From Serinicoccus marinus DSM 15273 (GTDB taxonomy: Bacteria > Actinomycetota > Actinomycetes > Actinomycetales > Dermatophilaceae), in contig NZ_CP043808.1 in the NCBI RefSeq assembly GCF_008386315.1, forward strand, positions 868,001 to 932,000: a stretch of 64,000 bases of DNA, written 5' to 3'. The notes beneath the pieces were generated by a model. The model made no database searches. It was not told the DNA's origin and was given only the letters and a program-made list of their open reading frames with translations. Below are positions 1 through 64,000 of this stretch, piece after piece (the stretch's first letter is position 1; each line of letters opens with the position of its first letter). The translations under genes and the position numbers were made by a program.

Positions 1-302
1 TGGACGTGGAGGCGCGCCGCGTCTTCCTCCACGACCGGGAGGTGCGGCTCACCACCAAGGAGTTCGACCTGCTGCGGGTGCTGATGCGCGAAGAGGGCCG
101 CGTCGTCTCCCGCGAGGTCCTCATGCGCGAGGTGTGGGACACCTGGTTCGGGTCCACCAAGACCCTCGACATGCACGTGTCGGTGCTGCGCCGCAAGATC
201 GGCGACGACGCCCACGACCCGCGGCACATCGTCACCGTGCGTGGCGTGGGCTTCCGCTTCCAGAACGACCCGGACGGGGACGACGCCGAGGCGACGGACT
301 GA
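1..302 (+). CDS. Response regulator, C-terminal DNA-binding part (5' end outside window)
   Basis: The reading frame is open from the window edge (first full codon at base 3) and ends in TGA at 300-302. About 99 residues are visible and they match an OmpR/PhoB-type winged-helix output domain: a TTKEFDLLRVLM segment, then VVSREVLMREVW, the recognition-helix region SVLRRKIGDD and the wing IVTVRGVGFRF. The receiver domain with the phosphorylated Asp lies outside the window. The histidine kinase starts 3 nt after the stop, so the pair forms a two-component operon. The signal sensed cannot be deduced. Confidence 0.9.
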   Translation, partial: DVEARRVFLHDREVRLTTKEFDLLRVLMREEGRVVSREVLMREVWDTWFGSTKTLDMHVSVLRRKIGDDAHDPRHIVTVRGVGFRFQNDPDGDDAEATD

Positions 303-305
303 CCC

Positions 306-1370
306 GTGCGCCGGATCCTGCGCGAGCTCGCGGTGCGGATCGTGCTCGTCGTCACCGGTGGTGCCCTCCTGCTCGCGATCTTCGTCGCCTGGCTGCTCCC
401 GCAGGTGCGGGAGAGCGCCTGGCCAGGCGGGGCGGGGGCGGTGCCGGGGTGGGTGCTGCCGCTCATCATGGTGCTGTGCGGGATGCTCGTGCTGGCGGCC
501 GGGGTCCCGACCGCCCGCTCGCTCGCCGACCGCGCGGCCGAGACCACCGCCGGGCCGCTGCGTCAGCTCGCCCACCGCACCGACGAGCTGGCCTCGGGTG
601 GATTCGCCCTGGACCCGGAGGCGCGTCCGGGGCGGCTGGTCGAGCCTGAGCCCTTCCGGTCCGGGATCGCCGAGATCGACGCGGTCGCCCGCGTCGTGGA
701 CCGGCACCACAGCACCTTCGCCAGGGCCCTCGTCTTCGAGCGATCCTTCGCCGCCGACGCCTCGCACCAGCTCCGCACCCCCTTGGCCGCGCTGCTGCTG
801 CGGCTGGAGGAGATCGCCCAGTCCGACGACGCGGCGGTGGCCCGCTCCGAGGCGGAGATCGCCATCGGCCAGGTGGAGCGGCTGACCGGCGTCGTGGACG
901 ACCTGCTGCAGCGGACCCGCGCCGGTCATGCCAGCGGCGGTGCGGTCACGGCGGCCGACGCCGTCGTGGCGGGGCTCGACGAGGAGTGGACCCCCGCCTT
1001 CGAGGAGCGCGGCCGGGTGGTCGAGCTGACCTGCGAGCGCGGGGTGATCGTCGAGGCGAGCGCCTCGGTCCTGTCCCAGGTCCTCAACACCCTCGTGGAG
1101 AACGCCCTCGTCCACGGGCGCGGGGACGTGCGGGTCCACGTCTACCGCTCCGGCCCCTCGGCCATCTTCACCGTGTCCGACCAGGGGCCGGGCATACCCC
1201 GTGACCTGGCGCGCACCATCTTCGACCGCGGCATCACCACCGGCGCGGGGACCGGCCTCGGACTGGCCGTCGCCCGGGAGACCGCCGAGTCGATCGGGGG
1301 GCGGGTGGAGCTGGTCCACACCTTCCCGCCGGTCTTCGCCTGCTACCTGCCCCTGGCGACGACGCCCTGA
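306..1370 (+). CDS. Sensor histidine kinase
   Basis: 354-residue membrane kinase that should phosphorylate the response regulator encoded just upstream. Two membrane segments (about residues 10-32 and 48-68) flank a very short outside loop, so it probably senses the membrane or a partner protein. A HAMP-like linker follows, then the H-box DASHQLRTPL with phospho-acceptor His near residue 154, an N-box with NTLVENALVHG and the ATP-lid DQGPGIP / GTGLGLAVA. The GTG start at 306 is the first in frame after the regulator stop. The last 28 bases overlap the convergent gtrA-like gene. The Ile in GPGIP uses the rare ATA codon inside a GGCATACC octamer. Confidence 0.93.
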   Translation: MRRILRELAVRIVLVVTGGALLLAIFVAWLLPQVRESAWPGGAGAVPGWVLPLIMVLCGMLVLAAGVPTARSLADRAAETTAGPLRQLAHRTDELASGGFALDPEARPGRLVEPEPFRSGIAEIDAVARVVDRHHSTFARALVFERSFAADASHQLRTPLAALLLRLEEIAQSDDAAVARSEAEIAIGQVERLTGVVDDLLQRTRAGHASGGAVTAADAVVAGLDEEWTPAFEERGRVVELTCERGVIVEASASVLSQVLNTLVENALVHGRGDVRVHVYRSGPSAIFTVSDQGPGIPRDLARTIFDRGITTGAGTGLGLAVARETAESIGGRVELVHTFPPVFACYLPLATTP

Positions 1371-1861
1371 CCCTTGCCCTCCAGGTCCAGCTCGCCACGG
1401 AAGACGAAGGTGCGGTAGGCCCAGAACCGGAACAGCGTGCCGAGCACGAGCCCCACGCCGTTGCCCGACACGTTGTCGGCCAGCTGGCTGTCCAGCCCGA
1501 GGATGTAGCGGGAGAACCCCAGGCACGCCAGCGCGATGAGCAGCCCGAGCGCGTTGAAGACCACGAAGAGCGCGAACTCGTGGGCCACCGGCTCGCTGCG
1601 GCGGTGCCGGAAGGTCCACAGCCGGTTGCCGACCCAGGAGAAGACCGTCGCCACGCTCGTCGCGACCACCTTGCCCCACAGCGGCGACCCCGCCATCGGG
1701 CCCTCCGCGACCCCGGGCACCCCGAAGATGAGGACGTTGTAGAGCGCCGTGTCCAGGACGAAGGCGAGCGCGCCCACCGTCCCGAACTTGGCCAGCTCGG
1801 CGACCAGGACGCGGTAGGCCGCGCGGGCGCGGGCGAGCAGCCCGGGGGTAGAGGGGGTCAC
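1343..1861 (-). CDS. GtrA family membrane protein
   Basis: 172 residues with four predicted membrane helices: an N-terminal soluble stretch, then FGTVGALAFVLDTALYNVL, a second helix around KVVATSVATVFSWVGNRLW with the family's N-R-x-W-T-F signature, and two more helices towards the C-terminus. GtrA-like proteins are thought to move lipid-linked sugars across the membrane; members near purE/purK are common in actinobacteria (Rv3277 position in M. tuberculosis). The GTG at 1861 is chosen because a TACACT box lies 8 nt upstream and homology begins about 17 residues later; a longer frame to 1993 runs into purK. The gene is divergent from purK and overlaps the kinase gene at its 3' end. Confidence 0.85.
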   Translation of the reverse strand: MTPSTPGLLARARAAYRVLVAELAKFGTVGALAFVLDTALYNVLIFGVPGVAEGPMAGSPLWGKVVATSVATVFSWVGNRLWTFRHRRSEPVAHEFALFVVFNALGLLIALACLGFSRYILGLDSQLADNVSGNGVGLVLGTLFRFWAYRTFVFRGELDLEGKGQGVVARGR

Positions 1862-1869
1862 GGGGCCGC

Positions 1870-1896
1870 AGTGTAGGCGCGCTCGCTGGATAGGGT
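1870..1896. promoter_or_regulatory. Divergent gtrA-like / purK promoter region
   Basis: Two outward -10-like hexamers sit in the 41-bp gap. TACACT on the minus strand (1875-1870) lies 8 nt before the gtrA-like GTG, and TAGGGT on the plus strand (1891-1896) lies 6 nt before the purK GTG. Both spacings suggest leaderless mRNAs. No clear -35 boxes are seen. Inferred from sequence only. Confidence 0.5.
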
Positions 1897-1902
1897 GGTC
1901 GC

Positions 1903-3126
1903 GTGACGTCACCCAGCCCCGTCCGCGCCGAGGGCGGCTTCCCCGTGGTGGGCATCGTCGGCGGTGGCCAGCTCGCCCGGATGTGCCAGCCACCGGCGGT
2001 CGCCCTGTCTCTCACCCTCTCCGTCCTCGCCGAGTCGCCGACGGCCAGCGCCGCGCTGGTCGTGCCGCACAGCCCGGTCGGGGAGCACACCGACCTCGCG
2101 GCGGTGCGGGAGTTCGCGCGCGGCTGCGACGTCGTGACCTTCGACCACGAGCACGTCCCGCAGGAGGTGCTGCTCGCGCTGCAGGAGGAGGGGGTGGAGC
2201 TGCACCCGAGTCCCCAGGCGCTGGTCTTCGCGCAGGACAAGCTGGCCATGCGGCGGCGACTCACCGAGCTCGGACTCCCCTGCCCCCGGTGGGCGCAGGC
2301 ACGCACCGGCGCCGACGTGGAGGACTTCGCCGCGCAGGTCGGCTGGCCGCTGGTCGCCAAGGCCCCGCGCGGCGGCTACGACGGCAAGGGGGTGCTGGTC
2401 TGCCGGTCGCTCGCCGACGTGCAGCCGTGGCTCGGCGAGGTGGGCACCGGCGGTCTCGCCGACGGCATCCTGCTGGAGGAGGCCGTGGACTTCTCCCGCG
2501 AGCTCTCGGTCATGGTCGGTCGCAGCCCCTCCGGGCAGGCGGCGACCTGGCCGGTCGTGGAGACCGTGCAGGAGGGCGGCATCAACACCGAGGTGCTCGC
2601 CCCGGCGCCCGGCCTCGACGACGAGCTCGCCGTGGCCCTCGCCGAGGGGGCGCTGCGCATCGCCGGTGAGCTCGGGGTGACCGGCGTCATGGCCGTCGAG
2701 GTCTTCGAGGTGACCGGGCGGTGGCCGGACGGGTCGGCCTACCCCACCTACCTGGTCAACGAGCTGGCGATGCGCCCGCACAACAGCGGGCACTGGAGCA
2801 TCGACGGCGCGGTGACCAGCCAGTTCGAGCAGCACCTGCGGGCGGTGCTGGACCTGCCGCTCGGCGACCCCTCGGCCCGGGCCCCGTGGACCGCCTCCGC
2901 CAACGTGCTGGGCGGCGACTATCCCGAGCTGTACGCCACCTACAAGCACCTCATGGCGCGCGACCCGGGCCTGAAGATCCACCTCTACGGCAAGGGGGTG
3001 CGACCCGGGCGCAAGCTCGGGCACGTCACGGTCTGCGGCGGCGACGGGAGCGCGTCCTCGCTGGCGGAGCTGCGCGGGCGGAGCACCCATGCCGCCGACT
3101 ACCTGCGAGGAGTGGTGACCGAGTGA
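1903..3126 (+). CDS. purK: 5-(carboxyamino)imidazole ribonucleotide synthase
   Basis: 407-residue ATP-grasp enzyme that makes N5-CAIR from AIR, bicarbonate and ATP in purine synthesis; PurE then converts N5-CAIR to CAIR. Visible family features are [12 protein letters not shown] at residues 16-27, the substrate-side FDHEHVP, the ATP-grasp stretch [17 protein letters not shown] and the late [13 protein letters not shown] metal/ATP site. Length is typical. The GTG start follows a TAGGGT box by 6 nt. The stop overlaps the purE start by 4 bp (GTGA), so the two are translationally coupled. Confidence 0.97.
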
Positions 3127-3671
3127 GCTCACCGGCAGAGCGGAGCACCCGGGGCGAGCAGGCCCCGGTCGTCGGCCTGGTGATGGGCAGCGACAGCGAC
3201 TGGCCGGTGATGGAGGCCGCCGCCGAGGTGCTCGAGGAGTTCGGGGTGCCCTACGAGGCCGACGTCGTCTCGGCGCACCGGATGCCGATCGAGATGATCG
3301 ACTACGGCGCAGGCGCGCAGGAGCGCGGACTGCGGGTGATCGTCGCCGGTGCCGGGGGAGCGGCGCACCTACCGGGCATGCTCGCCTCGGTGACGGTGCT
3401 GCCGGTCATCGGGGTGCCGGTGCCGCTGAAGCACCTGGACGGTATGGACTCGTTGCTCTCGATCGTGCAGATGCCGGCCGGGATCCCGGTCGCCACGGTG
3501 TCGGTCGCGGGCGCCCGCAACGCCGGCCTGCTGGCGGTCCGGATGCTGGGCGCCGGCGAGGGCGAGCAGGCGGCACGGCTCCGGGAGCGGCTGGCGGGTT
3601 TCGCCGGCGACCTGCGCGACCAGGCCCACGCCAAGGGCGAGAGGCTGCGGGAGCGCCGGACGTCACGCTGA
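3123..3671 (+). CDS. purE: N5-carboxyaminoimidazole ribonucleotide mutase
   Basis: 182-residue class I PurE that moves the carboxylate of N5-CAIR to C4 of the imidazole. Signatures are [11 protein letters not shown] near residue 20, the catalytic SAHRMP segment, and [14 protein letters not shown] with [11 protein letters not shown], which build the active site in the octamer. The GTG start at 3123 overlaps the purK stop. A short Ser/Glu-rich N-terminus precedes the core. A stem-loop follows the stop at once. Adjacent purK confirms the role. Confidence 0.97.
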
Positions 3672-3673
3672 GA

Positions 3674-3689
3674 CCCGTCGGAGGACGGG
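3674..3689 (+). terminator. Stem-loop after purE
   Basis: Perfect 6-bp stem CCCGTC / GACGGG with a GGAG loop, starting 3 nt after the purE stop. There is no T tract, as is common for GC-rich actinobacterial terminators. It could end purKE transcription or stabilise its 3' end. Confidence 0.5.
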
Positions 3690-3712
3690 CACGTCGCGGT
3701 TGACGTCCGCGT

Positions 3713-3718
3713 TAGGCT
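3713..3718 (+). promoter_or_regulatory. -10-like box of acyl-CoA dehydrogenase gene
   Basis: TAGGCT lies 7 nt before the ATG at 3726, which fits transcription starting at or beside the start codon. A TTGACG at 3700-3705 is too close (7-nt spacer) to serve as its -35. Confidence 0.45.
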
Positions 3719-3725
3719 GCGCTCC

Positions 3726-4886
3726 ATGAGCGAGTTCGACCTGTTCCGGATCAGTGAGGACCACGAGGCGCTGCGCGAGGCGGTTCGCGAGATCGCGGAG
3801 GAGCAGATCGCCCCCCACGCGGCAGCGGTGGACGAGGAGAGCCGGTTCCCGGACGAGGCGCTCAAGGCCCTCACGGCCACCGACTTCCACGCCCCGCACA
3901 TCGCGGAGGACTACGACGGCGCCGGCGCCGATGCGCTGGCGACCTGCATCGTCATCGAGGAGGTGGCGCGGGCCTGCGCGAGCAGCTCACTGATCCCCGC
4001 GGTCAACAAGCTCGGCACCATGCCGTTGATCCTGGCGGCCTCCGAGGAGGTCAAGGCCCGCTACCTGCCGCCGGTGGCGCGGGGCGAGGCGATGTTCTCC
4101 TACGGCCTGTCCGAGGCGGGCGCCGGCTCGGACACGGCGGGCATGACGTGCAAGGCGCTGGAGCAGCCGGACGGCAGCTTCGTGCTCAACGGCCAGAAGT
4201 CGTGGATCACCAACGCCGGGGTGAGCGAGTTCTACACCGTCATGGCCGTCACGGACCCCGACGGGCCGCGCGGCCGCAACGTCACGGCCTTCGTCGTGGA
4301 GAAGGACGACGAGGGCTTCACCTTCGGTGCGCCGGAGAAGAAGCTCGGGATCAAGGGCAGCCCCACGCGTGAGCTGCACTTCGACGACTGCCGGATCCCC
4401 GGTGACCGGATGGTCGGCGGGCTCGGCGAGGGCCTCAAGATCGCGCTGCGCACGCTCGACCACACGCGGGTCACCATCGGTGCCCAGGCGGTGGGGATCG
4501 CCCAGGGCGCGCTGGACCTGGCCCTGGGATACGTCCAGGAGCGCCAGCAGTTCGGCAGGGCCGTCGCCGACTTCCAGGGCGTGCAGTTCATGCTCGCCGA
4601 CATGGGGATGAAGCTGGAGGCGGCGCGGCAGCTGGTCTACGTCGCGGCGTCGAAGTCCGAGCGGGGCGACGACGACCTGCCCTTCTTCGGTGCCGCCGCC
4701 AAGTGCTACGCCTCGGACGTCGCGATGGAGATCACCACCGACGCGGTGCAGCTGCTCGGCGGCTACGGCTACACCAAGGACTTCCCGGCGGAGCGCATGA
4801 TGCGCGACGCCAAGATCACCCAGATCTACGAGGGCACCAACCAGGTCCAGCGCGTGGTGATGGCGCGCCAGCTGCTCAAGGGCTGA
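3726..4886 (+). CDS. Acyl-CoA dehydrogenase (FadE25-like)
   Basis: 386-residue FAD enzyme that introduces a trans-2 double bond into acyl-CoA and passes electrons to electron-transfer flavoprotein. The three-part fold is visible: helical N-terminus (1-120), beta domain with YGLSEAGAGSDTAG and FVLNGQKSWITNA for FAD/substrate binding, and C-terminal helices with AVQLLGGYGYTKDFPAERM and the end motif IYEGTNQVQR whose Glu (about 369) is the expected catalytic base. Position after purE matches fadE25 in mycobacteria, whose substrate range is uncertain; short- or branched-chain substrates are likely. Start set by the ATG 7 nt after TAGGCT. Confidence 0.95.
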   Translation: MSEFDLFRISEDHEALREAVREIAEEQIAPHAAAVDEESRFPDEALKALTATDFHAPHIAEDYDGAGADALATCIVIEEVARACASSSLIPAVNKLGTMPLILAASEEVKARYLPPVARGEAMFSYGLSEAGAGSDTAGMTCKALEQPDGSFVLNGQKSWITNAGVSEFYTVMAVTDPDGPRGRNVTAFVVEKDDEGFTFGAPEKKLGIKGSPTRELHFDDCRIPGDRMVGGLGEGLKIALRTLDHTRVTIGAQAVGIAQGALDLALGYVQERQQFGRAVADFQGVQFMLADMGMKLEAARQLVYVAASKSERGDDDLPFFGAAAKCYASDVAMEITTDAVQLLGGYGYTKDFPAERMMRDAKITQIYEGTNQVQRVVMARQLLKG

Positions 4887-4908
4887 CGCCGGAGGGGACG
4901 GCGCCGCG

Positions 4909-6552
4909 CTAGCGGTCGTCGTCCCCGCCCGCCTCGTCGTCGCCGGAGCCGCCGCCGTCGGTGCGAGGCGTGCTCTGCACCTCCACGGCCTGACGCAGCG
5001 CGACGACCGGCCCGTCCTGGCCACGGACGACGGTCAGCGTCTCCTCCTGCTCGATGACGGACACGTCGTAGGTGTAGGTCACCAGGCCGGTCACGGTGGC
5101 GCTCCCGTCAGCCTGCTCCTGGGCGGAGAGGTCACCGGCCGAGATCGACTGGAGCCCCACCTCGATGTCGGAGGCGATGTAGGCCTCGGGCAGGGTCAGC
5201 TGCCGCGCCGCGTCCAGCCCCTCGTCGGCGAGCGTGGTGTAAAACCGCTGCGCCAGGTCCCGCGCTTCGTCGGCGGCGACCGGCTCGCTGTCGGTCCCTG
5301 ACGCCGACGCCGATGAGGTGGGGTCGGCGGTGCCGGTGCCACCCTCCGAGCCGGTCGCGATGGTCCACACCAGCCAGCCGAGCAGCAGGGCCAGCGGCAC
5401 GATGAGCAGCCAGCTCAACCACACCCCGCGCCGTGGGCCGGGACGGCGACCCGAGGGTGCCGTGCGCCGCACCTCGTCGTGCTGACCTGCCGCGGCGGGT
5501 GCCGCCCGTGACGCCGCCGGCCGCGCTGCCTGCGCCGTCGGTGTCGGTGCCGGCGTGGGCTGGGCGAAGGTCCGGGTGGGGTCGGCCCGGGGCACCCGCT
5601 CGGTATGCATGCCTGCACCGGCGCCCGCTGCCGCGGCACCCGCTGCCGCTGCTCCCGCGGCGCCCGCTGCGCCGCCCCGGCCACCGCGGACCAGCTGCTC
5701 CAGCTCACGCGCCGCCCGCTGCGCGTCCCACCGGGTCGCCGGGTCCGGGTCGAGCATCCCGGCGAGCGCGGGCGTCAGCTCGCCCGCGTGCTGCGGGGGC
5801 CGCGGGTCGTCCCGGGCGATGGTGTGCAGCTGGGCGACGGCGTTGGCGCGCTCCTCGAACGGGCGGCGCCCCTCGACTGCGGCATACAGGGTGGCGCCCA
5901 GCGCCCACACGTCCGAGGCGGTGCTGGGCTCCTCGCCCCGCGCCAGCTCGGGGGAGAAGTAGGCGGCCGTGCCGGAGACGAAACCGGTCAGGGTCAGCTG
6001 CGGGTCCTCGTCGGCCCGGGCGATGCCGAAGTCGGTGAGCTTGGCGTCGTGCCCGGCACCCCCGGTGAGCAGCACGTTGGCCGGCTTGACGTCCCGGTGC
6101 AGGATGCCCGCCTGGTGGGCCGCGGCGAGCGCGGTGGCCATCTGCGCGCCGATCGCCGCGACCTGGGCCGGGGGCAGCCGCTGCCCGTCGGCGATCAGCT
6201 CGGCCAGCGAGGGACCCTCGACGAACTCCATGACGATCCAGGGCGACCCGTCGTGCTCGAAGGCGTCGTAGACGCGCACGACGTGCTGGTGCGCGAGCGT
6301 GGCGCTGGTCCGCGCCTCGCGGAAACCGCGGCTGAGCAGCAGCTCGGTGTCGGCCTCGCCGGCGACCTGCTTGAGCGCGACCTGCCGGCCGAGGTTCTCG
6401 TCGGTCGCCAACCACACCTGGCCGCCGCCGCCCCTGCCGAGCGTGCGGACGATGCGGTAGCGGCCCGCGACCAGGGTGGGGTCCTGGTCGGCGGGGGCCG
6501 GTGCCGTCGTCTCGGCGTCGTGGTCGCCGTGGTCGTCGCGGGGATCCGCCAT
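4909..6552 (-). CDS. Membrane Ser/Thr protein kinase (PknB-type catalytic domain)
   Basis: 547 residues. An acidic N-terminus leads into a Hanks-type kinase domain (about 28-290): Gly-rich loop LGRGGGGQVW, Lys in VALKQV, catalytic loop HRDVKPANVLL, Mg-binding DFGIARADED and P+1 loop SGTAAYFSPELARG. An Ala/Gly/Pro-rich juxtamembrane stretch follows, one membrane helix (WLSWLLIVPLALLLGWLVW, about 380-400) and an outside domain of about 130 residues. No PASTA repeats are seen, so it is not a PknB orthologue in the strict sense; the outside domain resembles a small secreted-type fold of unknown ligand. Its start is preceded by GGAGGC and, further up, TACCCT on the minus strand. Confidence 0.92.
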   Translation of the reverse strand: MADPRDDHGDHDAETTAPAPADQDPTLVAGRYRIVRTLGRGGGGQVWLATDENLGRQVALKQVAGEADTELLLSRGFREARTSATLAHQHVVRVYDAFEHDGSPWIVMEFVEGPSLAELIADGQRLPPAQVAAIGAQMATALAAAHQAGILHRDVKPANVLLTGGAGHDAKLTDFGIARADEDPQLTLTGFVSGTAAYFSPELARGEEPSTASDVWALGATLYAAVEGRRPFEERANAVAQLHTIARDDPRPPQHAGELTPALAGMLDPDPATRWDAQRAARELEQLVRGGRGGAAGAAGAAAAGAAAAGAGAGMHTERVPRADPTRTFAQPTPAPTPTAQAARPAASRAAPAAAGQHDEVRRTAPSGRRPGPRRGVWLSWLLIVPLALLLGWLVWTIATGSEGGTGTADPTSSASASGTDSEPVAADEARDLAQRFYTTLADEGLDAARQLTLPEAYIASDIEVGLQSISAGDLSAQEQADGSATVTGLVTYTYDVSVIEQEETLTVVRGQDGPVVALRQAVEVQSTPRTDGGGSGDDEAGGDDDR

Positions 6553-6590
6553 GGTCGCCTCCGATCAGCGCAAGGGTAGCCCGAGGCCGC

Positions 6591-7829
6591 TCAGGGGTCG
6601 ACGGTGATGCTCTGATCCTGGCGCAGGGCGGTGAAGAGCTGCGCGGCGCCCTGCTCGTCCCAGAGGACGGCGCTGCCCACCTCGGTCTGGTAGTTGGGGT
6701 CGGCGACCGGGACGGTCACCGAGTTGCCCTCGCCGGCCGCGACCTGGCGCATCGCCGCAGCCATCCGGCCCGCCTCGAGCATCGAGGTGTCGTCGCCGAG
6801 GCTCAGGGCGGACCCGGTGGCGGTGCCCACCTCGTGCAGCCGCCACGGGACGAGCACGGTGCTCGGCGTGATCATCTTGTCCACGAGGGCGGAGAGGAAC
6901 TCGCGCTGCCGCTCGACCCGGCCGATGTCGCCGCGCGGGTCGCTGTAGCGCATCCGGACGTAGCCCAGCGCCTGCTCACCGGCCAGCTCCTGGCACCCGG
7001 CGGGGAGGTCGATGTGCGCCTTCTCGTCCGCGACCGGCTCGTCGAGGCACATCTCGACCCCGCCGACGCCGTCGACGACGCTGACGAAGCCGCCGAAGCC
7101 GATCTCCATGTAGCCGTCGACCGGCAGCCCGGTGCTGCGCTCGACGGTGTCGACGAGCTGCTCGGGCCCGCCGTTCGAGTGCGCGGCGTTGAGCTTGTTC
7201 CAGCCGCTGTCCCGGATCTCGACGTAGCTGTCGCGGGGCAGGCTCACCAGGGTCGGCTCCCCGAGGGCCGGCACGTGCAGCAGCATCACCGTGTCGGCCC
7301 GGTGGCCCTCGGTGAAGCCGGTGCCGAACTCGCCCCGCTGCTCCTCGGTCAGCTGCTCCCGGCTGTCGGTGCCCACCAGCAGGTAGTTGGCGCCTTCTGC
7401 GGCGGCCGGACGGTCGGAGACGTCGGGGGTGGCGTCGATCCGGTTGACGCTGCCCCACACCGTCGCGACCACGACCGCCATGACGACGACGTAGGCGACG
7501 ACGGCGAGCACGAGCAGCGCCATGGCGCGCCGGAACCCGTAGCGGGGCCTACGGCGGCGCGGCGGGCGTCCGGCCGGGCGGCGGGGAGCGGCATACCGGT
7601 CGTCGCCACGGTCCCAGCCCCGGTCGTCGTCGCGGTCCCAGCCCCGGTCGTCGTGCCGGGCCTCGCCGCGGTCCCACCCGTCCTCGGCGTAGCGGTCGTC
7701 GTGGTCCCGGGGCTCGCGTGGCGCTGAGGCCCGCGGGATGCGCTCCGTCGGATCGGGGTCGCGGCGCTGCCCGCTGCGCGGCGTCCGCGGCATCGGACGG
7801 GTCCAGTCGTCCTCGGGGTGGTGGGGCAC
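6591..7829 (-). CDS. LytR-CpsA-Psr (LCP) family glycopolymer transferase
   Basis: 412 residues (420 if the GTG at 7853 is used). LCP enzymes attach teichoic acid-like or arabinogalactan-type polymers from a lipid carrier to peptidoglycan outside the membrane. A charged Arg/Asp-rich cytoplasmic tail of about 110 residues contains repeats of DDRGWDRGDDR type, followed by one membrane helix (MALLVLAVVAYVVVMAVVVA) and the LCP core: NYLLVGTDSREQ, RADTVMLLHV, VSLPRDSYVEI and KLNAAHSNGGPEQLV carry the conserved Asp/Arg residues that bind pyrophosphate. The GTG at 7829 is preferred because TAGTCT sits 8 nt before it. A downstream ATG at 7793 is also possible. Confidence 0.9.
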   Translation of the reverse strand: MPHHPEDDWTRPMPRTPRSGQRRDPDPTERIPRASAPREPRDHDDRYAEDGWDRGEARHDDRGWDRDDDRGWDRGDDRYAAPRRPAGRPPRRRRPRYGFRRAMALLVLAVVAYVVVMAVVVATVWGSVNRIDATPDVSDRPAAAEGANYLLVGTDSREQLTEEQRGEFGTGFTEGHRADTVMLLHVPALGEPTLVSLPRDSYVEIRDSGWNKLNAAHSNGGPEQLVDTVERSTGLPVDGYMEIGFGGFVSVVDGVGGVEMCLDEPVADEKAHIDLPAGCQELAGEQALGYVRMRYSDPRGDIGRVERQREFLSALVDKMITPSTVLVPWRLHEVGTATGSALSLGDDTSMLEAGRMAAAMRQVAAGEGNSVTVPVADPNYQTEVGSAVLWDEQGAAQLFTALRQDQSITVDP

Positions 7830-7903
7830 GAGAGGCAAGACTACGGGGTCCACCTTGCCGCGCCTTGGGAGCGGCGCGCCACGAGCCGTGCCCTCCTGCG
7901 GGG

Positions 7904-7909
7904 TAGCCT
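7904..7909 (+). promoter_or_regulatory. -10-like box of glycosyltransferase gene
   Basis: TAGCCT, 6 nt before the GTG at 7916; the layout implies a leaderless transcript. It stands back to back with the LCP gene's own TAGTCT (7843-7838, minus). Confidence 0.45.
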
Positions 7910-7915
7910 CGCCGC

Positions 7916-8899
7916 GTGAGCTCTGCCGACTCCCGTGACCAGCGGCACCACCCGCCCGTCTCGGTCATCATGACCGTCCTCGACGAGGAGACCCACCTGC
8001 CCGAGGCCGTGCGCTCGGTGCTGTCCCAGGACTACCCGGGGGAGATGGAGGTCGTCGTCGCGGTCGGGCCCAGCCGTGACCGGACCCGGGAGGTCGCCGA
8101 CGCCCTCGCCGCGGCCGACCCGCGCGTGGTCGTCGTCGACAACCCCTCCGGGCGCACCCCGGACGGGCTCAACGCGGCCGTGGCGACGTCGCGGCACGAC
8201 GTCGTCGTGCGCATGGACGGCCACGGGGAGCTGAGCGAGGGCTACGTGCGGCGCGCGGTCGCGCTGCTGGAGCGGACCGGCGCCGCCAACGTCGGCGGCA
8301 TCATGCTCGCCCAGGGTTCCGGGCCGGTGCAGGAGGCCGTGGCCCTCGCGATGCGCTCGCCGCTGGGCATGGGCAGCGAGCGCTTCCACACCGGGGGCGC
8401 GGAGGGCCCGGCCGACACGGTCTTCCTCGGCGTCTTCCGGCGGGAGTGGCTGGACCGGGTCGGGGGCTACGACCCGACCTACACCCGTGCCCAGGACTGG
8501 GAGCTCAACCACCGGATCCGGGCGGCCGGCGGCACCATCTGGTTCACCCCCGAGCTCACCGTGACCTACCGGCCCCGCTCCACCTTCCGCGACCTGGCCC
8601 GCCAGTTCTACACCAGCGGCCAGTGGCGCCGGCAGGTCGTGCGCCAGCACCCCGACTCGGTCAACGCCCGCTACCTCGCGCCGCCGGTCGCGCTCTGCGC
8701 GGTGGCCGCAGGGGCCGTCGGAGGTGTCGTCTGGCGCCCGCTGTGGCTGCTGCCGATGGGGTATGCCGCGGCCGTCACCGTCGGGGGAGCCTGGGTCGCC
8801 CGGGGCAAGGAGCCCGGCGTGGTGGCGCGCATGCCCGGGGTGCTCGCGACCATGCACCTCACCTGGGGAGCCGGCTTCCTGCGCGGCCCCCGCCGCTGA
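7916..8899 (+). CDS. Glycosyltransferase family 2 protein
   Basis: 327 residues. The N-terminal GT-A domain starts with VSVIMTVLDEETHLPEAV and reads VVVAVGPSRDRT, then VVRMDGHGEL as the probable metal/nucleotide-sugar site and a GYDPTYTRAQDWELNHR acceptor/catalytic region (ED-type motif). Two C-terminal membrane helices (about 245-300) anchor it at the inner face of the membrane. Domain order resembles ExoA-like exopolysaccharide transferases. With the divergent LCP gene it suggests synthesis or attachment of a cell-wall polymer; the sugar is unknown. Confidence 0.9.
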   Translation: MSSADSRDQRHHPPVSVIMTVLDEETHLPEAVRSVLSQDYPGEMEVVVAVGPSRDRTREVADALAAADPRVVVVDNPSGRTPDGLNAAVATSRHDVVVRMDGHGELSEGYVRRAVALLERTGAANVGGIMLAQGSGPVQEAVALAMRSPLGMGSERFHTGGAEGPADTVFLGVFRREWLDRVGGYDPTYTRAQDWELNHRIRAAGGTIWFTPELTVTYRPRSTFRDLARQFYTSGQWRRQVVRQHPDSVNARYLAPPVALCAVAAGAVGGVVWRPLWLLPMGYAAAVTVGGAWVARGKEPGVVARMPGVLATMHLTWGAGFLRGPRR

Positions 8900-8927
8900 G
8901 CCGTCGCGCCGCTGAGCTCCTGCGCCG

Positions 8928-9602
8928 TCAGCCCTCGGTGGGGGGCGTCGCCTCCGGGGTGGGCTCGTCCACCGCGACGCGCAGCGGCGGCTGCGTCTTG
9001 GCGACGACCTCGTCGACGGACACGCCGGGTGCCAGCTCGCGCAGCACGAGACCGTCGTCGGTGACGTCGATGACGGCCAGGTCGGTGATGATCCGCTGCA
9101 CGACCCGCAGGCCGGTGATCGGCAGGTCGCACTCGTCCACGATCTTGGCCGAGCCGTCCTTGGCGACGTGGTCCATGAGGACCACGACCTTCTTGGCGCC
9201 GAGCACGAGGTCCATGGCGCCCCCCATGCCCTTGACCATCTTGCCGGGGATCATCCAGTTGGCGATGTCGCCGGCCGCCGAGACCTGCATGGCGCCGAGG
9301 ATCGCGGCGTCGACCTTGCCGCCCCGGATCATGCCGAAGCTCGTGGCCGAGTCGAAGAAGCTGGCGCCGGGCCGGACCGTCACCGTCTCCTTGCCCGCGT
9401 TGATGAGGTCGGGCTCCTCCTCGCCCTCGTAGGGGTAGGGGCCGACGCCGAGGATGCCGTTCTCCGACTGCAGGACCAGCTCCACGTCGTCCGGGACGTA
9501 GTTGGGGACCAGCGTCGGCATCCCGATGCCGAGGTTGACGTAGTCGCCGTCGCGCAGCTCGGCCGCGGCGCGCGCGGCCATCTCCTCACGGGTCAGGGCC
9601 AT
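8928..9602 (-). CDS. scoB: 3-oxoacid CoA-transferase, subunit B
   Basis: 224 residues. Together with subunit A it moves CoA between succinyl-CoA (or another donor) and 3-oxoacids, opening ketone bodies or 3-oxoadipate to acetyl-CoA formation. The active-site Glu lies in [14 protein letters not shown]; the family motif [19 protein letters not shown] is also present. It begins 5 nt after the scoA stop, so both are co-translated. A Pro/Glu/Thr tail ends the protein. Assignment to SCOT rather than 3-oxoadipate CoA-transferase (PcaJ) is by overall resemblance only; no aromatic pathway genes are nearby. Confidence 0.9.
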
Positions 9603-9607
9603 GTCTC

Positions 9608-10393
9608 TCAGTCGTCCTTCCCGGGGCGCGGGCGGGTGGTGCGCTTCTCGATGTCCTTGTCGGCGGCCTGCTCGGCGGTCAGGGCGAGCACGCGCTGGAC
9701 GTAGATGCCGGGCAGGTGGACCTCGTCGGGGTCGATCTCACCCGGCTCGACCAGCTCCTCCACCTCGGCGACCGCGACCTGCGCGGACATGGCGCACAGC
9801 GGGTTGAAGTTGCGGGCCGACTGGTGGAAGACCAGGTTGCCGTGCCGGTCGCCCTTGGCCGCCCGCACCAGCGCGAAGTCGGCGAAGATCGCGTGCTCGA
9901 GCACGTAGTCGCGGGCGTGGTCGCGGACCGAGAACTCGCGGGTCTCCTTGGCGGGGGAGCGCAGGACCACCTCACCGTCGCTGTCGTAGCGCCAGGGCAT
10001 ACCCCCCTCGGAGACCTGCGACCCGACGCCGGTGGGCGTGAAGAAGGCCGGTATGCCCGCGCCCCCGGCGCGCAGCTTCTCGGCGAGCGTGCCCTGCGGG
10101 GTCAGCTCGACCTCGAGCTCGCCGGAGAGGTACTGCCGCGCGAACTCCTTGTTCTCCCCGACGTAGGAGGCGATGACGCGACGGATCCTGCCCTGCGCGA
10201 GGAGCAGCCCCAGCCCGGCCCCGTCGACGCCGCAGTTGTTGGAGACGACCTCCAGGTCGCTCGTGCCCTGCTCCAGGGCCTGGTGGATCAGCACGGTGGG
10301 GATGCCCGAGAGCCCGAAGCCGCCCACGGCGACGGTCATCCCGTCAATGAGCCCCTCGAGCGCATCCTGGGCGGAGGCGACGACCTTGTCCAT
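9608..10393 (-). CDS. scoA: 3-oxoacid CoA-transferase, subunit A
   Basis: 261 residues. The glycine-rich CoA-binding motif [14 protein letters not shown] (about 18-31) and the stretch [14 protein letters not shown] are typical of alpha subunits; FFTPTGVGS and [20 protein letters not shown] follow. The ATG at 10393 is fixed by the MDKVV start and a TAGCCT box 7 nt upstream. The box overlaps the stop codon of the upstream TIGR03089 gene. It forms an operon with scoB. Confidence 0.92.
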
Positions 10394-10400
10394 GGCGCCG

Positions 10401-10406
10401 AGGCTA
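10401..10406 (-). promoter_or_regulatory. -10-like box of scoAB
   Basis: TAGCCT on the minus strand, 7 nt before the scoA ATG. Its first three bases (TAG, 10406-10404) are also the stop codon of the TIGR03089 gene, so promoter and stop share sequence. Confidence 0.45.
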
Positions 10407-11128
10407 CCCGCCGGCCCGGTGGTCGACGCCCTCGGCCTCCCAGCGCGGGTCGTCCCCGACGGCCTCCGCGCCGAGCACGAGGACAGCGGACCCCTCGCCC
10501 GCCAGCAGCTGCAGCACTGGCGCACGAACAGGCCCCGGTCGGTGGTCGTGGTGCCGACCAGGGACCGGGCGCCCTCGGGCACCGGCGGCAGGTCGGCCAG
10601 CAGGTCGGCATACGTCACCCGGTCGCCGCCGCTCACCAGCGCGGCGTCCTCCGCCTCGGCCTCGTCCCACGCGGTGAAGTCGTCGGCGTAGCTCGCCAGC
10701 TCGGCCGCCTCGTCCATGACGCCGGAGCGCAGCTCGCCGTCGAAGGCCCGCGCCAGGGCGGGCAGGGCCACCGCCACGACCTCGTCGCAGTCGCCGGCGA
10801 CCTCGCTGTCCGGGTCGTCGGTGACGAGCACGTCGGCGCCCTCGTGCGTGTCCACCGTGAGGGTGGCCCCGACGGACCAGACGGCGAGGGCCCAGTAGGC
10901 CAGGCGCCAGTGCGGGGCGGGCAGGTCCACCAGGACCACCGAGCCCGGCTGGATGTCCAGCCCCTCCTGCAGCGCGTTGGCGGCCTTGGACACCCAGGTG
11001 CGCAGCACCTTGCGGGAGATCTCGATGCGCTCGCCGGGGCCCCCGGGGGTGTCGTCGTAGAAGGTGAGGGCAGGGCGGGTCGCGTCGGCGGCGACCGCCT
11101 GGCTCAGGATCGCGGAGGGTTGCGGCAC
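10404..11128 (-). CDS. TIGR03089 family protein, interrupted by a 1-nt frameshift
   Basis: About 241 residues once the frame is repaired. TIGR03089 proteins are found in actinobacteria and resemble the N-terminal part of acyl-adenylating enzymes, without the catalytic half; function unknown. The first frame runs from the GTG at 11128 ([20 protein letters not shown]) to near 10518, and the true C-terminus ([20 protein letters not shown] to TAG at 10404) is in another frame. Adding one G in CAG(G)TGCTG at about 10517 joins them. The start lies 7 nt after TACCGT (minus, 11141-11136). The break is probably a sequence error. Confidence 0.82.
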
Positions 11129-11135
11129 GGGGGCC

Positions 11136-11141
11136 ACGGTA
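11136..11141 (-). promoter_or_regulatory. -10-like box of TIGR03089 gene
   Basis: TACCGT on the minus strand, 7 nt before the GTG at 11128; leaderless layout. Confidence 0.4.
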
Positions 11142-11189
11142 GTGGGTGCTGTTGCGCGGGGGGCGAGGAGCGGGGCAGGCTGCTCCCTC

Positions 11190-12125
11190 GTGAGCACCGC
11201 CCGGCACCGTGTCTGGCGTCCGGCGCGCCCGCTGGACGTCGCCGCGACCTGGGGCACGTTGCGGCGCGGTGCCGGGGACCCGTGCTGGCGCGTGGTCGAC
11301 GGCGAGCTGTGGCGCGGGGTGCGGGCGCCGACCGGCGCCGCGACCCTGCGGCTGGCTCGCCGGGCCCCCGACTCCCCGGTCGCGGCGCAGGCCTGGGGGC
11401 CGGGAGCGGAGTGGCTGCTGGACGGGTTGCCGGGGATGCTCGGCGAGGGGGACGACGACGAGGGGTTCGTGCCGGTGCACGCGCCGGTGGCCCACGCCCT
11501 CCGCCGGCATCCGGGGTGGCGGACGCCCCGGACCGGGTTGGTCCTGGAGTGCCTCGTCCCGGCCGTGGTCGAGCAGAAGGTCACCGGCCAGGAGGCCTTC
11601 TCCGGGTGGCGGCGGGTGGTCCAGCGCTTCGGGGACGTCGCGCCGGGCCCCGGGGCCGCGCTGCGCCTGCGGGTGCCGCCCTCGGTGCCGACGCTGTCGG
11701 GCATACCGTCCTGGGAGTGGTTGCGCGCCGGGGTCAGCCCGCAGCGCGCGGACACCGTCGCCCGGGTCGTGCAGGTGGCGGCACGGTTGGAGGAGTGCGT
11801 CGGGATGAGCTCCTCCCGGGCGCGGGCCCGGCTGACCGCCGTCCCGGGGGTCGGGGTCTGGACGGCCGCCGAGACCGCGCAGCGCGCCCTCGGGGACGCC
11901 GACGCGGTCTCCTTCGGCGACTACCACGTCGCGGCCAACATCGGGTATGCCCTCACCGGCGAGACGGTCGACGACCACGGCCTGGTCGAGCTGCTCGCCC
12001 CGTATGCCGGTCACCGCTACCGGGTGCAGCGGCTGCTGGAGCTCTCGGGTGCCGGCCGTCCACGGCGGGGGCCGCGGATGGCGCCGCGGGGGCACCTGCC
12101 GGTCAGTCGGTCCCGGGGCCGCTGA
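11190..12125 (+). CDS. DNA-3-methyladenine glycosylase II family (AlkA/HhH-GPD)
   Basis: 311 residues. AlkA-like enzymes remove alkylated bases from DNA. The C-terminal half carries the helix-hairpin-helix [20 protein letters not shown] followed by the Gly-Pro-Asp-type loop [13 protein letters not shown], whose Asp would activate the glycosidic bond. [21 protein letters not shown] is the typical preceding helix pair. The N-terminal third is poorly conserved. The GTG at 11190 (preceded by CAGGCT, 8-nt gap) fits better than an upstream frame start inside the divergent gene. The Ile of LSGIPS uses ATA in a GGCATACC octamer. Confidence 0.88.
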
Positions 12126-13184
12126 CCACGCTGACTCGCACCGACAGGTCCTCCGCGGCCAGGGCGAGCTCGAGTCTCGTGGCGATGCGGCCGGCCAGCA
12201 CGGGGTCCTCGGCGCGGACGACGAGGCCCTCGTCGACGGAGCCCTGCACCTCGACCCGGTGGTCGGCGGCCAGACCCAGCAGCGCCAGCCGGGTCGCTCG
12301 CGCGGTGCGTGCCGCCCCGCTCTCGGGCAGCACCGAGGGGAGGCCGACCTCCGCGGCGGCCGGGCTGCTCGGAGGCGCACCGAGGGCCGAGCGCAGCGCC
12401 TCGCGGTGCCCGAGCGCGAACCAGTCGCCGGGGCCGGTGCGCACCAGGGACCGTGCGCCGGCAGCGGCGGCGTCGCCCGCCCCGCCGTCCCCGTCGGCAC
12501 CGGTGCCGAGCACGAGCTCCGGCAGTCCCCGGACCAGGGCCGCCCCGGTGCCGGAGGCCTTGCCCTTGACGAGGTCGGCGGCAGCGGCGAGCTCGTCGGC
12601 GACCGCGCGGCTGGTGACCGACAGCGGCCGACCGTCGGCGTCCTCGCCGCCGCGGAGGTCCTCCAGGACCCGCATGCCGCAGGCACCCAGGGCCAGGTCG
12701 GTCTGACCCTCGCGCCACGGGCGGCCGGCGGTGTCGGTGAGGAGCAGGCCGAAGCGGGCCGCCGCGCCGGGGGTCCGACGCAGCGCGGCGTGCAGGTCGC
12801 GGGCCACGGCGTCCGGGTCCGGGGGGAGCAGCAGCAGCCCGCCCTCGGGGCCGGTGTTGCTCGCGTCCACCCCCGCGCGGCCAGGACCGGGCCGGCCACG
12901 GACTCGACCACCCGCGTCACCCCGGCCGGCGTGAGCCGCTCGGCCACCACCCGCACGCTCTGGGCGGCGACGACGTCCTCGCGGTCGGCCGGAGCGCCGA
13001 CGCGCAGCCCGAGCGCCTTGGAGACCAGCTTGCTCGACACCGCCAGGACGTCGCCGTCGCGCAGCCCGCCGGCAGGTGCGACGGCGCCGGCGAGGGCGGC
13101 GGCCAGATCCATACCGGCGGTCACCTCGGGGAGCCCGGGGAGGGGGATCACCCGCACCGTGCCGGGGGTCGGGGCGGGGCTCAC
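12103..13184 (-). CDS. fbiB: Coenzyme F420-0:L-glutamate ligase (FbiB/CofE), interrupted by a 1-nt frameshift
   Basis: About 360 residues when repaired. CofE adds gamma-linked glutamates to F420-0 using GTP. The first frame gives [14 protein letters not shown] and [16 protein letters not shown]; the second gives [37 protein letters not shown] and the Mg/GTP-binding core. One C lost in GCC(C)GCGCG at about 12880 accounts for the switch. Mycobacterial FbiB has a full nitroreductase-like C-terminal domain; here only about 110 residues follow the CofE core ([14 protein letters not shown] to the end), so that domain is absent or highly reduced. The GTG start overlaps the fbiA stop by 4 bp. Confidence 0.88.
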
Positions 13185-14185
13185 CTCCGGTCACGGCCCG
13201 CGGGCACGGCGGCGCCGGCCAGCTCCTGCCCGAGGTCGAGGGCGGCGCCGGCCAGCCGGGCGGCACCGGCGCCGTCCCGCATGAGCAGGTCCAGCGAGCG
13301 GACCCGCACCCCGGCGGGATACCGCGCGTCGCCGTCCGCGTCGTCGACCAGCCACCCGTCGAGGAAGTCCGCATAGAGCCCCGCGACCCCGGCCGCGCTC
13401 ACCTCGACCCCCAACGGGGCGAGGCAGGCGTCGGCGTGACCGCGGACCGGCCGGCCGCCGAGCAGCGGGCTGACCCCCACGACCGGGGCGCGGGTGCCGC
13501 GCACCGCCTCCCGGATGCCGGGGACGCCGAGGATGATGCCGATCGAGACGACCGGGTTGCTCGGGGGCAGCAGGACGAGGTCGGCCCCGCGCACCGCGTC
13601 GAGCACGTGCGGGGCGGCGGTGGCCCCGCCCAGCCCGGCGACGGAGAAGCGCCGCGCCGGCAGCGCCGCGCCGTGCCGCACCCACCACTCCTGGAAGTGG
13701 ATGGCCCGCTCGCCCCCGGCGTCGTCGTCGACCACCACGTGGGTCTCGATCGGGGTGTCCGTCGCCGGCAGGAGCCGCACCCCCCGCTCGGGCAGGCCCC
13801 ACCGCTGCGCCAGCCGGCCCGTCACCTCGCTGAGCGTCAGGCCCTGGGCCAGCCAGCGGCTGCGCGCCAGGTGGGTGGCGAGGTCCAGGTCGCCGAGGGT
13901 GAACCAGGCCGGCCCCACCCCGAGGGTCCCCAGCTCGTCGGCGACCCGCGTGCTCTCCCCGGCCCGGCCCCAGCCCTGGTCCTCGTCCACGCCGCCCCCG
14001 AGGGTGTAGAGCAGCGTGTCCAGGTCCGGGCAGACCCGCAGCCCGACCAGCGTGATGTCGTCGCCGGTGTTGCCGATGACGGTCACCGTGGTCGGCTCCG
14101 GGGCCTCGCGGGTCGCCAGGTGCGACAGGAGGCCGCGGACGAAGCGGGCGCCGCCGACGCCGCCGGCCAGAACGGTGATCTGCAT
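13181..14185 (-). CDS. fbiA: 2-phospho-L-lactate transferase (FbiA/CofD)
   Basis: 334 residues. It transfers the phospholactyl or phosphoenolpyruvyl group from its GDP/GPP carrier to Fo to give (dehydro-)F420-0. Signatures are [17 protein letters not shown] at the N-terminus, [36 protein letters not shown] and [14 protein letters not shown]. The ATG at 14185 starts the conserved [15 protein letters not shown] lies 6 nt upstream on the minus strand. Operon with fbiB, divergent from whiB2, the same arrangement as in mycobacteria. Confidence 0.95.
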
Positions 14186-14228
14186 GCCCCCATTGTCGGT
14201 GCCGGGGCAGGTTGTAGCAGATCCGGGG

Positions 14229-14257
14229 TTGACTCTGGCGGATGACACGCGTGTAAT
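14229..14257 (+). promoter_or_regulatory. whiB2 promoter with palindromic operator
   Basis: TTGACT (14229-14234) and TGTAAT (14252-14257) are separated by exactly 17 nt, the best -35/-10 pair in the window. The perfect palindrome ACACGCGTGT (14245-14254) covers the upstream edge of the -10 and could bind a dimeric regulator. A leader of about 80 nt follows, ending in GAGGAGGAG before the ATG. Confidence 0.7.
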
Positions 14258-14342
14258 TCAGGTGTTGCCATCTGCTGCCGGGGCGAGCCGGCGGGGTGCG
14301 CGGCCGGCGAGAAGTGTGTAGGCGAGAGGTCGAGGAGGAGCC

Positions 14343-14612
14343 ATGCACGAGCTGGAGCTGATGTCGTTGATGCACGGTATCGATGACACCGAGGAGATGA
14401 ACTGGCAGGAGCGTGCCCTGTGCGCGCAGACCGACCCGGAGGCCTTCTTCCCCGAGAAGGGCGGGTCCACCCGCGAGGCCAAGAAGGTCTGCGTCGGGTG
14501 CGAGGTGCGGGCCGAGTGCCTGGAGTATGCGCTCGGCCACGACGAGCGCTTCGGCATCTGGGGAGGACTGTCCGAGCGTGAGCGGCGCAAGCTGAAGAAG
14601 CGCGCGGTCTGA
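14343..14612 (+). CDS. whiB2: WhiB-family regulator, WhiB2/WhmD type
   Basis: 89 residues. WhiB proteins hold a [4Fe-4S] cluster and act with the principal sigma factor; WhiB2/WhmD (WhiB of Streptomyces) governs cell division or sporulation septation. Four Cys ligands are at 27, 50, 53 and 59, followed by the family turn GIWGGLSERERRKLKK. DPEAFFPEKGGSTREAKKVC is diagnostic for this subgroup, and the neighbouring fbiA supports orthology. ATG preceded by GAGGAGGAG at 3-nt spacing. Confidence 0.95.
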   Translation: MHELELMSLMHGIDDTEEMNWQERALCAQTDPEAFFPEKGGSTREAKKVCVGCEVRAECLEYALGHDERFGIWGGLSERERRKLKKRAV

Positions 14613-14744
14613 GCACCCGACGCACGCCGGTCGCCGGGCAGGGTCCGGACGCGCCGGTCGCAGCGATTCCCACGCACCCCGACGAGTCGCTCCCGCAGCG
14701 ACCCCCGTGCCGGTGGTCGCGCCGCTGTCGACGACGTCTCGCTC

Positions 14745-17700
14745 GTGCTCCTGCCGGTGGACCTCCCGGCGGGTGGTGGGGACGGCGAGGACGAGCTGGC
14801 CGGGTCGTTGCGCGCCGTCGCGGCCGGCCGCCGCCGACCGCAACGGGTGCTGCTGCTGCATCCCGACCCCGAGGGGGGACCGGTGGCCGCGCTCCAGGAC
14901 CTGGCCCGGGAGCTGGGTCTGCCGCTGAGCGTCCGCTCCCACCCGCAGCAGGACCGGGTGGCGGCCGTCCGCACCGCCCTGGACGTCCTACCGGACCAGC
15001 CGGGGCACTGGATCTGGTTCCTCACCGCCGACGCCCGGCCTGAGCCGGAGGCGCTGGCCGCCCTCACCGCCGCGGTCCGGCGCAGCAGCCGGGTCGGCGT
15101 CGTCGGCCCCAAGCTCGTGCGCGCCGACCAGCCGCGGCTGCTGCGCTCGCTCGGTCACCGCGTCACGCCGGCCGGCCGGGTCGTCGACCCCACCCGCGCC
15201 GCCCTCGTCGACCAGGGCCAGCTGGACCTGCGTCAGGACGTCCTCGGAGTTCCGCTGAGCGGGGCCCTCGTCCAGGCCCGGGTGCTGCAGGAGGTCGGCG
15301 GGATCGACCCGGCCTTCGCGCAGGACGGTGTCGACGGGCTCGACCTGGGCTGGCGGGCCCACCTCGCCGGTCACCGGACGGTCGTCGCGCCCGAGGCCGT
15401 CGTCCGGCAGGGCGAGGCAGGGCTGGGCGTCGTCGACCCGTTGGTGACCCGCGCCAGGGTGCGCCAGGTGGCCCTGGCCCGTGGCTCGTTCTGGGCGGCC
15501 CCCTGGCGCGCGCTGGGCGTCCTCGTCACCAGCCTGGCCGCCGCGCTGCTCCTGCTCCTCGTCAAGCGCCCCGCCGAGGCCGCCGGGGAGTGGGCGGATG
15601 TCCGGGCGGTGCTGCGACCGGGGCGCGGGTGGTCCGCGCGGCGGCGGTTCCGCCGCCGCCGACGGGTGGCGCCCCGCGACCTCGCGGGTCTGCACGAGCC
15701 CCGTGCGACGGGCTGGCGCGCGACCGTGGACACGGTGGGCGAGGCCCTCGACCCGCGCTACCGACGCGGCTCGGGCGCGCCACTGCCGCGGACCGAGGCG
15801 TTGCGTACCGGTCCGGTCTCCGACGACTTCGACGACGCGGTCGGCGAGGGCCGTCGGTCGGGGAGGTGGAGCTGGCCGCTGGCGCTCGCCCTCCTGATCG
15901 TGGCGGCAGTCACCGCCTGGATGGGGCGAGGTGCTCTCTCGCCGGCCGGTCTCGACCTCGCGGGCGTCGGCCTGTCCGGGGGACAGCTGGGGGTCGCCGC
16001 CACGGACGCCGTCGGACTGTGGTCCGCCGCGGTGGACGGCTGGCGGGGCGCCGGTCTCGGTCACGGCGACCCCGCCCCGGCGTGGCTGCCGCAGGCGACG
16101 GTCCTGTCCTGGCTCCTCGGCCTCCTGCCCGGTGCGGGGCCGACCACGGCCGGGCCCGCCCTGGCCTGGCTGCTCGCCGCCGCGCCGGTGCTGAGCGTCC
16201 TCACGGCATACCTCGCGCTGCGTCGGAGCACCCGGCGCGGCTGGGTCCGGGCGGTGCTCGCGCTGGGCTGGGCCCTGGCGCCGGCGCTCGTCGTCGCGAC
16301 GTCCCAGGGGAGGGTGGGACCGGCCGTGGTGCACGTCCTCGCGCCGCTGCTCGTGGCCGGCATCCTCGTCGTCAGCGACCGGTCCCGCGGGGTCCGCAGG
16401 GCCGCGGCGGCCTTCGGCACCGCCCTCGGCCTCGCGATCGCCGCGCAGTGGGTGCCGCTCGTGCTCGTGCTGGGGACCGTGGCCGGGCTGCTGGTCCTCG
16501 GCGTGGGCCGGGGGAGCGCCCGGTGGCGCGGCGCGGTCGTCGCGGTCCTGCCGTGGGTGCTGCTGCTGCCCTGGTGGCCGAGCCTGCTGGCCGGGCCGGT
16601 CCAGCTCCTGGGGGGAGCCGGCGCGACCTCCGCCACCCCCCGGCTGCCCGCGACGCCCGACGCCTGGCAGCTGCTCCTGCTCCACCCTGCCGGCGTCGAC
16701 CCCTCCGGGCTCGACGGCCTCCTGCTGTGGCTGCAGGTGCCGCTCTGGCTGGCGGCGCTGGCCGCGCTGCTGCGGCCGGGCGACGGCGGCCGGCGGGCAG
16801 GCGTGCTCGTCGCCGTCGGCATCGTCGCCCTCGTCCTGGCGCAGGTCGCGGTGCGCACCTCGCTGGGCGTGCTCCCCGTCGGGCACTCCGAGGCCGGCTC
16901 GGTGGTCTCGGCCTGGCCGGGGACCCTGTTGTCCTTCGGTGGCGCCGCGCTGCTCCTCGCCGCCGCCTCGCTGGTCGAGGACCTCCTGGCGACCCGCCGG
17001 GGGAGGGTCCTGCGGGTGCCGGCCCGGGCGCTGGCCTCGACGGGCGCGGTGGTCGTGCTCGCCGCCACCGTGGTCGCCGCGGGATGGACCGTCCTGAGCA
17101 GCCGGGTCACCCCCGGGCTCACGGTCGCCACCGAGCCGCTCCCGCCGGTCGCCGCCGAGCAGGCCCGAGGACCAGAGGCGTTGCGCACGCTGCTGCTCAC
17201 CCCGGAGCAGGACGGCCTGCTCGTCGACCTGCGGGGCAGCGAGCCGGAGGCCACCCGCATCCTGCGCGACCGGACCGCCGACCTCGCGCGGGGCGTCGCC
17301 GGCCCGGGGCAGGTCGAGCAGGCGGTCCGGGCCCTCGTCGGGGGTGCCTCGTCGGACCAGGCACGCCAGGAGCTGCTCGGCCTCGGCGTGGGCTACGTCG
17401 AGCTCGAGGCGTCCGACACCCATCCCGCGGCCGACGACCTGGACCGGGTCGCCGGTCTGGCGCGGGTCTCCAGCCCCGAGGGCAGCGTCCTGTGGCGGAT
17501 GGTCGAGGGCGACCCGGGACGCACGCGCGTGGTCGAGGCCGACGGCGCGACCGTCGAGGTGCTGCCCAGCACCGGTCCGCACGGGCAGGCCGCGGGCCGC
17601 GTCGACGTGCCGTCGGGAGGCTCGCTGCTCGTCGCCGAGGCGGCCGGCTGGGCCGAGGTCGCGCAGCTCACCGTCGACGGCGACGAGCTGGACCTCGAGG

Positions 17701-17903
17701 GATCGCGGACGAGCCTGCCCGCCGGGCGGCACACCATCGAGGTCACCCTGCCCACCCCCGGGCTGCCCTGGCACCTGCTGGCCCTCGCCGTCGCAGTCGT
17801 GACGGCCTTCCTGGCGCTCCCGGTCGGGCGGACCGACGAGGCCGAGGACGAGGCCCAGGACGCGGCGACCCCTGGCACCCACGAGCCGCAGGAGGAGTCG
17901 TGA
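14745..17903 (+). CDS. Very large membrane glycosyltransferase-like protein
   Basis: 1052 residues. The N-terminal 260 residues form a family-2-like GT-A domain (WFLTADARPEPEALAAL, VGPKLVRADQPRLL, then a GVDGLDLGWRAHLAGHR catalytic-site analogue), but the usual first strand and DxD are weak. A helix at about 245-275 is followed by a basic loop and then about 12 more membrane helices (380-790), ending in a roughly 230-residue outside domain with beta-sandwich character and one last helix near 1010-1030. Such proteins lie beside DUF5719 genes in many actinobacteria and may build an envelope glycan; substrate unknown. GTG 14745 is the first in-frame start; homology could extend upstream in another frame (from 14707), so a missed indel at the N-terminus is possible. 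Confidence 0.82.
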   Translation: MLLPVDLPAGGGDGEDELAGSLRAVAAGRRRPQRVLLLHPDPEGGPVAALQDLARELGLPLSVRSHPQQDRVAAVRTALDVLPDQPGHWIWFLTADARPEPEALAALTAAVRRSSRVGVVGPKLVRADQPRLLRSLGHRVTPAGRVVDPTRAALVDQGQLDLRQDVLGVPLSGALVQARVLQEVGGIDPAFAQDGVDGLDLGWRAHLAGHRTVVAPEAVVRQGEAGLGVVDPLVTRARVRQVALARGSFWAAPWRALGVLVTSLAAALLLLLVKRPAEAAGEWADVRAVLRPGRGWSARRRFRRRRRVAPRDLAGLHEPRATGWRATVDTVGEALDPRYRRGSGAPLPRTEALRTGPVSDDFDDAVGEGRRSGRWSWPLALALLIVAAVTAWMGRGALSPAGLDLAGVGLSGGQLGVAATDAVGLWSAAVDGWRGAGLGHGDPAPAWLPQATVLSWLLGLLPGAGPTTAGPALAWLLAAAPVLSVLTAYLALRRSTRRGWVRAVLALGWALAPALVVATSQGRVGPAVVHVLAPLLVAGILVVSDRSRGVRRAAAAFGTALGLAIAAQWVPLVLVLGTVAGLLVLGVGRGSARWRGAVVAVLPWVLLLPWWPSLLAGPVQLLGGAGATSATPRLPATPDAWQLLLLHPAGVDPSGLDGLLLWLQVPLWLAALAALLRPGDGGRRAGVLVAVGIVALVLAQVAVRTSLGVLPVGHSEAGSVVSAWPGTLLSFGGAALLLAAASLVEDLLATRRGRVLRVPARALASTGAVVVLAATVVAAGWTVLSSRVTPGLTVATEPLPPVAAEQARGPEALRTLLLTPEQDGLLVDLRGSEPEATRILRDRTADLARGVAGPGQVEQAVRALVGGASSDQARQELLGLGVGYVELEASDTHPAADDLDRVAGLARVSSPEGSVLWRMVEGDPGRTRVVEADGATVEVLPSTGPHGQAAGRVDVPSGGSLLVAEAAGWAEVAQLTVDGDELDLEGSRTSLPAGRHTIEVTLPTPGLPWHLLALAVAVVTAFLALPVGRTDEAEDEAQDAATPGTHEPQEES

Positions 17904-19552
17904 GCGACACGGACACCGGCAGCGGCGCCGCGCCCCGACGGGGTGCCTGGGTGCGACTCGGCTCCGGCCTGCTGGCACTCGGGCTGCTCACCTGGGGCAG
18001 CGTCCAGGCCGGCGCCTGGGGGCCGGGTAGCGACGGTGGGCAGAGCCTCGTGTCGACGGCCGCCGACAGCGAGACCGCCGATGGTGGCGATGAGCCGGTC
18101 CTGGTCGAGGAGGCACGGCTGGCGTGCGCCGGGGTCAGCGGCTCGCCGGGGGCGAGCGCGGCGGCCCTCGCACCGCCCGAGCTCTTCGCCGAGCAGCCCA
18201 CCGGGCAGCGATCGGCCACGCTGTCGCCGGTGGCAGGGTCGGCCGGGTCGGACGTGCTGGAGCTGCGTGCGGACCAGGAGGTCGCCGAGACCCCACCGGC
18301 CGACGACGCCACGCCGCTGCTGACCGCGACCGGGCCCGGTGCCCCCGGCCTCGTGGGGGGTCACCTGTCCGTCGGCACCGGGAGCGGGGCGAGGGGAGCC
18401 GCCCTGGTGGGGTGCGCTGCGGCCGCTGCGGAGCACTGGTTGCTCGGCGGTGACGCCGCAGCCGGTCGCACCGAGCAGGTCGTGCTCACCAACCCCGGCA
18501 CCGACCCGGTGCGCGTCGATCTGGAGGTGCACGGCGCCGAGGGGCCGGTCGAGGCCACCGGTGCCTCCGGACTGGTCGTCCCCGCCGGCGGCCGGCTCGT
18601 CCGCCCGCTGGACGCCCTGGCGCCCGGGACCGCCGCACCGGCCGTCCACGTCGCCGCGGAGGGTGGACCGGTGACCGCGCACCTCGTGGACACCTCGCGC
18701 GAGGGCACGACCGACCTGGGCGTGGATGTGACCGGCCCGAGCGCCGAGGCGGCCCGTGACCTGGTGATCCCGCCCCTGCCGGACGCCGGTGCCGACGGGA
18801 CGGAGACGGTGCTGCGGCTGCTCGCGCCGGAGGCGGACGCCGTGGTCGAGCTCGGTGCGCTCACCGAGGACGGCGCCGCGACACCGGGAACCTCCGCCGT
18901 CCGCGTCGCCGCCGGCACCACCACGGACCTCCCTCTCGACGGGCTGCCCGAGGGTGCGGTCGGCCTCCGGCTGCGCTCGGACCACCCGGTCACCGCGTCC
19001 TTGCAGGTCCGGCTCGCGCCCTCCGGCGACGAGCCGGTGGAGCAGGAGGTCGCGGAGCAGGAGACGACGGACGGTGAGGCCGCCACGGCGACCGCCGCAC
19101 CGGACGGGGCCACTGCCACCGGCTCGCCGCAGGACCAGGAGCAGCCACTGGTCCGACCCGCCGGCGAGCTGGCCTGGGTGCCCGCCGCCGGTCCGGCCAC
19201 GCAACCCGTCGGGATCGGCCTGCCCGACCGTGCTGCGGTGCCAGGGGCCGAGACGTCGCTGTCCGTCGCGGTCCTCGACGCCACAACGGTCGAGGTGCTG
19301 CTGCGCTCGGCGGACGGGAGCACCCGGGTGGAGACCCTGGAGCTGGGCAACGACTCGACGACGCTGCTCTCCCTGGCTCCGGACGTGAGAGGGGTCTGGG
19401 TCCGGCCGGCCGAGGAGGGCGGCACCGGCGTCGTCGCCGCGGCCGTGCACCTCACCGGGTCCGACGACCTCGGCCCCTACCGGGCGGCGGCCGCGCTGGC
19501 GGCCGTCCCGTGGTCCCGCGAGGTGACCGGCGTCAGCCGGGTCGTGCCCTGA
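17900..19552 (+). CDS. DUF5719 family secreted/anchored protein
   Basis: 550 residues. A basic N-terminus and one hydrophobic segment (about 15-38) serve as signal anchor; the rest is predicted outside the cell and rich in Ala, Thr, Glu and Pro, with repeated beta-rich units around NPGTDPVRVDLEVHG and VEVLLRSADGS. A low-complexity acidic/Thr linker lies near residues 375-415. GTGA overlap with the glycosyltransferase gene shows coupled translation, so it is a likely partner of that enzyme. No catalytic motif is seen; function unknown. Confidence 0.85.
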   Translation: MSDTDTGSGAAPRRGAWVRLGSGLLALGLLTWGSVQAGAWGPGSDGGQSLVSTAADSETADGGDEPVLVEEARLACAGVSGSPGASAAALAPPELFAEQPTGQRSATLSPVAGSAGSDVLELRADQEVAETPPADDATPLLTATGPGAPGLVGGHLSVGTGSGARGAALVGCAAAAAEHWLLGGDAAAGRTEQVVLTNPGTDPVRVDLEVHGAEGPVEATGASGLVVPAGGRLVRPLDALAPGTAAPAVHVAAEGGPVTAHLVDTSREGTTDLGVDVTGPSAEAARDLVIPPLPDAGADGTETVLRLLAPEADAVVELGALTEDGAATPGTSAVRVAAGTTTDLPLDGLPEGAVGLRLRSDHPVTASLQVRLAPSGDEPVEQEVAEQETTDGEAATATAAPDGATATGSPQDQEQPLVRPAGELAWVPAAGPATQPVGIGLPDRAAVPGAETSLSVAVLDATTVEVLLRSADGSTRVETLELGNDSTTLLSLAPDVRGVWVRPAEEGGTGVVAAAVHLTGSDDLGPYRAAAALAAVPWSREVTGVSRVVP

Positions 19553-19558
19553 GGCGCC

Positions 19559-19945
19559 TCACACCAGGTCCTCGGGGTCGCGCCCCAGCATCCGGGCGAC
19601 CTGCTCGACGACCACCTCGGTGACGAGGGCGCCCAGCTCGACCTCGTCCGCGGCCCGGTGCAGCACCGGGCGGCGGTAGACCACCAGCCGCGCCGGCATA
19701 CCCCCCTGCGCCGGGAACAACCGGCCGAGCGCGACGTCGTGCTCCCAGGGCGCGGGGTCGGAGGGCGGCACCTCCTCCACCGCGAGCTCCAGGCCCAGCG
19801 GGCTGCCCCAGCGCTGCTCGACCGTCTCGGCGGCATCGAGCACCAGCTCGTCGAACCGGTCGCGCCGGCTGCTCATGGCCGGCACCCGAGGCCAGGCGAG
19901 AGGTCCGCGGACCCCCCGTCCGCGGCGGTCCCGGTGCGTGGCCAT
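19559..19945 (-). CDS. Metallopeptidase-family (zincin-like, Rv3259-type) protein with altered active site
   Basis: 128 residues with the family layout: RGPLAWPRVPAMSSRRDRFDELVLDAAE, VEEVPPSDPAPWEHDVALG and PARLVVYRRPVLHRA. The expected zinc motif HExxH maps onto VVVEQVARML, which lacks both His residues, so metallopeptidase activity is doubtful. The ATG at 19945 follows TATCGT (minus) by 6 nt. It is divergent from the DUF3499 gene and convergent with DUF5719, the neighbourhood known from mycobacteria (Rv3259-Rv3258c). Confidence 0.85.
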   Translation of the reverse strand: MATHRDRRGRGVRGPLAWPRVPAMSSRRDRFDELVLDAAETVEQRWGSPLGLELAVEEVPPSDPAPWEHDVALGRLFPAQGGMPARLVVYRRPVLHRAADEVELGALVTEVVVEQVARMLGRDPEDLV

Positions 19946-19951
19946 GGCGCG

Positions 19952-20021
19952 ACGATAGATCACCAGGGGCGGCGCCCGGTCGGGGTGGCACCACGGGATC
20001 GTGGGCGGGGGCGCCTAGAGT
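19952..20021. promoter_or_regulatory. Divergent zincin / DUF3499 promoter region
   Basis: TATCGT on the minus strand (19957-19952) lies 6 nt before the zincin ATG; TAGAGT on the plus strand (20016-20021) lies 7 nt before the GTG at 20029. Both fit leaderless starts and the second decides the DUF3499 start. Confidence 0.45.
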
Positions 20022-20028
20022 GTCGGGC

Positions 20029-20397
20029 GTGACCCTGACTCGCCAGTGCTCGAAGACGGCGTGCGTCCGCCCCGCCACGTCGACGCTCACCTACGTCTAC
20101 GCGGAGCAGACCGCGGTGCTCGGGCCGCTGGCGACATATGCCGAGCCCCACAGCTACGACCTGTGCGAGGAGCACGCGACCCGGCTCACCGCGCCCCGCG
20201 GCTGGGACGTCGTGCGGTTGGAGCTGCCCGAGGGAGAGCCCCGCCCGCCGGTGGACGACCTCGCGGCGCTGGCCGACGCGGTGCGCGAGCACCGCGGCAC
20301 CATCGTCCGGGTGGACTCCCCGCAGAGCCCGCACGAGGGCGCGACCGTGACCGAGATCGCCCGGCGCGGACACCTGCGGGTGCTGCGCGACCGCTGA
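20029..20397 (+). CDS. DUF3499 family protein
   Basis: 122 residues, conserved in actinobacteria, function unknown. Three Cys (CSKTAC near the N-terminus and C in YDLCEEHATRL) with His suggest a small zinc-binding fold. The central TLTYVYAEQTAVLGPLATYAEP is the most conserved part. GTG 20029 is preferred over GTG 20020 because the -10-like TAGAGT ends at 20021. It heads the phosphomannomutase operon. Confidence 0.88.
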   Translation: MTLTRQCSKTACVRPATSTLTYVYAEQTAVLGPLATYAEPHSYDLCEEHATRLTAPRGWDVVRLELPEGEPRPPVDDLAALADAVREHRGTIVRVDSPQSPHEGATVTEIARRGHLRVLRDR

Positions 20398-20416
20398 CGG
20401 GGCGCGGAACCTGCTC

Positions 20417-21841
20417 GTGGTGGAGGTCGCCGCGGTCGTCAAGGCCTACGACGTGCGTGGGCTGGTCCCCGAGCAGCTCGACGCAGGGACGGCACGAGCG
20501 CTGGGCTCCGCCTTCGCACAGGTGGTGGTCCGTCCCGAGGGGCACGCCGGGATCGTGCTCGGCCGCGACATGCGCGCGTCCTCCCCGGAGCTCGCCGACG
20601 CCTTCGCCGGCGGGGTCCTCGAGCAGGGCGTGGACGTGACGGACATCGGGCTCTGCTCCACCGACGGTCTCTACCACGCCAGCGGCACCTGCGACCTGCC
20701 GGGGGCGATGGTCACGGCGAGCCACAACCCTGCCGGCTACAACGGGATGAAGCTCTGCCGGGCGGCCGCCGCGCCCGTCGGGCAGGACTCCGGGCTGGCC
20801 GAGATCCGGGACCTCGCGCAGTGGCTGCTGGACCGCGGCGACCTGCACCAGCTCCCGGCCCCGGCCTCGGCGGGGCGGCGGCGGGAGGTGGACCTGCTCG
20901 CGGACTACGCCGCCCATCTGCACTCGCTGGTCGACCTGGGCGGGATCCGTCCGCTGCACGTCGTCGTGGACGCCGGCAACGGGATGGCGGGGCATACCGT
21001 GCCCGCGGTCCTGGGCGCCGAGGGGTCGCCGCTGCGGCTCGACCCGCTCCACTTCGAGCTGGACGGCTCCTTCCCGCACCACGACGCGAACCCGCTCGAC
21101 CCGGCCAACCAGCGGGAGCTGCAGGAGGCGGTGCGCGCCCGTGGCGCGGGCCTGGGCCTGGCCTTCGACGGCGACGCGGACCGGGTCTTCGTCGTCGACG
21201 AGCGGGGCCGGCAGGTGCCGGCCGGGGCGGTGACCGCGCTCCTCGCGCGGTGGCTGGTCGCGCGGGAGGTGGTGGCCGGGCGTGACCCGGCCGACGTCAC
21301 GGTCGTGCACGGGTCGATCCTGCCGCGGGCCGTGGAGGAGGGCGTCGCGGCGAGCGGCGCACGGCTGGTGACCTGCCGCGTCGGCCACACCTTCGTCAAG
21401 GCCGCGATGGCCACGCAGGCCGCCGTCTTCGGGGCGGAGCACTCTGGGCACTACTACTTCCGCGACTTCTGGTCCGCCGACAGCGGCCTGCTCGCGGTGC
21501 TCCACCTGCTCGCCGCCGTGAGCGAGCAGCAGCGCCCGGTCTCGGCGATCCTCGGGGAGCTCGACCCCTACGCCGCGTCCGGGGAGATCAGCCTCCGGGT
21601 CCCGGACCCGGCCGCCGCGGCCGAGCGGGTGCGACGGTGGGCGCTCGACCGGGGGGCGAGGGTCGACGACACCGATGGCCTGCTCGTCCGGCAGGACGAG
21701 GGCAGCGGGGCCTTCTGGTGGGTCTCGCTGCGGTCCAGCAACACCGAGCCGGTGATGCGGCTCACCGTCGAGGCGCGCGACGGTGCAAGGATGGGGCAGG
21801 TCCGGGACGCCGTCCTGGCCGTGGTGGAGCAGGAGGACTGA
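20417..21841 (+). CDS. Phosphomannomutase/phosphoglucomutase
   Basis: 474-residue alpha-D-phosphohexomutase that interconverts mannose 6- and 1-phosphate (or the glucose pair) for GDP-mannose and envelope glycans. The phosphoserine loop is MVTASHNPAGYNGMKL (about residues 97-112), the Mg site is LAFDGDADRVFVVDE, the sugar-specificity loop is FGAEHSGHYYF and the phosphate-binding loop is RSSNTEPVMRLTVEA. Matches the PmmA (Rv3257c) position in M. tuberculosis. Starts 19 nt after DUF3499. Confidence 0.94.
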   Translation: MVEVAAVVKAYDVRGLVPEQLDAGTARALGSAFAQVVVRPEGHAGIVLGRDMRASSPELADAFAGGVLEQGVDVTDIGLCSTDGLYHASGTCDLPGAMVTASHNPAGYNGMKLCRAAAAPVGQDSGLAEIRDLAQWLLDRGDLHQLPAPASAGRRREVDLLADYAAHLHSLVDLGGIRPLHVVVDAGNGMAGHTVPAVLGAEGSPLRLDPLHFELDGSFPHHDANPLDPANQRELQEAVRARGAGLGLAFDGDADRVFVVDERGRQVPAGAVTALLARWLVAREVVAGRDPADVTVVHGSILPRAVEEGVAASGARLVTCRVGHTFVKAAMATQAAVFGAEHSGHYYFRDFWSADSGLLAVLHLLAAVSEQQRPVSAILGELDPYAASGEISLRVPDPAAAAERVRRWALDRGARVDDTDGLLVRQDEGSGAFWWVSLRSSNTEPVMRLTVEARDGARMGQVRDAVLAVVEQED

Positions 21842-21845
21842 CGCG

Positions 21846-22067
21846 ATGGCACGACCGGAGTTCGACCCGTGGGTGCGCAGCATCCTGCGATGCCCCGTGG
21901 GGCGCCACGAGCTGGTTGACGTGACCGACGAGCAGGGGGAGCCGGCGCTGCAGTGCGCCGAGGACTGCGAGGGTCCCGGGCGCCGGCGGCGGTACCCGTG
22001 GCGGGAGGGCATACCGGTGCTGCTCGCCGATGACGCGGTGGTCGTCACGGTCGCCGACGGATCTTGA
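21846..22067 (+). CDS. Trm112-family small zinc protein
   Basis: 73 residues. ILRCPVGRHELVDV and LQCAEDCEGPG supply Cys for a zinc-ribbon-like fold, and YPWREGIPVLLADDA is the Trm112 C-terminal signature. In other organisms Trm112 activates methyltransferases; in actinobacteria this gene sits between the mutase and the SIS isomerase with no known partner. GIP uses ATA in a GGCATACC octamer. Its stop overlaps upstream bases of the next gene. Confidence 0.85.
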   Translation: MARPEFDPWVRSILRCPVGRHELVDVTDEQGEPALQCAEDCEGPGRRRRYPWREGIPVLLADDAVVVTVADGS

Positions 22068-22078
22068 GGAGACCAGGT

Positions 22079-23369
22079 ATGCCCTACATCGACGAAGCGC
22101 TCCTCGACGACCCGGAGGAGCTGCAGCGCAAGGACTCGCGGGACACGCTGCGCGCCCTCGCCAGTGCCGGGGCGCAGGTGCGCGAGGCGATGACGCTGGC
22201 CGACGAGGCCGGCATCGACCGGCTGGCCAGCACCGAGCGGCCGCGCTCGGTGCTGGTGGCGGCGATCGGCGGGTCCTCCATCGTGGCCGATGTGCTCGAG
22301 CTGCTCGCGGAGCCGGGGTCGCCGGTGCCGGTGCAGGCGCGGCGCAACCTCCCGCTGCCGGGCTGGGTCGGGCCGCTCGACCTCGTGGTGGCGGTCTCGC
22401 TCTCCGGTCGGGCACCGGGACCGCTGGCCGTGGCGGCCGAGGCGGCCCGACGGGGCGCGATGCTGCTGACCGTGGGCGCCGACGACTCGCCGCTGGCGCA
22501 GGTCTGCCGCAGCGCCCGCGGGGTGCACGTCGGGGTCGGCTCCGGCGGACGCACGAGCTCGCGGACGCGCTGTGGACGCTGCTCGCCCCGGTGCTCATCG
22601 GTGCCGACCGGTTGGGCCTGCTGGACGCCCCGGCCGACGTGGTGCGGGCTGTCGCCGAGCGGCTGGACCACCGTGCCGAGCAGTTCCGCCGTCCTCCGAC
22701 GCCTTCGTCAACCCCGCCAAGATCCTCGCCGTCCAGCTCGCCGAGACGGTGCCGGTCGTGCTCGGGGACGGGCCGCTCGGCGGGGTCGCCGCGGCGCGCG
22801 CCGCCTCGATGCTGGCCCGGACCGCCCGCATCCCGGCGACCTTCGGTGAGCTCCCGGACGCCGCGAGCGGGATCGTCGCGTGCTTCGACGGGCCCTACAC
22901 CGCGATCGGCGGGCGACGGGCGGGGACCTACGACGACGCCCGGATCCGTCTCGGCGACATCGACACCTCAGGCTGGGAGCCGCACCACTTCGCCGAGCCG
23001 GAGGGGGAGCTGATGGAGCGCCCGCGTGGCCCGGCGGCCGGCCGCGGCGGCGACGACATCTTCGCCGATCCCTATCTGGACGGCCCGCCGCCGCCGCGCC
23101 TCGGGCTGCTCATGCTGCGAGACGCGCCGGTGTCGCCGGCGACGCCGGAGTCGGTGCAGGCCGAGGCGCTCACCGACGCCGTGCTCACCACGGCGCGCGA
23201 GGCCGGGGCGCGGGTCATGGAGGTGCAGGCCGAGGACGGCGCACCCGTGGTCCGGCTGGCCGACCACGTCGCCGCCCTGGACTTCGCGGCGACCTACCTG
23301 GCCATCGGGCTGGGGCTCGACCCCTCGGTGTCCCCGCACGTCGCCGATCTCAGGGACCGGACGCGGTGA
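22079..23369 (+). CDS. SIS-domain phosphoglucose/phosphomannose isomerase-like protein, two 1-nt frameshifts
   Basis: About 430 residues when repaired (Rv3256c-like). Three frames must be joined: 22079 to about 22548 (MPYIDEALLDD, VLVAAIGGSSIVADVLELL, VVAVSLSGRAPGPLAVA), a middle piece to about 22690 (HELADALWTLLAPVLIGADR) and the rest to 23369 (SSDAFVNPAKILAVQLAETV, ADHVAALDFAATYLAIGLGLDP). One missing G near 22548 (GGCGG(G)ACG) and one missing C near 22690 (CGCC(C)GTCC) restore a single frame. Two SIS sugar-phosphate-binding lobes are recognisable. Likely acts with the adjacent mutase on hexose phosphates. Its stop overlaps kynA (GTGA). Confidence 0.83.
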
Positions 23370-24313
23370 GCCAGATGCCGGGAAGCACCGACGACGCCGG
23401 GCCCGATCTCGACCCGATCACCCGGCATACCCGCTCCCGACGCGACCTCGAGGAGGGGATCGAGCGCGACTTCGGGCAGAACCTGTCCTACGGCGCCTAC
23501 CTCGACCTGCCGACCCTGCTCTCGGCCCAGCACCCTCGGGCGACCCCGCCGCAGCACGACGAGCTGCTCTTCATCATCCAGCACCAGACGACCGAGCTCT
23601 GGCTGCGCCTGGTCATCCACGAGCTGACCAGTGCTCGGTCCTTGCTGGCGGCCGACGACCACCGGCAGGCGCTCAAGCGCATCGCCCGGGTGAAGCACAT
23701 CCAGGCCTCCATGACCGAGCAGTGGTCGGTCCTGGCCACGCTCACGCCCAGCGAGTACGCGCAGTTCCGGGCCTTCCTCGCCACCGGATCCGGGTTCCAG
23801 AGCTGGCAGTACCGCGCCGTCGAGTTCATGCTCGGCAACAAGAACGCGGCGATGCTGCCGGTCTTCGCCCACGACGAGGAGCAGCACGCCGAGCTGGAGC
23901 GGCTGCTGCACGAGCCCAGCCTCTACGACGAGGTGCTCGCCTGGCTGGCGCGCCGCGGGCACCCCGTCCCGCAGGAGGTGCTGACCCGGGACGTGTCCGA
24001 GCCGTACCGGGCGCACGAGGGGGTCGTGGCGGCCCTCAGCCGGATCTACGCCGACCCGCAGGAGCACTGGGCGGAGTACGAGACGGCCGAGGAGCTGGTG
24101 GATCTCGAGGACAACTTCCAGGTATGGCGCTTCCGTCACCTCAAGACGGTGGAGCGCATCATCGGGAGCAAGCGGGGCTCCGGGGGATCCAGCGGTGTCC
24201 CCTTCCTCCGCCGGGCGCTGGAGCTGACGTTCTTCCCCGAGCTCTACGACGTGCGCTCGGCCATCCAGGACGTCACGCCGGAGGGCTACCACGGGGGTGA
24301 CGGACGTGGCTGA
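23366..24313 (+). CDS. kynA: Tryptophan 2,3-dioxygenase
   Basis: 315 residues. This haem enzyme opens the indole ring of tryptophan to N-formylkynurenine. LSYGAYLDLPTLLSAQHP and HDELLFIIQHQTTELWLRL form the substrate/haem pocket; FQSWQYRAVEFMLGNKN and DNFQVWRFRHLKTVERIIG (distal haem-ligand His in the RHLKTVER stretch) are conserved. GTG overlaps the stop of the SIS gene by 4 bp and the kynU start lies inside its 3' end, so all belong to one transcript. No formamidase gene is in view. Confidence 0.95.
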   Translation: MSQMPGSTDDAGPDLDPITRHTRSRRDLEEGIERDFGQNLSYGAYLDLPTLLSAQHPRATPPQHDELLFIIQHQTTELWLRLVIHELTSARSLLAADDHRQALKRIARVKHIQASMTEQWSVLATLTPSEYAQFRAFLATGSGFQSWQYRAVEFMLGNKNAAMLPVFAHDEEQHAELERLLHEPSLYDEVLAWLARRGHPVPQEVLTRDVSEPYRAHEGVVAALSRIYADPQEHWAEYETAEELVDLEDNFQVWRFRHLKTVERIIGSKRGSGGSSGVPFLRRALELTFFPELYDVRSAIQDVTPEGYHGGDGRG

Positions 24314-25547
24314 GCAGGCACCGTCGCGGGAGAGGGCCGCACGGCTGGACGACCAGGACCCGCTGGCCGCCTATGCCGAGCGCTTCGAGCGCGCCGACGG
24401 TGTGGTGGCCTACTTCGACGGCAACTCGCTGGGGCGACCGGTGGCGGGGGCCGCGGAGGCGATGGCCTCCTTCGTCCGGGACGAGTGGGGCACGCGCCTC
24501 ATCCGGTCCTGGGACGAGGGCTGGATGGGGTGGCCCGAGCAGGTCGGGGATCTGGTCGGGTCCGCCGCGCTGGGGGCGGGCCCCGGCCAGACCGTGGTCG
24601 CCGACTCGACCACGGTGCTGCTCTACAAGGTGCTTCGCGCCCTCGTCGACCACCAGCTCGCCGTCGACCCGGGGCGCACCGAGCTGGTGCTCGACACCGA
24701 CAACTTCCCGACCGACCGTTACGTCGCCGAGGGGATCGCGGCGGAGCGTGGTCTGACGCTGCGGTGGATCGACGCCGACCCGGCGTCGGGGGTGCGCGAG
24801 GGCCAGGTCCGAGAGGTCGTGGGGGAGCGCGCCGGTGTGGTCCTCGTCTCGCACGTGGCCTACCGGTCCGGCTTCGTCGCCGATGCCGAGGCCATCACCC
24901 GGGTGGCCCACGAGGCCGGGGCGCTGGTGCTCTGGGACACCTGCCACAGCGCCGGGTCCGTGCCGGTGCGCGCTGACGCGTGGGGGTGGGACGCGGCCGT
25001 GGGGTGCGACTACAAGTACCTCAACGGCGGGCCGGGGGCACCGGCGCACGCCTACCTGGCCCGGCGCCACCACGACCTGGCGACGCTGCAGCAGCCGATC
25101 CAGGGGTGGATGGGCCGCCGTGATCCCTTCCTCATGGAGCAGGGCTACCAGCCGGCTGCCGGCATCCGGGCACTCGTGAGCGGCACCCCGCCGATCGTGG
25201 GGATGGTGCCGGTGCGGCTGGGCGCGCAGATGCTGGCCGAGGCCGGCATCGAGGCGGTCCGGGCCAAGAGTCTGGCGCTCACCGACCTCGCCTGGTCCGT
25301 GGTGGAGAGCTGGCCGGAGGAGCTGGGGGTGGTGGTCGCCAGCCCGCGCGAGCACGCCCGTCGCGGGGGCCACCTGACGCTGCGCCACCCGGCCTTCGAG
25401 GAGATCTACCCCCGGCTGTGGGATCGCGGGGTGATTCCCGACTTCCGCTCCCCGGACGGCCTGCGCCTGGGGCTGTCCCCGCTGTCCACCACCTTCGTCG
25501 AGGTGTGGGACGGGCTCGCGGCGATCCTGGAGGAGCTGCAGCGCTGA
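24297..25547 (+). CDS. kynU: Kynureninase
   Basis: 416-residue PLP enzyme that cleaves kynurenine to anthranilate and alanine. VAYFDGNSLGRP marks the N-terminus; VVADSTTVLLYKVLRAL binds PLP phosphate; DTCHSAGSVPVRADAWGWD holds the Asp pairing with the PLP nitrogen and AVGCDYKYLNGGPGAPA contains the Schiff-base Lys. Overlaps kynA by 17 bp. Together they send tryptophan to anthranilate, though the formyl-kynurenine step must be encoded elsewhere. Confidence 0.95.
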   Translation: MTDVAEQAPSRERAARLDDQDPLAAYAERFERADGVVAYFDGNSLGRPVAGAAEAMASFVRDEWGTRLIRSWDEGWMGWPEQVGDLVGSAALGAGPGQTVVADSTTVLLYKVLRALVDHQLAVDPGRTELVLDTDNFPTDRYVAEGIAAERGLTLRWIDADPASGVREGQVREVVGERAGVVLVSHVAYRSGFVADAEAITRVAHEAGALVLWDTCHSAGSVPVRADAWGWDAAVGCDYKYLNGGPGAPAHAYLARRHHDLATLQQPIQGWMGRRDPFLMEQGYQPAAGIRALVSGTPPIVGMVPVRLGAQMLAEAGIEAVRAKSLALTDLAWSVVESWPEELGVVVASPREHARRGGHLTLRHPAFEEIYPRLWDRGVIPDFRSPDGLRLGLSPLSTTFVEVWDGLAAILEELQR

Positions 25548-25567
25548 GCCCTGGCACGTCCGTTGGG

Positions 25568-25618
25568 TGCCCGTCAGAAGGGTCGCGCTGGCCGTCAGGA
25601 TCGGGCGCCTGACGGGCA
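25568..25618. terminator. Overlapping stem-loops downstream of kynU
   Basis: TGCCCGTCAG (25568-25577) pairs perfectly with CTGACGGGCA (25609-25618), and CCGTCAGG (25592-25599) pairs perfectly with CCTGACGG (25608-25615) with an 8-nt loop. Both use the same 3' arm, so only one can form at a time. Located 20 nt after the kynU stop. The inner hairpin is a plausible terminator. Confidence 0.45.
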
Positions 25619-25828
25619 GAGGTGTCCCCCGCCCGGTGGTCCCGGCCGTCGCGACGGGGTGGGGGTGCCTGGTAGTGCCGGTAGTCGTGGGTGCGGGTCG
25701 TGGTGGTGCGGTCGAGCAGAGTCGTCCACATCAGGTCGCGGAGCCGGTTGATGCTGGCGGTGGCGAGGCCGAGGGTCTTGAGCCGGTGGTGGCGCTGCCC
25801 CTGCGACGAGCTGGCAGCTTCATCATAC
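25619..25828 (-). pseudogene. Probable decayed remnant of a 13E12-type (DUF222/HNH) gene
   Basis: This 346-bp kynU-mtr gap has no intact gene. Read on the minus strand, an SOS-like box (25844-25829) is followed by bases GTATGATG and then a frame giving QGQRHHRLKTLGLATA and DYRHYQAPPPRRDGR. RHHRLKT resembles the segment after the HNH motif of 13E12-family proteins, and these genes typically begin just behind a LexA box, so start and tail seem joined by a deletion. The link to 13E12 is inference from short resemblance; the piece has no start codon in its frame and no complete domain. Confidence 0.35.
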
Positions 25829-25844
25829 TCGAACACATGTACGA
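25829..25844. promoter_or_regulatory. SOS (LexA) box-like palindrome
   Basis: TCGAACACATGTACGA matches the actinobacterial LexA consensus TCGAAC-N4-GTTCGA at 11 of the 12 fixed positions. It lies in an AT-richer patch 50 nt upstream of mycothione reductase and immediately before the minus-strand remnant. In mycobacteria several 13E12 genes carry such boxes. It may now affect mtr or be a leftover. Confidence 0.55.
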
Positions 25845-25881
25845 GAGCAGGACCCTGGGTCGACGTCCTCCCTCGGCGATC

Positions 25882-25887
25882 TACGCT
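25882..25887 (+). promoter_or_regulatory. -10-like box of mtr
   Basis: TACGCT, 6 nt before the GTG at 25894; leaderless layout. Confidence 0.4.
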
Positions 25888-25893
25888 GGTCGG

Positions 25894-27322
25894 GTGAGCG
25901 ACACCTCCCACTACGACCTGGTCATCATCGGCACGGGCTCGGGCAACTCGCTCGTGACGCCGGAGCTGCAGGGGCGACGCATCGCGATCGTCGAGGGGGG
26001 CGTCTTCGGCGGCACCTGCCTCAACGTGGGCTGCATCCCCACCAAGATGTTCGTGTATGCCGCCGAGGTCGCCACGACCATCCGCGACGCCGCCCGCTTC
26101 GGGATCGACGCGACGCTGGACCAGGTCCGGTGGGCCGACATCCGCGACCGCGTCTTCGGGCGGATCGACCCCATCAGCGACGGCGGCCGGGACTACCGGG
26201 TCACCGGCGAGCACACCGAGGCCTACCTCGGCCACGCCCGCTTCGTGGGGGACCACGAGCTCGAGGTGGAGATCACCCATGACGGCGGCGAGCACGCGCT
26301 CGGGTCGGTGCACCGGATCAGCGGTGAGCAGATCGTCATCGCCACCGGTGCGAGCCCGGTGGTGCCGGAGGTCATCCGGGCCTCCGGCGTGCCCTTCGAG
26401 ACCTCCGACACGGTCATGCGCCTCGAGGAGCTGCCCGCGCGCCTGGTCGTCCTCGGCGGCGGTGTCATCGCCGCGGAGTTCGCGCATATCTTCTCCGCCC
26501 TGGGTGTCGCGGTGACCATCGTCAACCGCAGCGACGGGCTGCTGCGGGTGCTGGACCGCGAGATCGCGGTGGCCTACACCGACCTGGCCCGCGCCCAGTG
26601 GGACGTCCGCACCGGGGTGGAGGCCGTCGACGCCCGGCAGGACGAGGCCGGCATCGAGCTGCGCCTCTCCGACGGCTCGGTCGTGACCGGTGACACGCTC
26701 CTCGTGGCCACCGGACGCGCGCCCAACACCGACGACCTCGGGCTGGAGCGCACGGCCGTGCGGACCCACGACGACGGGAGGGTCGTCGTGGACCGCTTCG
26801 GTCGCACCGACGTGACCGGTGTGTGGTCGCTCGGGGACGCCTCGTCCGAGCACCAGCTCAAGCACGTCGCCAACCACGAGGCGCGGGTCGTCGCGCACAA
26901 CCTGGCGCACCCGGACGAGCTACGGCCCTTCGACCACCGCTTCGTGCCCGCCGCCATCTTCAGTCACCCGCAGGTGGCGACGGTCGGCCTGAGCGAGGAG
27001 GAGGCGGGAGCAGGGCTACGACGTCACGACCAAGGTGCAGCGCTACGGCGACACCGCCTACGGCTGGGCGATGGAGGACACGACCGGCATCCTCAAGGCG
27101 GTCGGCGACGCCGCCACCGGCCGGCTGCTCGGCGTCCACTGCCTCGGGGCCCACGCGAGCACCCTCGTCCAGCCCGCCATCCAGGCCCTCAGCCTGGGCC
27201 CCGACGTCACCGCGCACGAGCTGGCGCGGGGGCAGTACTGGATCCACCCCGCGCTCTCCGAGGTCCTGGAGAACGCGCTGCTCGGGCTCACCGTCCCCGG
27301 CGACGTCGGGGACGCCACGTAG
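25894..27322 (+). CDS. mtr: Mycothione reductase, interrupted by a small frameshift
   Basis: About 475 residues when repaired. This flavoprotein uses NADPH to reduce mycothiol disulfide. The redox pair is in [13 protein letters not shown] (about 45-57), FAD binding in [12 protein letters not shown], the NADPH site in [21 protein letters not shown] and a late FAD motif in [11 protein letters not shown]. The frame breaks near 27008 after SEEEA; the other frame continues [22 protein letters not shown] to [14 protein letters not shown]. Either two lost bases (GCG(CG)GG) or one extra G fits; the former keeps family spacing. Probably a sequence error. Confidence 0.88.
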
Positions 27323-27323
27323 C

Positions 27324-28796
<1,473 letters not shown>

Positions 28797-28830
28797 TCCC
28801 CGCGCAGGGGCAGGGAAGCAGGAGGAACCC

Positions 28831-29508
28831 GTGAGCGCTCGAGTACTCGTGGTCGACGACGACCAGGCGCTGGCCGAGATGCTGGGCATCGTGCTGCGCA
28901 AGGAGGGCTACGAGGTGGCCACCTGCGGCGACGGTGGCCGGGCCATGCCGATGTTCCGCGAGTTCCGGCCCGACCTGGTGCTCCTCGACGTCATGCTCCC
29001 GTCGAAGGACGGCATCGAGGTATGCCATGAGCTGCGCGCCGAGTCCGGCGTGCCGGTGGTCATGCTCACCGCCCGCACCGACACCAAGGACGTCGTGCTC
29101 GGCCTGGAGGCGGGGGCCGACGACTACGTCGTCAAGCCGTTCAAGCCGCAGGAGCTGCTGGCCCGGCTCCGGGCCCGGCTGCGCCGGTCCGAGAGCGGCG
29201 ACGACACCCGCCTGCAGGTCGGCGACGTGCTCATCGACGTCGCGGGGCACGAGGTGACCCGCGGCGGCGAGCAGATCCCGCTGACCCCGTTGGAGTTCGA
29301 CCTGCTCGTCGCGCTGGCCAGCAAGCCGAGCCAGGTCTTCGACCGGGAGTCGCTCCTGGAGCAGGTGTGGGGGTACCGGCACGCCGGGGACACGCGGCTG
29401 GTCAACGTCCACGTCCAGCGGCTGCGCAGCAAGATCGAGAAGGACCCGGAGAACCCCCAGATCGTGGTGACGGTGCGTGGCGTCGGGTACAAGGCCGGAC
29501 ACCCCTGA
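28831..29508 (+). CDS. mtrA: Response regulator MtrA
   Basis: 225 residues. The receiver domain has DDDQ at 9-12, phospho-acceptor Asp at about 53 in LVLLDVMLPSKDG and the Lys of DDYVVKPFKP. The C-terminal OmpR-type winged helix includes LTPLEFDLLVALASKP and VNVHVQRLRSKIE. In actinobacteria MtrA controls cell division, wall turnover and replication genes. AGGAGG lies 6 nt before the GTG. Followed by mtrB and lpqB, the invariant trio. Confidence 0.97.
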   Translation: MSARVLVVDDDQALAEMLGIVLRKEGYEVATCGDGGRAMPMFREFRPDLVLLDVMLPSKDGIEVCHELRAESGVPVVMLTARTDTKDVVLGLEAGADDYVVKPFKPQELLARLRARLRRSESGDDTRLQVGDVLIDVAGHEVTRGGEQIPLTPLEFDLLVALASKPSQVFDRESLLEQVWGYRHAGDTRLVNVHVQRLRSKIEKDPENPQIVVTVRGVGYKAGHP

Positions 29509-31135
29509 GGCGCCGCAGCAGCCCGCGGTGCGGCGGCTGCTGCAGTGGTGGCGTGGCTCGCTGCGGGCCCGGGTGGTCACCTCCACGGTGCTCCTCGGCT
29601 CACTGCTCGCGGTGCTGCTCGGGAGCGTGCTCTACCAGCAGGTCGCACGGGGCCTGGTGGACCAGGCGATCGCCAGCGCCCAGCGGGACGCGTCCCAGCA
29701 GGTGGCCACGGCGCAGCGGGCCTTCGACTCCACCGACCGGCGGGACGACAGCGGGCTGCGCGGACTGGCCGAGGAGCAGATCCAGTCGATGAGCGGTCCG
29801 TCGGCCGAGGACGGCCGCCGGGTGCAGCTCCTCCCGGCCCTCGGCAACGAGCGGGGCGTCGTCGAGCGGATGGCGACCGGTGTCGCGGCCGAGGACATCC
29901 CGGCCTCGCTGCAGGAGGCGATCGACGCCGACCCGGCCAACCAGCAGGTCGTCGTGGTGCCCGTCTCCCTCGAGGAGGGGGAGGAGCGGGCGGCGGCCGT
30001 CGTCGTCGGGTCACGGGTGTCGCTGCTGCGCGCCGGCCCCTACGACCTGGTGCTCGTCTACCCGTTGCTGCGCGAGCAGGAGACGCTAAACCTCGTGCGC
30101 CAGCTCTTCCTGCTCGGCGGGCTCGGTCTGGTCGCCCTGGTCGTGGGGCTCGCCCTGCTCGCGACCAGGATGGTCACCCGACCGGTGGAGGAGGTCGCCA
30201 AGGCGTCGCAGGAGGTGGCGCTGGGTCACCTCGACGAGCGGCTGCCGGTGGTCGGCAACGACGAGATCGCCCAGCTCGCGACGTCCTTCAACACCATGGC
30301 TGACTCCATCCAGCACCAGATCCGCGAGCTGCGCTCACTCTCCCAGCTGCAGCAGCGCTTCGTCTCCGACGTCTCCCACGAGCTGCGCACGCCGCTGACG
30401 ACGATGCGGATGGCCGGGGACGTCCTGCACGCCTCGCGGGAGGACTTCACCGCCCCCGTCGCCCGCTCGGCCGAGCTCCTGGACCAGGAGATGGACCGCT
30501 TCGAGGACCTCCTCGCCGAGCTGCTGGAGATCAGCAGGTTCGACTCCGGGGCGGTCACTGTCGAGCGCCACGAGGAGGACATCGTGCCCACCGTCCGGGC
30601 CGCGGTCGACGGGGTGCGGACCCTCGCGGACAACCTCGGGACCTCGCTGCGGCTGCACCTGCCGCAGGAGCGGGTCGAGGTATGCATGGACGGACGTCGC
30701 GTCTCCCGCGTCCTGCGTAACCTCCTCACCAACGCGGTCGAGCACGGCGAGGGGCGGCCGGTGGACGTCACCGTGGCGGTGACCCCGCAGGTCGCGTCGA
30801 TCTCCGTGCGGGACCACGGGATCGGCATGGACGAGGAGCAACGACGCCAGGTCTTCGACCGCTTCTGGCGCGCCGACCCGGCGCGCACGCGCACCACGGG
30901 TGGGACGGGCCTCGGGCTGGCCATCGCCCTGGAGGACGCCCGCGTGCACGGCGGCTGGCTGCAGGTCGGCAGCGAGCCCGGGCAGGGCGCCTGCTTCCGC
31001 CTGCTGCTGCCGCGGACGCATACCCACGTCATCGCGGAGGAGCCCTCGCCGGTGCCGTCGACGGGCTCGGCGGCGACCGACGCGGAGGTCCCGGCCGTGG
31101 TGCTGGCCCTGGACACGAGGGAGGACGACTCATGA
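29477..31135 (+). CDS. mtrB: Sensor histidine kinase MtrB
   Basis: 552 residues from GTG 29477; GTG 29528 (535 residues) avoids the overlap with mtrA and is equally plausible. Two membrane helices (about 33-53 and 212-232) enclose a 155-residue outside sensor domain. Then HAMP (RMVTRPVEEVAKASQEVALG), H-box VSDVSHELRTPLTTMRM, N-box LRNLLTNAVEHGEG and ATPase lid DHGIGMDEEQ / GGTGLGLAIA. Phosphorylates MtrA; LpqB encoded next modulates it. 4-bp overlap with lpqB. Confidence 0.95.
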   Translation: MASGTRPDTPEAPQQPAVRRLLQWWRGSLRARVVTSTVLLGSLLAVLLGSVLYQQVARGLVDQAIASAQRDASQQVATAQRAFDSTDRRDDSGLRGLAEEQIQSMSGPSAEDGRRVQLLPALGNERGVVERMATGVAAEDIPASLQEAIDADPANQQVVVVPVSLEEGEERAAAVVVGSRVSLLRAGPYDLVLVYPLLREQETLNLVRQLFLLGGLGLVALVVGLALLATRMVTRPVEEVAKASQEVALGHLDERLPVVGNDEIAQLATSFNTMADSIQHQIRELRSLSQLQQRFVSDVSHELRTPLTTMRMAGDVLHASREDFTAPVARSAELLDQEMDRFEDLLAELLEISRFDSGAVTVERHEEDIVPTVRAAVDGVRTLADNLGTSLRLHLPQERVEVCMDGRRVSRVLRNLLTNAVEHGEGRPVDVTVAVTPQVASISVRDHGIGMDEEQRRQVFDRFWRADPARTRTTGGTGLGLAIALEDARVHGGWLQVGSEPGQGACFRLLLPRTHTHVIAEEPSPVPSTGSAATDAEVPAVVLALDTREDDS

Positions 31136-32916
31136 CCCGACCGGCCGCGCTGCTCGCGGCGGCCTCGGTGCTCACCCTGGCCGGCTGCTCCGGGCAGCTG
31201 CCGATGACCCCCGACCCCCGCCCCGGTCTCGCCGTGTCGCAGCAGTCCGAGCGGCAGGTGGAGCGCTTCCTCCCGCCCGCCGAGGCCGGGGACTCCGAGA
31301 TGGAGATCGTCCAGGGCTTCCTGCGCGCGGGGGAGGGCTTTGCCAGCGACGACGACGTGTCGCGCACCTACCTCACCGACGAGCTCGCCAGCGACTGGGT
31401 GCCCACCTCGGACGTGATCGTCTACGACGGCGGGGGCGGCCTCACCCTCACCCGGACGGGGGAGGGCGAGGTGAGCGTCGAGATGCTGGCCGTGGGCCGG
31501 GTGAACGAGCAGGGGCGGCTCACCGAGCTCGCCCCGCGGACCACCACGGTGACCTTCGGGCTCACGCGGGTGGACGGGGAGCCCCGGATCAGCGCCTTCC
31601 CCGACGACGCCAGGCTGTGGCTGTCCGACACCGAGTTCGCGCGGGCCTTCCGGCCGACCACGATCTCCTACCTCAACCCGCAGCGGGACCTCTTCGTCCC
31701 CGAGCTGCGGTGGCTGCCCGACAGCGACGGCCTGCCGACGGCCGTCACCCGCGCGCAGCTCGCCCCGCTGCCCGCGCACCTCGAGGGCGCGGTCCGCACC
31801 GGGGCGCAGGAGGGACTGCGGCTGGCCACCCCGGCGGTGCCGGTGGACCCCTCGACGCTCGTCGCGACGGTCAACCTGCGGGGCGCCACGCTGGCGCAGG
31901 ACGACACGCTGGCCGCGGACCTGAGCAGCCAGCTCGCGCACAGCCTGCTGGGGCTGACGTCCGTGGCCGGGGTCGAGGTCCAGGTGGCCGGTCAGCCGTT
32001 GACGCTGGAGGGGGTCGAGGGCGCGATCACCGGCGCGACGCAGCTGCCCTACGCCGAGCTCGAGCAGTCGACCGACCAGGTCCTGCTGCGCGTGGGCGAG
32101 GAGCTCACCGGGGTCGACCCGGCGCAGTACGCGCTGCGGGACCTGCCCTCCACGGGTGAGGACCGGCTCCCCACGGTCGGGCTGGACTGGACCGGGATCG
32201 CCGCCTCGGCGGACCTGGAGGACCTGACCGCCGTGTCGACCGACGGCAGTTCCTTCCGCCGGTGGCGCGGGGAGGAGGTGCACACCAACGCCGGGATCGG
32301 GGACGAGCTGACGACCCCGGCGGTCGACAGCGACGAGGCCTTCTGGCTGGGCGGCCTGCAGCGCAGCAGCCAGACCCCGCGCATCTGGGTCGTGGACCGC
32401 GCGGACCTCGACGGGGTGGCCCGTCCGGTGGAGACGCCCTGGCTCGCCGACGACGACCGGGTGCACGGCCTGTCGATCTCGCCCGACGGCAGCCGCGCGC
32501 TGGTCGTCCTGGAGCAGGTCGACCAGGACGGGCAGGAGGAGCAGGGACCCCACCGGCTCGTCCTCAGCGGCATCGTCCGCGACGGTCAGGGCCGCCCCGT
32601 CGGACTGACCGAACCTGCCCCGGTCGCCGCCCAGCTGGAGGACGTCACCTCGGCCCGCTGGAGCGGCGCCGGTGAGGTCCTGCTCGTCGGGCAGCGCGCG
32701 ACGGACGCCGGACCTCACCCCTTCCGGTTGCCGCTGGGCGGCTGGCTGGAACCGCTGGGCGAGCTCCCCGGCCTGGTGGACGCGGTGCCGGTGCCCGGCG
32801 CGACCGGTGTCGACGTGGTCGCACGCACCCGGGACGGCGGGGTCTACGTCCCGGAGGGCCAGAGCGGCTGGCAGCCGGTGCGCAACGCCGACCAGGTCGT
32901 GGTGCCGGGCGGCTGA
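31132..32916 (+). CDS. lpqB: Lipoprotein LpqB, MtrAB accessory protein
   Basis: 594 residues. Lipobox LAGC with lipidated Cys at 19 after a short signal peptide. Next come a GerMN-type domain (about 190-310) and a beta-propeller-like LpqB C-terminal region with SVSTDGSSFRRW-like and SISPDGSRALVVLEQ units. It sits on the outer face of the membrane and, from work in mycobacteria and Streptomyces, interacts with MtrB. ATGA overlap with mtrB. Confidence 0.95.
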   Translation: MTRPAALLAAASVLTLAGCSGQLPMTPDPRPGLAVSQQSERQVERFLPPAEAGDSEMEIVQGFLRAGEGFASDDDVSRTYLTDELASDWVPTSDVIVYDGGGGLTLTRTGEGEVSVEMLAVGRVNEQGRLTELAPRTTTVTFGLTRVDGEPRISAFPDDARLWLSDTEFARAFRPTTISYLNPQRDLFVPELRWLPDSDGLPTAVTRAQLAPLPAHLEGAVRTGAQEGLRLATPAVPVDPSTLVATVNLRGATLAQDDTLAADLSSQLAHSLLGLTSVAGVEVQVAGQPLTLEGVEGAITGATQLPYAELEQSTDQVLLRVGEELTGVDPAQYALRDLPSTGEDRLPTVGLDWTGIAASADLEDLTAVSTDGSSFRRWRGEEVHTNAGIGDELTTPAVDSDEAFWLGGLQRSSQTPRIWVVDRADLDGVARPVETPWLADDDRVHGLSISPDGSRALVVLEQVDQDGQEEQGPHRLVLSGIVRDGQGRPVGLTEPAPVAAQLEDVTSARWSGAGEVLLVGQRATDAGPHPFRLPLGGWLEPLGELPGLVDAVPVPGATGVDVVARTRDGGVYVPEGQSGWQPVRNADQVVVPGG

Positions 32917-32962
32917 CCTGTGGACGGGCGTCACCGGCCCTCTGTGCGTGCCAGGCTCGGGT

Positions 32963-33694
32963 ATGCCGTGGCGCCCGGGTGTCGACCTGCGTGCCCTGCT
33001 CGACCTCCTCGCCCCGCAGGACTGCGCGGGCTGCGCTGCGGAGGGGTCCGTCTGGTGCGGGGCCTGCGAGAGCCTGTTGAGCGTGCCGCCGCGACCCTGG
33101 CGCCCCACGCCCTGTCCTGCGGGCTTCCCCCCGACGTGGACCGGCCCGGACTACTCCGGCGTCGTGCGTGCCGGCCTCGTCGCGTGGAAGGAGCAGGACC
33201 GCGTCGCCGCGACCGGTGCGCTGGCGCAGATCCTGCGCCGGTCCCTCCGGGCGGCGATCGCGGCGTCGCCGGAGCATCGCGCCGCCGTCGCCGTCGGCCG
33301 CCCCGTGGCCGTGCTCCCCGCGCCCTCCTCCCGCCGCAGCACCCGCGCGCGCGGTCGCTCACCGGTGGGGGACCTCGCCCGGGCCGCCGCCGGTCCGGCT
33401 GCCGTCGTGCCGGGGCTGGTCCTGCGCCGGCGGGTGCGGGACCAGGCCGGACTGTCGGCGGCCGAGCGGGCGCGCAACCTCGCCGGGGCCGTCGACCTGG
33501 CGCCCCGTGCCGCGGCGCGGCTGGCGGGCCTGCCCTGCGTCGTGGTGGACGACATCGTGACGACCGGTGCCACGCTGACCGACTGCGCCCGCGCGCTGGC
33601 CGCGGGCGGTGCGGGTCCGGTGGTGGCGGCGACGGTCGCCGCGACGAGCCGTCACGGCGCCGAGCGGGACCGTGCCGAGCACCCTCTACCGTGA
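32963..33694 (+). CDS. ComF-family phosphoribosyltransferase-like protein
   Basis: 243 residues. Two Cys pairs near the N-terminus (DCAGCAAEGSVWCGAC) form the zinc site of ComF proteins, and the PRPP loop is VVVDDIVTTGATLTDCARAL near the C-terminus. RARGRSPVGDLARA and RVRDQAGLSAAERARNL are the family's RGFNQ- and QxxLxxxxR-like motifs. Homologues help DNA uptake in competent bacteria; in actinobacteria the role is unknown. A GTG at 32948 is an alternative start. Position between lpqB and hpf is the same as Rv3242c. Confidence 0.9.
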   Translation: MPWRPGVDLRALLDLLAPQDCAGCAAEGSVWCGACESLLSVPPRPWRPTPCPAGFPPTWTGPDYSGVVRAGLVAWKEQDRVAATGALAQILRRSLRAAIAASPEHRAAVAVGRPVAVLPAPSSRRSTRARGRSPVGDLARAAAGPAAVVPGLVLRRRVRDQAGLSAAERARNLAGAVDLAPRAAARLAGLPCVVVDDIVTTGATLTDCARALAAGGAGPVVAATVAATSRHGAERDRAEHPLP

Positions 33695-33825
33695 ACGCGG
33701 ACGGCGGACTAGTGTGGGTCCATGGAGCACCTCGCGAGCAGACGTGAGGGGGTGAGGCCGGACGAGAGCAGGCGCCGCAGCCGACGCCATACCCCGCATC
33801 ACACCGTCTTGCATGGAGGACTTTG

Positions 33826-34521
33826 ATGGAACTCACCGTGACCGGTCGCAAGAGAGATGTCCCGGAGCGCTTCCGCCGCCACATCGAGGACAAGCTCGAC
33901 AAGATCCAGCAGCTGGCCCCCCGCGTCCGGCGCACCGAGGTGGTGCTCACGCACGAGGCCAACCCGCGCCAGGCCAAGGAGGCCGAGCGCTGCGAGATCA
34001 CCTGCTACGTGCACCGGACCGTGGTCCGCGCCGAGGCCGCGGCCGACGAGGAGTATGCCGCCCTCGACCTCGCGATGGGCAAGCTGACCGAGCGGCTGCG
34101 CCGGATCCACGACAAGCGGCGGGTCTCGCACACCGGCAAGCACCGGCTCCCGTCGGTGGCCGAGGCGACCTTCGGGCTCCCCACCGAGCCGCTGGCCGAC
34201 CGCGCGAACGGGTCGAGCGCACCCGACGCCCCCCGGGACCCGGAGGAGGCGGTAGACGAGGCGCTGCAGACCCAGGGCAACAGCCCGATCGAGATCCGGG
34301 AGAAGGTGCACTCCTCACCGCCCATGACCGTCGGCGAGGCGCTGTCCCAGATGGAGCTGGTCGGCCACGAGTTCTTCCTCTTCCACGACGCCGACGCCGA
34401 CCGGCCCAGCGTGGTCTACCGCCGCAGGGGCTGGTCCTACGGCGTGCTGCGGCTGGACCACGCGGACGCCGACCCCGGGGACGCCTCGGAGCAGCCAGCC
34501 GCCGAGGTGGTCGCCTCCTGA
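33826..34521 (+). CDS. hpf: Ribosome hibernation-promoting factor, long form
   Basis: 231 residues. N-terminal S30AE domain (about 1-105; ELTVTGRKRDVPERFRRHIEDKL) binds at the decoding region of the small subunit, a linker of about 50 residues follows, and the C-terminal domain (about 165-220; MTVGEALSQMELVGHEFFLFHDAD) dimerises ribosomes into 100S particles. Length and two-domain layout mark the long form. GGAGGA is 5 nt before the ATG. The 131-bp upstream gap carries no gene; GGATACCC-type -10 boxes are not obvious. Confidence 0.95.
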   Translation: MELTVTGRKRDVPERFRRHIEDKLDKIQQLAPRVRRTEVVLTHEANPRQAKEAERCEITCYVHRTVVRAEAAADEEYAALDLAMGKLTERLRRIHDKRRVSHTGKHRLPSVAEATFGLPTEPLADRANGSSAPDAPRDPEEAVDEALQTQGNSPIEIREKVHSSPPMTVGEALSQMELVGHEFFLFHDADADRPSVVYRRRGWSYGVLRLDHADADPGDASEQPAAEVVAS

Positions 34522-34622
34522 TGGCGGCCGGGTCGACGCGCCGCTGCGCGTGACCCCCGCACCGGCCCGGGTCCCGACGACGACAACGACCCGGGCCGGG
34601 CCCGTCGGTGCACCGTGGCAGG

Positions 34623-35837
34623 GTGAGCACCGTGCTGACACTCTCCCCCGCCCAGGCGCGGCGCATCGCGCTCGCGGCACAGGGCTTCGGCCGACCACGC
34701 CCGAGCGAGCCCGGGACCCGGCAGCTGAGCGGCGTGCTGGACCGACTGGGCGTCGTCCAGATCGACAGCGTCAACGCGCTCACGCGCAGCCACTACCTGC
34801 CGTTCTTCTCTCGCCTCGGCCCCTACGACCAGACCCTGCTCGACCGGCTGCGTGACGGGTCCGGGGTGCGCGGCCGGGCCCGTGCCGGCCGGCGGATGGT
34901 GGAGTACTGGGCGCACGAAGCCTCGCTGGTCGGGCTGGACACGTGGCCCCACCTCGGCTTCCGGATGCGCCGCCCGCGGACCCTGGCCTGGCGCGCGGAC
35001 CTGGAGCGCCAGCACCCCGGGCTGCTCGACGCGGTCCAGGCCGTGGTCCGGGAGCACGGTCCGCTCACCGCGAGGGAGGTCGAGGTCCACCTGCCGCACG
35101 GAGCGACGCGGCGCACCGACCACTGGGGGTGGAACTGGTCGGCGGTCAAGACCTCCCTGGAGTGCCTCTTCGAGACCGGTGAGGTGACCAGCGCGGGGCG
35201 CAGCAGCCAGTTCGAGCGCTGGTATGCCGAGCCGCAGCGCGTGCTGCCGCCGGAGGTCCTGCTCCGCGCACCCGGCGGGCCGCAGGCACCGGAGGAGCTG
35301 GAGTCGGTCACCGAGCTGCTGCGGATGTCGCTGCGCGCACACGGGCTGGGCAGCCAGCGCTGCCTGGGTGACTACTTCCGGGTCCGGGGACCGCTCGTCG
35401 CGACCGCGCTGGAGCGGCTGGAGCTCGCGGGGGAGGCGGAGCGGGTGACGGTCCGCGGCTGGGACCGTCCGGTGTGGCTGGACCCGCAGGCCCGCCGGCC
35501 GCGCCGGGTGGAGGGGGCGGCGCTGCTCAGCCCGTTCGACTCCCTGGTCTGGCAGCGGGAACGGGTGGAGCAGCTCTGGGGGTTCCGCTACCGGCTGGAG
35601 ATCTACGTGCCCGCGCCGCAGCGGGTTCACGGCTACTACGTGCTGCCCTTCCTCCTCGACGAGGAGCTCGTCGGGCGGGTGGACCTCAAGGCCGACCGGG
35701 AGGCCGGCGCGCTGGTCGCCAGGGCGGTCCACTGGGAGCCCGGCGCCGACGTCGCCCGGGCCGCGCCGCGGTTGCTCGCCGAGCTCGAGGCGATGGCCGG
35801 GTGGCTGGCACTGGGTCGGGTCGACCTGCCAGCCTGA
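34623..35837 (+). CDS. YcaQ/AlkX-like winged-helix DNA glycosylase family protein
   Basis: 404 residues. HTH_42 superfamily: repeated winged helices surround the active site. The QxD catalytic motif known from YcaQ is visible as VVQIDSVNALTRSHYLPFFSRLG (Gln and Asp two apart), followed by EYWAHEASL and the C-terminal LLSPFDSLVWQRERVEQLWGF plus GYYVLPFLLDEELVGRVDLKADR. E. coli YcaQ removes damaged bases from DNA interstrand crosslinks; the same is inferred. GTG 34623 is chosen (CACCGT 6 nt upstream); GTG 34608 would add 5 residues. Confidence 0.88.
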   Translation: MSTVLTLSPAQARRIALAAQGFGRPRPSEPGTRQLSGVLDRLGVVQIDSVNALTRSHYLPFFSRLGPYDQTLLDRLRDGSGVRGRARAGRRMVEYWAHEASLVGLDTWPHLGFRMRRPRTLAWRADLERQHPGLLDAVQAVVREHGPLTAREVEVHLPHGATRRTDHWGWNWSAVKTSLECLFETGEVTSAGRSSQFERWYAEPQRVLPPEVLLRAPGGPQAPEELESVTELLRMSLRAHGLGSQRCLGDYFRVRGPLVATALERLELAGEAERVTVRGWDRPVWLDPQARRPRRVEGAALLSPFDSLVWQRERVEQLWGFRYRLEIYVPAPQRVHGYYVLPFLLDEELVGRVDLKADREAGALVARAVHWEPGADVARAAPRLLAELEAMAGWLALGRVDLPA

Positions 35838-35846
35838 GGGCGGTCC

Positions 35847-37661
35847 TCAGCGGTCGGTCGGTGCCGACGGCTCGTCGTCCTCGGCCAGCCGGTCGAAGCG
35901 CACCATGTCCTCCACCGTGTCGTCCCGCAGCGTCTCGGCCAGGCGGTCCCGGCCCACCTCGCGCATCCCCACGGTCCGGGCGACGCGCTGGCTCGCGACG
36001 TTGCTCGCGGCCGCCCGGAGGAAGACCCGGCGCAGCCCCAGACCGGACGACTCCTCCGCCGCGAAGGCGTGCCGCAGCACCGCAGCGACCGCGCGCGTGA
36101 CGACCCCCCGGCCGCGGGCCTGCGGGTGGGCCCAGTAGCCGACCTCAGCGGTGCGCGTCCCGCGGTCGAGCCCGCTCAACGAGACGTTGCCGAGGGGGAC
36201 GTCCGAGCCCTCCTCCGCCACGCACCAGGTCAGCTGCTCGCCCCGGCGGGCCGCGAGCAGCGCACGGTCGATGAAGCCCAGCGCCTCGGCGGAGGTGTAG
36301 GGGTCGGGCAGCTCGGGCAGGTACTGCCGGGTGACCGGGTCGGTCGCCGCCTCGACCATCCGGTCAGCCTCGCCCGGGTCCGACCGCCAGGGCCGCAGCA
36401 CCAGCCCGTCCGTCCGCAGCGTGGGGATGCCACGGTCCCCGGTCCCGTCGGTCCCGTCCACGCCCGCGGACCCGAGCACGGACACCGGGGGTCCGGGGCG
36501 GGGAGCCTGCTGGACCTCGGCGTCGGCGAGGAGCTCGAAGCGCACGTTGTCCTCCCGCTCGCCGTCCTGTGTGTAGACGCAGGCCTGCGCCTCGGTGGCG
36601 ACCCAGCGGAAGCCCGCGCGCAGCAGTGCCCGGTGCGACGCGGCGTTGCGGACGTCGGCGTCGGCGGCGAGCCGGTGCAGGCCGAGCTCGCCGAAGGCAT
36701 ACCGGCTCGCCAGGGTCAGCGCCTCGGTCACCGCGCCGCGGCCGCGCCCCGAGGGGAGCAGCCAGTAGCCCACGGTCCCGCACCCCATCTCGAACGGGCT
36801 GCGCAGGCCGAAGACCGACATCAGGCCCAGCGCGGCGTCGTCCTCGGCGTCGGCGATGCACCACCGCAGCCCGGTGCCGCCGGCAGCACCCTCGCGCTGT
36901 GCGGCCAGCCACGACGCGACCCCCTCCTGGGTCGCCGGAGGCAGCACCGGCCCGACGAAGCTGCGCGCCAGGTCGTCCACCGACAGCAGTGCCGCGGCGT
37001 CGTCGGCGTCCTCGCGCCACGGGCGCAGCACGACCCGCTCACCCCGCAGGACCGGGGTCCGCAGCCAGGGGTATGCCGGTCGCCGCGGCTCCTCGCGCGC
37101 CAGCGTCGCGATCCAGCCGTCGCGGGGCCCGGTGTCCTCACCCCACCCGGGCATGAGGCCACGCACCCGCTGGGGCACCGAGAAGCCGAGCCGCCAGGCG
37201 ACCCGGCGCGAGGCCCAGTTGCCGACCTCGGCGCGCCACCGCGCCAACGCCGCCCCGTCCTGCTCGAAGGCATACCCGAGCGCGAGACCCAGTGCTGTGG
37301 TGGCGACCCCGTGTCCCCGGTGCTCGGGGTGGACCGCGAAGCCGACCTCGACGCCGCCGTGACCGTCGGGGCGGTACTCCACGGTGCCGGCGCCCTGCCA
37401 CCCGTCGTCGCCCGCGCGCGTCTCGACCACCCAGCGGCGCGGTGTCCACGGCCGCTGCTCCGCCCAGCCCTGCGACGAGACGGCCACCGCGGCGCGGGCC
37501 TGCGTCTCGTCACGGACGGGGACCGCGTCGCCCCACCGGCGCGCCAGCTCGTCCTGCCCGAGCCCGACGAGCATCCGGACGTGCTCCGGGCCGGGAGGCA
37601 CCAGCCGGACCCCGTCCCCGTCGCGCACCGGCCCTGCCGTCGATGCGGCATCCTCAGCCAT
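35847..37661 (-). CDS. Triple-domain GNAT acetyltransferase
   Basis: 604 residues made of three RimJ/RimL-type GNAT domains in tandem. Domain 1 (about 10-190) has VEVGFAVHPEHRGHGVATTAL; domain 2 (about 200-390) has VGYWLLPSGRGRGAVTEAL and LHRLAADADVRNAASHRAL; domain 3 (about 410-595) has EVGYWAHPQARGRGVVTRAV and RVFLRAAASNVASQRVA. Each keeps an acetyl-CoA loop of R/Q-x-x-G-x-G/A type. Single-domain relatives acetylate protein N-termini or small amines; substrates here are unknown. The frame is intact throughout. ATG 37661 lies 7 nt after TAGGCT, which overlaps the secA1 promoter. Confidence 0.88.
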   Translation of the reverse strand: MAEDAASTAGPVRDGDGVRLVPPGPEHVRMLVGLGQDELARRWGDAVPVRDETQARAAVAVSSQGWAEQRPWTPRRWVVETRAGDDGWQGAGTVEYRPDGHGGVEVGFAVHPEHRGHGVATTALGLALGYAFEQDGAALARWRAEVGNWASRRVAWRLGFSVPQRVRGLMPGWGEDTGPRDGWIATLAREEPRRPAYPWLRTPVLRGERVVLRPWREDADDAAALLSVDDLARSFVGPVLPPATQEGVASWLAAQREGAAGGTGLRWCIADAEDDAALGLMSVFGLRSPFEMGCGTVGYWLLPSGRGRGAVTEALTLASRYAFGELGLHRLAADADVRNAASHRALLRAGFRWVATEAQACVYTQDGEREDNVRFELLADAEVQQAPRPGPPVSVLGSAGVDGTDGTGDRGIPTLRTDGLVLRPWRSDPGEADRMVEAATDPVTRQYLPELPDPYTSAEALGFIDRALLAARRGEQLTWCVAEEGSDVPLGNVSLSGLDRGTRTAEVGYWAHPQARGRGVVTRAVAAVLRHAFAAEESSGLGLRRVFLRAAASNVASQRVARTVGMREVGRDRLAETLRDDTVEDMVRFDRLAEDDEPSAPTDR

Positions 37662-37667
37662 GCCCGT

Positions 37668-37674
37668 TAGCCTA
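37668..37674. promoter_or_regulatory. Shared bidirectional -10 of secA1 and the GNAT gene
   Basis: The 7-mer TAGCCTA reads TAGCCT on the plus strand (37668-37673, 6 nt before the secA1 GTG) and TAGGCT on the minus strand (37674-37669, 7 nt before the GNAT ATG). The start codons are only 18 bases apart, so both -10 elements must occupy the same bases. Confidence 0.55.
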
Positions 37675-37679
37675 GATGC

Positions 37680-40390
<2,711 letters not shown>

Positions 40391-40437
40391 CGCCGGACGG
40401 GGAGCCGGGCGTCACGTCATCGCCCGTGGTCTCGCGC

Positions 40438-40962
40438 TCACCCGAGCTCGAAGGCGGTGATCACCCACCGCCCGTCCACGCCGCTCATCCGCACCGCGAG
40501 AGCGCGCACCCGGCCGTCCAGGAGGATGACGGCCGACAGCTCGCAGACCCCGTCGGCGGGGTGGCAGGTCAGCAGGGTGCGGACGCGGGGCGGCCGGTGC
40601 CGCCCGGCCCGACGTCGGGCCAGCTGCCCTCGCCGGCCGATCCGGTCCCGGACGTCGGGTGACAGCCACCGCGACAGCTGCTCCACCGGACGGCTGCCGG
40701 CGCAGACCTCGAGCACGGCACGCAGCATCCGCTCCGCCCAGGCCGAGGCCTCGGGCAGGTCGGTGGTGGGCGTGGCCTGCGGCCCGAAGAAGCTGTCGTA
40801 GGCGTCGTGCCGGAAGTCGACGGCCAGTGCCCCCTGCACGTAGTCCTCGGCGGGCGCTGCCGTGCGTCGACCCGATCGCCAGTCGCCACCATCGGCACCC
40901 GGCTCGGGCGGCACGACGGGGGTGAGGTGCAGGACGCCGGGCACCGAGGTCGCGCGGCTCAT
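40438..40962 (-). CDS. Rv3235-family protein
   Basis: 174 residues. A conserved C-terminal region (ERMLRAVLEVCAGSRPVEQLSRWLSPDVRDRI, then VRTLLTCHPADGVCELSAVI and VRALAVRMSGVDGRWVITAFELG) is shared by actinobacterial proteins near secA1; the fold resembles small NTF2/cystatin-like units but function is unknown. The ATG overlaps the stop of the LysM gene (ATGA), so it is the second gene of that operon and convergent with secA1. Confidence 0.85.
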   Translation of the reverse strand: MSRATSVPGVLHLTPVVPPEPGADGGDWRSGRRTAAPAEDYVQGALAVDFRHDAYDSFFGPQATPTTDLPEASAWAERMLRAVLEVCAGSRPVEQLSRWLSPDVRDRIGRRGQLARRRAGRHRPPRVRTLLTCHPADGVCELSAVILLDGRVRALAVRMSGVDGRWVITAFELG

Positions 40963-41711
40963 CGCCCCGGTCCCGTCGTGCCGGGCACCACGAGCTCCTG
41001 CCCCGGCAGCAGCAGGTCCGGGTCCGGACCGATCACGCCGCGGTTGGCGGCATACCACCGCGGCCACTCCTGCGCGACCTGCACCGCCGTCGCGTCCGCA
41101 CCGAGGTGTCGCTGTGCGAGGTCCCACAGGGTGTCACCGCGGCGCACCACGTGACGGTCGGGGAGGTCGTCCGCGACCCGGCCGCTGACCAGAGCCACGT
41201 CCGCGTGGGCCGGCTGCGTGGGGCCGGAGGTCGGCGTCCACCCGGGCGTCGGGACAGGTGCGGACGACGGCGTCCCCGAGGGCTGCTCGGCGTCCGAGGG
41301 GGTGTCCTCGGTCACCCCGGGCTGGAGCACCACCGGTGTCTGCGGCGGTGCGGCGAGCGCCGCTGCCCCGGTGGCCGCGGCGGCCGACGCCGAGATCGAG
41401 ATGAGCAGCGCGCTCGCCAGGCGGACCGGGGCCGACGGCGTGGTGCGTCGCGTGGCGCCGGTGGTGCCGGGTCGCAGGTGCCAGGTCGCGGCGGCCAGGA
41501 CCGCTCCGGTCGCCAGCAGCAGCCCGGCGGCGAGCAGGAGCATCGCGCTGAGCAGCGCAGGGCCGAGCGGGCCGGGACCGCCTCCCGGCCACGTGGTCAC
41601 CGCCCGTCCGAGCAGGCCGGTCCCCGCGACCGTGGCCCCAACCGTGCCCACGAGTCCGCACCCGGCCGGCCCGGCCCCGCGCGTCCGCAGGTCGCTCCCC
41701 GACGGATCCAT
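40959..41711 (-). CDS. LysM-domain membrane protein
   Basis: 250 residues. Three hydrophobic segments (about 15-35, 47-75 and 95-120) anchor it, followed by a Pro/Thr-rich linker and a C-terminal LysM domain (about 190-245; HVVRRGDTLWDLAQRHLGAD, then PDPDLLLPGQELVVP) that binds peptidoglycan. Such LysM proteins sit beside Rv3235-like genes in many actinobacteria. The ATG is preceded by GGAGGGAGGGGAG and a 5'-UTR hairpin. Possibly a wall-growth or anchoring factor; no hydrolase domain is present. Confidence 0.85.
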   Translation of the reverse strand: MDPSGSDLRTRGAGPAGCGLVGTVGATVAGTGLLGRAVTTWPGGGPGPLGPALLSAMLLLAAGLLLATGAVLAAATWHLRPGTTGATRRTTPSAPVRLASALLISISASAAAATGAAALAAPPQTPVVLQPGVTEDTPSDAEQPSGTPSSAPVPTPGWTPTSGPTQPAHADVALVSGRVADDLPDRHVVRRGDTLWDLAQRHLGADATAVQVAQEWPRWYAANRGVIGPDPDLLLPGQELVVPGTTGPGR

Positions 41712-41724
41712 CTCCCCTCCCTCC

Positions 41725-41786
41725 GACCGTCGGCGACGGTCTGGTGCGTTCGTTTGCGGACGTTTGCGTCCACTGGTGGCACCATA
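41725..41786 (-). promoter_or_regulatory. LysM-gene leader: hairpin, tandem repeats and -10-like box
   Basis: A perfect 7-bp stem GACCGTC-GGC-GACGGTC (41725-41741) lies just before the ribosome-binding site. Upstream are two abutting 10-bp units CGTTTGCGGA (41751-41760) and CGTTTGCGTC (41761-41770). TATGGT on the minus strand (41786-41781) may be the -10. The A/T content here is higher than in the surroundings. Confidence 0.4.
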
Positions 41787-41861
41787 GGTGGCTGGGAGCG
41801 GGGGAGTCAAGGGGTGTGGACGGCGCACGTGGCGGTCCGGCGGCGGTGGCACGATGACCTC

Positions 41862-42404
41862 ATGCGGTGGGACCAGCTCTTCGAGGACCTCGAGGCGCAG
41901 CAGCACGAGTGGCTGCGCCGTGAGGTCGAGACCGAGGGGCGGATCACCCGGGCCGAGCGCGCCCGGGTCCATCTCGGCGACCGGCTGGCGGCCGACGTCG
42001 GACGGACGCTGCGGGTACGGGTCAGCGGGGTCGGCCCGGTCGTGGGGACCCTCGTGGACGTCGGGCCCGACTGGCTGCTGCTGCACGACCCGCAGCGGCG
42101 GGAGCAGCAGGAGAGCCTGGTGCTGACCGGTGCGCTCCGCTCGGTGGAGGGACTGACCGGACGCGTGGACGAGCGACCACGACGCCGGTCGCTGCGCCAG
42201 GCGCTGCGCGCCGTGAGCCGCGACCGGGCGCCGGTGCGGATCCACGACCGCGAGGGTGACCACCTGAGCGGGACGATCGACCGGGTGCTGGCCGACCACC
42301 TGGACCTGGCCCGGCACGCGGACGACGAGGCGCGCCGGTCCGCTGCCGTGCGGGGCACGGTGTCCGTGCCCTACGCCGCCGTGTCCATGCTCCGCCGCCT
42401 GTGA
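41862..42404 (+). CDS. Conserved hypothetical protein with SH3/Sm-like core
   Basis: 180 residues, family not recognised with certainty. N-terminal coiled-coil-like helix (QLFEDLEAQQHEWLRREV, then TEGRITRAERARVHL), then a predicted beta barrel (LRVRVSGVGPVVGTLVDVGPDWLLLHD) and a second similar half (VRIHDREGDHLSGTIDRVLADHLDLA). The two halves look like a duplicated small beta-barrel, as in Sm-like RNA-binding folds, but this is a visual guess. CACGAT lies 6 nt before the ATG. Stands alone, divergent from LysM. Confidence 0.75.
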   Translation: MRWDQLFEDLEAQQHEWLRREVETEGRITRAERARVHLGDRLAADVGRTLRVRVSGVGPVVGTLVDVGPDWLLLHDPQRREQQESLVLTGALRSVEGLTGRVDERPRRRSLRQALRAVSRDRAPVRIHDREGDHLSGTIDRVLADHLDLARHADDEARRSAAVRGTVSVPYAAVSMLRRL

Positions 42405-42435
42405 CCGGACCCCCGCCGACCGGCGACGAAGGGTG

Positions 42436-42654
42436 TCAGCGAGGTTCCTCGCCCTGGTGCAACGACTCCCGCGTCTCGGCATACATCCGCTGGATGTAGG
42501 CCTCGAGCTCGGTGCTCTCCACCCGCCAGACGCCGCGCCCGCCGAGCTTGATGCCGGCCAGCTGTCCGGACCGGACCAGTGCTTTGACCTGCGACAGCGA
42601 GACGTTCAACGTGTCCGCCACGTCGGGTAGGGTCAGGAATCGTGGCCCCGGCAC
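42436..42654 (-). CDS. Small helix-turn-helix (excisionase/BldC-like) DNA-binding protein
   Basis: 72 residues. FLTLPDVADTLNVSLSQVKALV is a winged helix-turn-helix of the MerR/excisionase type; GIKLGGRGVWRVESTELEAYI is the wing. BldC-like proteins are small developmental regulators; this one stands at the head of, and divergent from, the SAF/CpaE-like pair and may regulate it. GTG start with GAGGAGG 5 nt upstream and TAGGAT (minus, 42692-42687) as a likely -10. Confidence 0.85.
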   Translation of the reverse strand: MPGPRFLTLPDVADTLNVSLSQVKALVRSGQLAGIKLGGRGVWRVESTELEAYIQRMYAETRESLHQGEEPR

Positions 42655-42797
42655 ACCGGCCTCCTCTCGTCGGTCGTCCGGTCCGATCCTACGGTCGTCG
42701 CACCCGGTGCGTGAGGACGGTTGTGGACGACGGCTGCCCTCACCGGCCCGCCCCGGGTTATCGTGCGGGCGAGCCGCACGACGAAGGGGGTCGGGAG

Positions 42798-43475
42798 ATG
42801 GGACCGACAGGGCAGGGCGAGCAACCGCGCACGGTGCGCCGGCTGCGTGCGCCCGGGTGGCGCGACCTGAGGCTGCTCGTGGGGCTGCTGCTGGTCGTGC
42901 TCTCGGTGGCCGGCGGAGCGCGCCTGGTCGCCGGGCTCGACGACACCCGCCCGGTCTATGCCGCGGCCCGGGACCTCGTGCCCGGACAGCCGCTGGAGGA
43001 GGGTGACCTCGTGCCCGTCCAGGTCCGGCTGGGCGAGGGGGCCTCGCACTACCTGGACGCCGGCACCCCGGTCTCCGAGGGCACCTACCTGCTGCGCGGG
43101 GTGATGGAGGGCGAGCTCGTGCCGGGCGCGGCGGTCGGCACCGAGCGCGAGGCGCTGGACAAGACGGTGAACGTGCCGGTGGACGCCCAGGCGGTCTCCG
43201 GGCTGACCTCGGGCACGCCGGTGGACGTCTGGGTGAGCCGCCGTGACACGGAGGCCGTCGGGGAGGCCTATCTCGACCCCGAGCTGCTGCTCGCGGGCGC
43301 GGTCGTCGACCGGGTGGCGGAGGAGTCCGGTGGTCTCGGCGCCCGGATCGGTGGCTCGTCGGTGTCGCTGGTGGTGCCGGCCGACCGCGTGGGCGATGTC
43401 ATCGGGGCGGTCGACCAGGACTCCCGGCTGACCCTCGTGCCGGCCCCGCGGACGCAGGTGGGGTCGGACGGGTGA
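42798..43475 (+). CDS. SAF-domain (CpaB/FlgA-like) membrane protein
   Basis: 225 residues. One membrane helix (LRLLVGLLLVVLSVAGGARLVAG, about 25-47) and then an outside SAF domain (VYAAARDLVPGQPLEEGDLVPVQVRLGEG, about 55-115), with a further beta-rich region like the RcpC/CpaB C-terminus (KTVNVPVDAQAVSGLTSGTPVDVWV). CpaB proteins belong to Flp/Tad pilus machines, but no pilin or CpaF gene is near. GTGA overlap with the next gene shows joint function. Confidence 0.85.
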   Translation: MGPTGQGEQPRTVRRLRAPGWRDLRLLVGLLLVVLSVAGGARLVAGLDDTRPVYAAARDLVPGQPLEEGDLVPVQVRLGEGASHYLDAGTPVSEGTYLLRGVMEGELVPGAAVGTEREALDKTVNVPVDAQAVSGLTSGTPVDVWVSRRDTEAVGEAYLDPELLLAGAVVDRVAEESGGLGARIGGSSVSLVVPADRVGDVIGAVDQDSRLTLVPAPRTQVGSDG

Positions 43476-44929
43476 GCCGCCCGCTCGTCACCGCGGTGGC
43501 GCCCCGGTGGGAGAGCCAGGTCGCGACCCTCCTCGACGGATCGGGCCAGGCGCATCTGGTGCGTCGGTGCGCGGATCTCGCCGAGCTGCTCGGCGTGTGC
43601 CGTGCCGGGCTCGCGCAGGTGGCGCTGGTCTCCTGGGACGTGCGCGGGCTGGACCGGGAGATGGTGCACGCGCTCGTCGACGCCGGTGCGCAGGTCGTGG
43701 GGCTCCACCCGCAGGGCGACGACGAGGCGGCCCGGGTGCTGCTCCGCTGGGGAGCGCACGCGGCGCTGGCCATGGACGGCTCGACGTCCGACCTGGACGC
43801 CTCGCTCGCCGGGCTCGACGACGGTGGGGCCGCTGACAGGGTGGACGGCCTCGCGCCGGGGCAGGGGGTCGAGGAGAGCTCCCTGGAGGTCAGCCGCGCC
43901 GCCCAGCAGCACGCTGCCGACGCCCGGGCCGGGGGGCGGCCCACGGGTGGGCGGCTCGGCCGGTGGCGCGGCCGCTCCCGGGCAGGGTCGACACCGGTCA
44001 CGGAGGCCGACGAGCACGACCTCGACGAGACGGCGGCGACGTCGCCGGACGAGCCTGACGCCCTCCACGACGACGAGCGCGAGGGGGAGGTGGTCGTCGT
44101 CTGGGGCCCGCACGGCAGCACCGGTCGGACCACGGTCGCGGTCAACCTCGCCGCCGAGCTCGCCGACCCCGTGCGCCCGGTCGTGCTCGTCGACGCCGAC
44201 ACCTACGGCGCCACGGTGGCGCAGGCGCTCGCGGTGCTGGACGAGTCGCCCGGGGTCGTCGCCGCCGCCACCCGGGCCGCGGACCAGGGGTCGCTGGACG
44301 AGACGGCCCTGCTCCGACTGGCCCCGCAGGTCCGTCCCGGGCTGCGGCTCCTCACCGGGTTGCCCCGGGCGGACCGCTGGACCGAGCTGCGGGAGGCGGC
44401 CCTGTCCGAGGTGCTGCAGCAGGCCCGGTCCGTCGCACGCTGGGTGGTGGTGGACGTGGCACCGACGGTCGAGCAGGACGAGGAGCTCTCCTTCGACACC
44501 GGAGCGCCCCGGCGCAACGGGGCAGCCCTGTGCGCGCTGCAGGAGGCCGACCGGGTCGTCGTGGTGGGCACCGGCGACCCGGTGGGCCTGCAGCGGCTCG
44601 TGCGGGCCCTGGACCAGCTGCCGACGCTGACGACGGCGCGGCACCAGGTCGTCGTGACCCGAGTACGGTCCGGACCGGTCGGGCCGGAGCCCGGGCGACG
44701 GATCACCGAGACGCTGCGCCGCTTCGCGCGGACCGACGAGGTGCGCCTCGTCCCCGAGGACCGGGAGACGCTGGACGCCGCGCTGCTGCACGGGCATACC
44801 CTCGCCGAGACGCGGCCGGGCAGTCCGGCCCGCACCTCGATCCAGCAGCTGGCCCGGGACCTGGACGGAGCCGGGAGCGCCCCGCCCCGTCGCTCTCGCT
44901 GGGCCGGGCTGCTGGGCGTCGGACGCTGA
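43472..44929 (+). CDS. CpaE-like ParA/MinD-family ATPase
   Basis: 485 residues. The N-terminal 120 residues resemble a degenerate receiver-like domain (LVTAVAPRWESQVATLLDG, then LVSWDVRGLDREMVHALVD) as in CpaE, followed by a charged linker of about 75 residues. The ATPase domain begins VVVVWGPHGSTGRTTVAVNL, a deviant Walker A, then VVLVDADTYGATVAQALAVL and WVVVDVAPTVE. CpaE positions pilus machines at the cell pole. Here it pairs only with the SAF protein, so its client is unknown. Confidence 0.87.
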   Translation: MSRPLVTAVAPRWESQVATLLDGSGQAHLVRRCADLAELLGVCRAGLAQVALVSWDVRGLDREMVHALVDAGAQVVGLHPQGDDEAARVLLRWGAHAALAMDGSTSDLDASLAGLDDGGAADRVDGLAPGQGVEESSLEVSRAAQQHAADARAGGRPTGGRLGRWRGRSRAGSTPVTEADEHDLDETAATSPDEPDALHDDEREGEVVVVWGPHGSTGRTTVAVNLAAELADPVRPVVLVDADTYGATVAQALAVLDESPGVVAAATRAADQGSLDETALLRLAPQVRPGLRLLTGLPRADRWTELREAALSEVLQQARSVARWVVVDVAPTVEQDEELSFDTGAPRRNGAALCALQEADRVVVVGTGDPVGLQRLVRALDQLPTLTTARHQVVVTRVRSGPVGPEPGRRITETLRRFARTDEVRLVPEDRETLDAALLHGHTLAETRPGSPARTSIQQLARDLDGAGSAPPRRSRWAGLLGVGR

Positions 44930-45045
44930 AGGTCCGGCGCCCGCGGCCCCGGACATGCTCGCGCACCGCGGATCTGACACCATGGCGGCGTCCGCACCCG
45001 GTCCGGTGCGCGACCAGGCCACCACCGGTGACGAGGAGGGCACAG

Positions 45046-45498
45046 ATGACCACCGTGCGCTGCTACCTGCCGCTGAGCGCCGAGAGCCTGGTCCGCCTGC
45101 GGGACGAGCGTCGCCTGACCGGTCCGCTCCGCGCGACGGCGGTGACCGAGCAGGCTCGCGCCGCCGAGCCCACCGCTGACGAGGACGAGCTGGAGTATGC
45201 CGCGTCCCAGGCGGCGGCGGCCTCGCTCGCCGGCAGCGGCGCGCCCGTGGTCGTCGCGGCGGCGGACGTCCAGGACCGGGACGTCCGGGCGGACGGCGGC
45301 GGGTGGATCCACGTCGACGGGGTCCTCGAGCTCGCCCGGGTGGCCGCACTCCACCTCGGGGACGACGTCGTCGCCGGGAGGCGCGAGGCGCTGCCCGTGC
45401 CGGGGGAGGACCTCGAGCTGTCCTGGTTCGACACCACCGAGCTCGACCACGTGCTGGAGCTGACCGAGCGCCTCGCGCGCACCGACACCGCCGGCTGA
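45046..45498 (+). CDS. DUF6912-type conserved protein
   Basis: 150 residues. Starts TTVRCYLPLSAESLVRLRDERRLTG and ends with VPGEDLELSWFDTTELDHVLEL; the acidic middle reads TADEDELEYAASQAAAASLA. Found in actinobacteria next to CpaE-like genes; function unknown, no catalytic motif seen. GAGGAGGG is 5 nt before the ATG. The 116-bp gap from the CpaE-like stop is without a gene. Confidence 0.8.
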   Translation: MTTVRCYLPLSAESLVRLRDERRLTGPLRATAVTEQARAAEPTADEDELEYAASQAAAASLAGSGAPVVVAAADVQDRDVRADGGGWIHVDGVLELARVAALHLGDDVVAGRREALPVPGEDLELSWFDTTELDHVLELTERLARTDTAG

Positions 45499-45530
45499 GC
45501 CCGGCCACGACCGACAGGAGAGCTGTGCCG

Positions 45531-47159
45531 ATGGATGGCATCGTCGACGTCCCCACCCCGCTGAACGAGCCGGTCCTGGACTACGCGCCGGGCAGCACCG
45601 AGCGCGCTGCCCTCGAGGTGGCGCTCGCCGAGATCGCGGCGACCCCCGTCGACCTGCCCCACGTCATCGGGGGCCGGGAGGTCTCCGGCGGCGGCAAGGC
45701 CATCGACGTCGTGCAGCCGCACGCCCACGCCGAGGTGCTGGGGACGATGCGGGACGGGACCAAGAAGGACGCCACCGCCGCCGTCGACGCCGCGCTGGCC
45801 GCCGGCGAGGGCTGGCGCGCGATGTCCTTCGAGGAGCGGGCCTCCATCTTCCTCAAGGCGGCGGACCTGCTGACCGGTCCCTGGCGGGCCCGGATGAACG
45901 CCGCCACCATGCTCGGGCAGAGCAAGACCCCGCTGCAGGCCGAGATCGAGGCCGCCTGCGAGCTGGCCGACTTCTGGCGGTTCAACGTGCACTTCGCCCG
46001 GCAGCTGCTCACCGAGCAGCCGCTGCGCAACCCGCGCGGGTCGTGGAACCGCATCGACCAGCGGCCGCTGGAAGGCTTCGTCTACGCGGTCACCCCCTTC
46101 AACTTCACCGCCATCGCCGGCAACCTGCCCACCGCGCCGGCACTCATGGGCAACACCGTGGTGTGGAAGCCGGCCACGACCCAGCAGCGCGCCGCCAGCG
46201 TGATCATGGAGCTGCTGCAGGAGGCCGGCCTGCCCGACGGCGTCGTCAACATGGTGACCGGCACCGGGCCGGCGATCTCCGAGGTCACCCTCGCCCACCC
46301 CGACCTCGCCGGGGTGCACTTCACCGGCTCCACGGCCGTCTTCAACTCGTTCTGGCACCAGATCGGCAGCAACCTGTCGACCTACCGCTCCTACCCGCGC
46401 ATCGTGGGCGAGACCGGGGGCAAGGACTTCATCGTCGCCCACCCCAGCGCCGACCTGGACGTGCTGCGCACCGCGATGGTCCGCGGTGCCTTCGAGTTCC
46501 AGGGCCAGAAGTGCTCGGCCGCGTCGCGCGCCTACGTCCCCGCCTCCGTGTGGTCCCGGCTCAAGGACGACCTGGTGCAGACCACCGAGGGCATGCCCAT
46601 GGGTGACGTCCGCGACCTGTCGAACTTCATGGGTGCGGTGATCGACGCCAAGGCCTTCGCCAAGCACAAGGACGTCATCGACCGTGCGCACGCCGACGAC
46701 GGGGTCGAGGTCGTCGCCGGAGGCACCTACGACGACTCGGTGGGCTGGTTCGTCCGCCCGACCGTCGCTGTCGTGGACGACCCCAGCCACGAGATGATGA
46801 CGACGGAGTACTTCGGGCCGATCCTCGCCGTGCACGTCTACCCGGACGACGGCTGGGACGCCATGATCGACCAGATGGAGTCGGCGACGCCCTACGCCCT
46901 CACCGGCGCGGTGGTCTCCCAGGACCGTGCGGCGGTGAACGAGGCGGTGCGGCGGCTGCGGTTCGCCGCCGGCAACTTCTACATCAACGACAAGCCCACC
47001 GGCGCCGTCGTGGGCCAGCAGCCGTTCGGCGGCGCCAGGGCCTCGGGCACCAACGACAAGGCGGGCTCGGCCGCCAACCTGCAGCGGTGGGTCAACACCC
47101 GGGTCATCAAGGAGACGTTCGTGCCGCCGACCGACTACCGCTACCCGCACATGGGGTGA
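45531..47159 (+). CDS. pruA: L-glutamate gamma-semialdehyde (1-pyrroline-5-carboxylate) dehydrogenase
   Basis: 542 residues. It oxidises glutamate semialdehyde from proline to glutamate with NAD. The catalytic Cys is in GAFEFQGQKCSAASRAYVP, the catalytic Glu in RIVGETGGKDF, and the Rossmann motif GVHFTGSTAVFNSFW binds NAD. The C-terminal TGAVVGQQPFGGARASGTNDK is diagnostic. The GTG at 45525 would add two residues and has a better-spaced ribosome-binding site (GGAG). No PutA partner is present in the window; NAD-GDH lies 1.2 kb downstream and would use the product. Confidence 0.95.
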   Translation: MDGIVDVPTPLNEPVLDYAPGSTERAALEVALAEIAATPVDLPHVIGGREVSGGGKAIDVVQPHAHAEVLGTMRDGTKKDATAAVDAALAAGEGWRAMSFEERASIFLKAADLLTGPWRARMNAATMLGQSKTPLQAEIEAACELADFWRFNVHFARQLLTEQPLRNPRGSWNRIDQRPLEGFVYAVTPFNFTAIAGNLPTAPALMGNTVVWKPATTQQRAASVIMELLQEAGLPDGVVNMVTGTGPAISEVTLAHPDLAGVHFTGSTAVFNSFWHQIGSNLSTYRSYPRIVGETGGKDFIVAHPSADLDVLRTAMVRGAFEFQGQKCSAASRAYVPASVWSRLKDDLVQTTEGMPMGDVRDLSNFMGAVIDAKAFAKHKDVIDRAHADDGVEVVAGGTYDDSVGWFVRPTVAVVDDPSHEMMTTEYFGPILAVHVYPDDGWDAMIDQMESATPYALTGAVVSQDRAAVNEAVRRLRFAAGNFYINDKPTGAVVGQQPFGGARASGTNDKAGSAANLQRWVNTRVIKETFVPPTDYRYPHMG

Positions 47160-47178
47160 GGCTGGGGCGCCGGAGGAC

Positions 47179-47679
47179 TCAGTCGCGGGTCAGCCACTCG
47201 CGGGCGACGCCCTCCTCGAGCTGCACGAACTCCTTGACCCGTGCCGCCACCTCGCGCTCGATGCGGTGGCCGAGGAAGGGGATGCGGGCCTCGAGGTCGC
47301 CGTCCACGACGTGGTCGGTCGTGCCCTCCCCGGCGCGCCGCAGGTGGATGCCGCCGGTGAACGACACCGGCAGGCCCGGCAGCTCCAGGCTCATGGCCCC
47401 CTCCCGCTCGCCGTCCGCGTCCGGGGAGCCCCACCGCACCGTCTCGACGACGAGCAGCTGCGGACCCACGAGGGTCTTGGCGATGTCCGGTATGCCGTCG
47501 TTCGGGAGGTGCCGACGCGTGGTCACCGTGGTGCTGCCGTCCGCCGCGGGCTCGATCTGGATGGTCTGGTCCAGCGCTCCCGACCGCTCGCAGCGCAGCA
47601 CCTGGTAGCCGTGGTCGGTCAGCATCTCGAAGGTGCGCTGCGGGTCCGCGGGGTGCGAGATCGTCTCGGTGATCCTCAT
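47179..47679 (-). CDS. DUF2505 family protein (START/SRPBCC-like fold)
   Basis: 166 residues, MRITETISHPADPQRTFEML at the start and HVVDGDLEARIPFLGHRIER near the end, which match the DUF2505 actinobacterial family and suggest a lipid-binding helix-grip fold. No ligand known. TACCGT (minus, 47691-47686) lies 6 nt before the ATG, a leaderless layout. DGIPDI uses ATA within the window's octamer motif. Confidence 0.88.
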   Translation of the reverse strand: MRITETISHPADPQRTFEMLTDHGYQVLRCERSGALDQTIQIEPAADGSTTVTTRRHLPNDGIPDIAKTLVGPQLLVVETVRWGSPDADGEREGAMSLELPGLPVSFTGGIHLRRAGEGTTDHVVDGDLEARIPFLGHRIEREVAARVKEFVQLEEGVAREWLTRD

Positions 47680-47685
47680 GGGCTC

Positions 47686-47691
47686 ACGGTA
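47686..47691 (-). promoter_or_regulatory. -10-like box of DUF2505 gene
   Basis: TACCGT on the minus strand, 6 nt before the ATG at 47679. Confidence 0.4.
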
Positions 47692-47701
47692 CGACCTGAG
47701 G

Positions 47702-48202
47702 TCAGGGTGCGGGCAGCGCGGCGCGCAGGCGTCGCTGGCACCGGTGCAGCCGCCGGAGCACGACGCCCTTGTCGCCCGGCCCGAGCACGCCGCGTCGAGT
47801 CCGGTCCGCCACCTGGTCCAGCAGGGCCGCCACCTCGTCCAGCACGCCTGCGCGCGGTGGCGACCCAGGGGACCGGGTGGTCGCCCAGGGCGGGGGTGTG
47901 GGCTCGGAGCCGTGCCGCGGCAGCCCGGCAGCCGGCGTGGTCCGGGAGGCGGTCGGTGGCACCGATGGCGCCGACGACGAGCGGCTGGGACGGGGTGTGT
48001 CCCGACCGGACGCGGCATCGGCGAGCAGATGCGACACGGCGTCGAGCACCCCCTCCGTCAGTCCGCTGGCCTCGGCCCACCCGAGGTCCGGGGCCAGCCC
48101 GCTGATCTCCTCGGCGGCGCGCAGCAGCCGGCCGGGGTCGGCGTCGACCGGGGCCGGGGCCGTGACGTCCGCGGGGTCGGAGGGCCACCGGGGGACGGAC
48201 AT
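47702..48202 (-). CDS. Hypothetical protein
   Basis: 166 residues, not recognised. The two ends look structured (ADPGRLLRAAEEISGLAPDL; VLDEVAALLDQVADRTRRGV and LRRLHRCQRRLRAAL, both helical), while residues 65-110 are Pro/Ser/Thr-rich and probably disordered. TAGAGT (minus, 48214-48209) lies 6 nt before the ATG, the same arrangement as neighbouring real genes, which supports it. Lies between DUF2505 and NAD-GDH; no functional clue. Confidence 0.6.
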   Translation of the reverse strand: MSVPRWPSDPADVTAPAPVDADPGRLLRAAEEISGLAPDLGWAEASGLTEGVLDAVSHLLADAASGRDTPRPSRSSSAPSVPPTASRTTPAAGLPRHGSEPTPPPWATTRSPGSPPRAGVLDEVAALLDQVADRTRRGVLGPGDKGVVLRRLHRCQRRLRAALPAP

Positions 48203-48208
48203 GAGACC

Positions 48209-48214
48209 ACTCTA
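48209..48214 (-). promoter_or_regulatory. -10-like box of hypothetical gene
   Basis: TAGAGT on the minus strand, 6 nt before the ATG at 48202. Confidence 0.35.
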
Positions 48215-48331
48215 GGCAGCCGGCCGGGTCCCGTGCGGCGCTCGTCCCCAGACGGGTACCCTGACGGCAGGGGTGCACGCCGTGGTGCGCCCGTGGCCTG
48301 ATGCCGCGACCTGAAGGAGTGCTCGCACCAG

Positions 48332-51300
48332 ATGACGTCCACCGACACGCTCACCGACAGGTTCTTCCACCACCTGGCCCCGGCCGCGTTGGCCGGGCGG
48401 GACGAGGGGCAACGCTCGTCGATGGCAGGGGCGATGGCCCGGCTGTCCGGGGAACGGGCCCAGGGACGGGCCGCGGTGCGCGTCCGCAACCCCACCTTCG
48501 AGGACGGCGGCTGGACCAGCCGGCAGACGGTGGTCCAGGTCGTCACCGACGACATGCCCTTCCTCGTGGACTCGGTGCTCGGCGAGATCGCCCGCCACGG
48601 ACTGGGGGTGCACCAGCTCCTGCACCCGCGCCTCGTCGTCGACGAGGGCTCCGGCGAGGTGCTGGACGTCGACACCGCGCAGGTGGGCGAGGGGCACCGG
48701 GTCGAGTCCTGGATCCACGTCGAGGTGGACCGTGTGCCGGACCCGGACCGGCGCGCGGCGCTGCAGCACGACCTCGAGCGGGTGCTCGCCGACGTGCGCC
48801 GCGCCTGTCAGGACTGGAAGGCCATGCGGCAGCGGGCCCGGGCCATCCTGGCCGAACTCGAGATCGGTCCACCCGGTCGGTGCCGTCGGACGAGGTCGGC
48901 TCCGTCGTCGACTTCCTCACCTGGATCGACGACCACCACTTCACCTACCTGGGATACCGCAGCTATGACCTGGTGACACCGACGACGGGCTCGCGCTCCA
49001 GGCGGTGCCCAGCAGCGGTCTGGGCATCCTGCGGGAGACCGGGGCCCAGCCGTCGCCGACGGTGCTGCGGCCCGTCGCGGCCCGGACGGCGCGGGAGCCG
49101 CAGCTGCTCACCGTGACCAAGGCCAACACCCGGGCCACCGTCCACCGGTCCGTCCCACTGGACTACCTGGGGATCCGCCGCTTCGACGAGCAGGGCGAGG
49201 TCGTCGGGGAGCACCGCTTCCTCGGGCTGTTCACCCAGAGCGCCTACGCCGAGTCGACCCAGCGGCTCCCGATCGTCGGCGCCAAGGTGCAGCAGGTGCT
49301 GGAGGAGTCCGGCTTCGCGCCCGACAGCCACAGCGGCAAGGACCTGCTGAGCATCCTGGAGGCCTACCCCCGGGACGAGCTCTTCCAGGCCTCGGTGGAG
49401 CACCTGGCGGCGACGGCCGGCGACGTGGTCCGGCTGCTGGAGCGTCCGGCGGCGAAGGTCTACGTCCGCCCCGACGAGTTCGGGCGATTCGTCAGCGCGC
49501 TGGTCTACCTGCCCCGGGACCGCTACAACACCGCCAACAGGCTCCGGGTGCAGCGGTTGCTGGAGGAGGCCTACGGCGGCGAGCTGGCGGACTACGCCAC
49601 CCGGGTGGGCGACGGACCGCTGGCCCAGCTCCACTTCGTGATCTCGGTCCCCAAGGACGCCGACCTGCCGGAGGTGGACCAGGCCGAGCTGCAGGAGCGG
49701 CTGGCCGCGGTGACCCGGACGTGGGTGGAGGGCCTGTCGGACGCCGTCGCGGCGCACGTCGAGGACGAGGGGGCCACGGGCGACCTCGTGGCCCGCTACG
49801 CCGACGCCTTCCCGGAGGCCTACAAGGAGGACTTCGACGGCGAGGCCGCCTACCTGGACCTGCAGCGGATGGGTGAGCTCCACGGCAGCGAGGCCTCAGC
49901 GCGCCCGCACGTCTACCGCGGGGAGGGCGACGGCGCCACCGAGCGACGGCTCAAGGTCTACCGCTCCGACCCGATGTCGCTCACCCACGTCCTGCCGGTC
50001 TTTGCCGACCTCGGGCTCGAGGTGACCGTCCAGCGGCCCTACGAGCTCGACGGCAGTGACGACGACGGCTCCTCCGACTACATCTACGACTTCGGCCTGC
50101 GGGCGCGCGAGGAGTCGGTCTGGACCGGTGGCGAGCACCGGACGGAGGAGGAGGCGGCCCGCGCCTTCGAGGACGCCTTCACCGCGATCTGGGGCGGGGC
50201 CAGCGAGTCGGACACGCTCAACTCGCTCGTGCTCACGGCGGGACTGGACTGGCGGCGCGTCGTCATCCTGCGCACTCTGGTGCGTTACCTGCGCCAGGTC
50301 GGCACCTTCAGCCTGGACTACCTCGAGGAGGCGCTGGTCGCCAACCCGCGCATCGCACGGCTGCTCATCGACCTGTTCGCGGCGCGCTTCGACCCTGATG
50401 CCGAGGGGGGCGAGCAGGAGCGCGAGCAGCGGACCGCGGACGTCTCCGACGACCTCTACCGCGCGCTGGACGAGGTCGCGAGCCTGGACCAGGACCGCAT
50501 CCTGCGCAGCCTCGCGGACGTCGTCCGCGCGACCCTGCGCACCAACTTCTACCAGCGCGGCGAGGACGGTGAGCCCAAGGCCTGGGTGAGCCTGAAGCTA
50601 TGGCCGCGGGAGCTGGAGCTGTTGCCCGAGCCGCGCCCCGCCTTCGAGATCTGGGTGTATGCCCCGCGCGTGGAGGGTAGCCACCTGCGCTTCGGGCCGG
50701 TGGCCCGAGGCGGGCTGCGCTGGAGCGACCGGCGCGAGGACTTCCGCACCGAGGTGCTGGGCCTGGTCAAGGCGCAGATGGTCAAGAACGCCGTCATCGT
50801 CCCGACCGGGTCCAAGGGTGCCTTCTTCCCCAAGCAGCTGCCCGACCCGGCGGCGGACCGCGAGGCCTGGATGGAGGAGGGCAGGGCCGCCTACCGCACC
50901 TTCATCAGCGGGATGCTCGACATCACCGACAACCGGCGCGGCGGCGAGGTGCAGCCGCCCGAACGGGTCGTGCGTCACGACGGCGACGATCCCTACCTCG
51001 TCGTCGCGGCGGACAAGGGCACCGCCACCTTCTCCGACATCGCCAACGGGGTCGCGCGGGACTACGGCTTCTGGCTGGACGACGCCTTCGCCTCGGGAGG
51101 TTCGGCAGGCTACGACCACAAGGGCATGGGGATCACGGCGCGCGGTGCCTGGGAGTCGGTCAAGCGGCACTTCCGGGAGCTGGGTCTGGACACCCAGTCC
51201 GAGGAGTTCACCGTCGTCGGCATCGGCGACATGAGCGGCGACGTCTTCGGCAACGGCATGCTGCTGTCCGAGCACATCCTGCTGGTGGCGGCGTTCGACC

Positions 51301-53129
51301 ACCGGCACATCTTCCTCGACCCGGACCCGGACGCGGCGACCTCCTTCGCCGAGCGTCGACGGCTCTTCGAGCTGCCCCGGTCGAGCTGGGAGGACTACGA
51401 CACCTCGCTCATCAGCGAAGGGGGCGGGGTCTACCCCCGGAGCCAGAAGTCGCTCCCGGTGAGTGGCCAGGTCCGGGCGCGCCTCGGGCTCCCCGACGAG
51501 GTGACCTCGATGACGCCGCACGAGATGCTGCGCGCCATCCTGAGCGCCCCGGTGGACCTGCTGTGGAACGGCGGGATCGGCACCTACGTCAAGGCCTCCA
51601 CCGAGACCGACGCCCAGATCGGCGACCGCGCCAACGACCCGATCCGGGTGGACGGCCAGGACCTGCGGGTCCGGGTCGTCGGCGAGGGCGGCAACCTCGG
51701 GCTCTCGCAGCGTGGCCGCATCGAGGCGGCCGAGCACGGGGTGCACGTCAACACCGACGCCATCGACAACTCCGCCGGGGTCGACACCTCCGACCACGAG
51801 GTCAACATCAAGATCGCCGTGACCCCGCTGGTCCAGGACGGCACGATGTCGATGGCCGAGCGCGACGAGCTGCTCGCCTCGATGACCGACGAGGTGGCGG
51901 ACAAGGTGCTGCGGCACAACTACGACCAGAACGTCCTCATCGGCAACGGCCGCCACCAGCGCGAGGTCATGGTGACCGTCCACCAGCGGCTCATCCGCTA
52001 CCTGAGCGAGCACGCAGGGCTCGACCCCGAGCTGGAGTTCCTGCCCGACGACGCCGAGTGGGAGCGTCGCGACAGCGAGGGACAGGGCCTGACGAGCCCC
52101 GAGTTCTCCGTGCTCGTGGCCTACGCCAAGCTGGGCCTGAAGGATGCGCTCATCGAGACCGAGCTGCCGGACGACCCGGCGCTCGCGGAGTCGCTGCTCA
52201 CCTACTTCCCGGAACCGCTGCGGGAGGTCGCCGCGGAGCAGATCACCGAGCACCCGCTGCGCCGGCAGATCGTGGTCAACGAGATCGCGAACGCCATGGT
52301 CAACCGCGGCGGGGTGTCCTTCGCCTTCCGGGCCGTGGAGGAGACCGGCGCCACGCTCGCGCAGATCACCCGCGCGTTCCACGTCGTCCGCTCCGTCTTC
52401 GGGTTGGCCGACTTCACCGCCGCCGTGGAGCGGCTGGACGACACCGTCCCGACCGATGTCCAGACCGAGCTCTACCTCGAGTTCCGCCGGCTGCTGGACC
52501 GCGCGACCCGGTGGTTCCTCAACAACCGGTCGCTCTCCACCGGGATGGACGCCGAGATCCAGCGCTTCACGGAGCCGGTGCGACGCATGGTCCCCGCACT
52601 GCCGGAGCTGCTGCAGGGCAGCGAGCGGGAGCGTTGGCAGGAGCGCGCGGAGTGGGCCCGTGCCAACGACATCCCGGACGACCTCGCCGCGGTCTTCGCC
52701 TCGCTGCTCGACAGCTACTCCTTGCTGGACGTGGTGGAGCTGGCCCAGGACATGGGCCGGGACGTCGACGAGGTGGCGCAGGTCTACTTCGGGGTGTCCG
52801 AGGCCTTCCGGATCGATGACCTGCTCACCCACGTCTCGCACCTGCCGCGCGAGGACCGCTGGTCCTCCCTGGCCCGGGGCGCGCTGCGGGACGACCTCTA
52901 CGGCGTCATGCGGGGCCTCACCCGCACCGTGGTCGAGCGGACCGACTCAGGCGCCTCGGCGCAGGCGCTGGAGCGGGTCCGGGAGTGGATGGCGGAGAAC
53001 CGGGAGGCGTTGGTGCGGACCAGCCAGGTGCTGCGCACGGTCAGCGCGATGGACCAGCCTGACCTCGCCCCGCTCTCGGTGGCGCTGCGCACCCTGCGCG
53101 GTCTGGTCCGGCAGGGCTCGGCCGACTGA
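48332..53129 (+). CDS. gdh: NAD-specific glutamate dehydrogenase, large 180-kDa type, two 1-nt frameshifts
   Basis: About 1599 residues when repaired, normal for this class. It deaminates glutamate to 2-oxoglutarate. Frame 1 (48332 to about 48874) has DDMPFLVDSVLGEIARHGLG; frame 2 (to about 48975) SVPSDEVGSVVDFLTWIDDH; frame 3 (to 53129) begins AVPSSGLGILRETG and carries the catalytic domain: VPTGSKGAFFPKQLP, VVGIGDMSGDVFGNGMLLSE and LWNGGIGTYVKAS. Missing C in CCACCC(C)GG near 48874 and missing G in CTGGTG(G)ACACC near 48975 restore one frame. AAGGAG lies 12 nt before the ATG. Likely sequence errors. PruA nearby supplies glutamate. Confidence 0.93.
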
Positions 53130-53148
53130 CCTCTGCGACACTCGCCTC

Positions 53149-54651
53149 GTGGCTGTTCTGCGGGAGACCCTGTCGCGTTCCTCGATGTCCGGCGCGGACG
53201 TCGACTGGGTGCACCGGTTGGTGGGTGACTGGCAGATGCTGGCCGACCTGGCCTTCGCCGACCTGACGCTGTGGTTGCCGGTGCAGCGGGACGACGCCGC
53301 GGACCCGCACGTCTCCCCGTGGTTCCTCGCGGCGCACGCCCGTCCTTCGACGGGACCCAACTTCTACCACGACGACGTCATCGGGCAGACGCCCGGCGAG
53401 GGCCGGCAGCGGCTCCTGACGCAGGTCATGGACAGCGGCCTGCCGATGACCCCCGACGAGGTCGGCTTCGTCCGGGAGCAGTACGTCCCCGTCGTGCGCA
53501 CCGGGCGGCCCATCGCCGTCCTGGTCCGGCACACCGACCTGCAGAACATGCGTCAGCAGGGCGGCCTGGAGGTCAACTACCTCCAGATCAGCCAGCAGCT
53601 GTTCTCGATGATCGCCGAGGGCGCCTTCCCCATGGACCACACCGCGACCGGGGTGGGCCGTGGCACGCCCCGCGTGGGTGACGGGGTGCTGCGGCTCACG
53701 GCGGAGGGGATCATCGACTACGCCAGCCCCAACGCGGTCTCGGCGTTGCGACGGCTCGGGCACACCGACCACGTCAACGGCGCGGACCTGGCGCAGATCG
53801 TCTCGGCCCGGCTGATGCCCGGCTCCAGCGTCGACGAGACCGTCCCGCTGGTGCTCACCGGTCGGGCGCCGTGGGGGACCGAGATCGAGACCGGCGCCAT
53901 GAACCTCACGCTGCGGTCGGTGCCGCTCACCCGGGGCGGCGAGCGGGTCGGGGCGCTGCTGCTCCTGCGGGACGTCAGCGAGATCCGTCGGCGGGAGCGT
54001 GAGCTGCTGAGCAAGGAGGCGACGATCCGGGAGATCCACCACCGGGTCAAGAACAACCTGCAGACCGTGGCGGCGCTGCTGCGGCTGCAGTCCCGGCGGC
54101 TGGACGACCCGAAGGCGCAGGAGGCGCTCGCCGAGGCGGGACGTCGGCTGTCGACGGTGGCCCTCGTGCACGACACCCTCAGCCAGGGCTTCAGCGAGCG
54201 GGTCGACTTCGACGACGTCGCCACCCGCATGCTGCGGGCCACGGTGGAGGTCGCCTCGACCCAGGCCGTGGTGGAGCCGGTGCTCGAGGGGTCCTTCGGC
54301 TGGCTGCCCCCGGACGACGCGACGCACCTGGCGATGATCCTGGCCGAGCTCGTCCACAACGCGGTCGAGCACGGCTTCGAGGAGGGGGAGGAGCGTGGCG
54401 GGGGCTACCGGGTCGTGGTGAGCGCGCACCGGCACCGGGACAACGAGGCCGGTGAGGACCTCCTCGAGGTGCGCGTCGCGGACAACGGCACGGGGTATGC
54501 GCCCTCCGGCGCCGAGCGTCACGGCCTGGGTACGCAGATCGTCGAGGCCCTCATCAGCGACCTGCGGGGACAGATCAGCTGGGAGACGGCGAAGCCGCAC
54601 GGGACCGTCGTGCGGTTCACCGTGCGGCTTCGCGGGTCCGTCACCGCCTGA
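53149..54651 (+). CDS. pdtaS: Sensor histidine kinase, PdtaS type
   Basis: 500 residues, no membrane helix, so cytoplasmic. N-terminal GAF-like domain (about 1-150; DLTLWLPVQRDDAADPHVSP), PAS domain (about 165-280; RLTAEGIIDYASPNAVSALR), HisKA_2 box REIHHRVKNNLQTVAALLRLQ with phospho-His near 300, and an HWE/HisKA_2-type ATPase (LAELVHNAVEHGF, VADNGTGY, HGLGTQIVEALI). In M. tuberculosis PdtaS phosphorylates the RNA-binding antiterminator PdtaR, whose gene is not in this window. GTG 53149 fits the conserved VAVLRETLSRSS start. Next to whiB1 as in mycobacteria. Confidence 0.92.
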   Translation: MAVLRETLSRSSMSGADVDWVHRLVGDWQMLADLAFADLTLWLPVQRDDAADPHVSPWFLAAHARPSTGPNFYHDDVIGQTPGEGRQRLLTQVMDSGLPMTPDEVGFVREQYVPVVRTGRPIAVLVRHTDLQNMRQQGGLEVNYLQISQQLFSMIAEGAFPMDHTATGVGRGTPRVGDGVLRLTAEGIIDYASPNAVSALRRLGHTDHVNGADLAQIVSARLMPGSSVDETVPLVLTGRAPWGTEIETGAMNLTLRSVPLTRGGERVGALLLLRDVSEIRRRERELLSKEATIREIHHRVKNNLQTVAALLRLQSRRLDDPKAQEALAEAGRRLSTVALVHDTLSQGFSERVDFDDVATRMLRATVEVASTQAVVEPVLEGSFGWLPPDDATHLAMILAELVHNAVEHGFEEGEERGGGYRVVVSAHRHRDNEAGEDLLEVRVADNGTGYAPSGAERHGLGTQIVEALISDLRGQISWETAKPHGTVVRFTVRLRGSVTA

Positions 54652-54689
54652 GGGTCACGGCCTCGGGCGGGGACGGGGGTCGGTGCGCC

Positions 54690-54938
54690 TCAGCTGGCGC
54701 GGCGGGCGCGTGCCTTGCGTCGCTTGAGGGCGCGGCGCTCGTCCTCGGAGAGCCCTCCCCACACGCCGGCGTCCTGGCCGGTCTCGAGCGCCCACTTCAG
54801 GCAGGTGTCGATCACCGGGCAGGTGCGGCAGACGGCCTTGGCCTCCTCGATCTGCTGCAGCGCCGGCCCGGTGTTGCCGATCGGGAAGAAGAGCTCGGGG
54901 TCTTCCTCGAGGCACGCCGCGCGGTTGCGCCAGTCCAT
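54690..54938 (-). CDS. whiB1: WhiB-family regulator, WhiB1 type
   Basis: 82 residues. Cys 9, 37, 40 and 46 are at the same positions as the [4Fe-4S] ligands of mycobacterial WhiB1, which is nitric-oxide sensitive and binds the principal sigma factor. DWRNRAACLEEDPELFFPIG, then DAGVWGGLSEDERRALKRRK and a basic C-terminal tail for DNA contact. Convergent with pdtaS, as in M. tuberculosis (Rv3219/Rv3220c). Confidence 0.95.
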   Translation of the reverse strand: MDWRNRAACLEEDPELFFPIGNTGPALQQIEEAKAVCRTCPVIDTCLKWALETGQDAGVWGGLSEDERRALKRRKARARRAS

Positions 54939-55262
54939 CAGTGTCTGCTCCTTGGTCGGTGCCCCGGTCGGGGCGGGTCGTCGTGGTCGCCGCCCGCAAC
55001 CGGATCAGCGGTGCACACCGGGCGGCGACGACACCTCGTTGTCCGTCTTCGAGAGCGGTGCCAGGTCGGGGGTCGGCACCGCGGTCACTGCCTGTGCCAA
55101 CGCCGGGGCCAAGGTCAGTGTTCCCATCTTCCCATCGCGACACGCCGTAGCACAAGGGTCAACTCGCGCCACCTGGCCGGTCCGGGTGAGGCGTCAATCA
55201 CACTCGAGACCGCCTGCGTAGGGTGGGTCGGACGTCATCCACCGAGCAGAGGAGTCCCTGTC
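54939..55262. promoter_or_regulatory. whiB1 / amidohydrolase divergent intergenic region
   Basis: 324 bp without a gene. For whiB1, TTGACC on the minus strand (55162-55157) is the best -35; a convincing -10 with 17-18-nt spacing is not seen (CGCGAT is the nearest). It would give a leader of nearly 190 nt, ample room for regulation. For the amidohydrolase, TAGGGT (plus, 55219-55224) is a likely -10, with GAGGAG before the GTG at 55263. The middle is AT-richer (CATCTTCCCATCGCGACAC) than the flanks. Confidence 0.4.
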
Positions 55263-56468
55263 GTGAGCAGCAGCAGCCCGAGCCTGGCCGTCGTCGGCGC
55301 CCGCGTCGTTCCCGTCGAGGGCGAGGTGATCGAGGACGGGACGGTGCTCGTGCGCGAGGGCCGCATCGCGGCGGTCGGTCCGCGCACGGAGGTGGACCTC
55401 CCCGACGGCGTCGAGGTCGTCGACGCCGCCGGTGGGTGGCTCCTGCCCGGCCTCATCGACGCGCACGTCCACCTCGGCGTCTGGGAGGAGGGCGAGGGCT
55501 GGGCCGGCGTCGACGGCAACGAGGCGACCGACCCGGTCATGGCCGCGGCGCGGGCCATCGATGCCATCAACCCGCGGGAGCAGGGCTTCGACGACGCGCT
55601 CGGAGCCGGGGTCACGACGGTCAACGTCAACCCCGGTTCGGCCAACCCCATCGGGGGTCAGGCGGTGGCGCTCAAGACCTACGGTCGCTACGTCGACGAG
55701 ATGGTGCTCCGCAACCCCTCGGGCGTCAAGGCAGCCCTGGGGGAGAACCCGAAGCGGGTCTACGGCGACCAGCAGAAGACGCCGTCGACCCGGCTCGGTG
55801 TCGCGCTGGTGCTGCGCAAGGCCTTCGCCGCCGCCCGCAGCTACCAGGCCAGGCAGGCCGCGTCGGAGACCCCGGTCGACACGGACCTGGTCAGCGAGAT
55901 CCTGGTGCAGGTGCTCGAGCGCGAGATCCCCTGGCGTCAGCACTGCCACCGCGCCGACGACATCGCGACGGCGATCCGGCTCTCCGAGGAGTTCGGCTAC
56001 CGCCTGGTGCTGGACCACGGGACCGAGGCCTATCTGCTCGCCGACGTCGTCGCCGAGCACGACATCCCGGTCCTCTACGGCCCGATGATCGTGAGCCGGT
56101 CCAAGGTCGAGGTCCGGAACCGCACCCCGCGGGCCCCGGGCATCCTGGACCGGGCCGGCGTGGCGGTCTCGATCATCACCGACCACCCGGTCGTGCCGAT
56201 CGACCACCTCATCACCCAGGTCGCCCTGGCCGTGCGCGAGGGGATGGACCGTGACGCCGCTCTGCGCTCGGTCACCATCAACCCGGCGCGGGTGCTCGGG
56301 GTCGAGGAGCGGGTCGGCTCGCTGGCGGTCGGCAAGGACGCGGACCTGGCGTGGTGGTCGGGGGACCCGCTGGACCTCCAGTCCCGCGTGCTGCGCACCT
56401 GGATCGATGGCGTCGAGGTCTACACCTACGACCAGGAAGCGGGCACGGGCAGCGTCCGGCCCCGCTGA
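55263..56468 (+). CDS. Amidohydrolase (imidazolonepropionase-like)
   Basis: 401 residues of the metal-dependent amidohydrolase superfamily. LLPGLIDAHVHLGVW gives the HxH metal pair, RQHCHRADDI and VLDHGTEAYLLAD add His ligands, and VSIITDHPVVPIDHL contains the metal-binding Asp. The composite N- and C-terminal beta-sandwich ends with VGKDADLAWWSGDPLDLQSRVL. Close relatives are annotated as amidohydrolases or isoaspartyl-dipeptidase-like; the substrate is unknown. It stands alone between whiB1 and the convergent FhuF-like gene. Confidence 0.88.
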   Translation: MSSSSPSLAVVGARVVPVEGEVIEDGTVLVREGRIAAVGPRTEVDLPDGVEVVDAAGGWLLPGLIDAHVHLGVWEEGEGWAGVDGNEATDPVMAAARAIDAINPREQGFDDALGAGVTTVNVNPGSANPIGGQAVALKTYGRYVDEMVLRNPSGVKAALGENPKRVYGDQQKTPSTRLGVALVLRKAFAAARSYQARQAASETPVDTDLVSEILVQVLEREIPWRQHCHRADDIATAIRLSEEFGYRLVLDHGTEAYLLADVVAEHDIPVLYGPMIVSRSKVEVRNRTPRAPGILDRAGVAVSIITDHPVVPIDHLITQVALAVREGMDRDAALRSVTINPARVLGVEERVGSLAVGKDADLAWWSGDPLDLQSRVLRTWIDGVEVYTYDQEAGTGSVRPR

Positions 56469-56517
56469 GGGCCCCGCCGGGGGTCGACCCACGGGAGGCC
56501 CTCGACGTGGACTCGAC

Positions 56518-57315
56518 TCAGTGGCCCGGCGTCACCAGGTCGGGGCGGCGCTCGGCGCGCACGCAGTCGGGGCAGAGCCCATGGCCCGGCAGCCGGTCGA
56601 ACAGGCAGCAGCCGCGGCGCAGGAAGGCCTCCTCGGGCTGCTGCATGGCCCCGCCGGTGCCCTCGGGCAGCCCGGCCCGCTCGACCACGCGTCCCCCGGG
56701 CGCGAGCCCGGGGTGTCCCAACAGCGCCCGCGCCAGCGCCCAGGCGGAGGTGGCGGCAGCCGGTCGCAGGGCGCTGAGCACCCGGGCCGCCCCGACCAGG
56801 CTCGACGCCGAGTTGGACCGCAGCACCTGCGCCGACACCGGCCCCACCCGGGCGCAGCCGGCGTCGAGCGCGGCCAGGCCGTCCTCCAGCACGACCTCGC
56901 CCACGACGCGCGTCGCCTCGTCGGTGCCGCGGACGGCATACCCCCGGTCCGGGTCCCGCAGCCCGAGCGGGACGGGTCCGCGGTGCCCGGGGCTCGCCAC
57001 GAGGTTCTCGGCGGCAAGGTCGGGGACCCAGTCGTGCAGCACGGCGCCGGCCATCGTCACCGACCACAGTCGGGAGGCGAGGCCGACCTGCAGCGCCGAC
57101 ATCGCGACCTTGGGATCGACGTCCTCCAGAGGTATGCCGCTGGAGGCGGCGATCGCCGCCCGCACGTCCGCGGCGCGCGCCGCCAGCCGCTCGTGGCTGA
57201 GCACCTCCACCCAGGGCAGGGCGTCCCCGTGCTCCCCGGCCGGGTCGGCGAGGGCGAAGAAGCCGCCGAGGTCCTGCAGGCTCGGCAGCAGCCCGGCCGG
57301 GGCCGTCGCGGGCAT
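56518..57315 (-). CDS. FhuF-like (2Fe-2S) ferric-siderophore reductase family protein
   Basis: 265 residues. The C-terminal RRGCCLFDRLPGHGLCPDCV fits the FhuF Cys-Cys-x(n)-Cys-x2-Cys cluster site. The middle SRLWSVTMAGAVLHDWVPDL and FGLRDPDRG-like segments match the family's helical body. FhuF releases iron from ferri-siderophores in the cytoplasm, but no siderophore transport genes lie nearby, so the role is open. It starts 10 nt after the PPDK stop and probably shares its transcript. SGIPLEDV uses ATA in an octamer. Confidence 0.78.
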   Translation of the reverse strand: MPATAPAGLLPSLQDLGGFFALADPAGEHGDALPWVEVLSHERLAARAADVRAAIAASSGIPLEDVDPKVAMSALQVGLASRLWSVTMAGAVLHDWVPDLAAENLVASPGHRGPVPLGLRDPDRGYAVRGTDEATRVVGEVVLEDGLAALDAGCARVGPVSAQVLRSNSASSLVGAARVLSALRPAAATSAWALARALLGHPGLAPGGRVVERAGLPEGTGGAMQQPEEAFLRRGCCLFDRLPGHGLCPDCVRAERRPDLVTPGH

Positions 57316-57325
57316 ACGGTCGTCC

Positions 57326-60019
57326 TCAGCCGTCGGTGCGCACCTCGGCGCCCTCCCGCTGGCTCAGCACGGCGCGGGCGGCCGAGAAGCGCGCGATGGG
57401 CACGCGGTAGGGCGAGCAGGAGACGTAGCTCAGACCGAGCTCCTCGAAGAGTCCGATCGAGGCCGGGTCGCCGCCGTGCTCGCCGCAGACGCCGAGCTTG
57501 AGCTCGGGCTTCGTGCTGCGGCCGCGCTCGGCGCCGATCCGGACCAGCCCGCCGACGCCGTCCCGGTCGATCGACTCGAACGGGTTGTGCGGGATGACCT
57601 CGTCGCGCACGTAGGCGCCGAGGAAGCCGCCCTCGGCGTCGTCCCGGGAGATGCCGATGCCGGTCTGGGTGAGGTCGTTGGTGCCGAAGGAGAAGAAGTC
57701 GGCGTGCTCGGCGATCTGGTCGGCGACCACGGCGGCCCGCGGCAGCTCGATCATCGTGCCGACGGTGACGTCCAGCTGGGCGCCGGCGCCCTCCAGCTCC
57801 TCGGCGACCGCGCGCTCGACCACCTCGCGCTGGGCCTTCAGCTCGGCGGCGTAGGCGACGAGCGGGATCATGATCTCCACGCCGGCCGTCTCGCCCTCGC
57901 GCTCGCGCACGGCCAGGGCGGCGCGCACGATGGCGCGGGTCTGCATCTCCGGGATCTCGGGGTAGAGCATGGCGAGCCGGCAGCCGCGGGTGCCCAGCAT
58001 GGGGTTCTGCTCGTGCAGCCTCTTGACCTGGGCGAGCAGCGTCCGGGCGGAGGCCAGCTCCTCGGCGTCGCCGTCGGTGAGCTCGAGCCGCTGGACGAGC
58101 AGCGACTGTTCGACGAGGTCGGGGAGGAACTCGTGCAGCGGCGGGTCGAGCAGGCGCACCGTCACCGGCAGCCCCGTCATCGCCGTGAAGATGGCCTCGA
58201 AGTCCTCCTGCTGCATCGGCAGGATCTCCTCCAGGGCCGCGGCCCGCTCCTCCTCGGTGTCGGCGAGGATCATCCGCCGGACGGCCGGCAGCCGGTCGCT
58301 GGCCATGAACATGTGCTCGGTGCGGCACAGCCCGATGCCCTCCGCGCCGAGCTCGCGGGCCTTCGCCGCGTCCTCGCCGGTGTCGGCGTTGGCGCGCACC
58401 CCGAGCCGGCGCACCTCGTCGGCCCAGGTGACGATCGCCTCGAAGTCCTCGTTGATCTGCGGCGGCACCAGCTCCAGCGCCTCGCCGTAGACCTCGCCGG
58501 TGGAGCCGTCCAGCGTGATCTGGTCGCCCTCGGAGAAGGTCCGGTCGCCGACGGACAGCGTCTTCTCGGCCGTGTTGATGCGGATGCCGCTCGCGCCGGC
58601 GACGCAGGGCTTGCCCATGCCGCGGGCGACGACGGCGGCGTGCGAGGTCATCCCGCCGTGGGCGGTGAGGACGCCCTGGGCGACGATGACGCCGTGGATG
58701 TCGTCCGGCGTCGTCTCGTAGCGCACGAGGACGACCGGGTCGCCGGCGCCGCCGCGCTGCGCCGCGGTGTCGGCGTCGAAGACGATCTCGCCGACGGCCG
58801 CGCCGGGAGAGGCGGGCAGGCCCTTGACCAGCGGCTCCTTGCCGTGCTCGGGGTCGATGGCCGGGTGGAGCAGCTGGTCCAGCTGGCTCGGCTCGACCCG
58901 CTCCAGCGCCTCCTCCTGCGTCAGCACGCCCTCGGAGACCATGTCGCGCGCGACGCGCAGGGCCGCCGCGGCGGTGCGCTTGCCGTTGCGGGTCTGGAGC
59001 AGGTAGAGCGTGCCGTCCTCGACGGTGAACTCGATGTCCTGCATGTCCTTGTAGTGCGCCTCGAGGTCGCGCATGGTCTGCAGCAGCTGCTCGTAGGCCT
59101 CGGGCAGCACCTGCTCCATCTCGGCCAGCGACTTGGGCGTGCGGATGCCGGCGACGACGTCCTCGCCCTGGGCGTTGAGCAGGAACTCGCCGTAGAGCTC
59201 CTTGCCGCCGGTGGAGGGGTTGCGGGTGAAGCACACGCCGGTGGCCGAGGTGTCGCCACGGTTGCCGAAGACCATCTGCATGACGTTGACCGCGGTGCCG
59301 AGGTCGTCGGGGATGTCGTTGGCGCGCCGGTAGACGCGAGCCCGCGGGGTGTCCCACGAGTCGAAGACAGCGGAGATCGCGCCCTTGAGCTGGTCGCGGG
59401 GGTCGGTCGGCAGGTCCCGGCCGAGCTCGCGGCGGGAGACGTCCTTGAACGTCTCGACGAGCTCGCGCAGGTCCTCGGTGGTCAGCTCGGTGTCCTGCTC
59501 CACACCGCGGCGCGACTTCAGCGCGGTGAGCTCGTCCTCGTAGGCGTGCGGGGCGACCCCCTCGACGACCTCGCCGTACATCTGTAGGAAGCGGCGGTAG
59601 GAGTCCCAGGCGAAGCGGGGGTTGTCGGCCTCGGCGGCGAGCGCCTCGACCGTGTCGTCGCCGATCCCGAGGTTGAGGATGGTGTCCATCATCCCGGGCA
59701 TCGAGACGACGGCACCGGAGCGGACCGACAGGAGCAGCGGGTTGCGTCCCTCGGCATCGCCCCCGAGCGAGCGGCCGGTGCGCTCCTCCAGCCGCTCCAG
59801 CGAGGACAGCACGTCCTCCCAGAGGTTCTCGGGCCACTCGCCGCCGGACTCCATCGTGGCGATGCAGGCGGCGGTGCTCACGGTGAAGCCGTCCGGGACG
59901 GGGATGCCCAGGCGCTTCATCTCCGCCAGGTTGGCGCCCTTGCCGCCGAGGAGGGAGCGCATCTGCGCGTCGCCCTCGGACATGTCGTAGAGGTAGGTCT
60001 GTTCCTGCCCGGCCATCAT
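57326..60019 (-). CDS. ppdK: Pyruvate, phosphate dikinase
   Basis: 897 residues. It interconverts pyruvate + ATP + phosphate and PEP + AMP + pyrophosphate. N-terminal ATP-grasp domain (LLGGKGANLAEMKRLGIPVP at the start), central swivelling domain with catalytic His in TAHGGMTSHAAVVARGMGKP; the Thr two residues before that His is the usual target of the regulatory kinase. The C-terminal PEP/pyruvate barrel has GIGLCRTEHMFM, LGTRGCRLAMLYPEI and the catalytic-Cys segment KLGVCGEHGGDPASI. ATG ATG start with GAGGAGA upstream. The gene for the PPDK regulator lies directly upstream. Confidence 0.96.
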   Translation of the reverse strand: MMAGQEQTYLYDMSEGDAQMRSLLGGKGANLAEMKRLGIPVPDGFTVSTAACIATMESGGEWPENLWEDVLSSLERLEERTGRSLGGDAEGRNPLLLSVRSGAVVSMPGMMDTILNLGIGDDTVEALAAEADNPRFAWDSYRRFLQMYGEVVEGVAPHAYEDELTALKSRRGVEQDTELTTEDLRELVETFKDVSRRELGRDLPTDPRDQLKGAISAVFDSWDTPRARVYRRANDIPDDLGTAVNVMQMVFGNRGDTSATGVCFTRNPSTGGKELYGEFLLNAQGEDVVAGIRTPKSLAEMEQVLPEAYEQLLQTMRDLEAHYKDMQDIEFTVEDGTLYLLQTRNGKRTAAAALRVARDMVSEGVLTQEEALERVEPSQLDQLLHPAIDPEHGKEPLVKGLPASPGAAVGEIVFDADTAAQRGGAGDPVVLVRYETTPDDIHGVIVAQGVLTAHGGMTSHAAVVARGMGKPCVAGASGIRINTAEKTLSVGDRTFSEGDQITLDGSTGEVYGEALELVPPQINEDFEAIVTWADEVRRLGVRANADTGEDAAKARELGAEGIGLCRTEHMFMASDRLPAVRRMILADTEEERAAALEEILPMQQEDFEAIFTAMTGLPVTVRLLDPPLHEFLPDLVEQSLLVQRLELTDGDAEELASARTLLAQVKRLHEQNPMLGTRGCRLAMLYPEIPEMQTRAIVRAALAVREREGETAGVEIMIPLVAYAAELKAQREVVERAVAEELEGAGAQLDVTVGTMIELPRAAVVADQIAEHADFFSFGTNDLTQTGIGISRDDAEGGFLGAYVRDEVIPHNPFESIDRDGVGGLVRIGAERGRSTKPELKLGVCGEHGGDPASIGLFEELGLSYVSCSPYRVPIARFSAARAVLSQREGAEVRTDG

Positions 60020-60077
60020 CGATCGGTCTCCTCGCGGTCTCGGCGGGGCCGCGCTGCCCCGGAGCTTGGTGTCTCGG

Positions 60078-60083
60078 AGCCTA
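60078..60083 (-). promoter_or_regulatory. -10-like box of ppdK
   Basis: TAGGCT on the minus strand, about 60 nt before the ATG. The TAG at 60083-60081 is also the stop of the repaired upstream PSRP gene. Confidence 0.35.
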
Positions 60084-60933
60084 CCGCCCTCCGCGGCCCC
60101 CGCCGGAGGCAGCCTCACGGCGACGCTGCACCACCTCGATGACGCGCCCCCGCCTCCTCCAGCGCCAGGTCGGTCGTCTCGATCACCGGGCAGCCCAGGC
60201 TCCGCTGGAGCTGGGCGACCTCGTCCAGCTCGTCGAAGATCCTCACCAGGTCGGTGTAGCCGTCGCGATGGCCCTGGGTGCTGCCCATGGCCCGCACCCG
60301 GCGGCCCCGAATCTGCTGCAGCCGCTCGGGGTCGATGGTCAGCCCGACGATCTTCCACCGCTGGACGTCGAAGAGCTGCTCGGGCGGCGCGATGCCGGGG
60401 ACGAGCGCGATGTTGGCGGTGCGGTAGCCCAGGTAGCCGAGATACATCGACAGCGGCGTCTTGCCGGTGCGGCTCACCCCGATGAGCACGATGTCGGCCT
60501 CGCGCAGGTGGTTGGACAGGTTGCCGTCGTCGTTGGCGATGGCGAACTCCATCGCCGCGACCCGCTTGAAGTAGTCCTCGCCCACCCCCACCGGGCGCAC
60601 CACCCGCTCCGGGTCCTGCCCGGTGACCGCGGTGAGCGCCGTCACGGCGGGCTCGAGCAGGTCGGCGTGCGGCACCCCATGCTCCTCGCAGAGCTGGGTC
60701 ACCCGCAGCCGCAGGGCCTCGTCGACGACGGTGGAGAAGACGACGGTGCGCACCTGGTCCGGACGCATGCGGGCGAAGGAGTCGTGCAGCCCGTCCAACG
60801 ACGTCTGCCGTGGGTGGCGCACGATGCGGATGTCGTGGTCGTGGAACTGTGCCGCGGCCGCGCGGGCCACGCGGGCGGCGGTGTCGCCGGTGGAGTCGGC
60901 GATGATGTGCAGCTCGATCGGGGGGCGCGCCAT
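60081..60933 (-). CDS. PPDK regulatory protein (bifunctional kinase/pyrophosphorylase, DUF299), frameshifted near the 3' end
   Basis: About 284 residues when repaired. The family inactivates PPDK (or PEP synthase) with ADP by phosphorylating its active-site Thr and reverses this by phosphorolysis. PIELHIIADSTGDTAARVARA opens the protein, VFSTVVDEALRLRVTQLCEE follows, and the P-loop is VLIGVSRTGKTPLSMYLGYL. As written the frame ends at 60115 with an atypical GARHRGGAASP. In another frame the expected tail RVIEVVQRRREAASGG continues to TAG 60083-60081. Two lost bases in the CG run near 60145, or one extra C in the run of five, explain it. Genomic partner of ppdK. Confidence 0.88.
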
Positions 60934-60955
60934 GGCCCGAGGGTATGCCGTCGGC

Positions 60956-61213
60956 TCAGACCGGCTCGTTGCGGTCGCCCGGGGCGGGCTCGGTCGCGAT
61001 CCCCTCGACGTCACCGGCGAGCGCTCGGTCGGCCACCGGGTCGGCCGCCGGCTCGGGCTCCTTAGCCGACGCCTGGGCGTCGGCGAGGTCACCCTGGCCC
61101 TGGGGCTCGTCCTCGACGGGCACGCCGGCCTGGGTGTCCTCGTCGGAGTCGATGCTGCCGCCGACGAAGGTGCCCTGCTCGGGTCCTTGCGCATCCTTCG
61201 GTTGCTGGCTCAT
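60956..61213 (-). CDS. Small acidic hypothetical protein
   Basis: 85 residues, strongly acidic (rich in Asp, Glu, Gln, Ala, Pro), no hydrophobic core, probably disordered: GSIDSDEDTQAGVPVEDEPQ is typical. No family recognised. Lies between the PPDK regulator and DUF4282 in the same orientation. Its MSQQPKD start resembles the MTSQQPD start of the next protein upstream. Coding status is likely but unproven. Confidence 0.5.
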   Translation of the reverse strand: MSQQPKDAQGPEQGTFVGGSIDSDEDTQAGVPVEDEPQGQGDLADAQASAKEPEPAADPVADRALAGDVEGIATEPAPGDRNEPV

Positions 61214-61257
61214 GACGTCAGCCTGCACCGCGCCGCACCCGGCGGCAACCGGGGCGG

Positions 61258-61608
61258 TCAGAGGCGACCGCGGTGGTGCACGTCCTCGGAGAGCCGGATG
61301 ACCGCGTAGTAGAGCTCCAGGCTCATCCGGGCGAAGGCGAGGTAGACCAGGCCGATGATCGGCGAGGCGATGATGAGGAGCAGGCCGAGGATGATCCCGG
61401 CGCCGCCCTGGAACATCGAGCTGATCCCGGTGATGGCGATGCCGACCGTGAGGATCACCACGAGGACGGTCACGATCATGTAGACGATCTTGACGATGAC
61501 CGGTGTGACGAAGGTGTCGAAGTTGAAGTCGAAGAGGGCGCTGAGACCCGCTGCGGTGTTCGGGCGCTGGGGCTGGTCCGGGGTGCCGTCCGGCTGCTGG
61601 GAGGTCAT
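61258..61608 (-). CDS. DUF4282 membrane protein
   Basis: 116 residues. A Gln/Pro-rich N-terminus, then GLSALFDFNFDTFVTPVIVK and two membrane helices (about 40-62 and 68-95), and a cytoplasmic tail with ARMSLELYYAVIRLSEDVHH, the DUF4282 signature. Function unknown. TAGGCT (minus, 61620-61615) lies 6 nt before the ATG. Confidence 0.88.
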   Translation of the reverse strand: MTSQQPDGTPDQPQRPNTAAGLSALFDFNFDTFVTPVIVKIVYMIVTVLVVILTVGIAITGISSMFQGGAGIILGLLLIIASPIIGLVYLAFARMSLELYYAVIRLSEDVHHRGRL

Positions 61609-61614
61609 GGATCC

Positions 61615-61663
61615 AGCCTAGCGGGGGAGGTGCCGCCACATCACCGTCCCACGCTGCCAGACT
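61615..61663. promoter_or_regulatory. Divergent DUF4282 / miaA promoter region
   Basis: Minus-strand TAGGCT (61620-61615) is 6 nt before the DUF4282 ATG. Plus-strand CAGACT (61658-61663) is 7 nt before the miaA ATG; it keeps the A2 and T6 positions of the window's -10 pattern. Confidence 0.35.
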
Positions 61664-61670
61664 TGCGGGT

Positions 61671-62606
61671 ATGCCGGACCAGCCCGCCGACCGGGACCCC
61701 GACGCGCCGCCCGTGGTGGCGGTGGTGGGTCCGACGGCGACCGGGAAGTCGGACCTGGGGGTGCGGCTGGCGCTCGCGCTGGACGGCGAGGTCGTCTCGG
61801 CCGACGCCTCGCAGCTCTACCGGGAGATGGACCTCGGCACCGCCAAGCTCACGCTGCCCGAGCGGCAGGGGGTGCCGCACCACCAGCTCGACGTGCTCGA
61901 CGCGCGCGAGGAGGCGAGCGTGGCGGCATACCAGCAGGCGGCCCGCGCCGACCTGGCCGCGATCCGGGCGCGCGGGCGGGTGCCCGTGGTCGTCGGCGGG
62001 TCCGGGCTCTACGTGCGGGCGCTGCTGGACCGGCTCGAGATCCCCCCGACCGATCCGCGCGTCCGGGCGGCCTGGGAGGGCGAGCTGGAGGCGAGGGGCG
62101 CCGAGGCGCTGCACGCGCTGCTGGCCGGGCGCGACCCGGCGGCGGCCGCACGGATCGAGCCGCGCAACGGCCGGCGGGTGGTGCGGGCGCTGGAGGTGAT
62201 CGAGCTCACCGGGCGACCGTTCAGCGCCACCCTGCCGACGCGCGAGCTGGTCGAGCCGACGGTGATTCTCGGGCTGCGGGCGGACCGGGACGTCCTGGAC
62301 GCGAGGATCGCGCGCCGCGCGGCGCGGATGTGGGAGGACGGGCTGCTCAAGGAGGTGCGCGGTCTCGAGCGGGAGGGGCTGCGGGAGGGGCGGACCGCCT
62401 CGCGGGCGGTGGGGTATGCCCAGGCGCTGCGCCAGCTCGACGGCGAGCTCGGAGAGGCCGAGGCGGTCGAGGACACCGCGGCCGCGACCCGCCGGCTGGC
62501 CCGCCGGCAGCAGTCGTGGTTCGGCCCCGACCCGAGGGTGACGTGGCTCGAGCACGACGCGCCGGACCTGCTCGACCGGGCGCTCGCGGTGGTCGCCGCC
62601 GGGTGA
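61671..62606 (+). CDS. miaA: tRNA dimethylallyltransferase
   Basis: 311 residues. It adds a dimethylallyl group to N6 of A37 in tRNAs that read U-starting codons. P-loop VVGPTATGKSDLGVRLALAL, then VSADASQLYREMDLGTAK, HHQLDVLD and VVGGSGLYVRALLDRLE; ASRAVGYAQAL is the late conserved site. The ATG is part of a GGTATGCC octamer. The usual actinobacterial neighbour dapF is not between it and hflX. Confidence 0.95.
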   Translation: MPDQPADRDPDAPPVVAVVGPTATGKSDLGVRLALALDGEVVSADASQLYREMDLGTAKLTLPERQGVPHHQLDVLDAREEASVAAYQQAARADLAAIRARGRVPVVVGGSGLYVRALLDRLEIPPTDPRVRAAWEGELEARGAEALHALLAGRDPAAAARIEPRNGRRVVRALEVIELTGRPFSATLPTRELVEPTVILGLRADRDVLDARIARRAARMWEDGLLKEVRGLEREGLREGRTASRAVGYAQALRQLDGELGEAEAVEDTAAATRRLARRQQSWFGPDPRVTWLEHDAPDLLDRALAVVAAG

Positions 62607-62615
62607 GACGGCGGG

Positions 62616-63239
62616 TCAGGCGCGGGCGACGCGCAGCACCCGGAAGCCCTTGCTGCTCGCCTCCCGGGTGACCTGCACCGGGCCCATCGCCGGAGGGAGG
62701 CTGGTCTGCAGCCAGGTCTGCAGCGAGTCGGCGCCGAGGTTCTTCTGGACGACGAGGTAGGCCGCCGCGTCGTCGTGCTCGGCGAGCCGGGGCAGCCAGG
62801 TGAGCAGCAACTCGTGCAGCGCCTGCTTGCCGACCCGGATCGGGGGGTTGGACCAGATGAGGTCGAGGCGGGTCTGCGGGTCGACGTCGTCGGGGCGGTC
62901 GACCCGGACCTCGCCGCAGTCGAGGGAGGCGGCGTTACGCCGGGCGAGGTCGAGGGCCCGCTCATTGACGTCCACGGCGTGCACCCGGGCGTCGGGCGAC
63001 TCCAGCGCCAGGGTGAGGGCGAGCGGCCCCCAGCCGCAGCCGAGGTCGAGGAAGGTGCCGGCGGCCGGCGGGGCGGGCGCCTGGTCGAGCAGCACGCGGG
63101 TGCCCTTGTCGATCCCGTCGGGGGAGAAGATGCCGGCGGCCGTCACCACCTCGACATCGCGGCCCGCCAGGCGGGTCCGCACGTGCCGCAGGCCGTCGTC
63201 GGAGGCCGGCTGGGCGGAGAAGTAGTGGTCGGTCGGCAT
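62616..63239 (-). CDS. Class I SAM-dependent methyltransferase (RsmC-like)
   Basis: 207 residues. Starts HYFSAQPASDDGLRHVRTRL and continues AAGIFSPDGIDKGTRVLL, the short-form RsmC/RlmG layout. SAM motif I is FLDLGCGWGPLALTLAL, acidic motif VHAVDVNERAL, and the amine-methyltransferase motif is LIWSNPPIRVGKQA. Relatives methylate N2 of guanine in rRNA; the target is not shown. Convergent with miaA. Confidence 0.9.
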   Translation of the reverse strand: MPTDHYFSAQPASDDGLRHVRTRLAGRDVEVVTAAGIFSPDGIDKGTRVLLDQAPAPPAAGTFLDLGCGWGPLALTLALESPDARVHAVDVNERALDLARRNAASLDCGEVRVDRPDDVDPQTRLDLIWSNPPIRVGKQALHELLLTWLPRLAEHDDAAAYLVVQKNLGADSLQTWLQTSLPPAMGPVQVTREASSKGFRVLRVARA

Positions 63240-63268
63240 CGCCGCCAGTCTCCCACCTCGCCCCACGG

Positions 63269-63325
63269 GTCGTCCCCACCCCTGCGGGTCGCCCCCACCC
63301 CCGCGGGGCGCCACCACCCCCGCGG
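63269..63325. repeat. Three imperfect 19-bp tandem repeats
   Basis: Units at 63269-63287 (GTCGTCCCCACCCCTGCGG), 63288-63306 (GTCGCCCCCACCCCCGCGG) and 63307-63325 (GGCGCCACCACCCCCGCGG). They abut without gaps and differ at two to four positions. Located between the methyltransferase start and the next gene; C-rich strand. Confidence 0.8.
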
Positions 63326-63390
63326 ATCCTCGCTCGGCCCCCGCCTACGACGGCGGGGATCGCGACGAAGCGTGGGGCCGCCCACGAAGA

Positions 63391-63747
63391 GTGTGGCTGG
63401 TGACCTCAGCGACGACCCGCATAACCAGACTGCTGCCCGGCTCGGGGATGGCGACGCTCGTCGTGCACACCGTCAGCCTGCGGACCCGGTTCGTGTCCGT
63501 CGACCTGGAGCTTATGGACCGGGCTCCGGCCACGGTGCAGGAGGCACGGGCGATCGCCTCGCGCCACCTCAGCGGTGACGCCCTGGAGGCCAATCTGCAG
63601 TTCGCCGAGGACCATCTCGGGGAGGAGGAACGCTTCACCTTCACGCCGACGCGCTACCGCTTCGCGGACCTGAGGATGCGAGCACCGCGGGTTCGCGGGC
63701 AACAAATCTCTGGCTCCTGGCGTTGCACCAGTGAGAGGCTGCGGTGA
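63391..63747 (+). CDS. Hypothetical protein, possibly truncated
   Basis: 118 residues from GTG 63391, or 99 from ATG 63448. The upstream part has atypical codons (ATA, AGA), so the ATG is the better start. The core from SVDLELMDRAPATVQEARAI to FTFTPTRYRFADLRMRAP uses GC-rich third positions as neighbours do and looks structured. The last 15 or so codons (RVRGQQISGSWRCTSER) have A/T-rich usage, as if the original end was replaced. No family recognised. Confidence 0.4.
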   Translation: MWLVTSATTRITRLLPGSGMATLVVHTVSLRTRFVSVDLELMDRAPATVQEARAIASRHLSGDALEANLQFAEDHLGEEERFTFTPTRYRFADLRMRAPRVRGQQISGSWRCTSERLR

Positions 63748-63816
63748 GACCACCCAGCCGGGACGACGTGAGCCGGGGCGCGGGCATACCTGCGAGCACC
63801 GGACCAGAAGGAGATC

Positions 63817-64000
63817 ATGGCCCAGCCGCACGACGACACCACAGCCCAGCGCCGCCAGCTGCTCGACCGCCGTGCCGAGGCGCTCGGCGAGGACAGTGAC
63901 ATCGACCTGCGCGAGGTGGACTGGGGGTCCTGGGGGGAGGAGACCGCGCGGGACGGTGACCAGCTCGACCGCGAGGAGCGCGCCGCGCTGCGCCGCGTCG
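63817..64000 (+). CDS. hflX: GTPase HflX, N-terminal fragment (3' end outside window)
   Basis: 61 codons visible from ATG 63817, preceded by AAGGAG at 3-nt spacing. The visible acidic stretch (DIDLREVDWGSWGEE, then DQLDREERAALRRV) matches the start of actinobacterial HflX, where ALRRV leads into the conserved GLSTELEDV; that continuation and the G domain are beyond the window. HflX splits stalled ribosomes. The call rests on this short match and on the miaA neighbourhood. Confidence 0.7.
   Translation, partial: MAQPHDDTTAQRRQLLDRRAEALGEDSDIDLREVDWGSWGEETARDGDQLDREERAALRRV

Follow-up and report, generated by a model that had tools for sequence, protein, structure and literature searches.

The question raised by this locus is why a single octamer, GGTATGCC/GGCATACC, recurs throughout the window, the whole stretch of 64,000 nucleotides of Serinicoccus marinus DSM 15273 analysed here, and what kind of machinery might read it. 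An earlier note on this DNA had counted at least 29 copies, 16 in one orientation and 13 in the other, together with about 41 occurrences of the core hexamer. Both figures were reproduced, with 29 octamers (13 GGTATGCC and 16 GGCATACC, Table 1) and 41 hexamers (TATGCC 21, GGCATA 20). The order-3 Markov expectation in the window is 1.8, and the z value of the octamer is the highest among all 8-mers there. The degenerate form GGYATRCC has 31 matches in the window, a number reached by none of 100 dinucleotide shuffles, in which the maximum was 7.

Table 1. Octamer copies in the window, with inverted neighbours and state in aligned congeners
Position	Strand	Remark
1191..1198	-	GGCATACC on + strand
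7590..7597	-	
8760..8767	+	GGTATGCC on + strand
9996..10003	-	inverted neighbour at 54 bp
10050..10057	+	inverted partner of 9996..10003
11700..11707	-	inverted neighbour at 244 bp
11944..11951	+	inverted partner of 11700..11707
16205..16212	-	
19695..19702	-	aligned in congeners
20991..20998	-	exact in no aligned congener
22008..22015	-	exact in G117, G124, G133 and G109, of 7 aligned congeners
22076..22083	+	inverted neighbour at 68 bp
23424..23431	-	
29019..29026	+	exact in 9 of 10 aligned congeners
32960..32967	+	exact in 9 of 9 congeners with aligned octamer
35221..35228	+	
36696..36703	-	
37070..37077	+	inverted neighbour at 199 bp
37269..37276	-	of 7 aligned congeners common to G117 only; other 6 differ at 3-4 positions
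41049..41056	-	
44793..44800	-	
47489..47496	+	
56935..56942	-	inverted neighbour at 196 bp
57131..57138	+	inverted partner of 56935..56942
60942..60949	+	
61668..61675	+	inverted neighbour at 257 bp
61925..61932	-	inverted partner of 61668..61675
62413..62420	+	
63783..63790	-	

Abundance of the octamer and codon choice

The 3.42-Mb chromosome carries 1,783 copies, 887 in one orientation and 896 in the other, against 7 + 4 = 11 for the reversed word. In 524 kb of the source genome, 264 copies were counted where Markov models of orders 1-6 with the motif's own copies masked expect 5-36, and the enrichment is 17-fold over order 3, or approximately 45-fold with own copies masked. The earlier note had proposed such a genome-wide comparison and held that a count close to a third- or fifth-order Markov expectation would speak against the motif. 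At order 3 the count is far from expectation, but the unmasked order-5 and order-6 expectations, 225 and 244, are nearly equal to the 243 observed, which we attribute to inflation of the 6- and 7-mer counts by the motif itself. The octamer sits both inside genes and between genes, and is absent from 20 kb with insertion-sequence genes (locus L016). In its full form, GGTATGCC has C, G or T as the next base, and HGTATGCC represents the weaker forms. Variants that are palindromic are either weak or depleted, GGTATACC being seen 18 times against 4.5 expected and GGCATGCC only 8 times against 21.5.

Base or codon composition, or chance, has next to no prospect of producing such abundance. Some octamers of the same letters do reach high raw counts, which favours it: GTCGTCGA occurs 34 times in the window, above the octamer itself, and TCGTCGAG 254 times in the 524 kb. 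Neither permutation is among the strongest order-3 deviants, and we take their raw counts to be codon-driven. The contrast with the reversed word and the Markov tests, including the masked ones, rule this explanation out, and the restriction of the pattern to one family and the conservation of its sites, described below, also stand against it.

Codon choice, as judged from our own gene calls, is shaped by the octamer. All five ATA codons of the window had been placed within GGC-ATA-CC by the earlier note; the total of five is correct, but only four have that context. In a larger sample, 26 of 44 ATA codons fall within the octamer, and the tendency of TAT to be followed by GCC was confirmed in 133 of 211 cases, compared with 121 of 1,778 for TAC. 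The octamer is read in differing frames, as had been claimed, since all six classes of frame and orientation occur. The view that an iterated, non-polar motif overrides codon choice beyond what protein sequence could explain is supported.

Relatives, dialects and conserved sites

The octamer belongs to the actinobacterial family of the source genome. Within the genus, 30 of 31 genomes have at least 285 copies; across 19 other families of the order, 273 genomes were sampled and the count never rises above 136. In several relatives poor in the motif a different octamer is iterated instead, for example GGATGCCG, CGAAGGGG or CGATGCGG; one genome (G341) holds 3,843 copies of GGATGCCG, and the largest count of another iterated word is 4,831 in one 4.2-Mb genome. 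We infer that the iterated words across lineages are dialects of one system. In four genomes (G084, G154, G096 and G038) no iterated motif was found. Conservation at orthologous sites in related genomes, a comparison that the earlier note had suggested, lies above background: the exact octamer is present in 64 of 120 aligned orthologous octamers from 10 congeners, which are not independent, against 72 of 285 control octamers matched for strong/weak pattern (P = 9e-8). The nearest species has the exact octamer at 15 of 16 sites, against 14 of 37 for controls.

Same-strand exclusion without detected polarity

The main new result is that copies exclude one another on the same strand and not across strands. 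At distances below 500 bp in the source genome, 8 same-orientation pairs were seen against 39.4 expected (P = 1e-9), whereas the 48 opposite-orientation pairs, with the same expectation, are not depleted. These figures refer to the source genome only, a first genus-wide pool having included pairs orthologous across several species. In the source genome, four ordinary octamers used as controls have no same-strand exclusion. The pattern recurs for GTATGCCG in other genera (below 750 bp, 32 same-orientation pairs against 78 expected, and 93 opposite) and for GGATGCC in G178, G205 and the Microbacterium locus L183 (below 200 bp, 7 against 25 expected, and 26 opposite). Furthermore, weaker HGTATGCC forms within 250 bp of exact copies number 6 on the same strand and 22 on the opposite one, with 15 expected for each. 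For G178, a mild reduction (to about 0.7) also affects opposite-orientation pairs 100-1,000 bp apart, and pair correlation gave no clear same-strand exclusion for the sparser dialects CGAAGGGG and CGATGCGG. No inverted pairs at 10-50 bp were seen in the source genus, against 4.6 expected. A rough first reading of close pairs as a special inverted element was superseded by the pair-correlation result.

Exclusion between same-strand copies only implies that the reader of the octamer should be orientation-dependent; judged by its spacing, the octamer should be read in one direction. This points to a signal read one way by a DNA-handling machine, perhaps during DNA repair or DNA exchange. Polarity was not detected, either relative to gene direction (96 versus 88) or between replichores, with 110 leading-strand and 133 lagging-strand copies (P = 0.16; approximate origin and terminus from GC skew). 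The replichore comparison proposed in the earlier note thus upheld its doubts about a KOPS-like polar signal, which is rejected on these counts, as KOPS have an orientation bias running from origin to terminus.

Candidate readers of the octamer

Our best explanation, offered tentatively and as possible rather than probable, is that the octamer may be a Chi-like signal through which AdnAB, the actinobacterial helicase-nuclease and third class of machine for processing breaks in bacteria, is regulated in its handling of double-strand breaks and in homologous recombination. Of the options in the earlier note, 'recombination hotspot' comes closest to it. We infer a directional enzyme as the reader, AdnAB as that enzyme, and a Chi-like action. 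The enzyme, moving along the chromosome, would read the octamer on one DNA strand. AdnAB would degrade a broken or incoming DNA end as far as a copy in the correct orientation, and that copy would make it change over to producing a recombinogenic tail. Each strand would need its own copies every few kilobases; a nearby second copy in the same orientation would be redundant, and a copy on the opposite strand would serve ends coming from the other side. Drift of specificity between lineages could give rise to the dialects, here GGTATGCCB, GTATGCCG, GGATGCCG, CGATGCGG, CGAAGGGG and GTACGCCG. With somewhat greater reserve, this might be the first sequence signal for AdnAB, an actinobacterial Chi in lineage dialects with a per-strand spacing rule, and a repair signal written into codon choice across whole families.

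In the source genome, a family scan found two adjacent genes, both with a UvrD-helicase domain and one with PDDEXK_1, the domain make-up described for AdnAB (PMC13309787). The names AdnA and AdnB are assigned here by this make-up, and NCBIfam models for AdnAB or its kin gave no match at its cut-off. The AdnB gene has frame breaks in its last quarter, which are perhaps assembly errors. A search for PDDEXK_1 nucleases was positive in 46 of 46 genomes, and relatives of both AdnAB-like genes were found in 19 loci chosen by PDDEXK_1 hits, the match being partial in G039 and split in G096. Several points count against the Chi-like reading. The four genomes in which no iterated motif was found also possess AdnAB-like genes, so that gene presence does not predict the motif; there is no leading-strand bias; and enrichment and copy numbers this high are nearer to those of uptake sequences than of Chi. 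Chi for RecBCD was rejected, since RecC, its Chi reader, does not track the octamer, being present in 11 of 27 rich genomes and in 16 of 26 poor ones (a split of 53 family genomes that we set from copy counts). Chi sites are described as polarised in a paper that also lists some unpolarised candidates (PMC8022716), and the chi array of Caulobacter AddAB is described as effective in one orientation only (PMC5443536). As to a response of AdnAB to Chi, one paper describes its existence or manner as unknown (PMC4824097) and another as unclear (PMC13309787). With the response unsettled according to these 2016 and 2026 papers, exact octamers in several spellings are now offered for in vitro tests.

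The main rival, which we rate as rather unlikely, is a directional DNA-uptake sequence, and neither it nor the Chi-like reading is proven. Competent cells would favour octamer-bearing DNA, and transformation would spread the word by molecular drive, its dialects following lineages as they do in Neisseriaceae. DUS and USS work in either orientation on duplex DNA, which makes neighbouring copies redundant whatever their orientation. Orientation-blind uptake therefore predicts exclusion across orientations, and the opposite-orientation pairs are not depleted; the spacing means that uptake would need directionality, orientation setting which strand or side enters. The equal orientations of the octamer favour uptake, and the dialects within one family and the high counts resemble DUS, for which eight dialects and between about 1,900 and almost 6,000 copies in 2.2-2.4 Mb are described (PMC3630211). 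Inverted pairs of CGAAGGGG form hairpins, as judged by eye, in genera g27 and g36, as described for terminator DUS (PMC3630211), but inverted pairs of the octamer are missing at 10-50 bp from the source genus. All 53 family genomes tested have ComEC, as do 25 of 25 tested from other families, and a ComEA-like gene adjoins comEC in the source genome; ComEC is, however, equally present in motif-poor genomes, and its loss as the cause of motif loss is rejected. At least three matches to T2SSF (pilus/secretion platform) occur in 38 of 38 tested motif-rich family genomes, and the 10 tested family genomes with 0-2 matches (G001, G022, G023, G038, G069, G070, G095-G098), from five genera, are all motif-poor. 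Against this, at least three matches also occur in 60 of 70 tested family genomes not classed as rich (motif-poor or intermediate), G341 has only 2 matches despite its GGATGCCG copies, and PilM, a type IV pilus part, is found in none of 53 family genomes. Searches of the open-access literature, mostly at the level of titles and abstract openings, found no paper on the octamer or on a Gram-positive uptake sequence, and the phrase 'uptake sequence' is absent from the main text of the Micrococcus luteus transformation papers examined. If the octamer were nevertheless an uptake sequence, it would be one in Gram-positive bacteria. Among the ComEC matches, that of G114 is short and located at a contig end, and G068 has two approximately 28 kb apart.

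Another strand-autonomous landmark, such as a site where a repair or replication enzyme loads or tells the strands apart, needed on each strand every 1-2 kb, would also suit a spacing rule that acts per strand and the lack of polarity to genes or replication; we consider it improbable. Less probable again is a role in chromosome organisation, for which the octamer would be iterated as a HIP1-like site, a nucleoid-protein site or a methylation target. The genome-wide presence of the octamer, genic and intergenic, and its absence from the stretch with insertion-sequence genes are in line with such a site, but the octamer is no palindrome, its relative GGCATGCC is depleted, and restriction targets are usually avoided rather than iterated, which counts against a methylation target. 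The same-strand exclusion means that orientation matters, unlike the prediction for a palindromic site. The earlier note's comparison with HIP1 thus fails in form, and a HIP1-type palindrome, as well as C-to-T decay of a palindrome, is rejected on the counts of the palindromic variants. For telling Chi-like from uptake-like motifs in any genome, strand-specific exclusion might serve as a simple statistic.

Among known systems, KOPS and other polar segregation motifs share an asymmetric octamer but differ in their polarity between replichores. HIP1 (GCGATCGC, of cyanobacteria) is likewise a highly iterated octamer that shapes codon choice, but it is a perfect palindrome. DUS of Neisseriaceae and USS of Pasteurellaceae are similar in their thousands of copies, equal orientations, use of all frames and lineage-specific words, in the presence of ComEC and, as far as judged by eye, in the hairpin-forming inverted pairs of two related genera. 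They differ in that here the exclusion is strand-specific, the hosts are monoderm, PilM was not found and ComEC does not predict the octamer. Chi (E. coli GCTGGTGG with RecBCD; the chi of Caulobacter AddAB) differs in its leading-strand polarity and much weaker enrichment, in that RecC does not follow the octamer here, and in that no Chi is known for AdnAB. It is similarly a short, asymmetric and over-represented word; the octamer is missing from one stretch bearing insertion sequences, the same-strand exclusion would imply orientation-dependent reading, and an enzyme of the Chi-type class, AdnAB, is present.

Abundance, form and reading frame of the motif

Within the window, GGTATGCC occurs 13 times and its reverse complement GGCATACC 16 times, against 1.8 expected under an order-3 Markov model, the strongest deviation among all 8-mers there. 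These values reproduce the earlier note's hand count of at least 29 copies with about 2 expected, and its figure of about 41 for the core hexamer TATGCC/GGCATA is also matched (41). Chromosome-wide (one contig, 3,420,275 bp, in which the window spans 868,001-932,000), 887 + 896 copies were counted, compared with 7 + 4 of the reversed word, a control octamer. A 464-kb sample contained 243 copies (14.1 expected, order 3), for which unmasked models of orders 5 and 6 expect 225 and 244, values that we attribute to the presence of the motif itself. A count near the third- or fifth-order expectation had been named as grounds for dropping the proposal; once the motif is masked, orders 1 to 6 expect 5-36 in a 524-kb sample where 264 were found, and these grounds therefore do not apply. 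Some permutations of its letters are equally frequent (34 copies of GTCGTCGA within the window, 254 of TCGTCGAG across 524 kb) without a motif-like deviation from the order-3 model. The top-ranked word in the window outside the motif was TAGGCCTC/GAGGCCTA, seen 9 times (0.5 expected).

The base following GGTATGCC was C, G or T in 93, 129 and 36 cases (3.9, 7.0 and 1.9 expected) and rarely A (6, 2.2 expected); the optimal form has one of the first three at this position. Weaker forms are TGTATGCC (39 seen, 5.2 expected), AGTATGCC (23, 5.9) and CGTATGCC (46, 14.3). Since GGCATGCC falls below expectation (8, 21.5) and GGTATACC exceeds it (18, 4.5), the signal is asymmetric. With genes called by our own simple model, genic copies fall into frame classes of 25, 62 and 9 on the coding strand and 27, 28 and 33 on the other, all six being occupied, as the claim of different reading frames had it. 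Copies not wholly within called genes numbered 59 of 243 (43 expected), and orientation relative to genes displayed no polarity (96 vs 88). Codon bias is overridden as claimed for TAT, followed by GCC in 133/211 cases compared with 121/1,778 for TAC, and for 26 of 44 ATA codons, which sit in GGC-ATA-CC, but not for every ATA codon.

Distribution and turnover in relatives

Apart from the counts, all analyses rest on sequence stretches and not on whole genomes. Within the genus, 30 of 31 genomes carry 285 to 2,180 copies, the exception (G114) carrying 38. Among 186 genomes of the family, copy numbers are high in many genera (e.g. G151 2,228, G141 2,106, G166 2,034, G049 1,877) and low in others (≤40 in 16/16 genomes of genus g27, ≤30 in 12/12 of g46). 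All 273 sampled genomes of 19 other families have ≤136, a few being several-fold above the reversed control (e.g. G195, 111 vs 24; G247, 103 vs 25). Acquired DNA may lack the motif, as in the motif-free stretch L016.

Stretches of up to 40 kb around a SecA anchor in ten congeners, two shortened by contig ends, were aligned to the window. Conservation at orthologous sites, a check proposed earlier, was evident: motif octamers were exact in 64/120 cases, compared with 72/285 control octamers matched for strong/weak pattern (P = 9e-8, for non-independent species). In the nearest species the values were 15/16 and 14/37, and in G108 the motif was barely above controls (4/15, 8/35). Besides position 36549, relatives' octamers lie one to five bases from the motif, with sites gained and lost; judged from the alignment, this turnover probably reflects selection or drive for the word over single-base mutation bias. 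Separately, the SecA match stops short, implying that the end of SecA differs in S. marinus.

Locations of features discussed in the text
Feature	Location	Observation
Motif site	window 36549	exact word in one species; seven other aligned genomes 3 or 4 bases off
SecA	window 37680-40241	matches most congeners only to residue ~823-829; their frames ~900 residues or more
AdnB of S. marinus	L219 ~5,230-8,510; ~2.374-2.378 Mb	last quarter matches congener protein in different frames
L016	chromosome 2,720,001-2,740,000	67.8% G+C; IS110-type transposase gene; repeated integrase-core gene; 0 motif copies across 20 kb
ComEC match, G068	C1 2175993	
ComEC match, G068	C1 2204467	about 28 kb from the other match

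Other iterated words and the spacing rule

Other iterated words, provisionally termed dialects by resemblance, were found in some motif-poor genomes: GGATGCCG in G178 (81 seen, 8.3 expected), CGATGCGG in G083 (46, 9.7), CGAAGGGG in G052 (29, 6.1), G091 (23, 3.5) and G093 (28, 3.9), and GTACGCC-type words in G014 (29, 5.3) and G002 (27, 5.8). The search covered a subset of motif-poor genomes, and no clear iterated motif appeared in 20-80 kb each of G084, G154, G068, G001, G020, G038, G096, G010 and G082, samples that weak motifs escape. GTATGCCG outnumbers GGTATGCC in six further motif-bearing genera sampled (G164, G039, G136, G141, G005, G169). Outside the family, copy numbers of GGATGCCG in f19 (G221, G276, G236, G386 and others) range from 839 to 4,831 for 21 of the 22 genomes (>1,800 in 14; 485 in the remaining one), in some about one copy per 0.8-0.9 kb, while the reversed control lies between 119 and 338. 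In many other families it stands at 2 to 5 times the reversed control (e.g. G340, 609 vs 132), and the lower f19 values are therefore little above background. A Microbacterium sp. ACRRU locus contains 24 copies of GGATGCCG (3.3 expected); TACGGGCA in a Cellulomonas sp. SG140 locus, L145 (12, 0.3), and GCCGATGC in a Demequina sp. locus, L158 (31, 6.4), are perhaps further dialects.

Same-orientation pairs of the motif closer than 500 bp are depleted in S. marinus (8 seen, 39.4 expected, P = 1e-9) and opposite pairs are not (48, 39.4); past 500 bp both are about as expected. Four ordinary octamers of S. marinus displayed no such exclusion. Weaker HGTATGCC copies were likewise thinned on the strand of a nearby exact copy (6 same-strand and 22 opposite within 250 bp). 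For GTATGCCG in other genera (<750 bp), 32 same pairs were seen against 78 expected, with 93 opposite; for GGATGCC in G178, G205 and a Microbacterium locus (<200 bp), 7 against 25, with 26 opposite, although opposite pairs in G178 were mildly reduced too at 100-1,000 bp (about 0.7). This shared rule lends partial support to the dialects forming one system. For the sparse words CGAAGGGG and CGATGCGG the exclusion was not clear, an argument against its being fully general.

In g27 and g36 (L041, L063, L064, L065, L066, L228, L229), opposite CGAAGGGG pairs within 60 bp face in one order (10/10), most forming hairpins by eye; five additional close pairs are same-orientation. GCGATCGC, which we take to be the HIP1 word, is iterated in L126 (G198, family f14; 30, 7.1 expected) and L067-L068 (G096; 24, 9.1), as are the palindromes AGTGCACT in L069-L070 (G183; 12, 0.3) and TTCTAGAA in L134 (G247; 8, 0.2).

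Candidate readings: Chi-like signal, uptake sequence or other landmark

The motif may be a Chi-like signal. AdnAB is exclusive to Actinobacteria according to PMC6452273, and the existence of a Chi for it is described as unknown in 2016 (PMC4824097) and as unclear in 2026 (PMC13309787). PDDEXK_1 is present in 46/46 genomes. In S. marinus, UvrD-helicase domains lie in two adjacent genes, one with PDDEXK_1, and NCBIfam gave this pair no name at its cut-off. Homologues of both occur in the 19 loci selected on PDDEXK_1 hits, the match being partial for G039 and split for G096. The frame changes in AdnB place the nuclease end of the second gene out of frame, possibly through assembly errors. Counting against a Chi-like signal are the very strong enrichment, the existence of motif-less genomes with AdnAB-like genes, and the absence of polarity. 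The earlier note had argued for a non-polar signal, unlike KOPS, and replichore polarity was indeed not detected in the samples (leading 110, lagging 133, P = 0.16; sums by hand, origin and terminus roughly placed from GC skew). RecC, tried as a correlate, was rejected since its presence does not track the motif.

Dialects, abundance and absent polarity would be better explained by an uptake-like sequence (PMC3630211), and among the family genomes tested, the 10 showing 0-2 T2SSF matches are uniformly motif-poor. Uptake is nevertheless somewhat less likely than a Chi-like signal: at least three T2SSF matches occur in 60/70 tested motif-poor or intermediate family genomes, G341 is rich despite two, ComEC presence does not track the motif, and directional uptake has to be assumed, with no known receptor here. 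PilM was absent from 53/53 family genomes tested. The two ComEC matches of G068, a small genome with 6 motif copies, align to separate portions of the ComEC profile, and the smaller of them is weak; the gene may be broken. Some other chromosomal landmark takes the remaining probability.

Regarding the Chi-like signal, redundancy limited to same-strand neighbours would imply reading that depends on orientation, as is the case for Chi sites. In Caulobacter, a reverse-oriented chi array was ineffective (PMC5443536).
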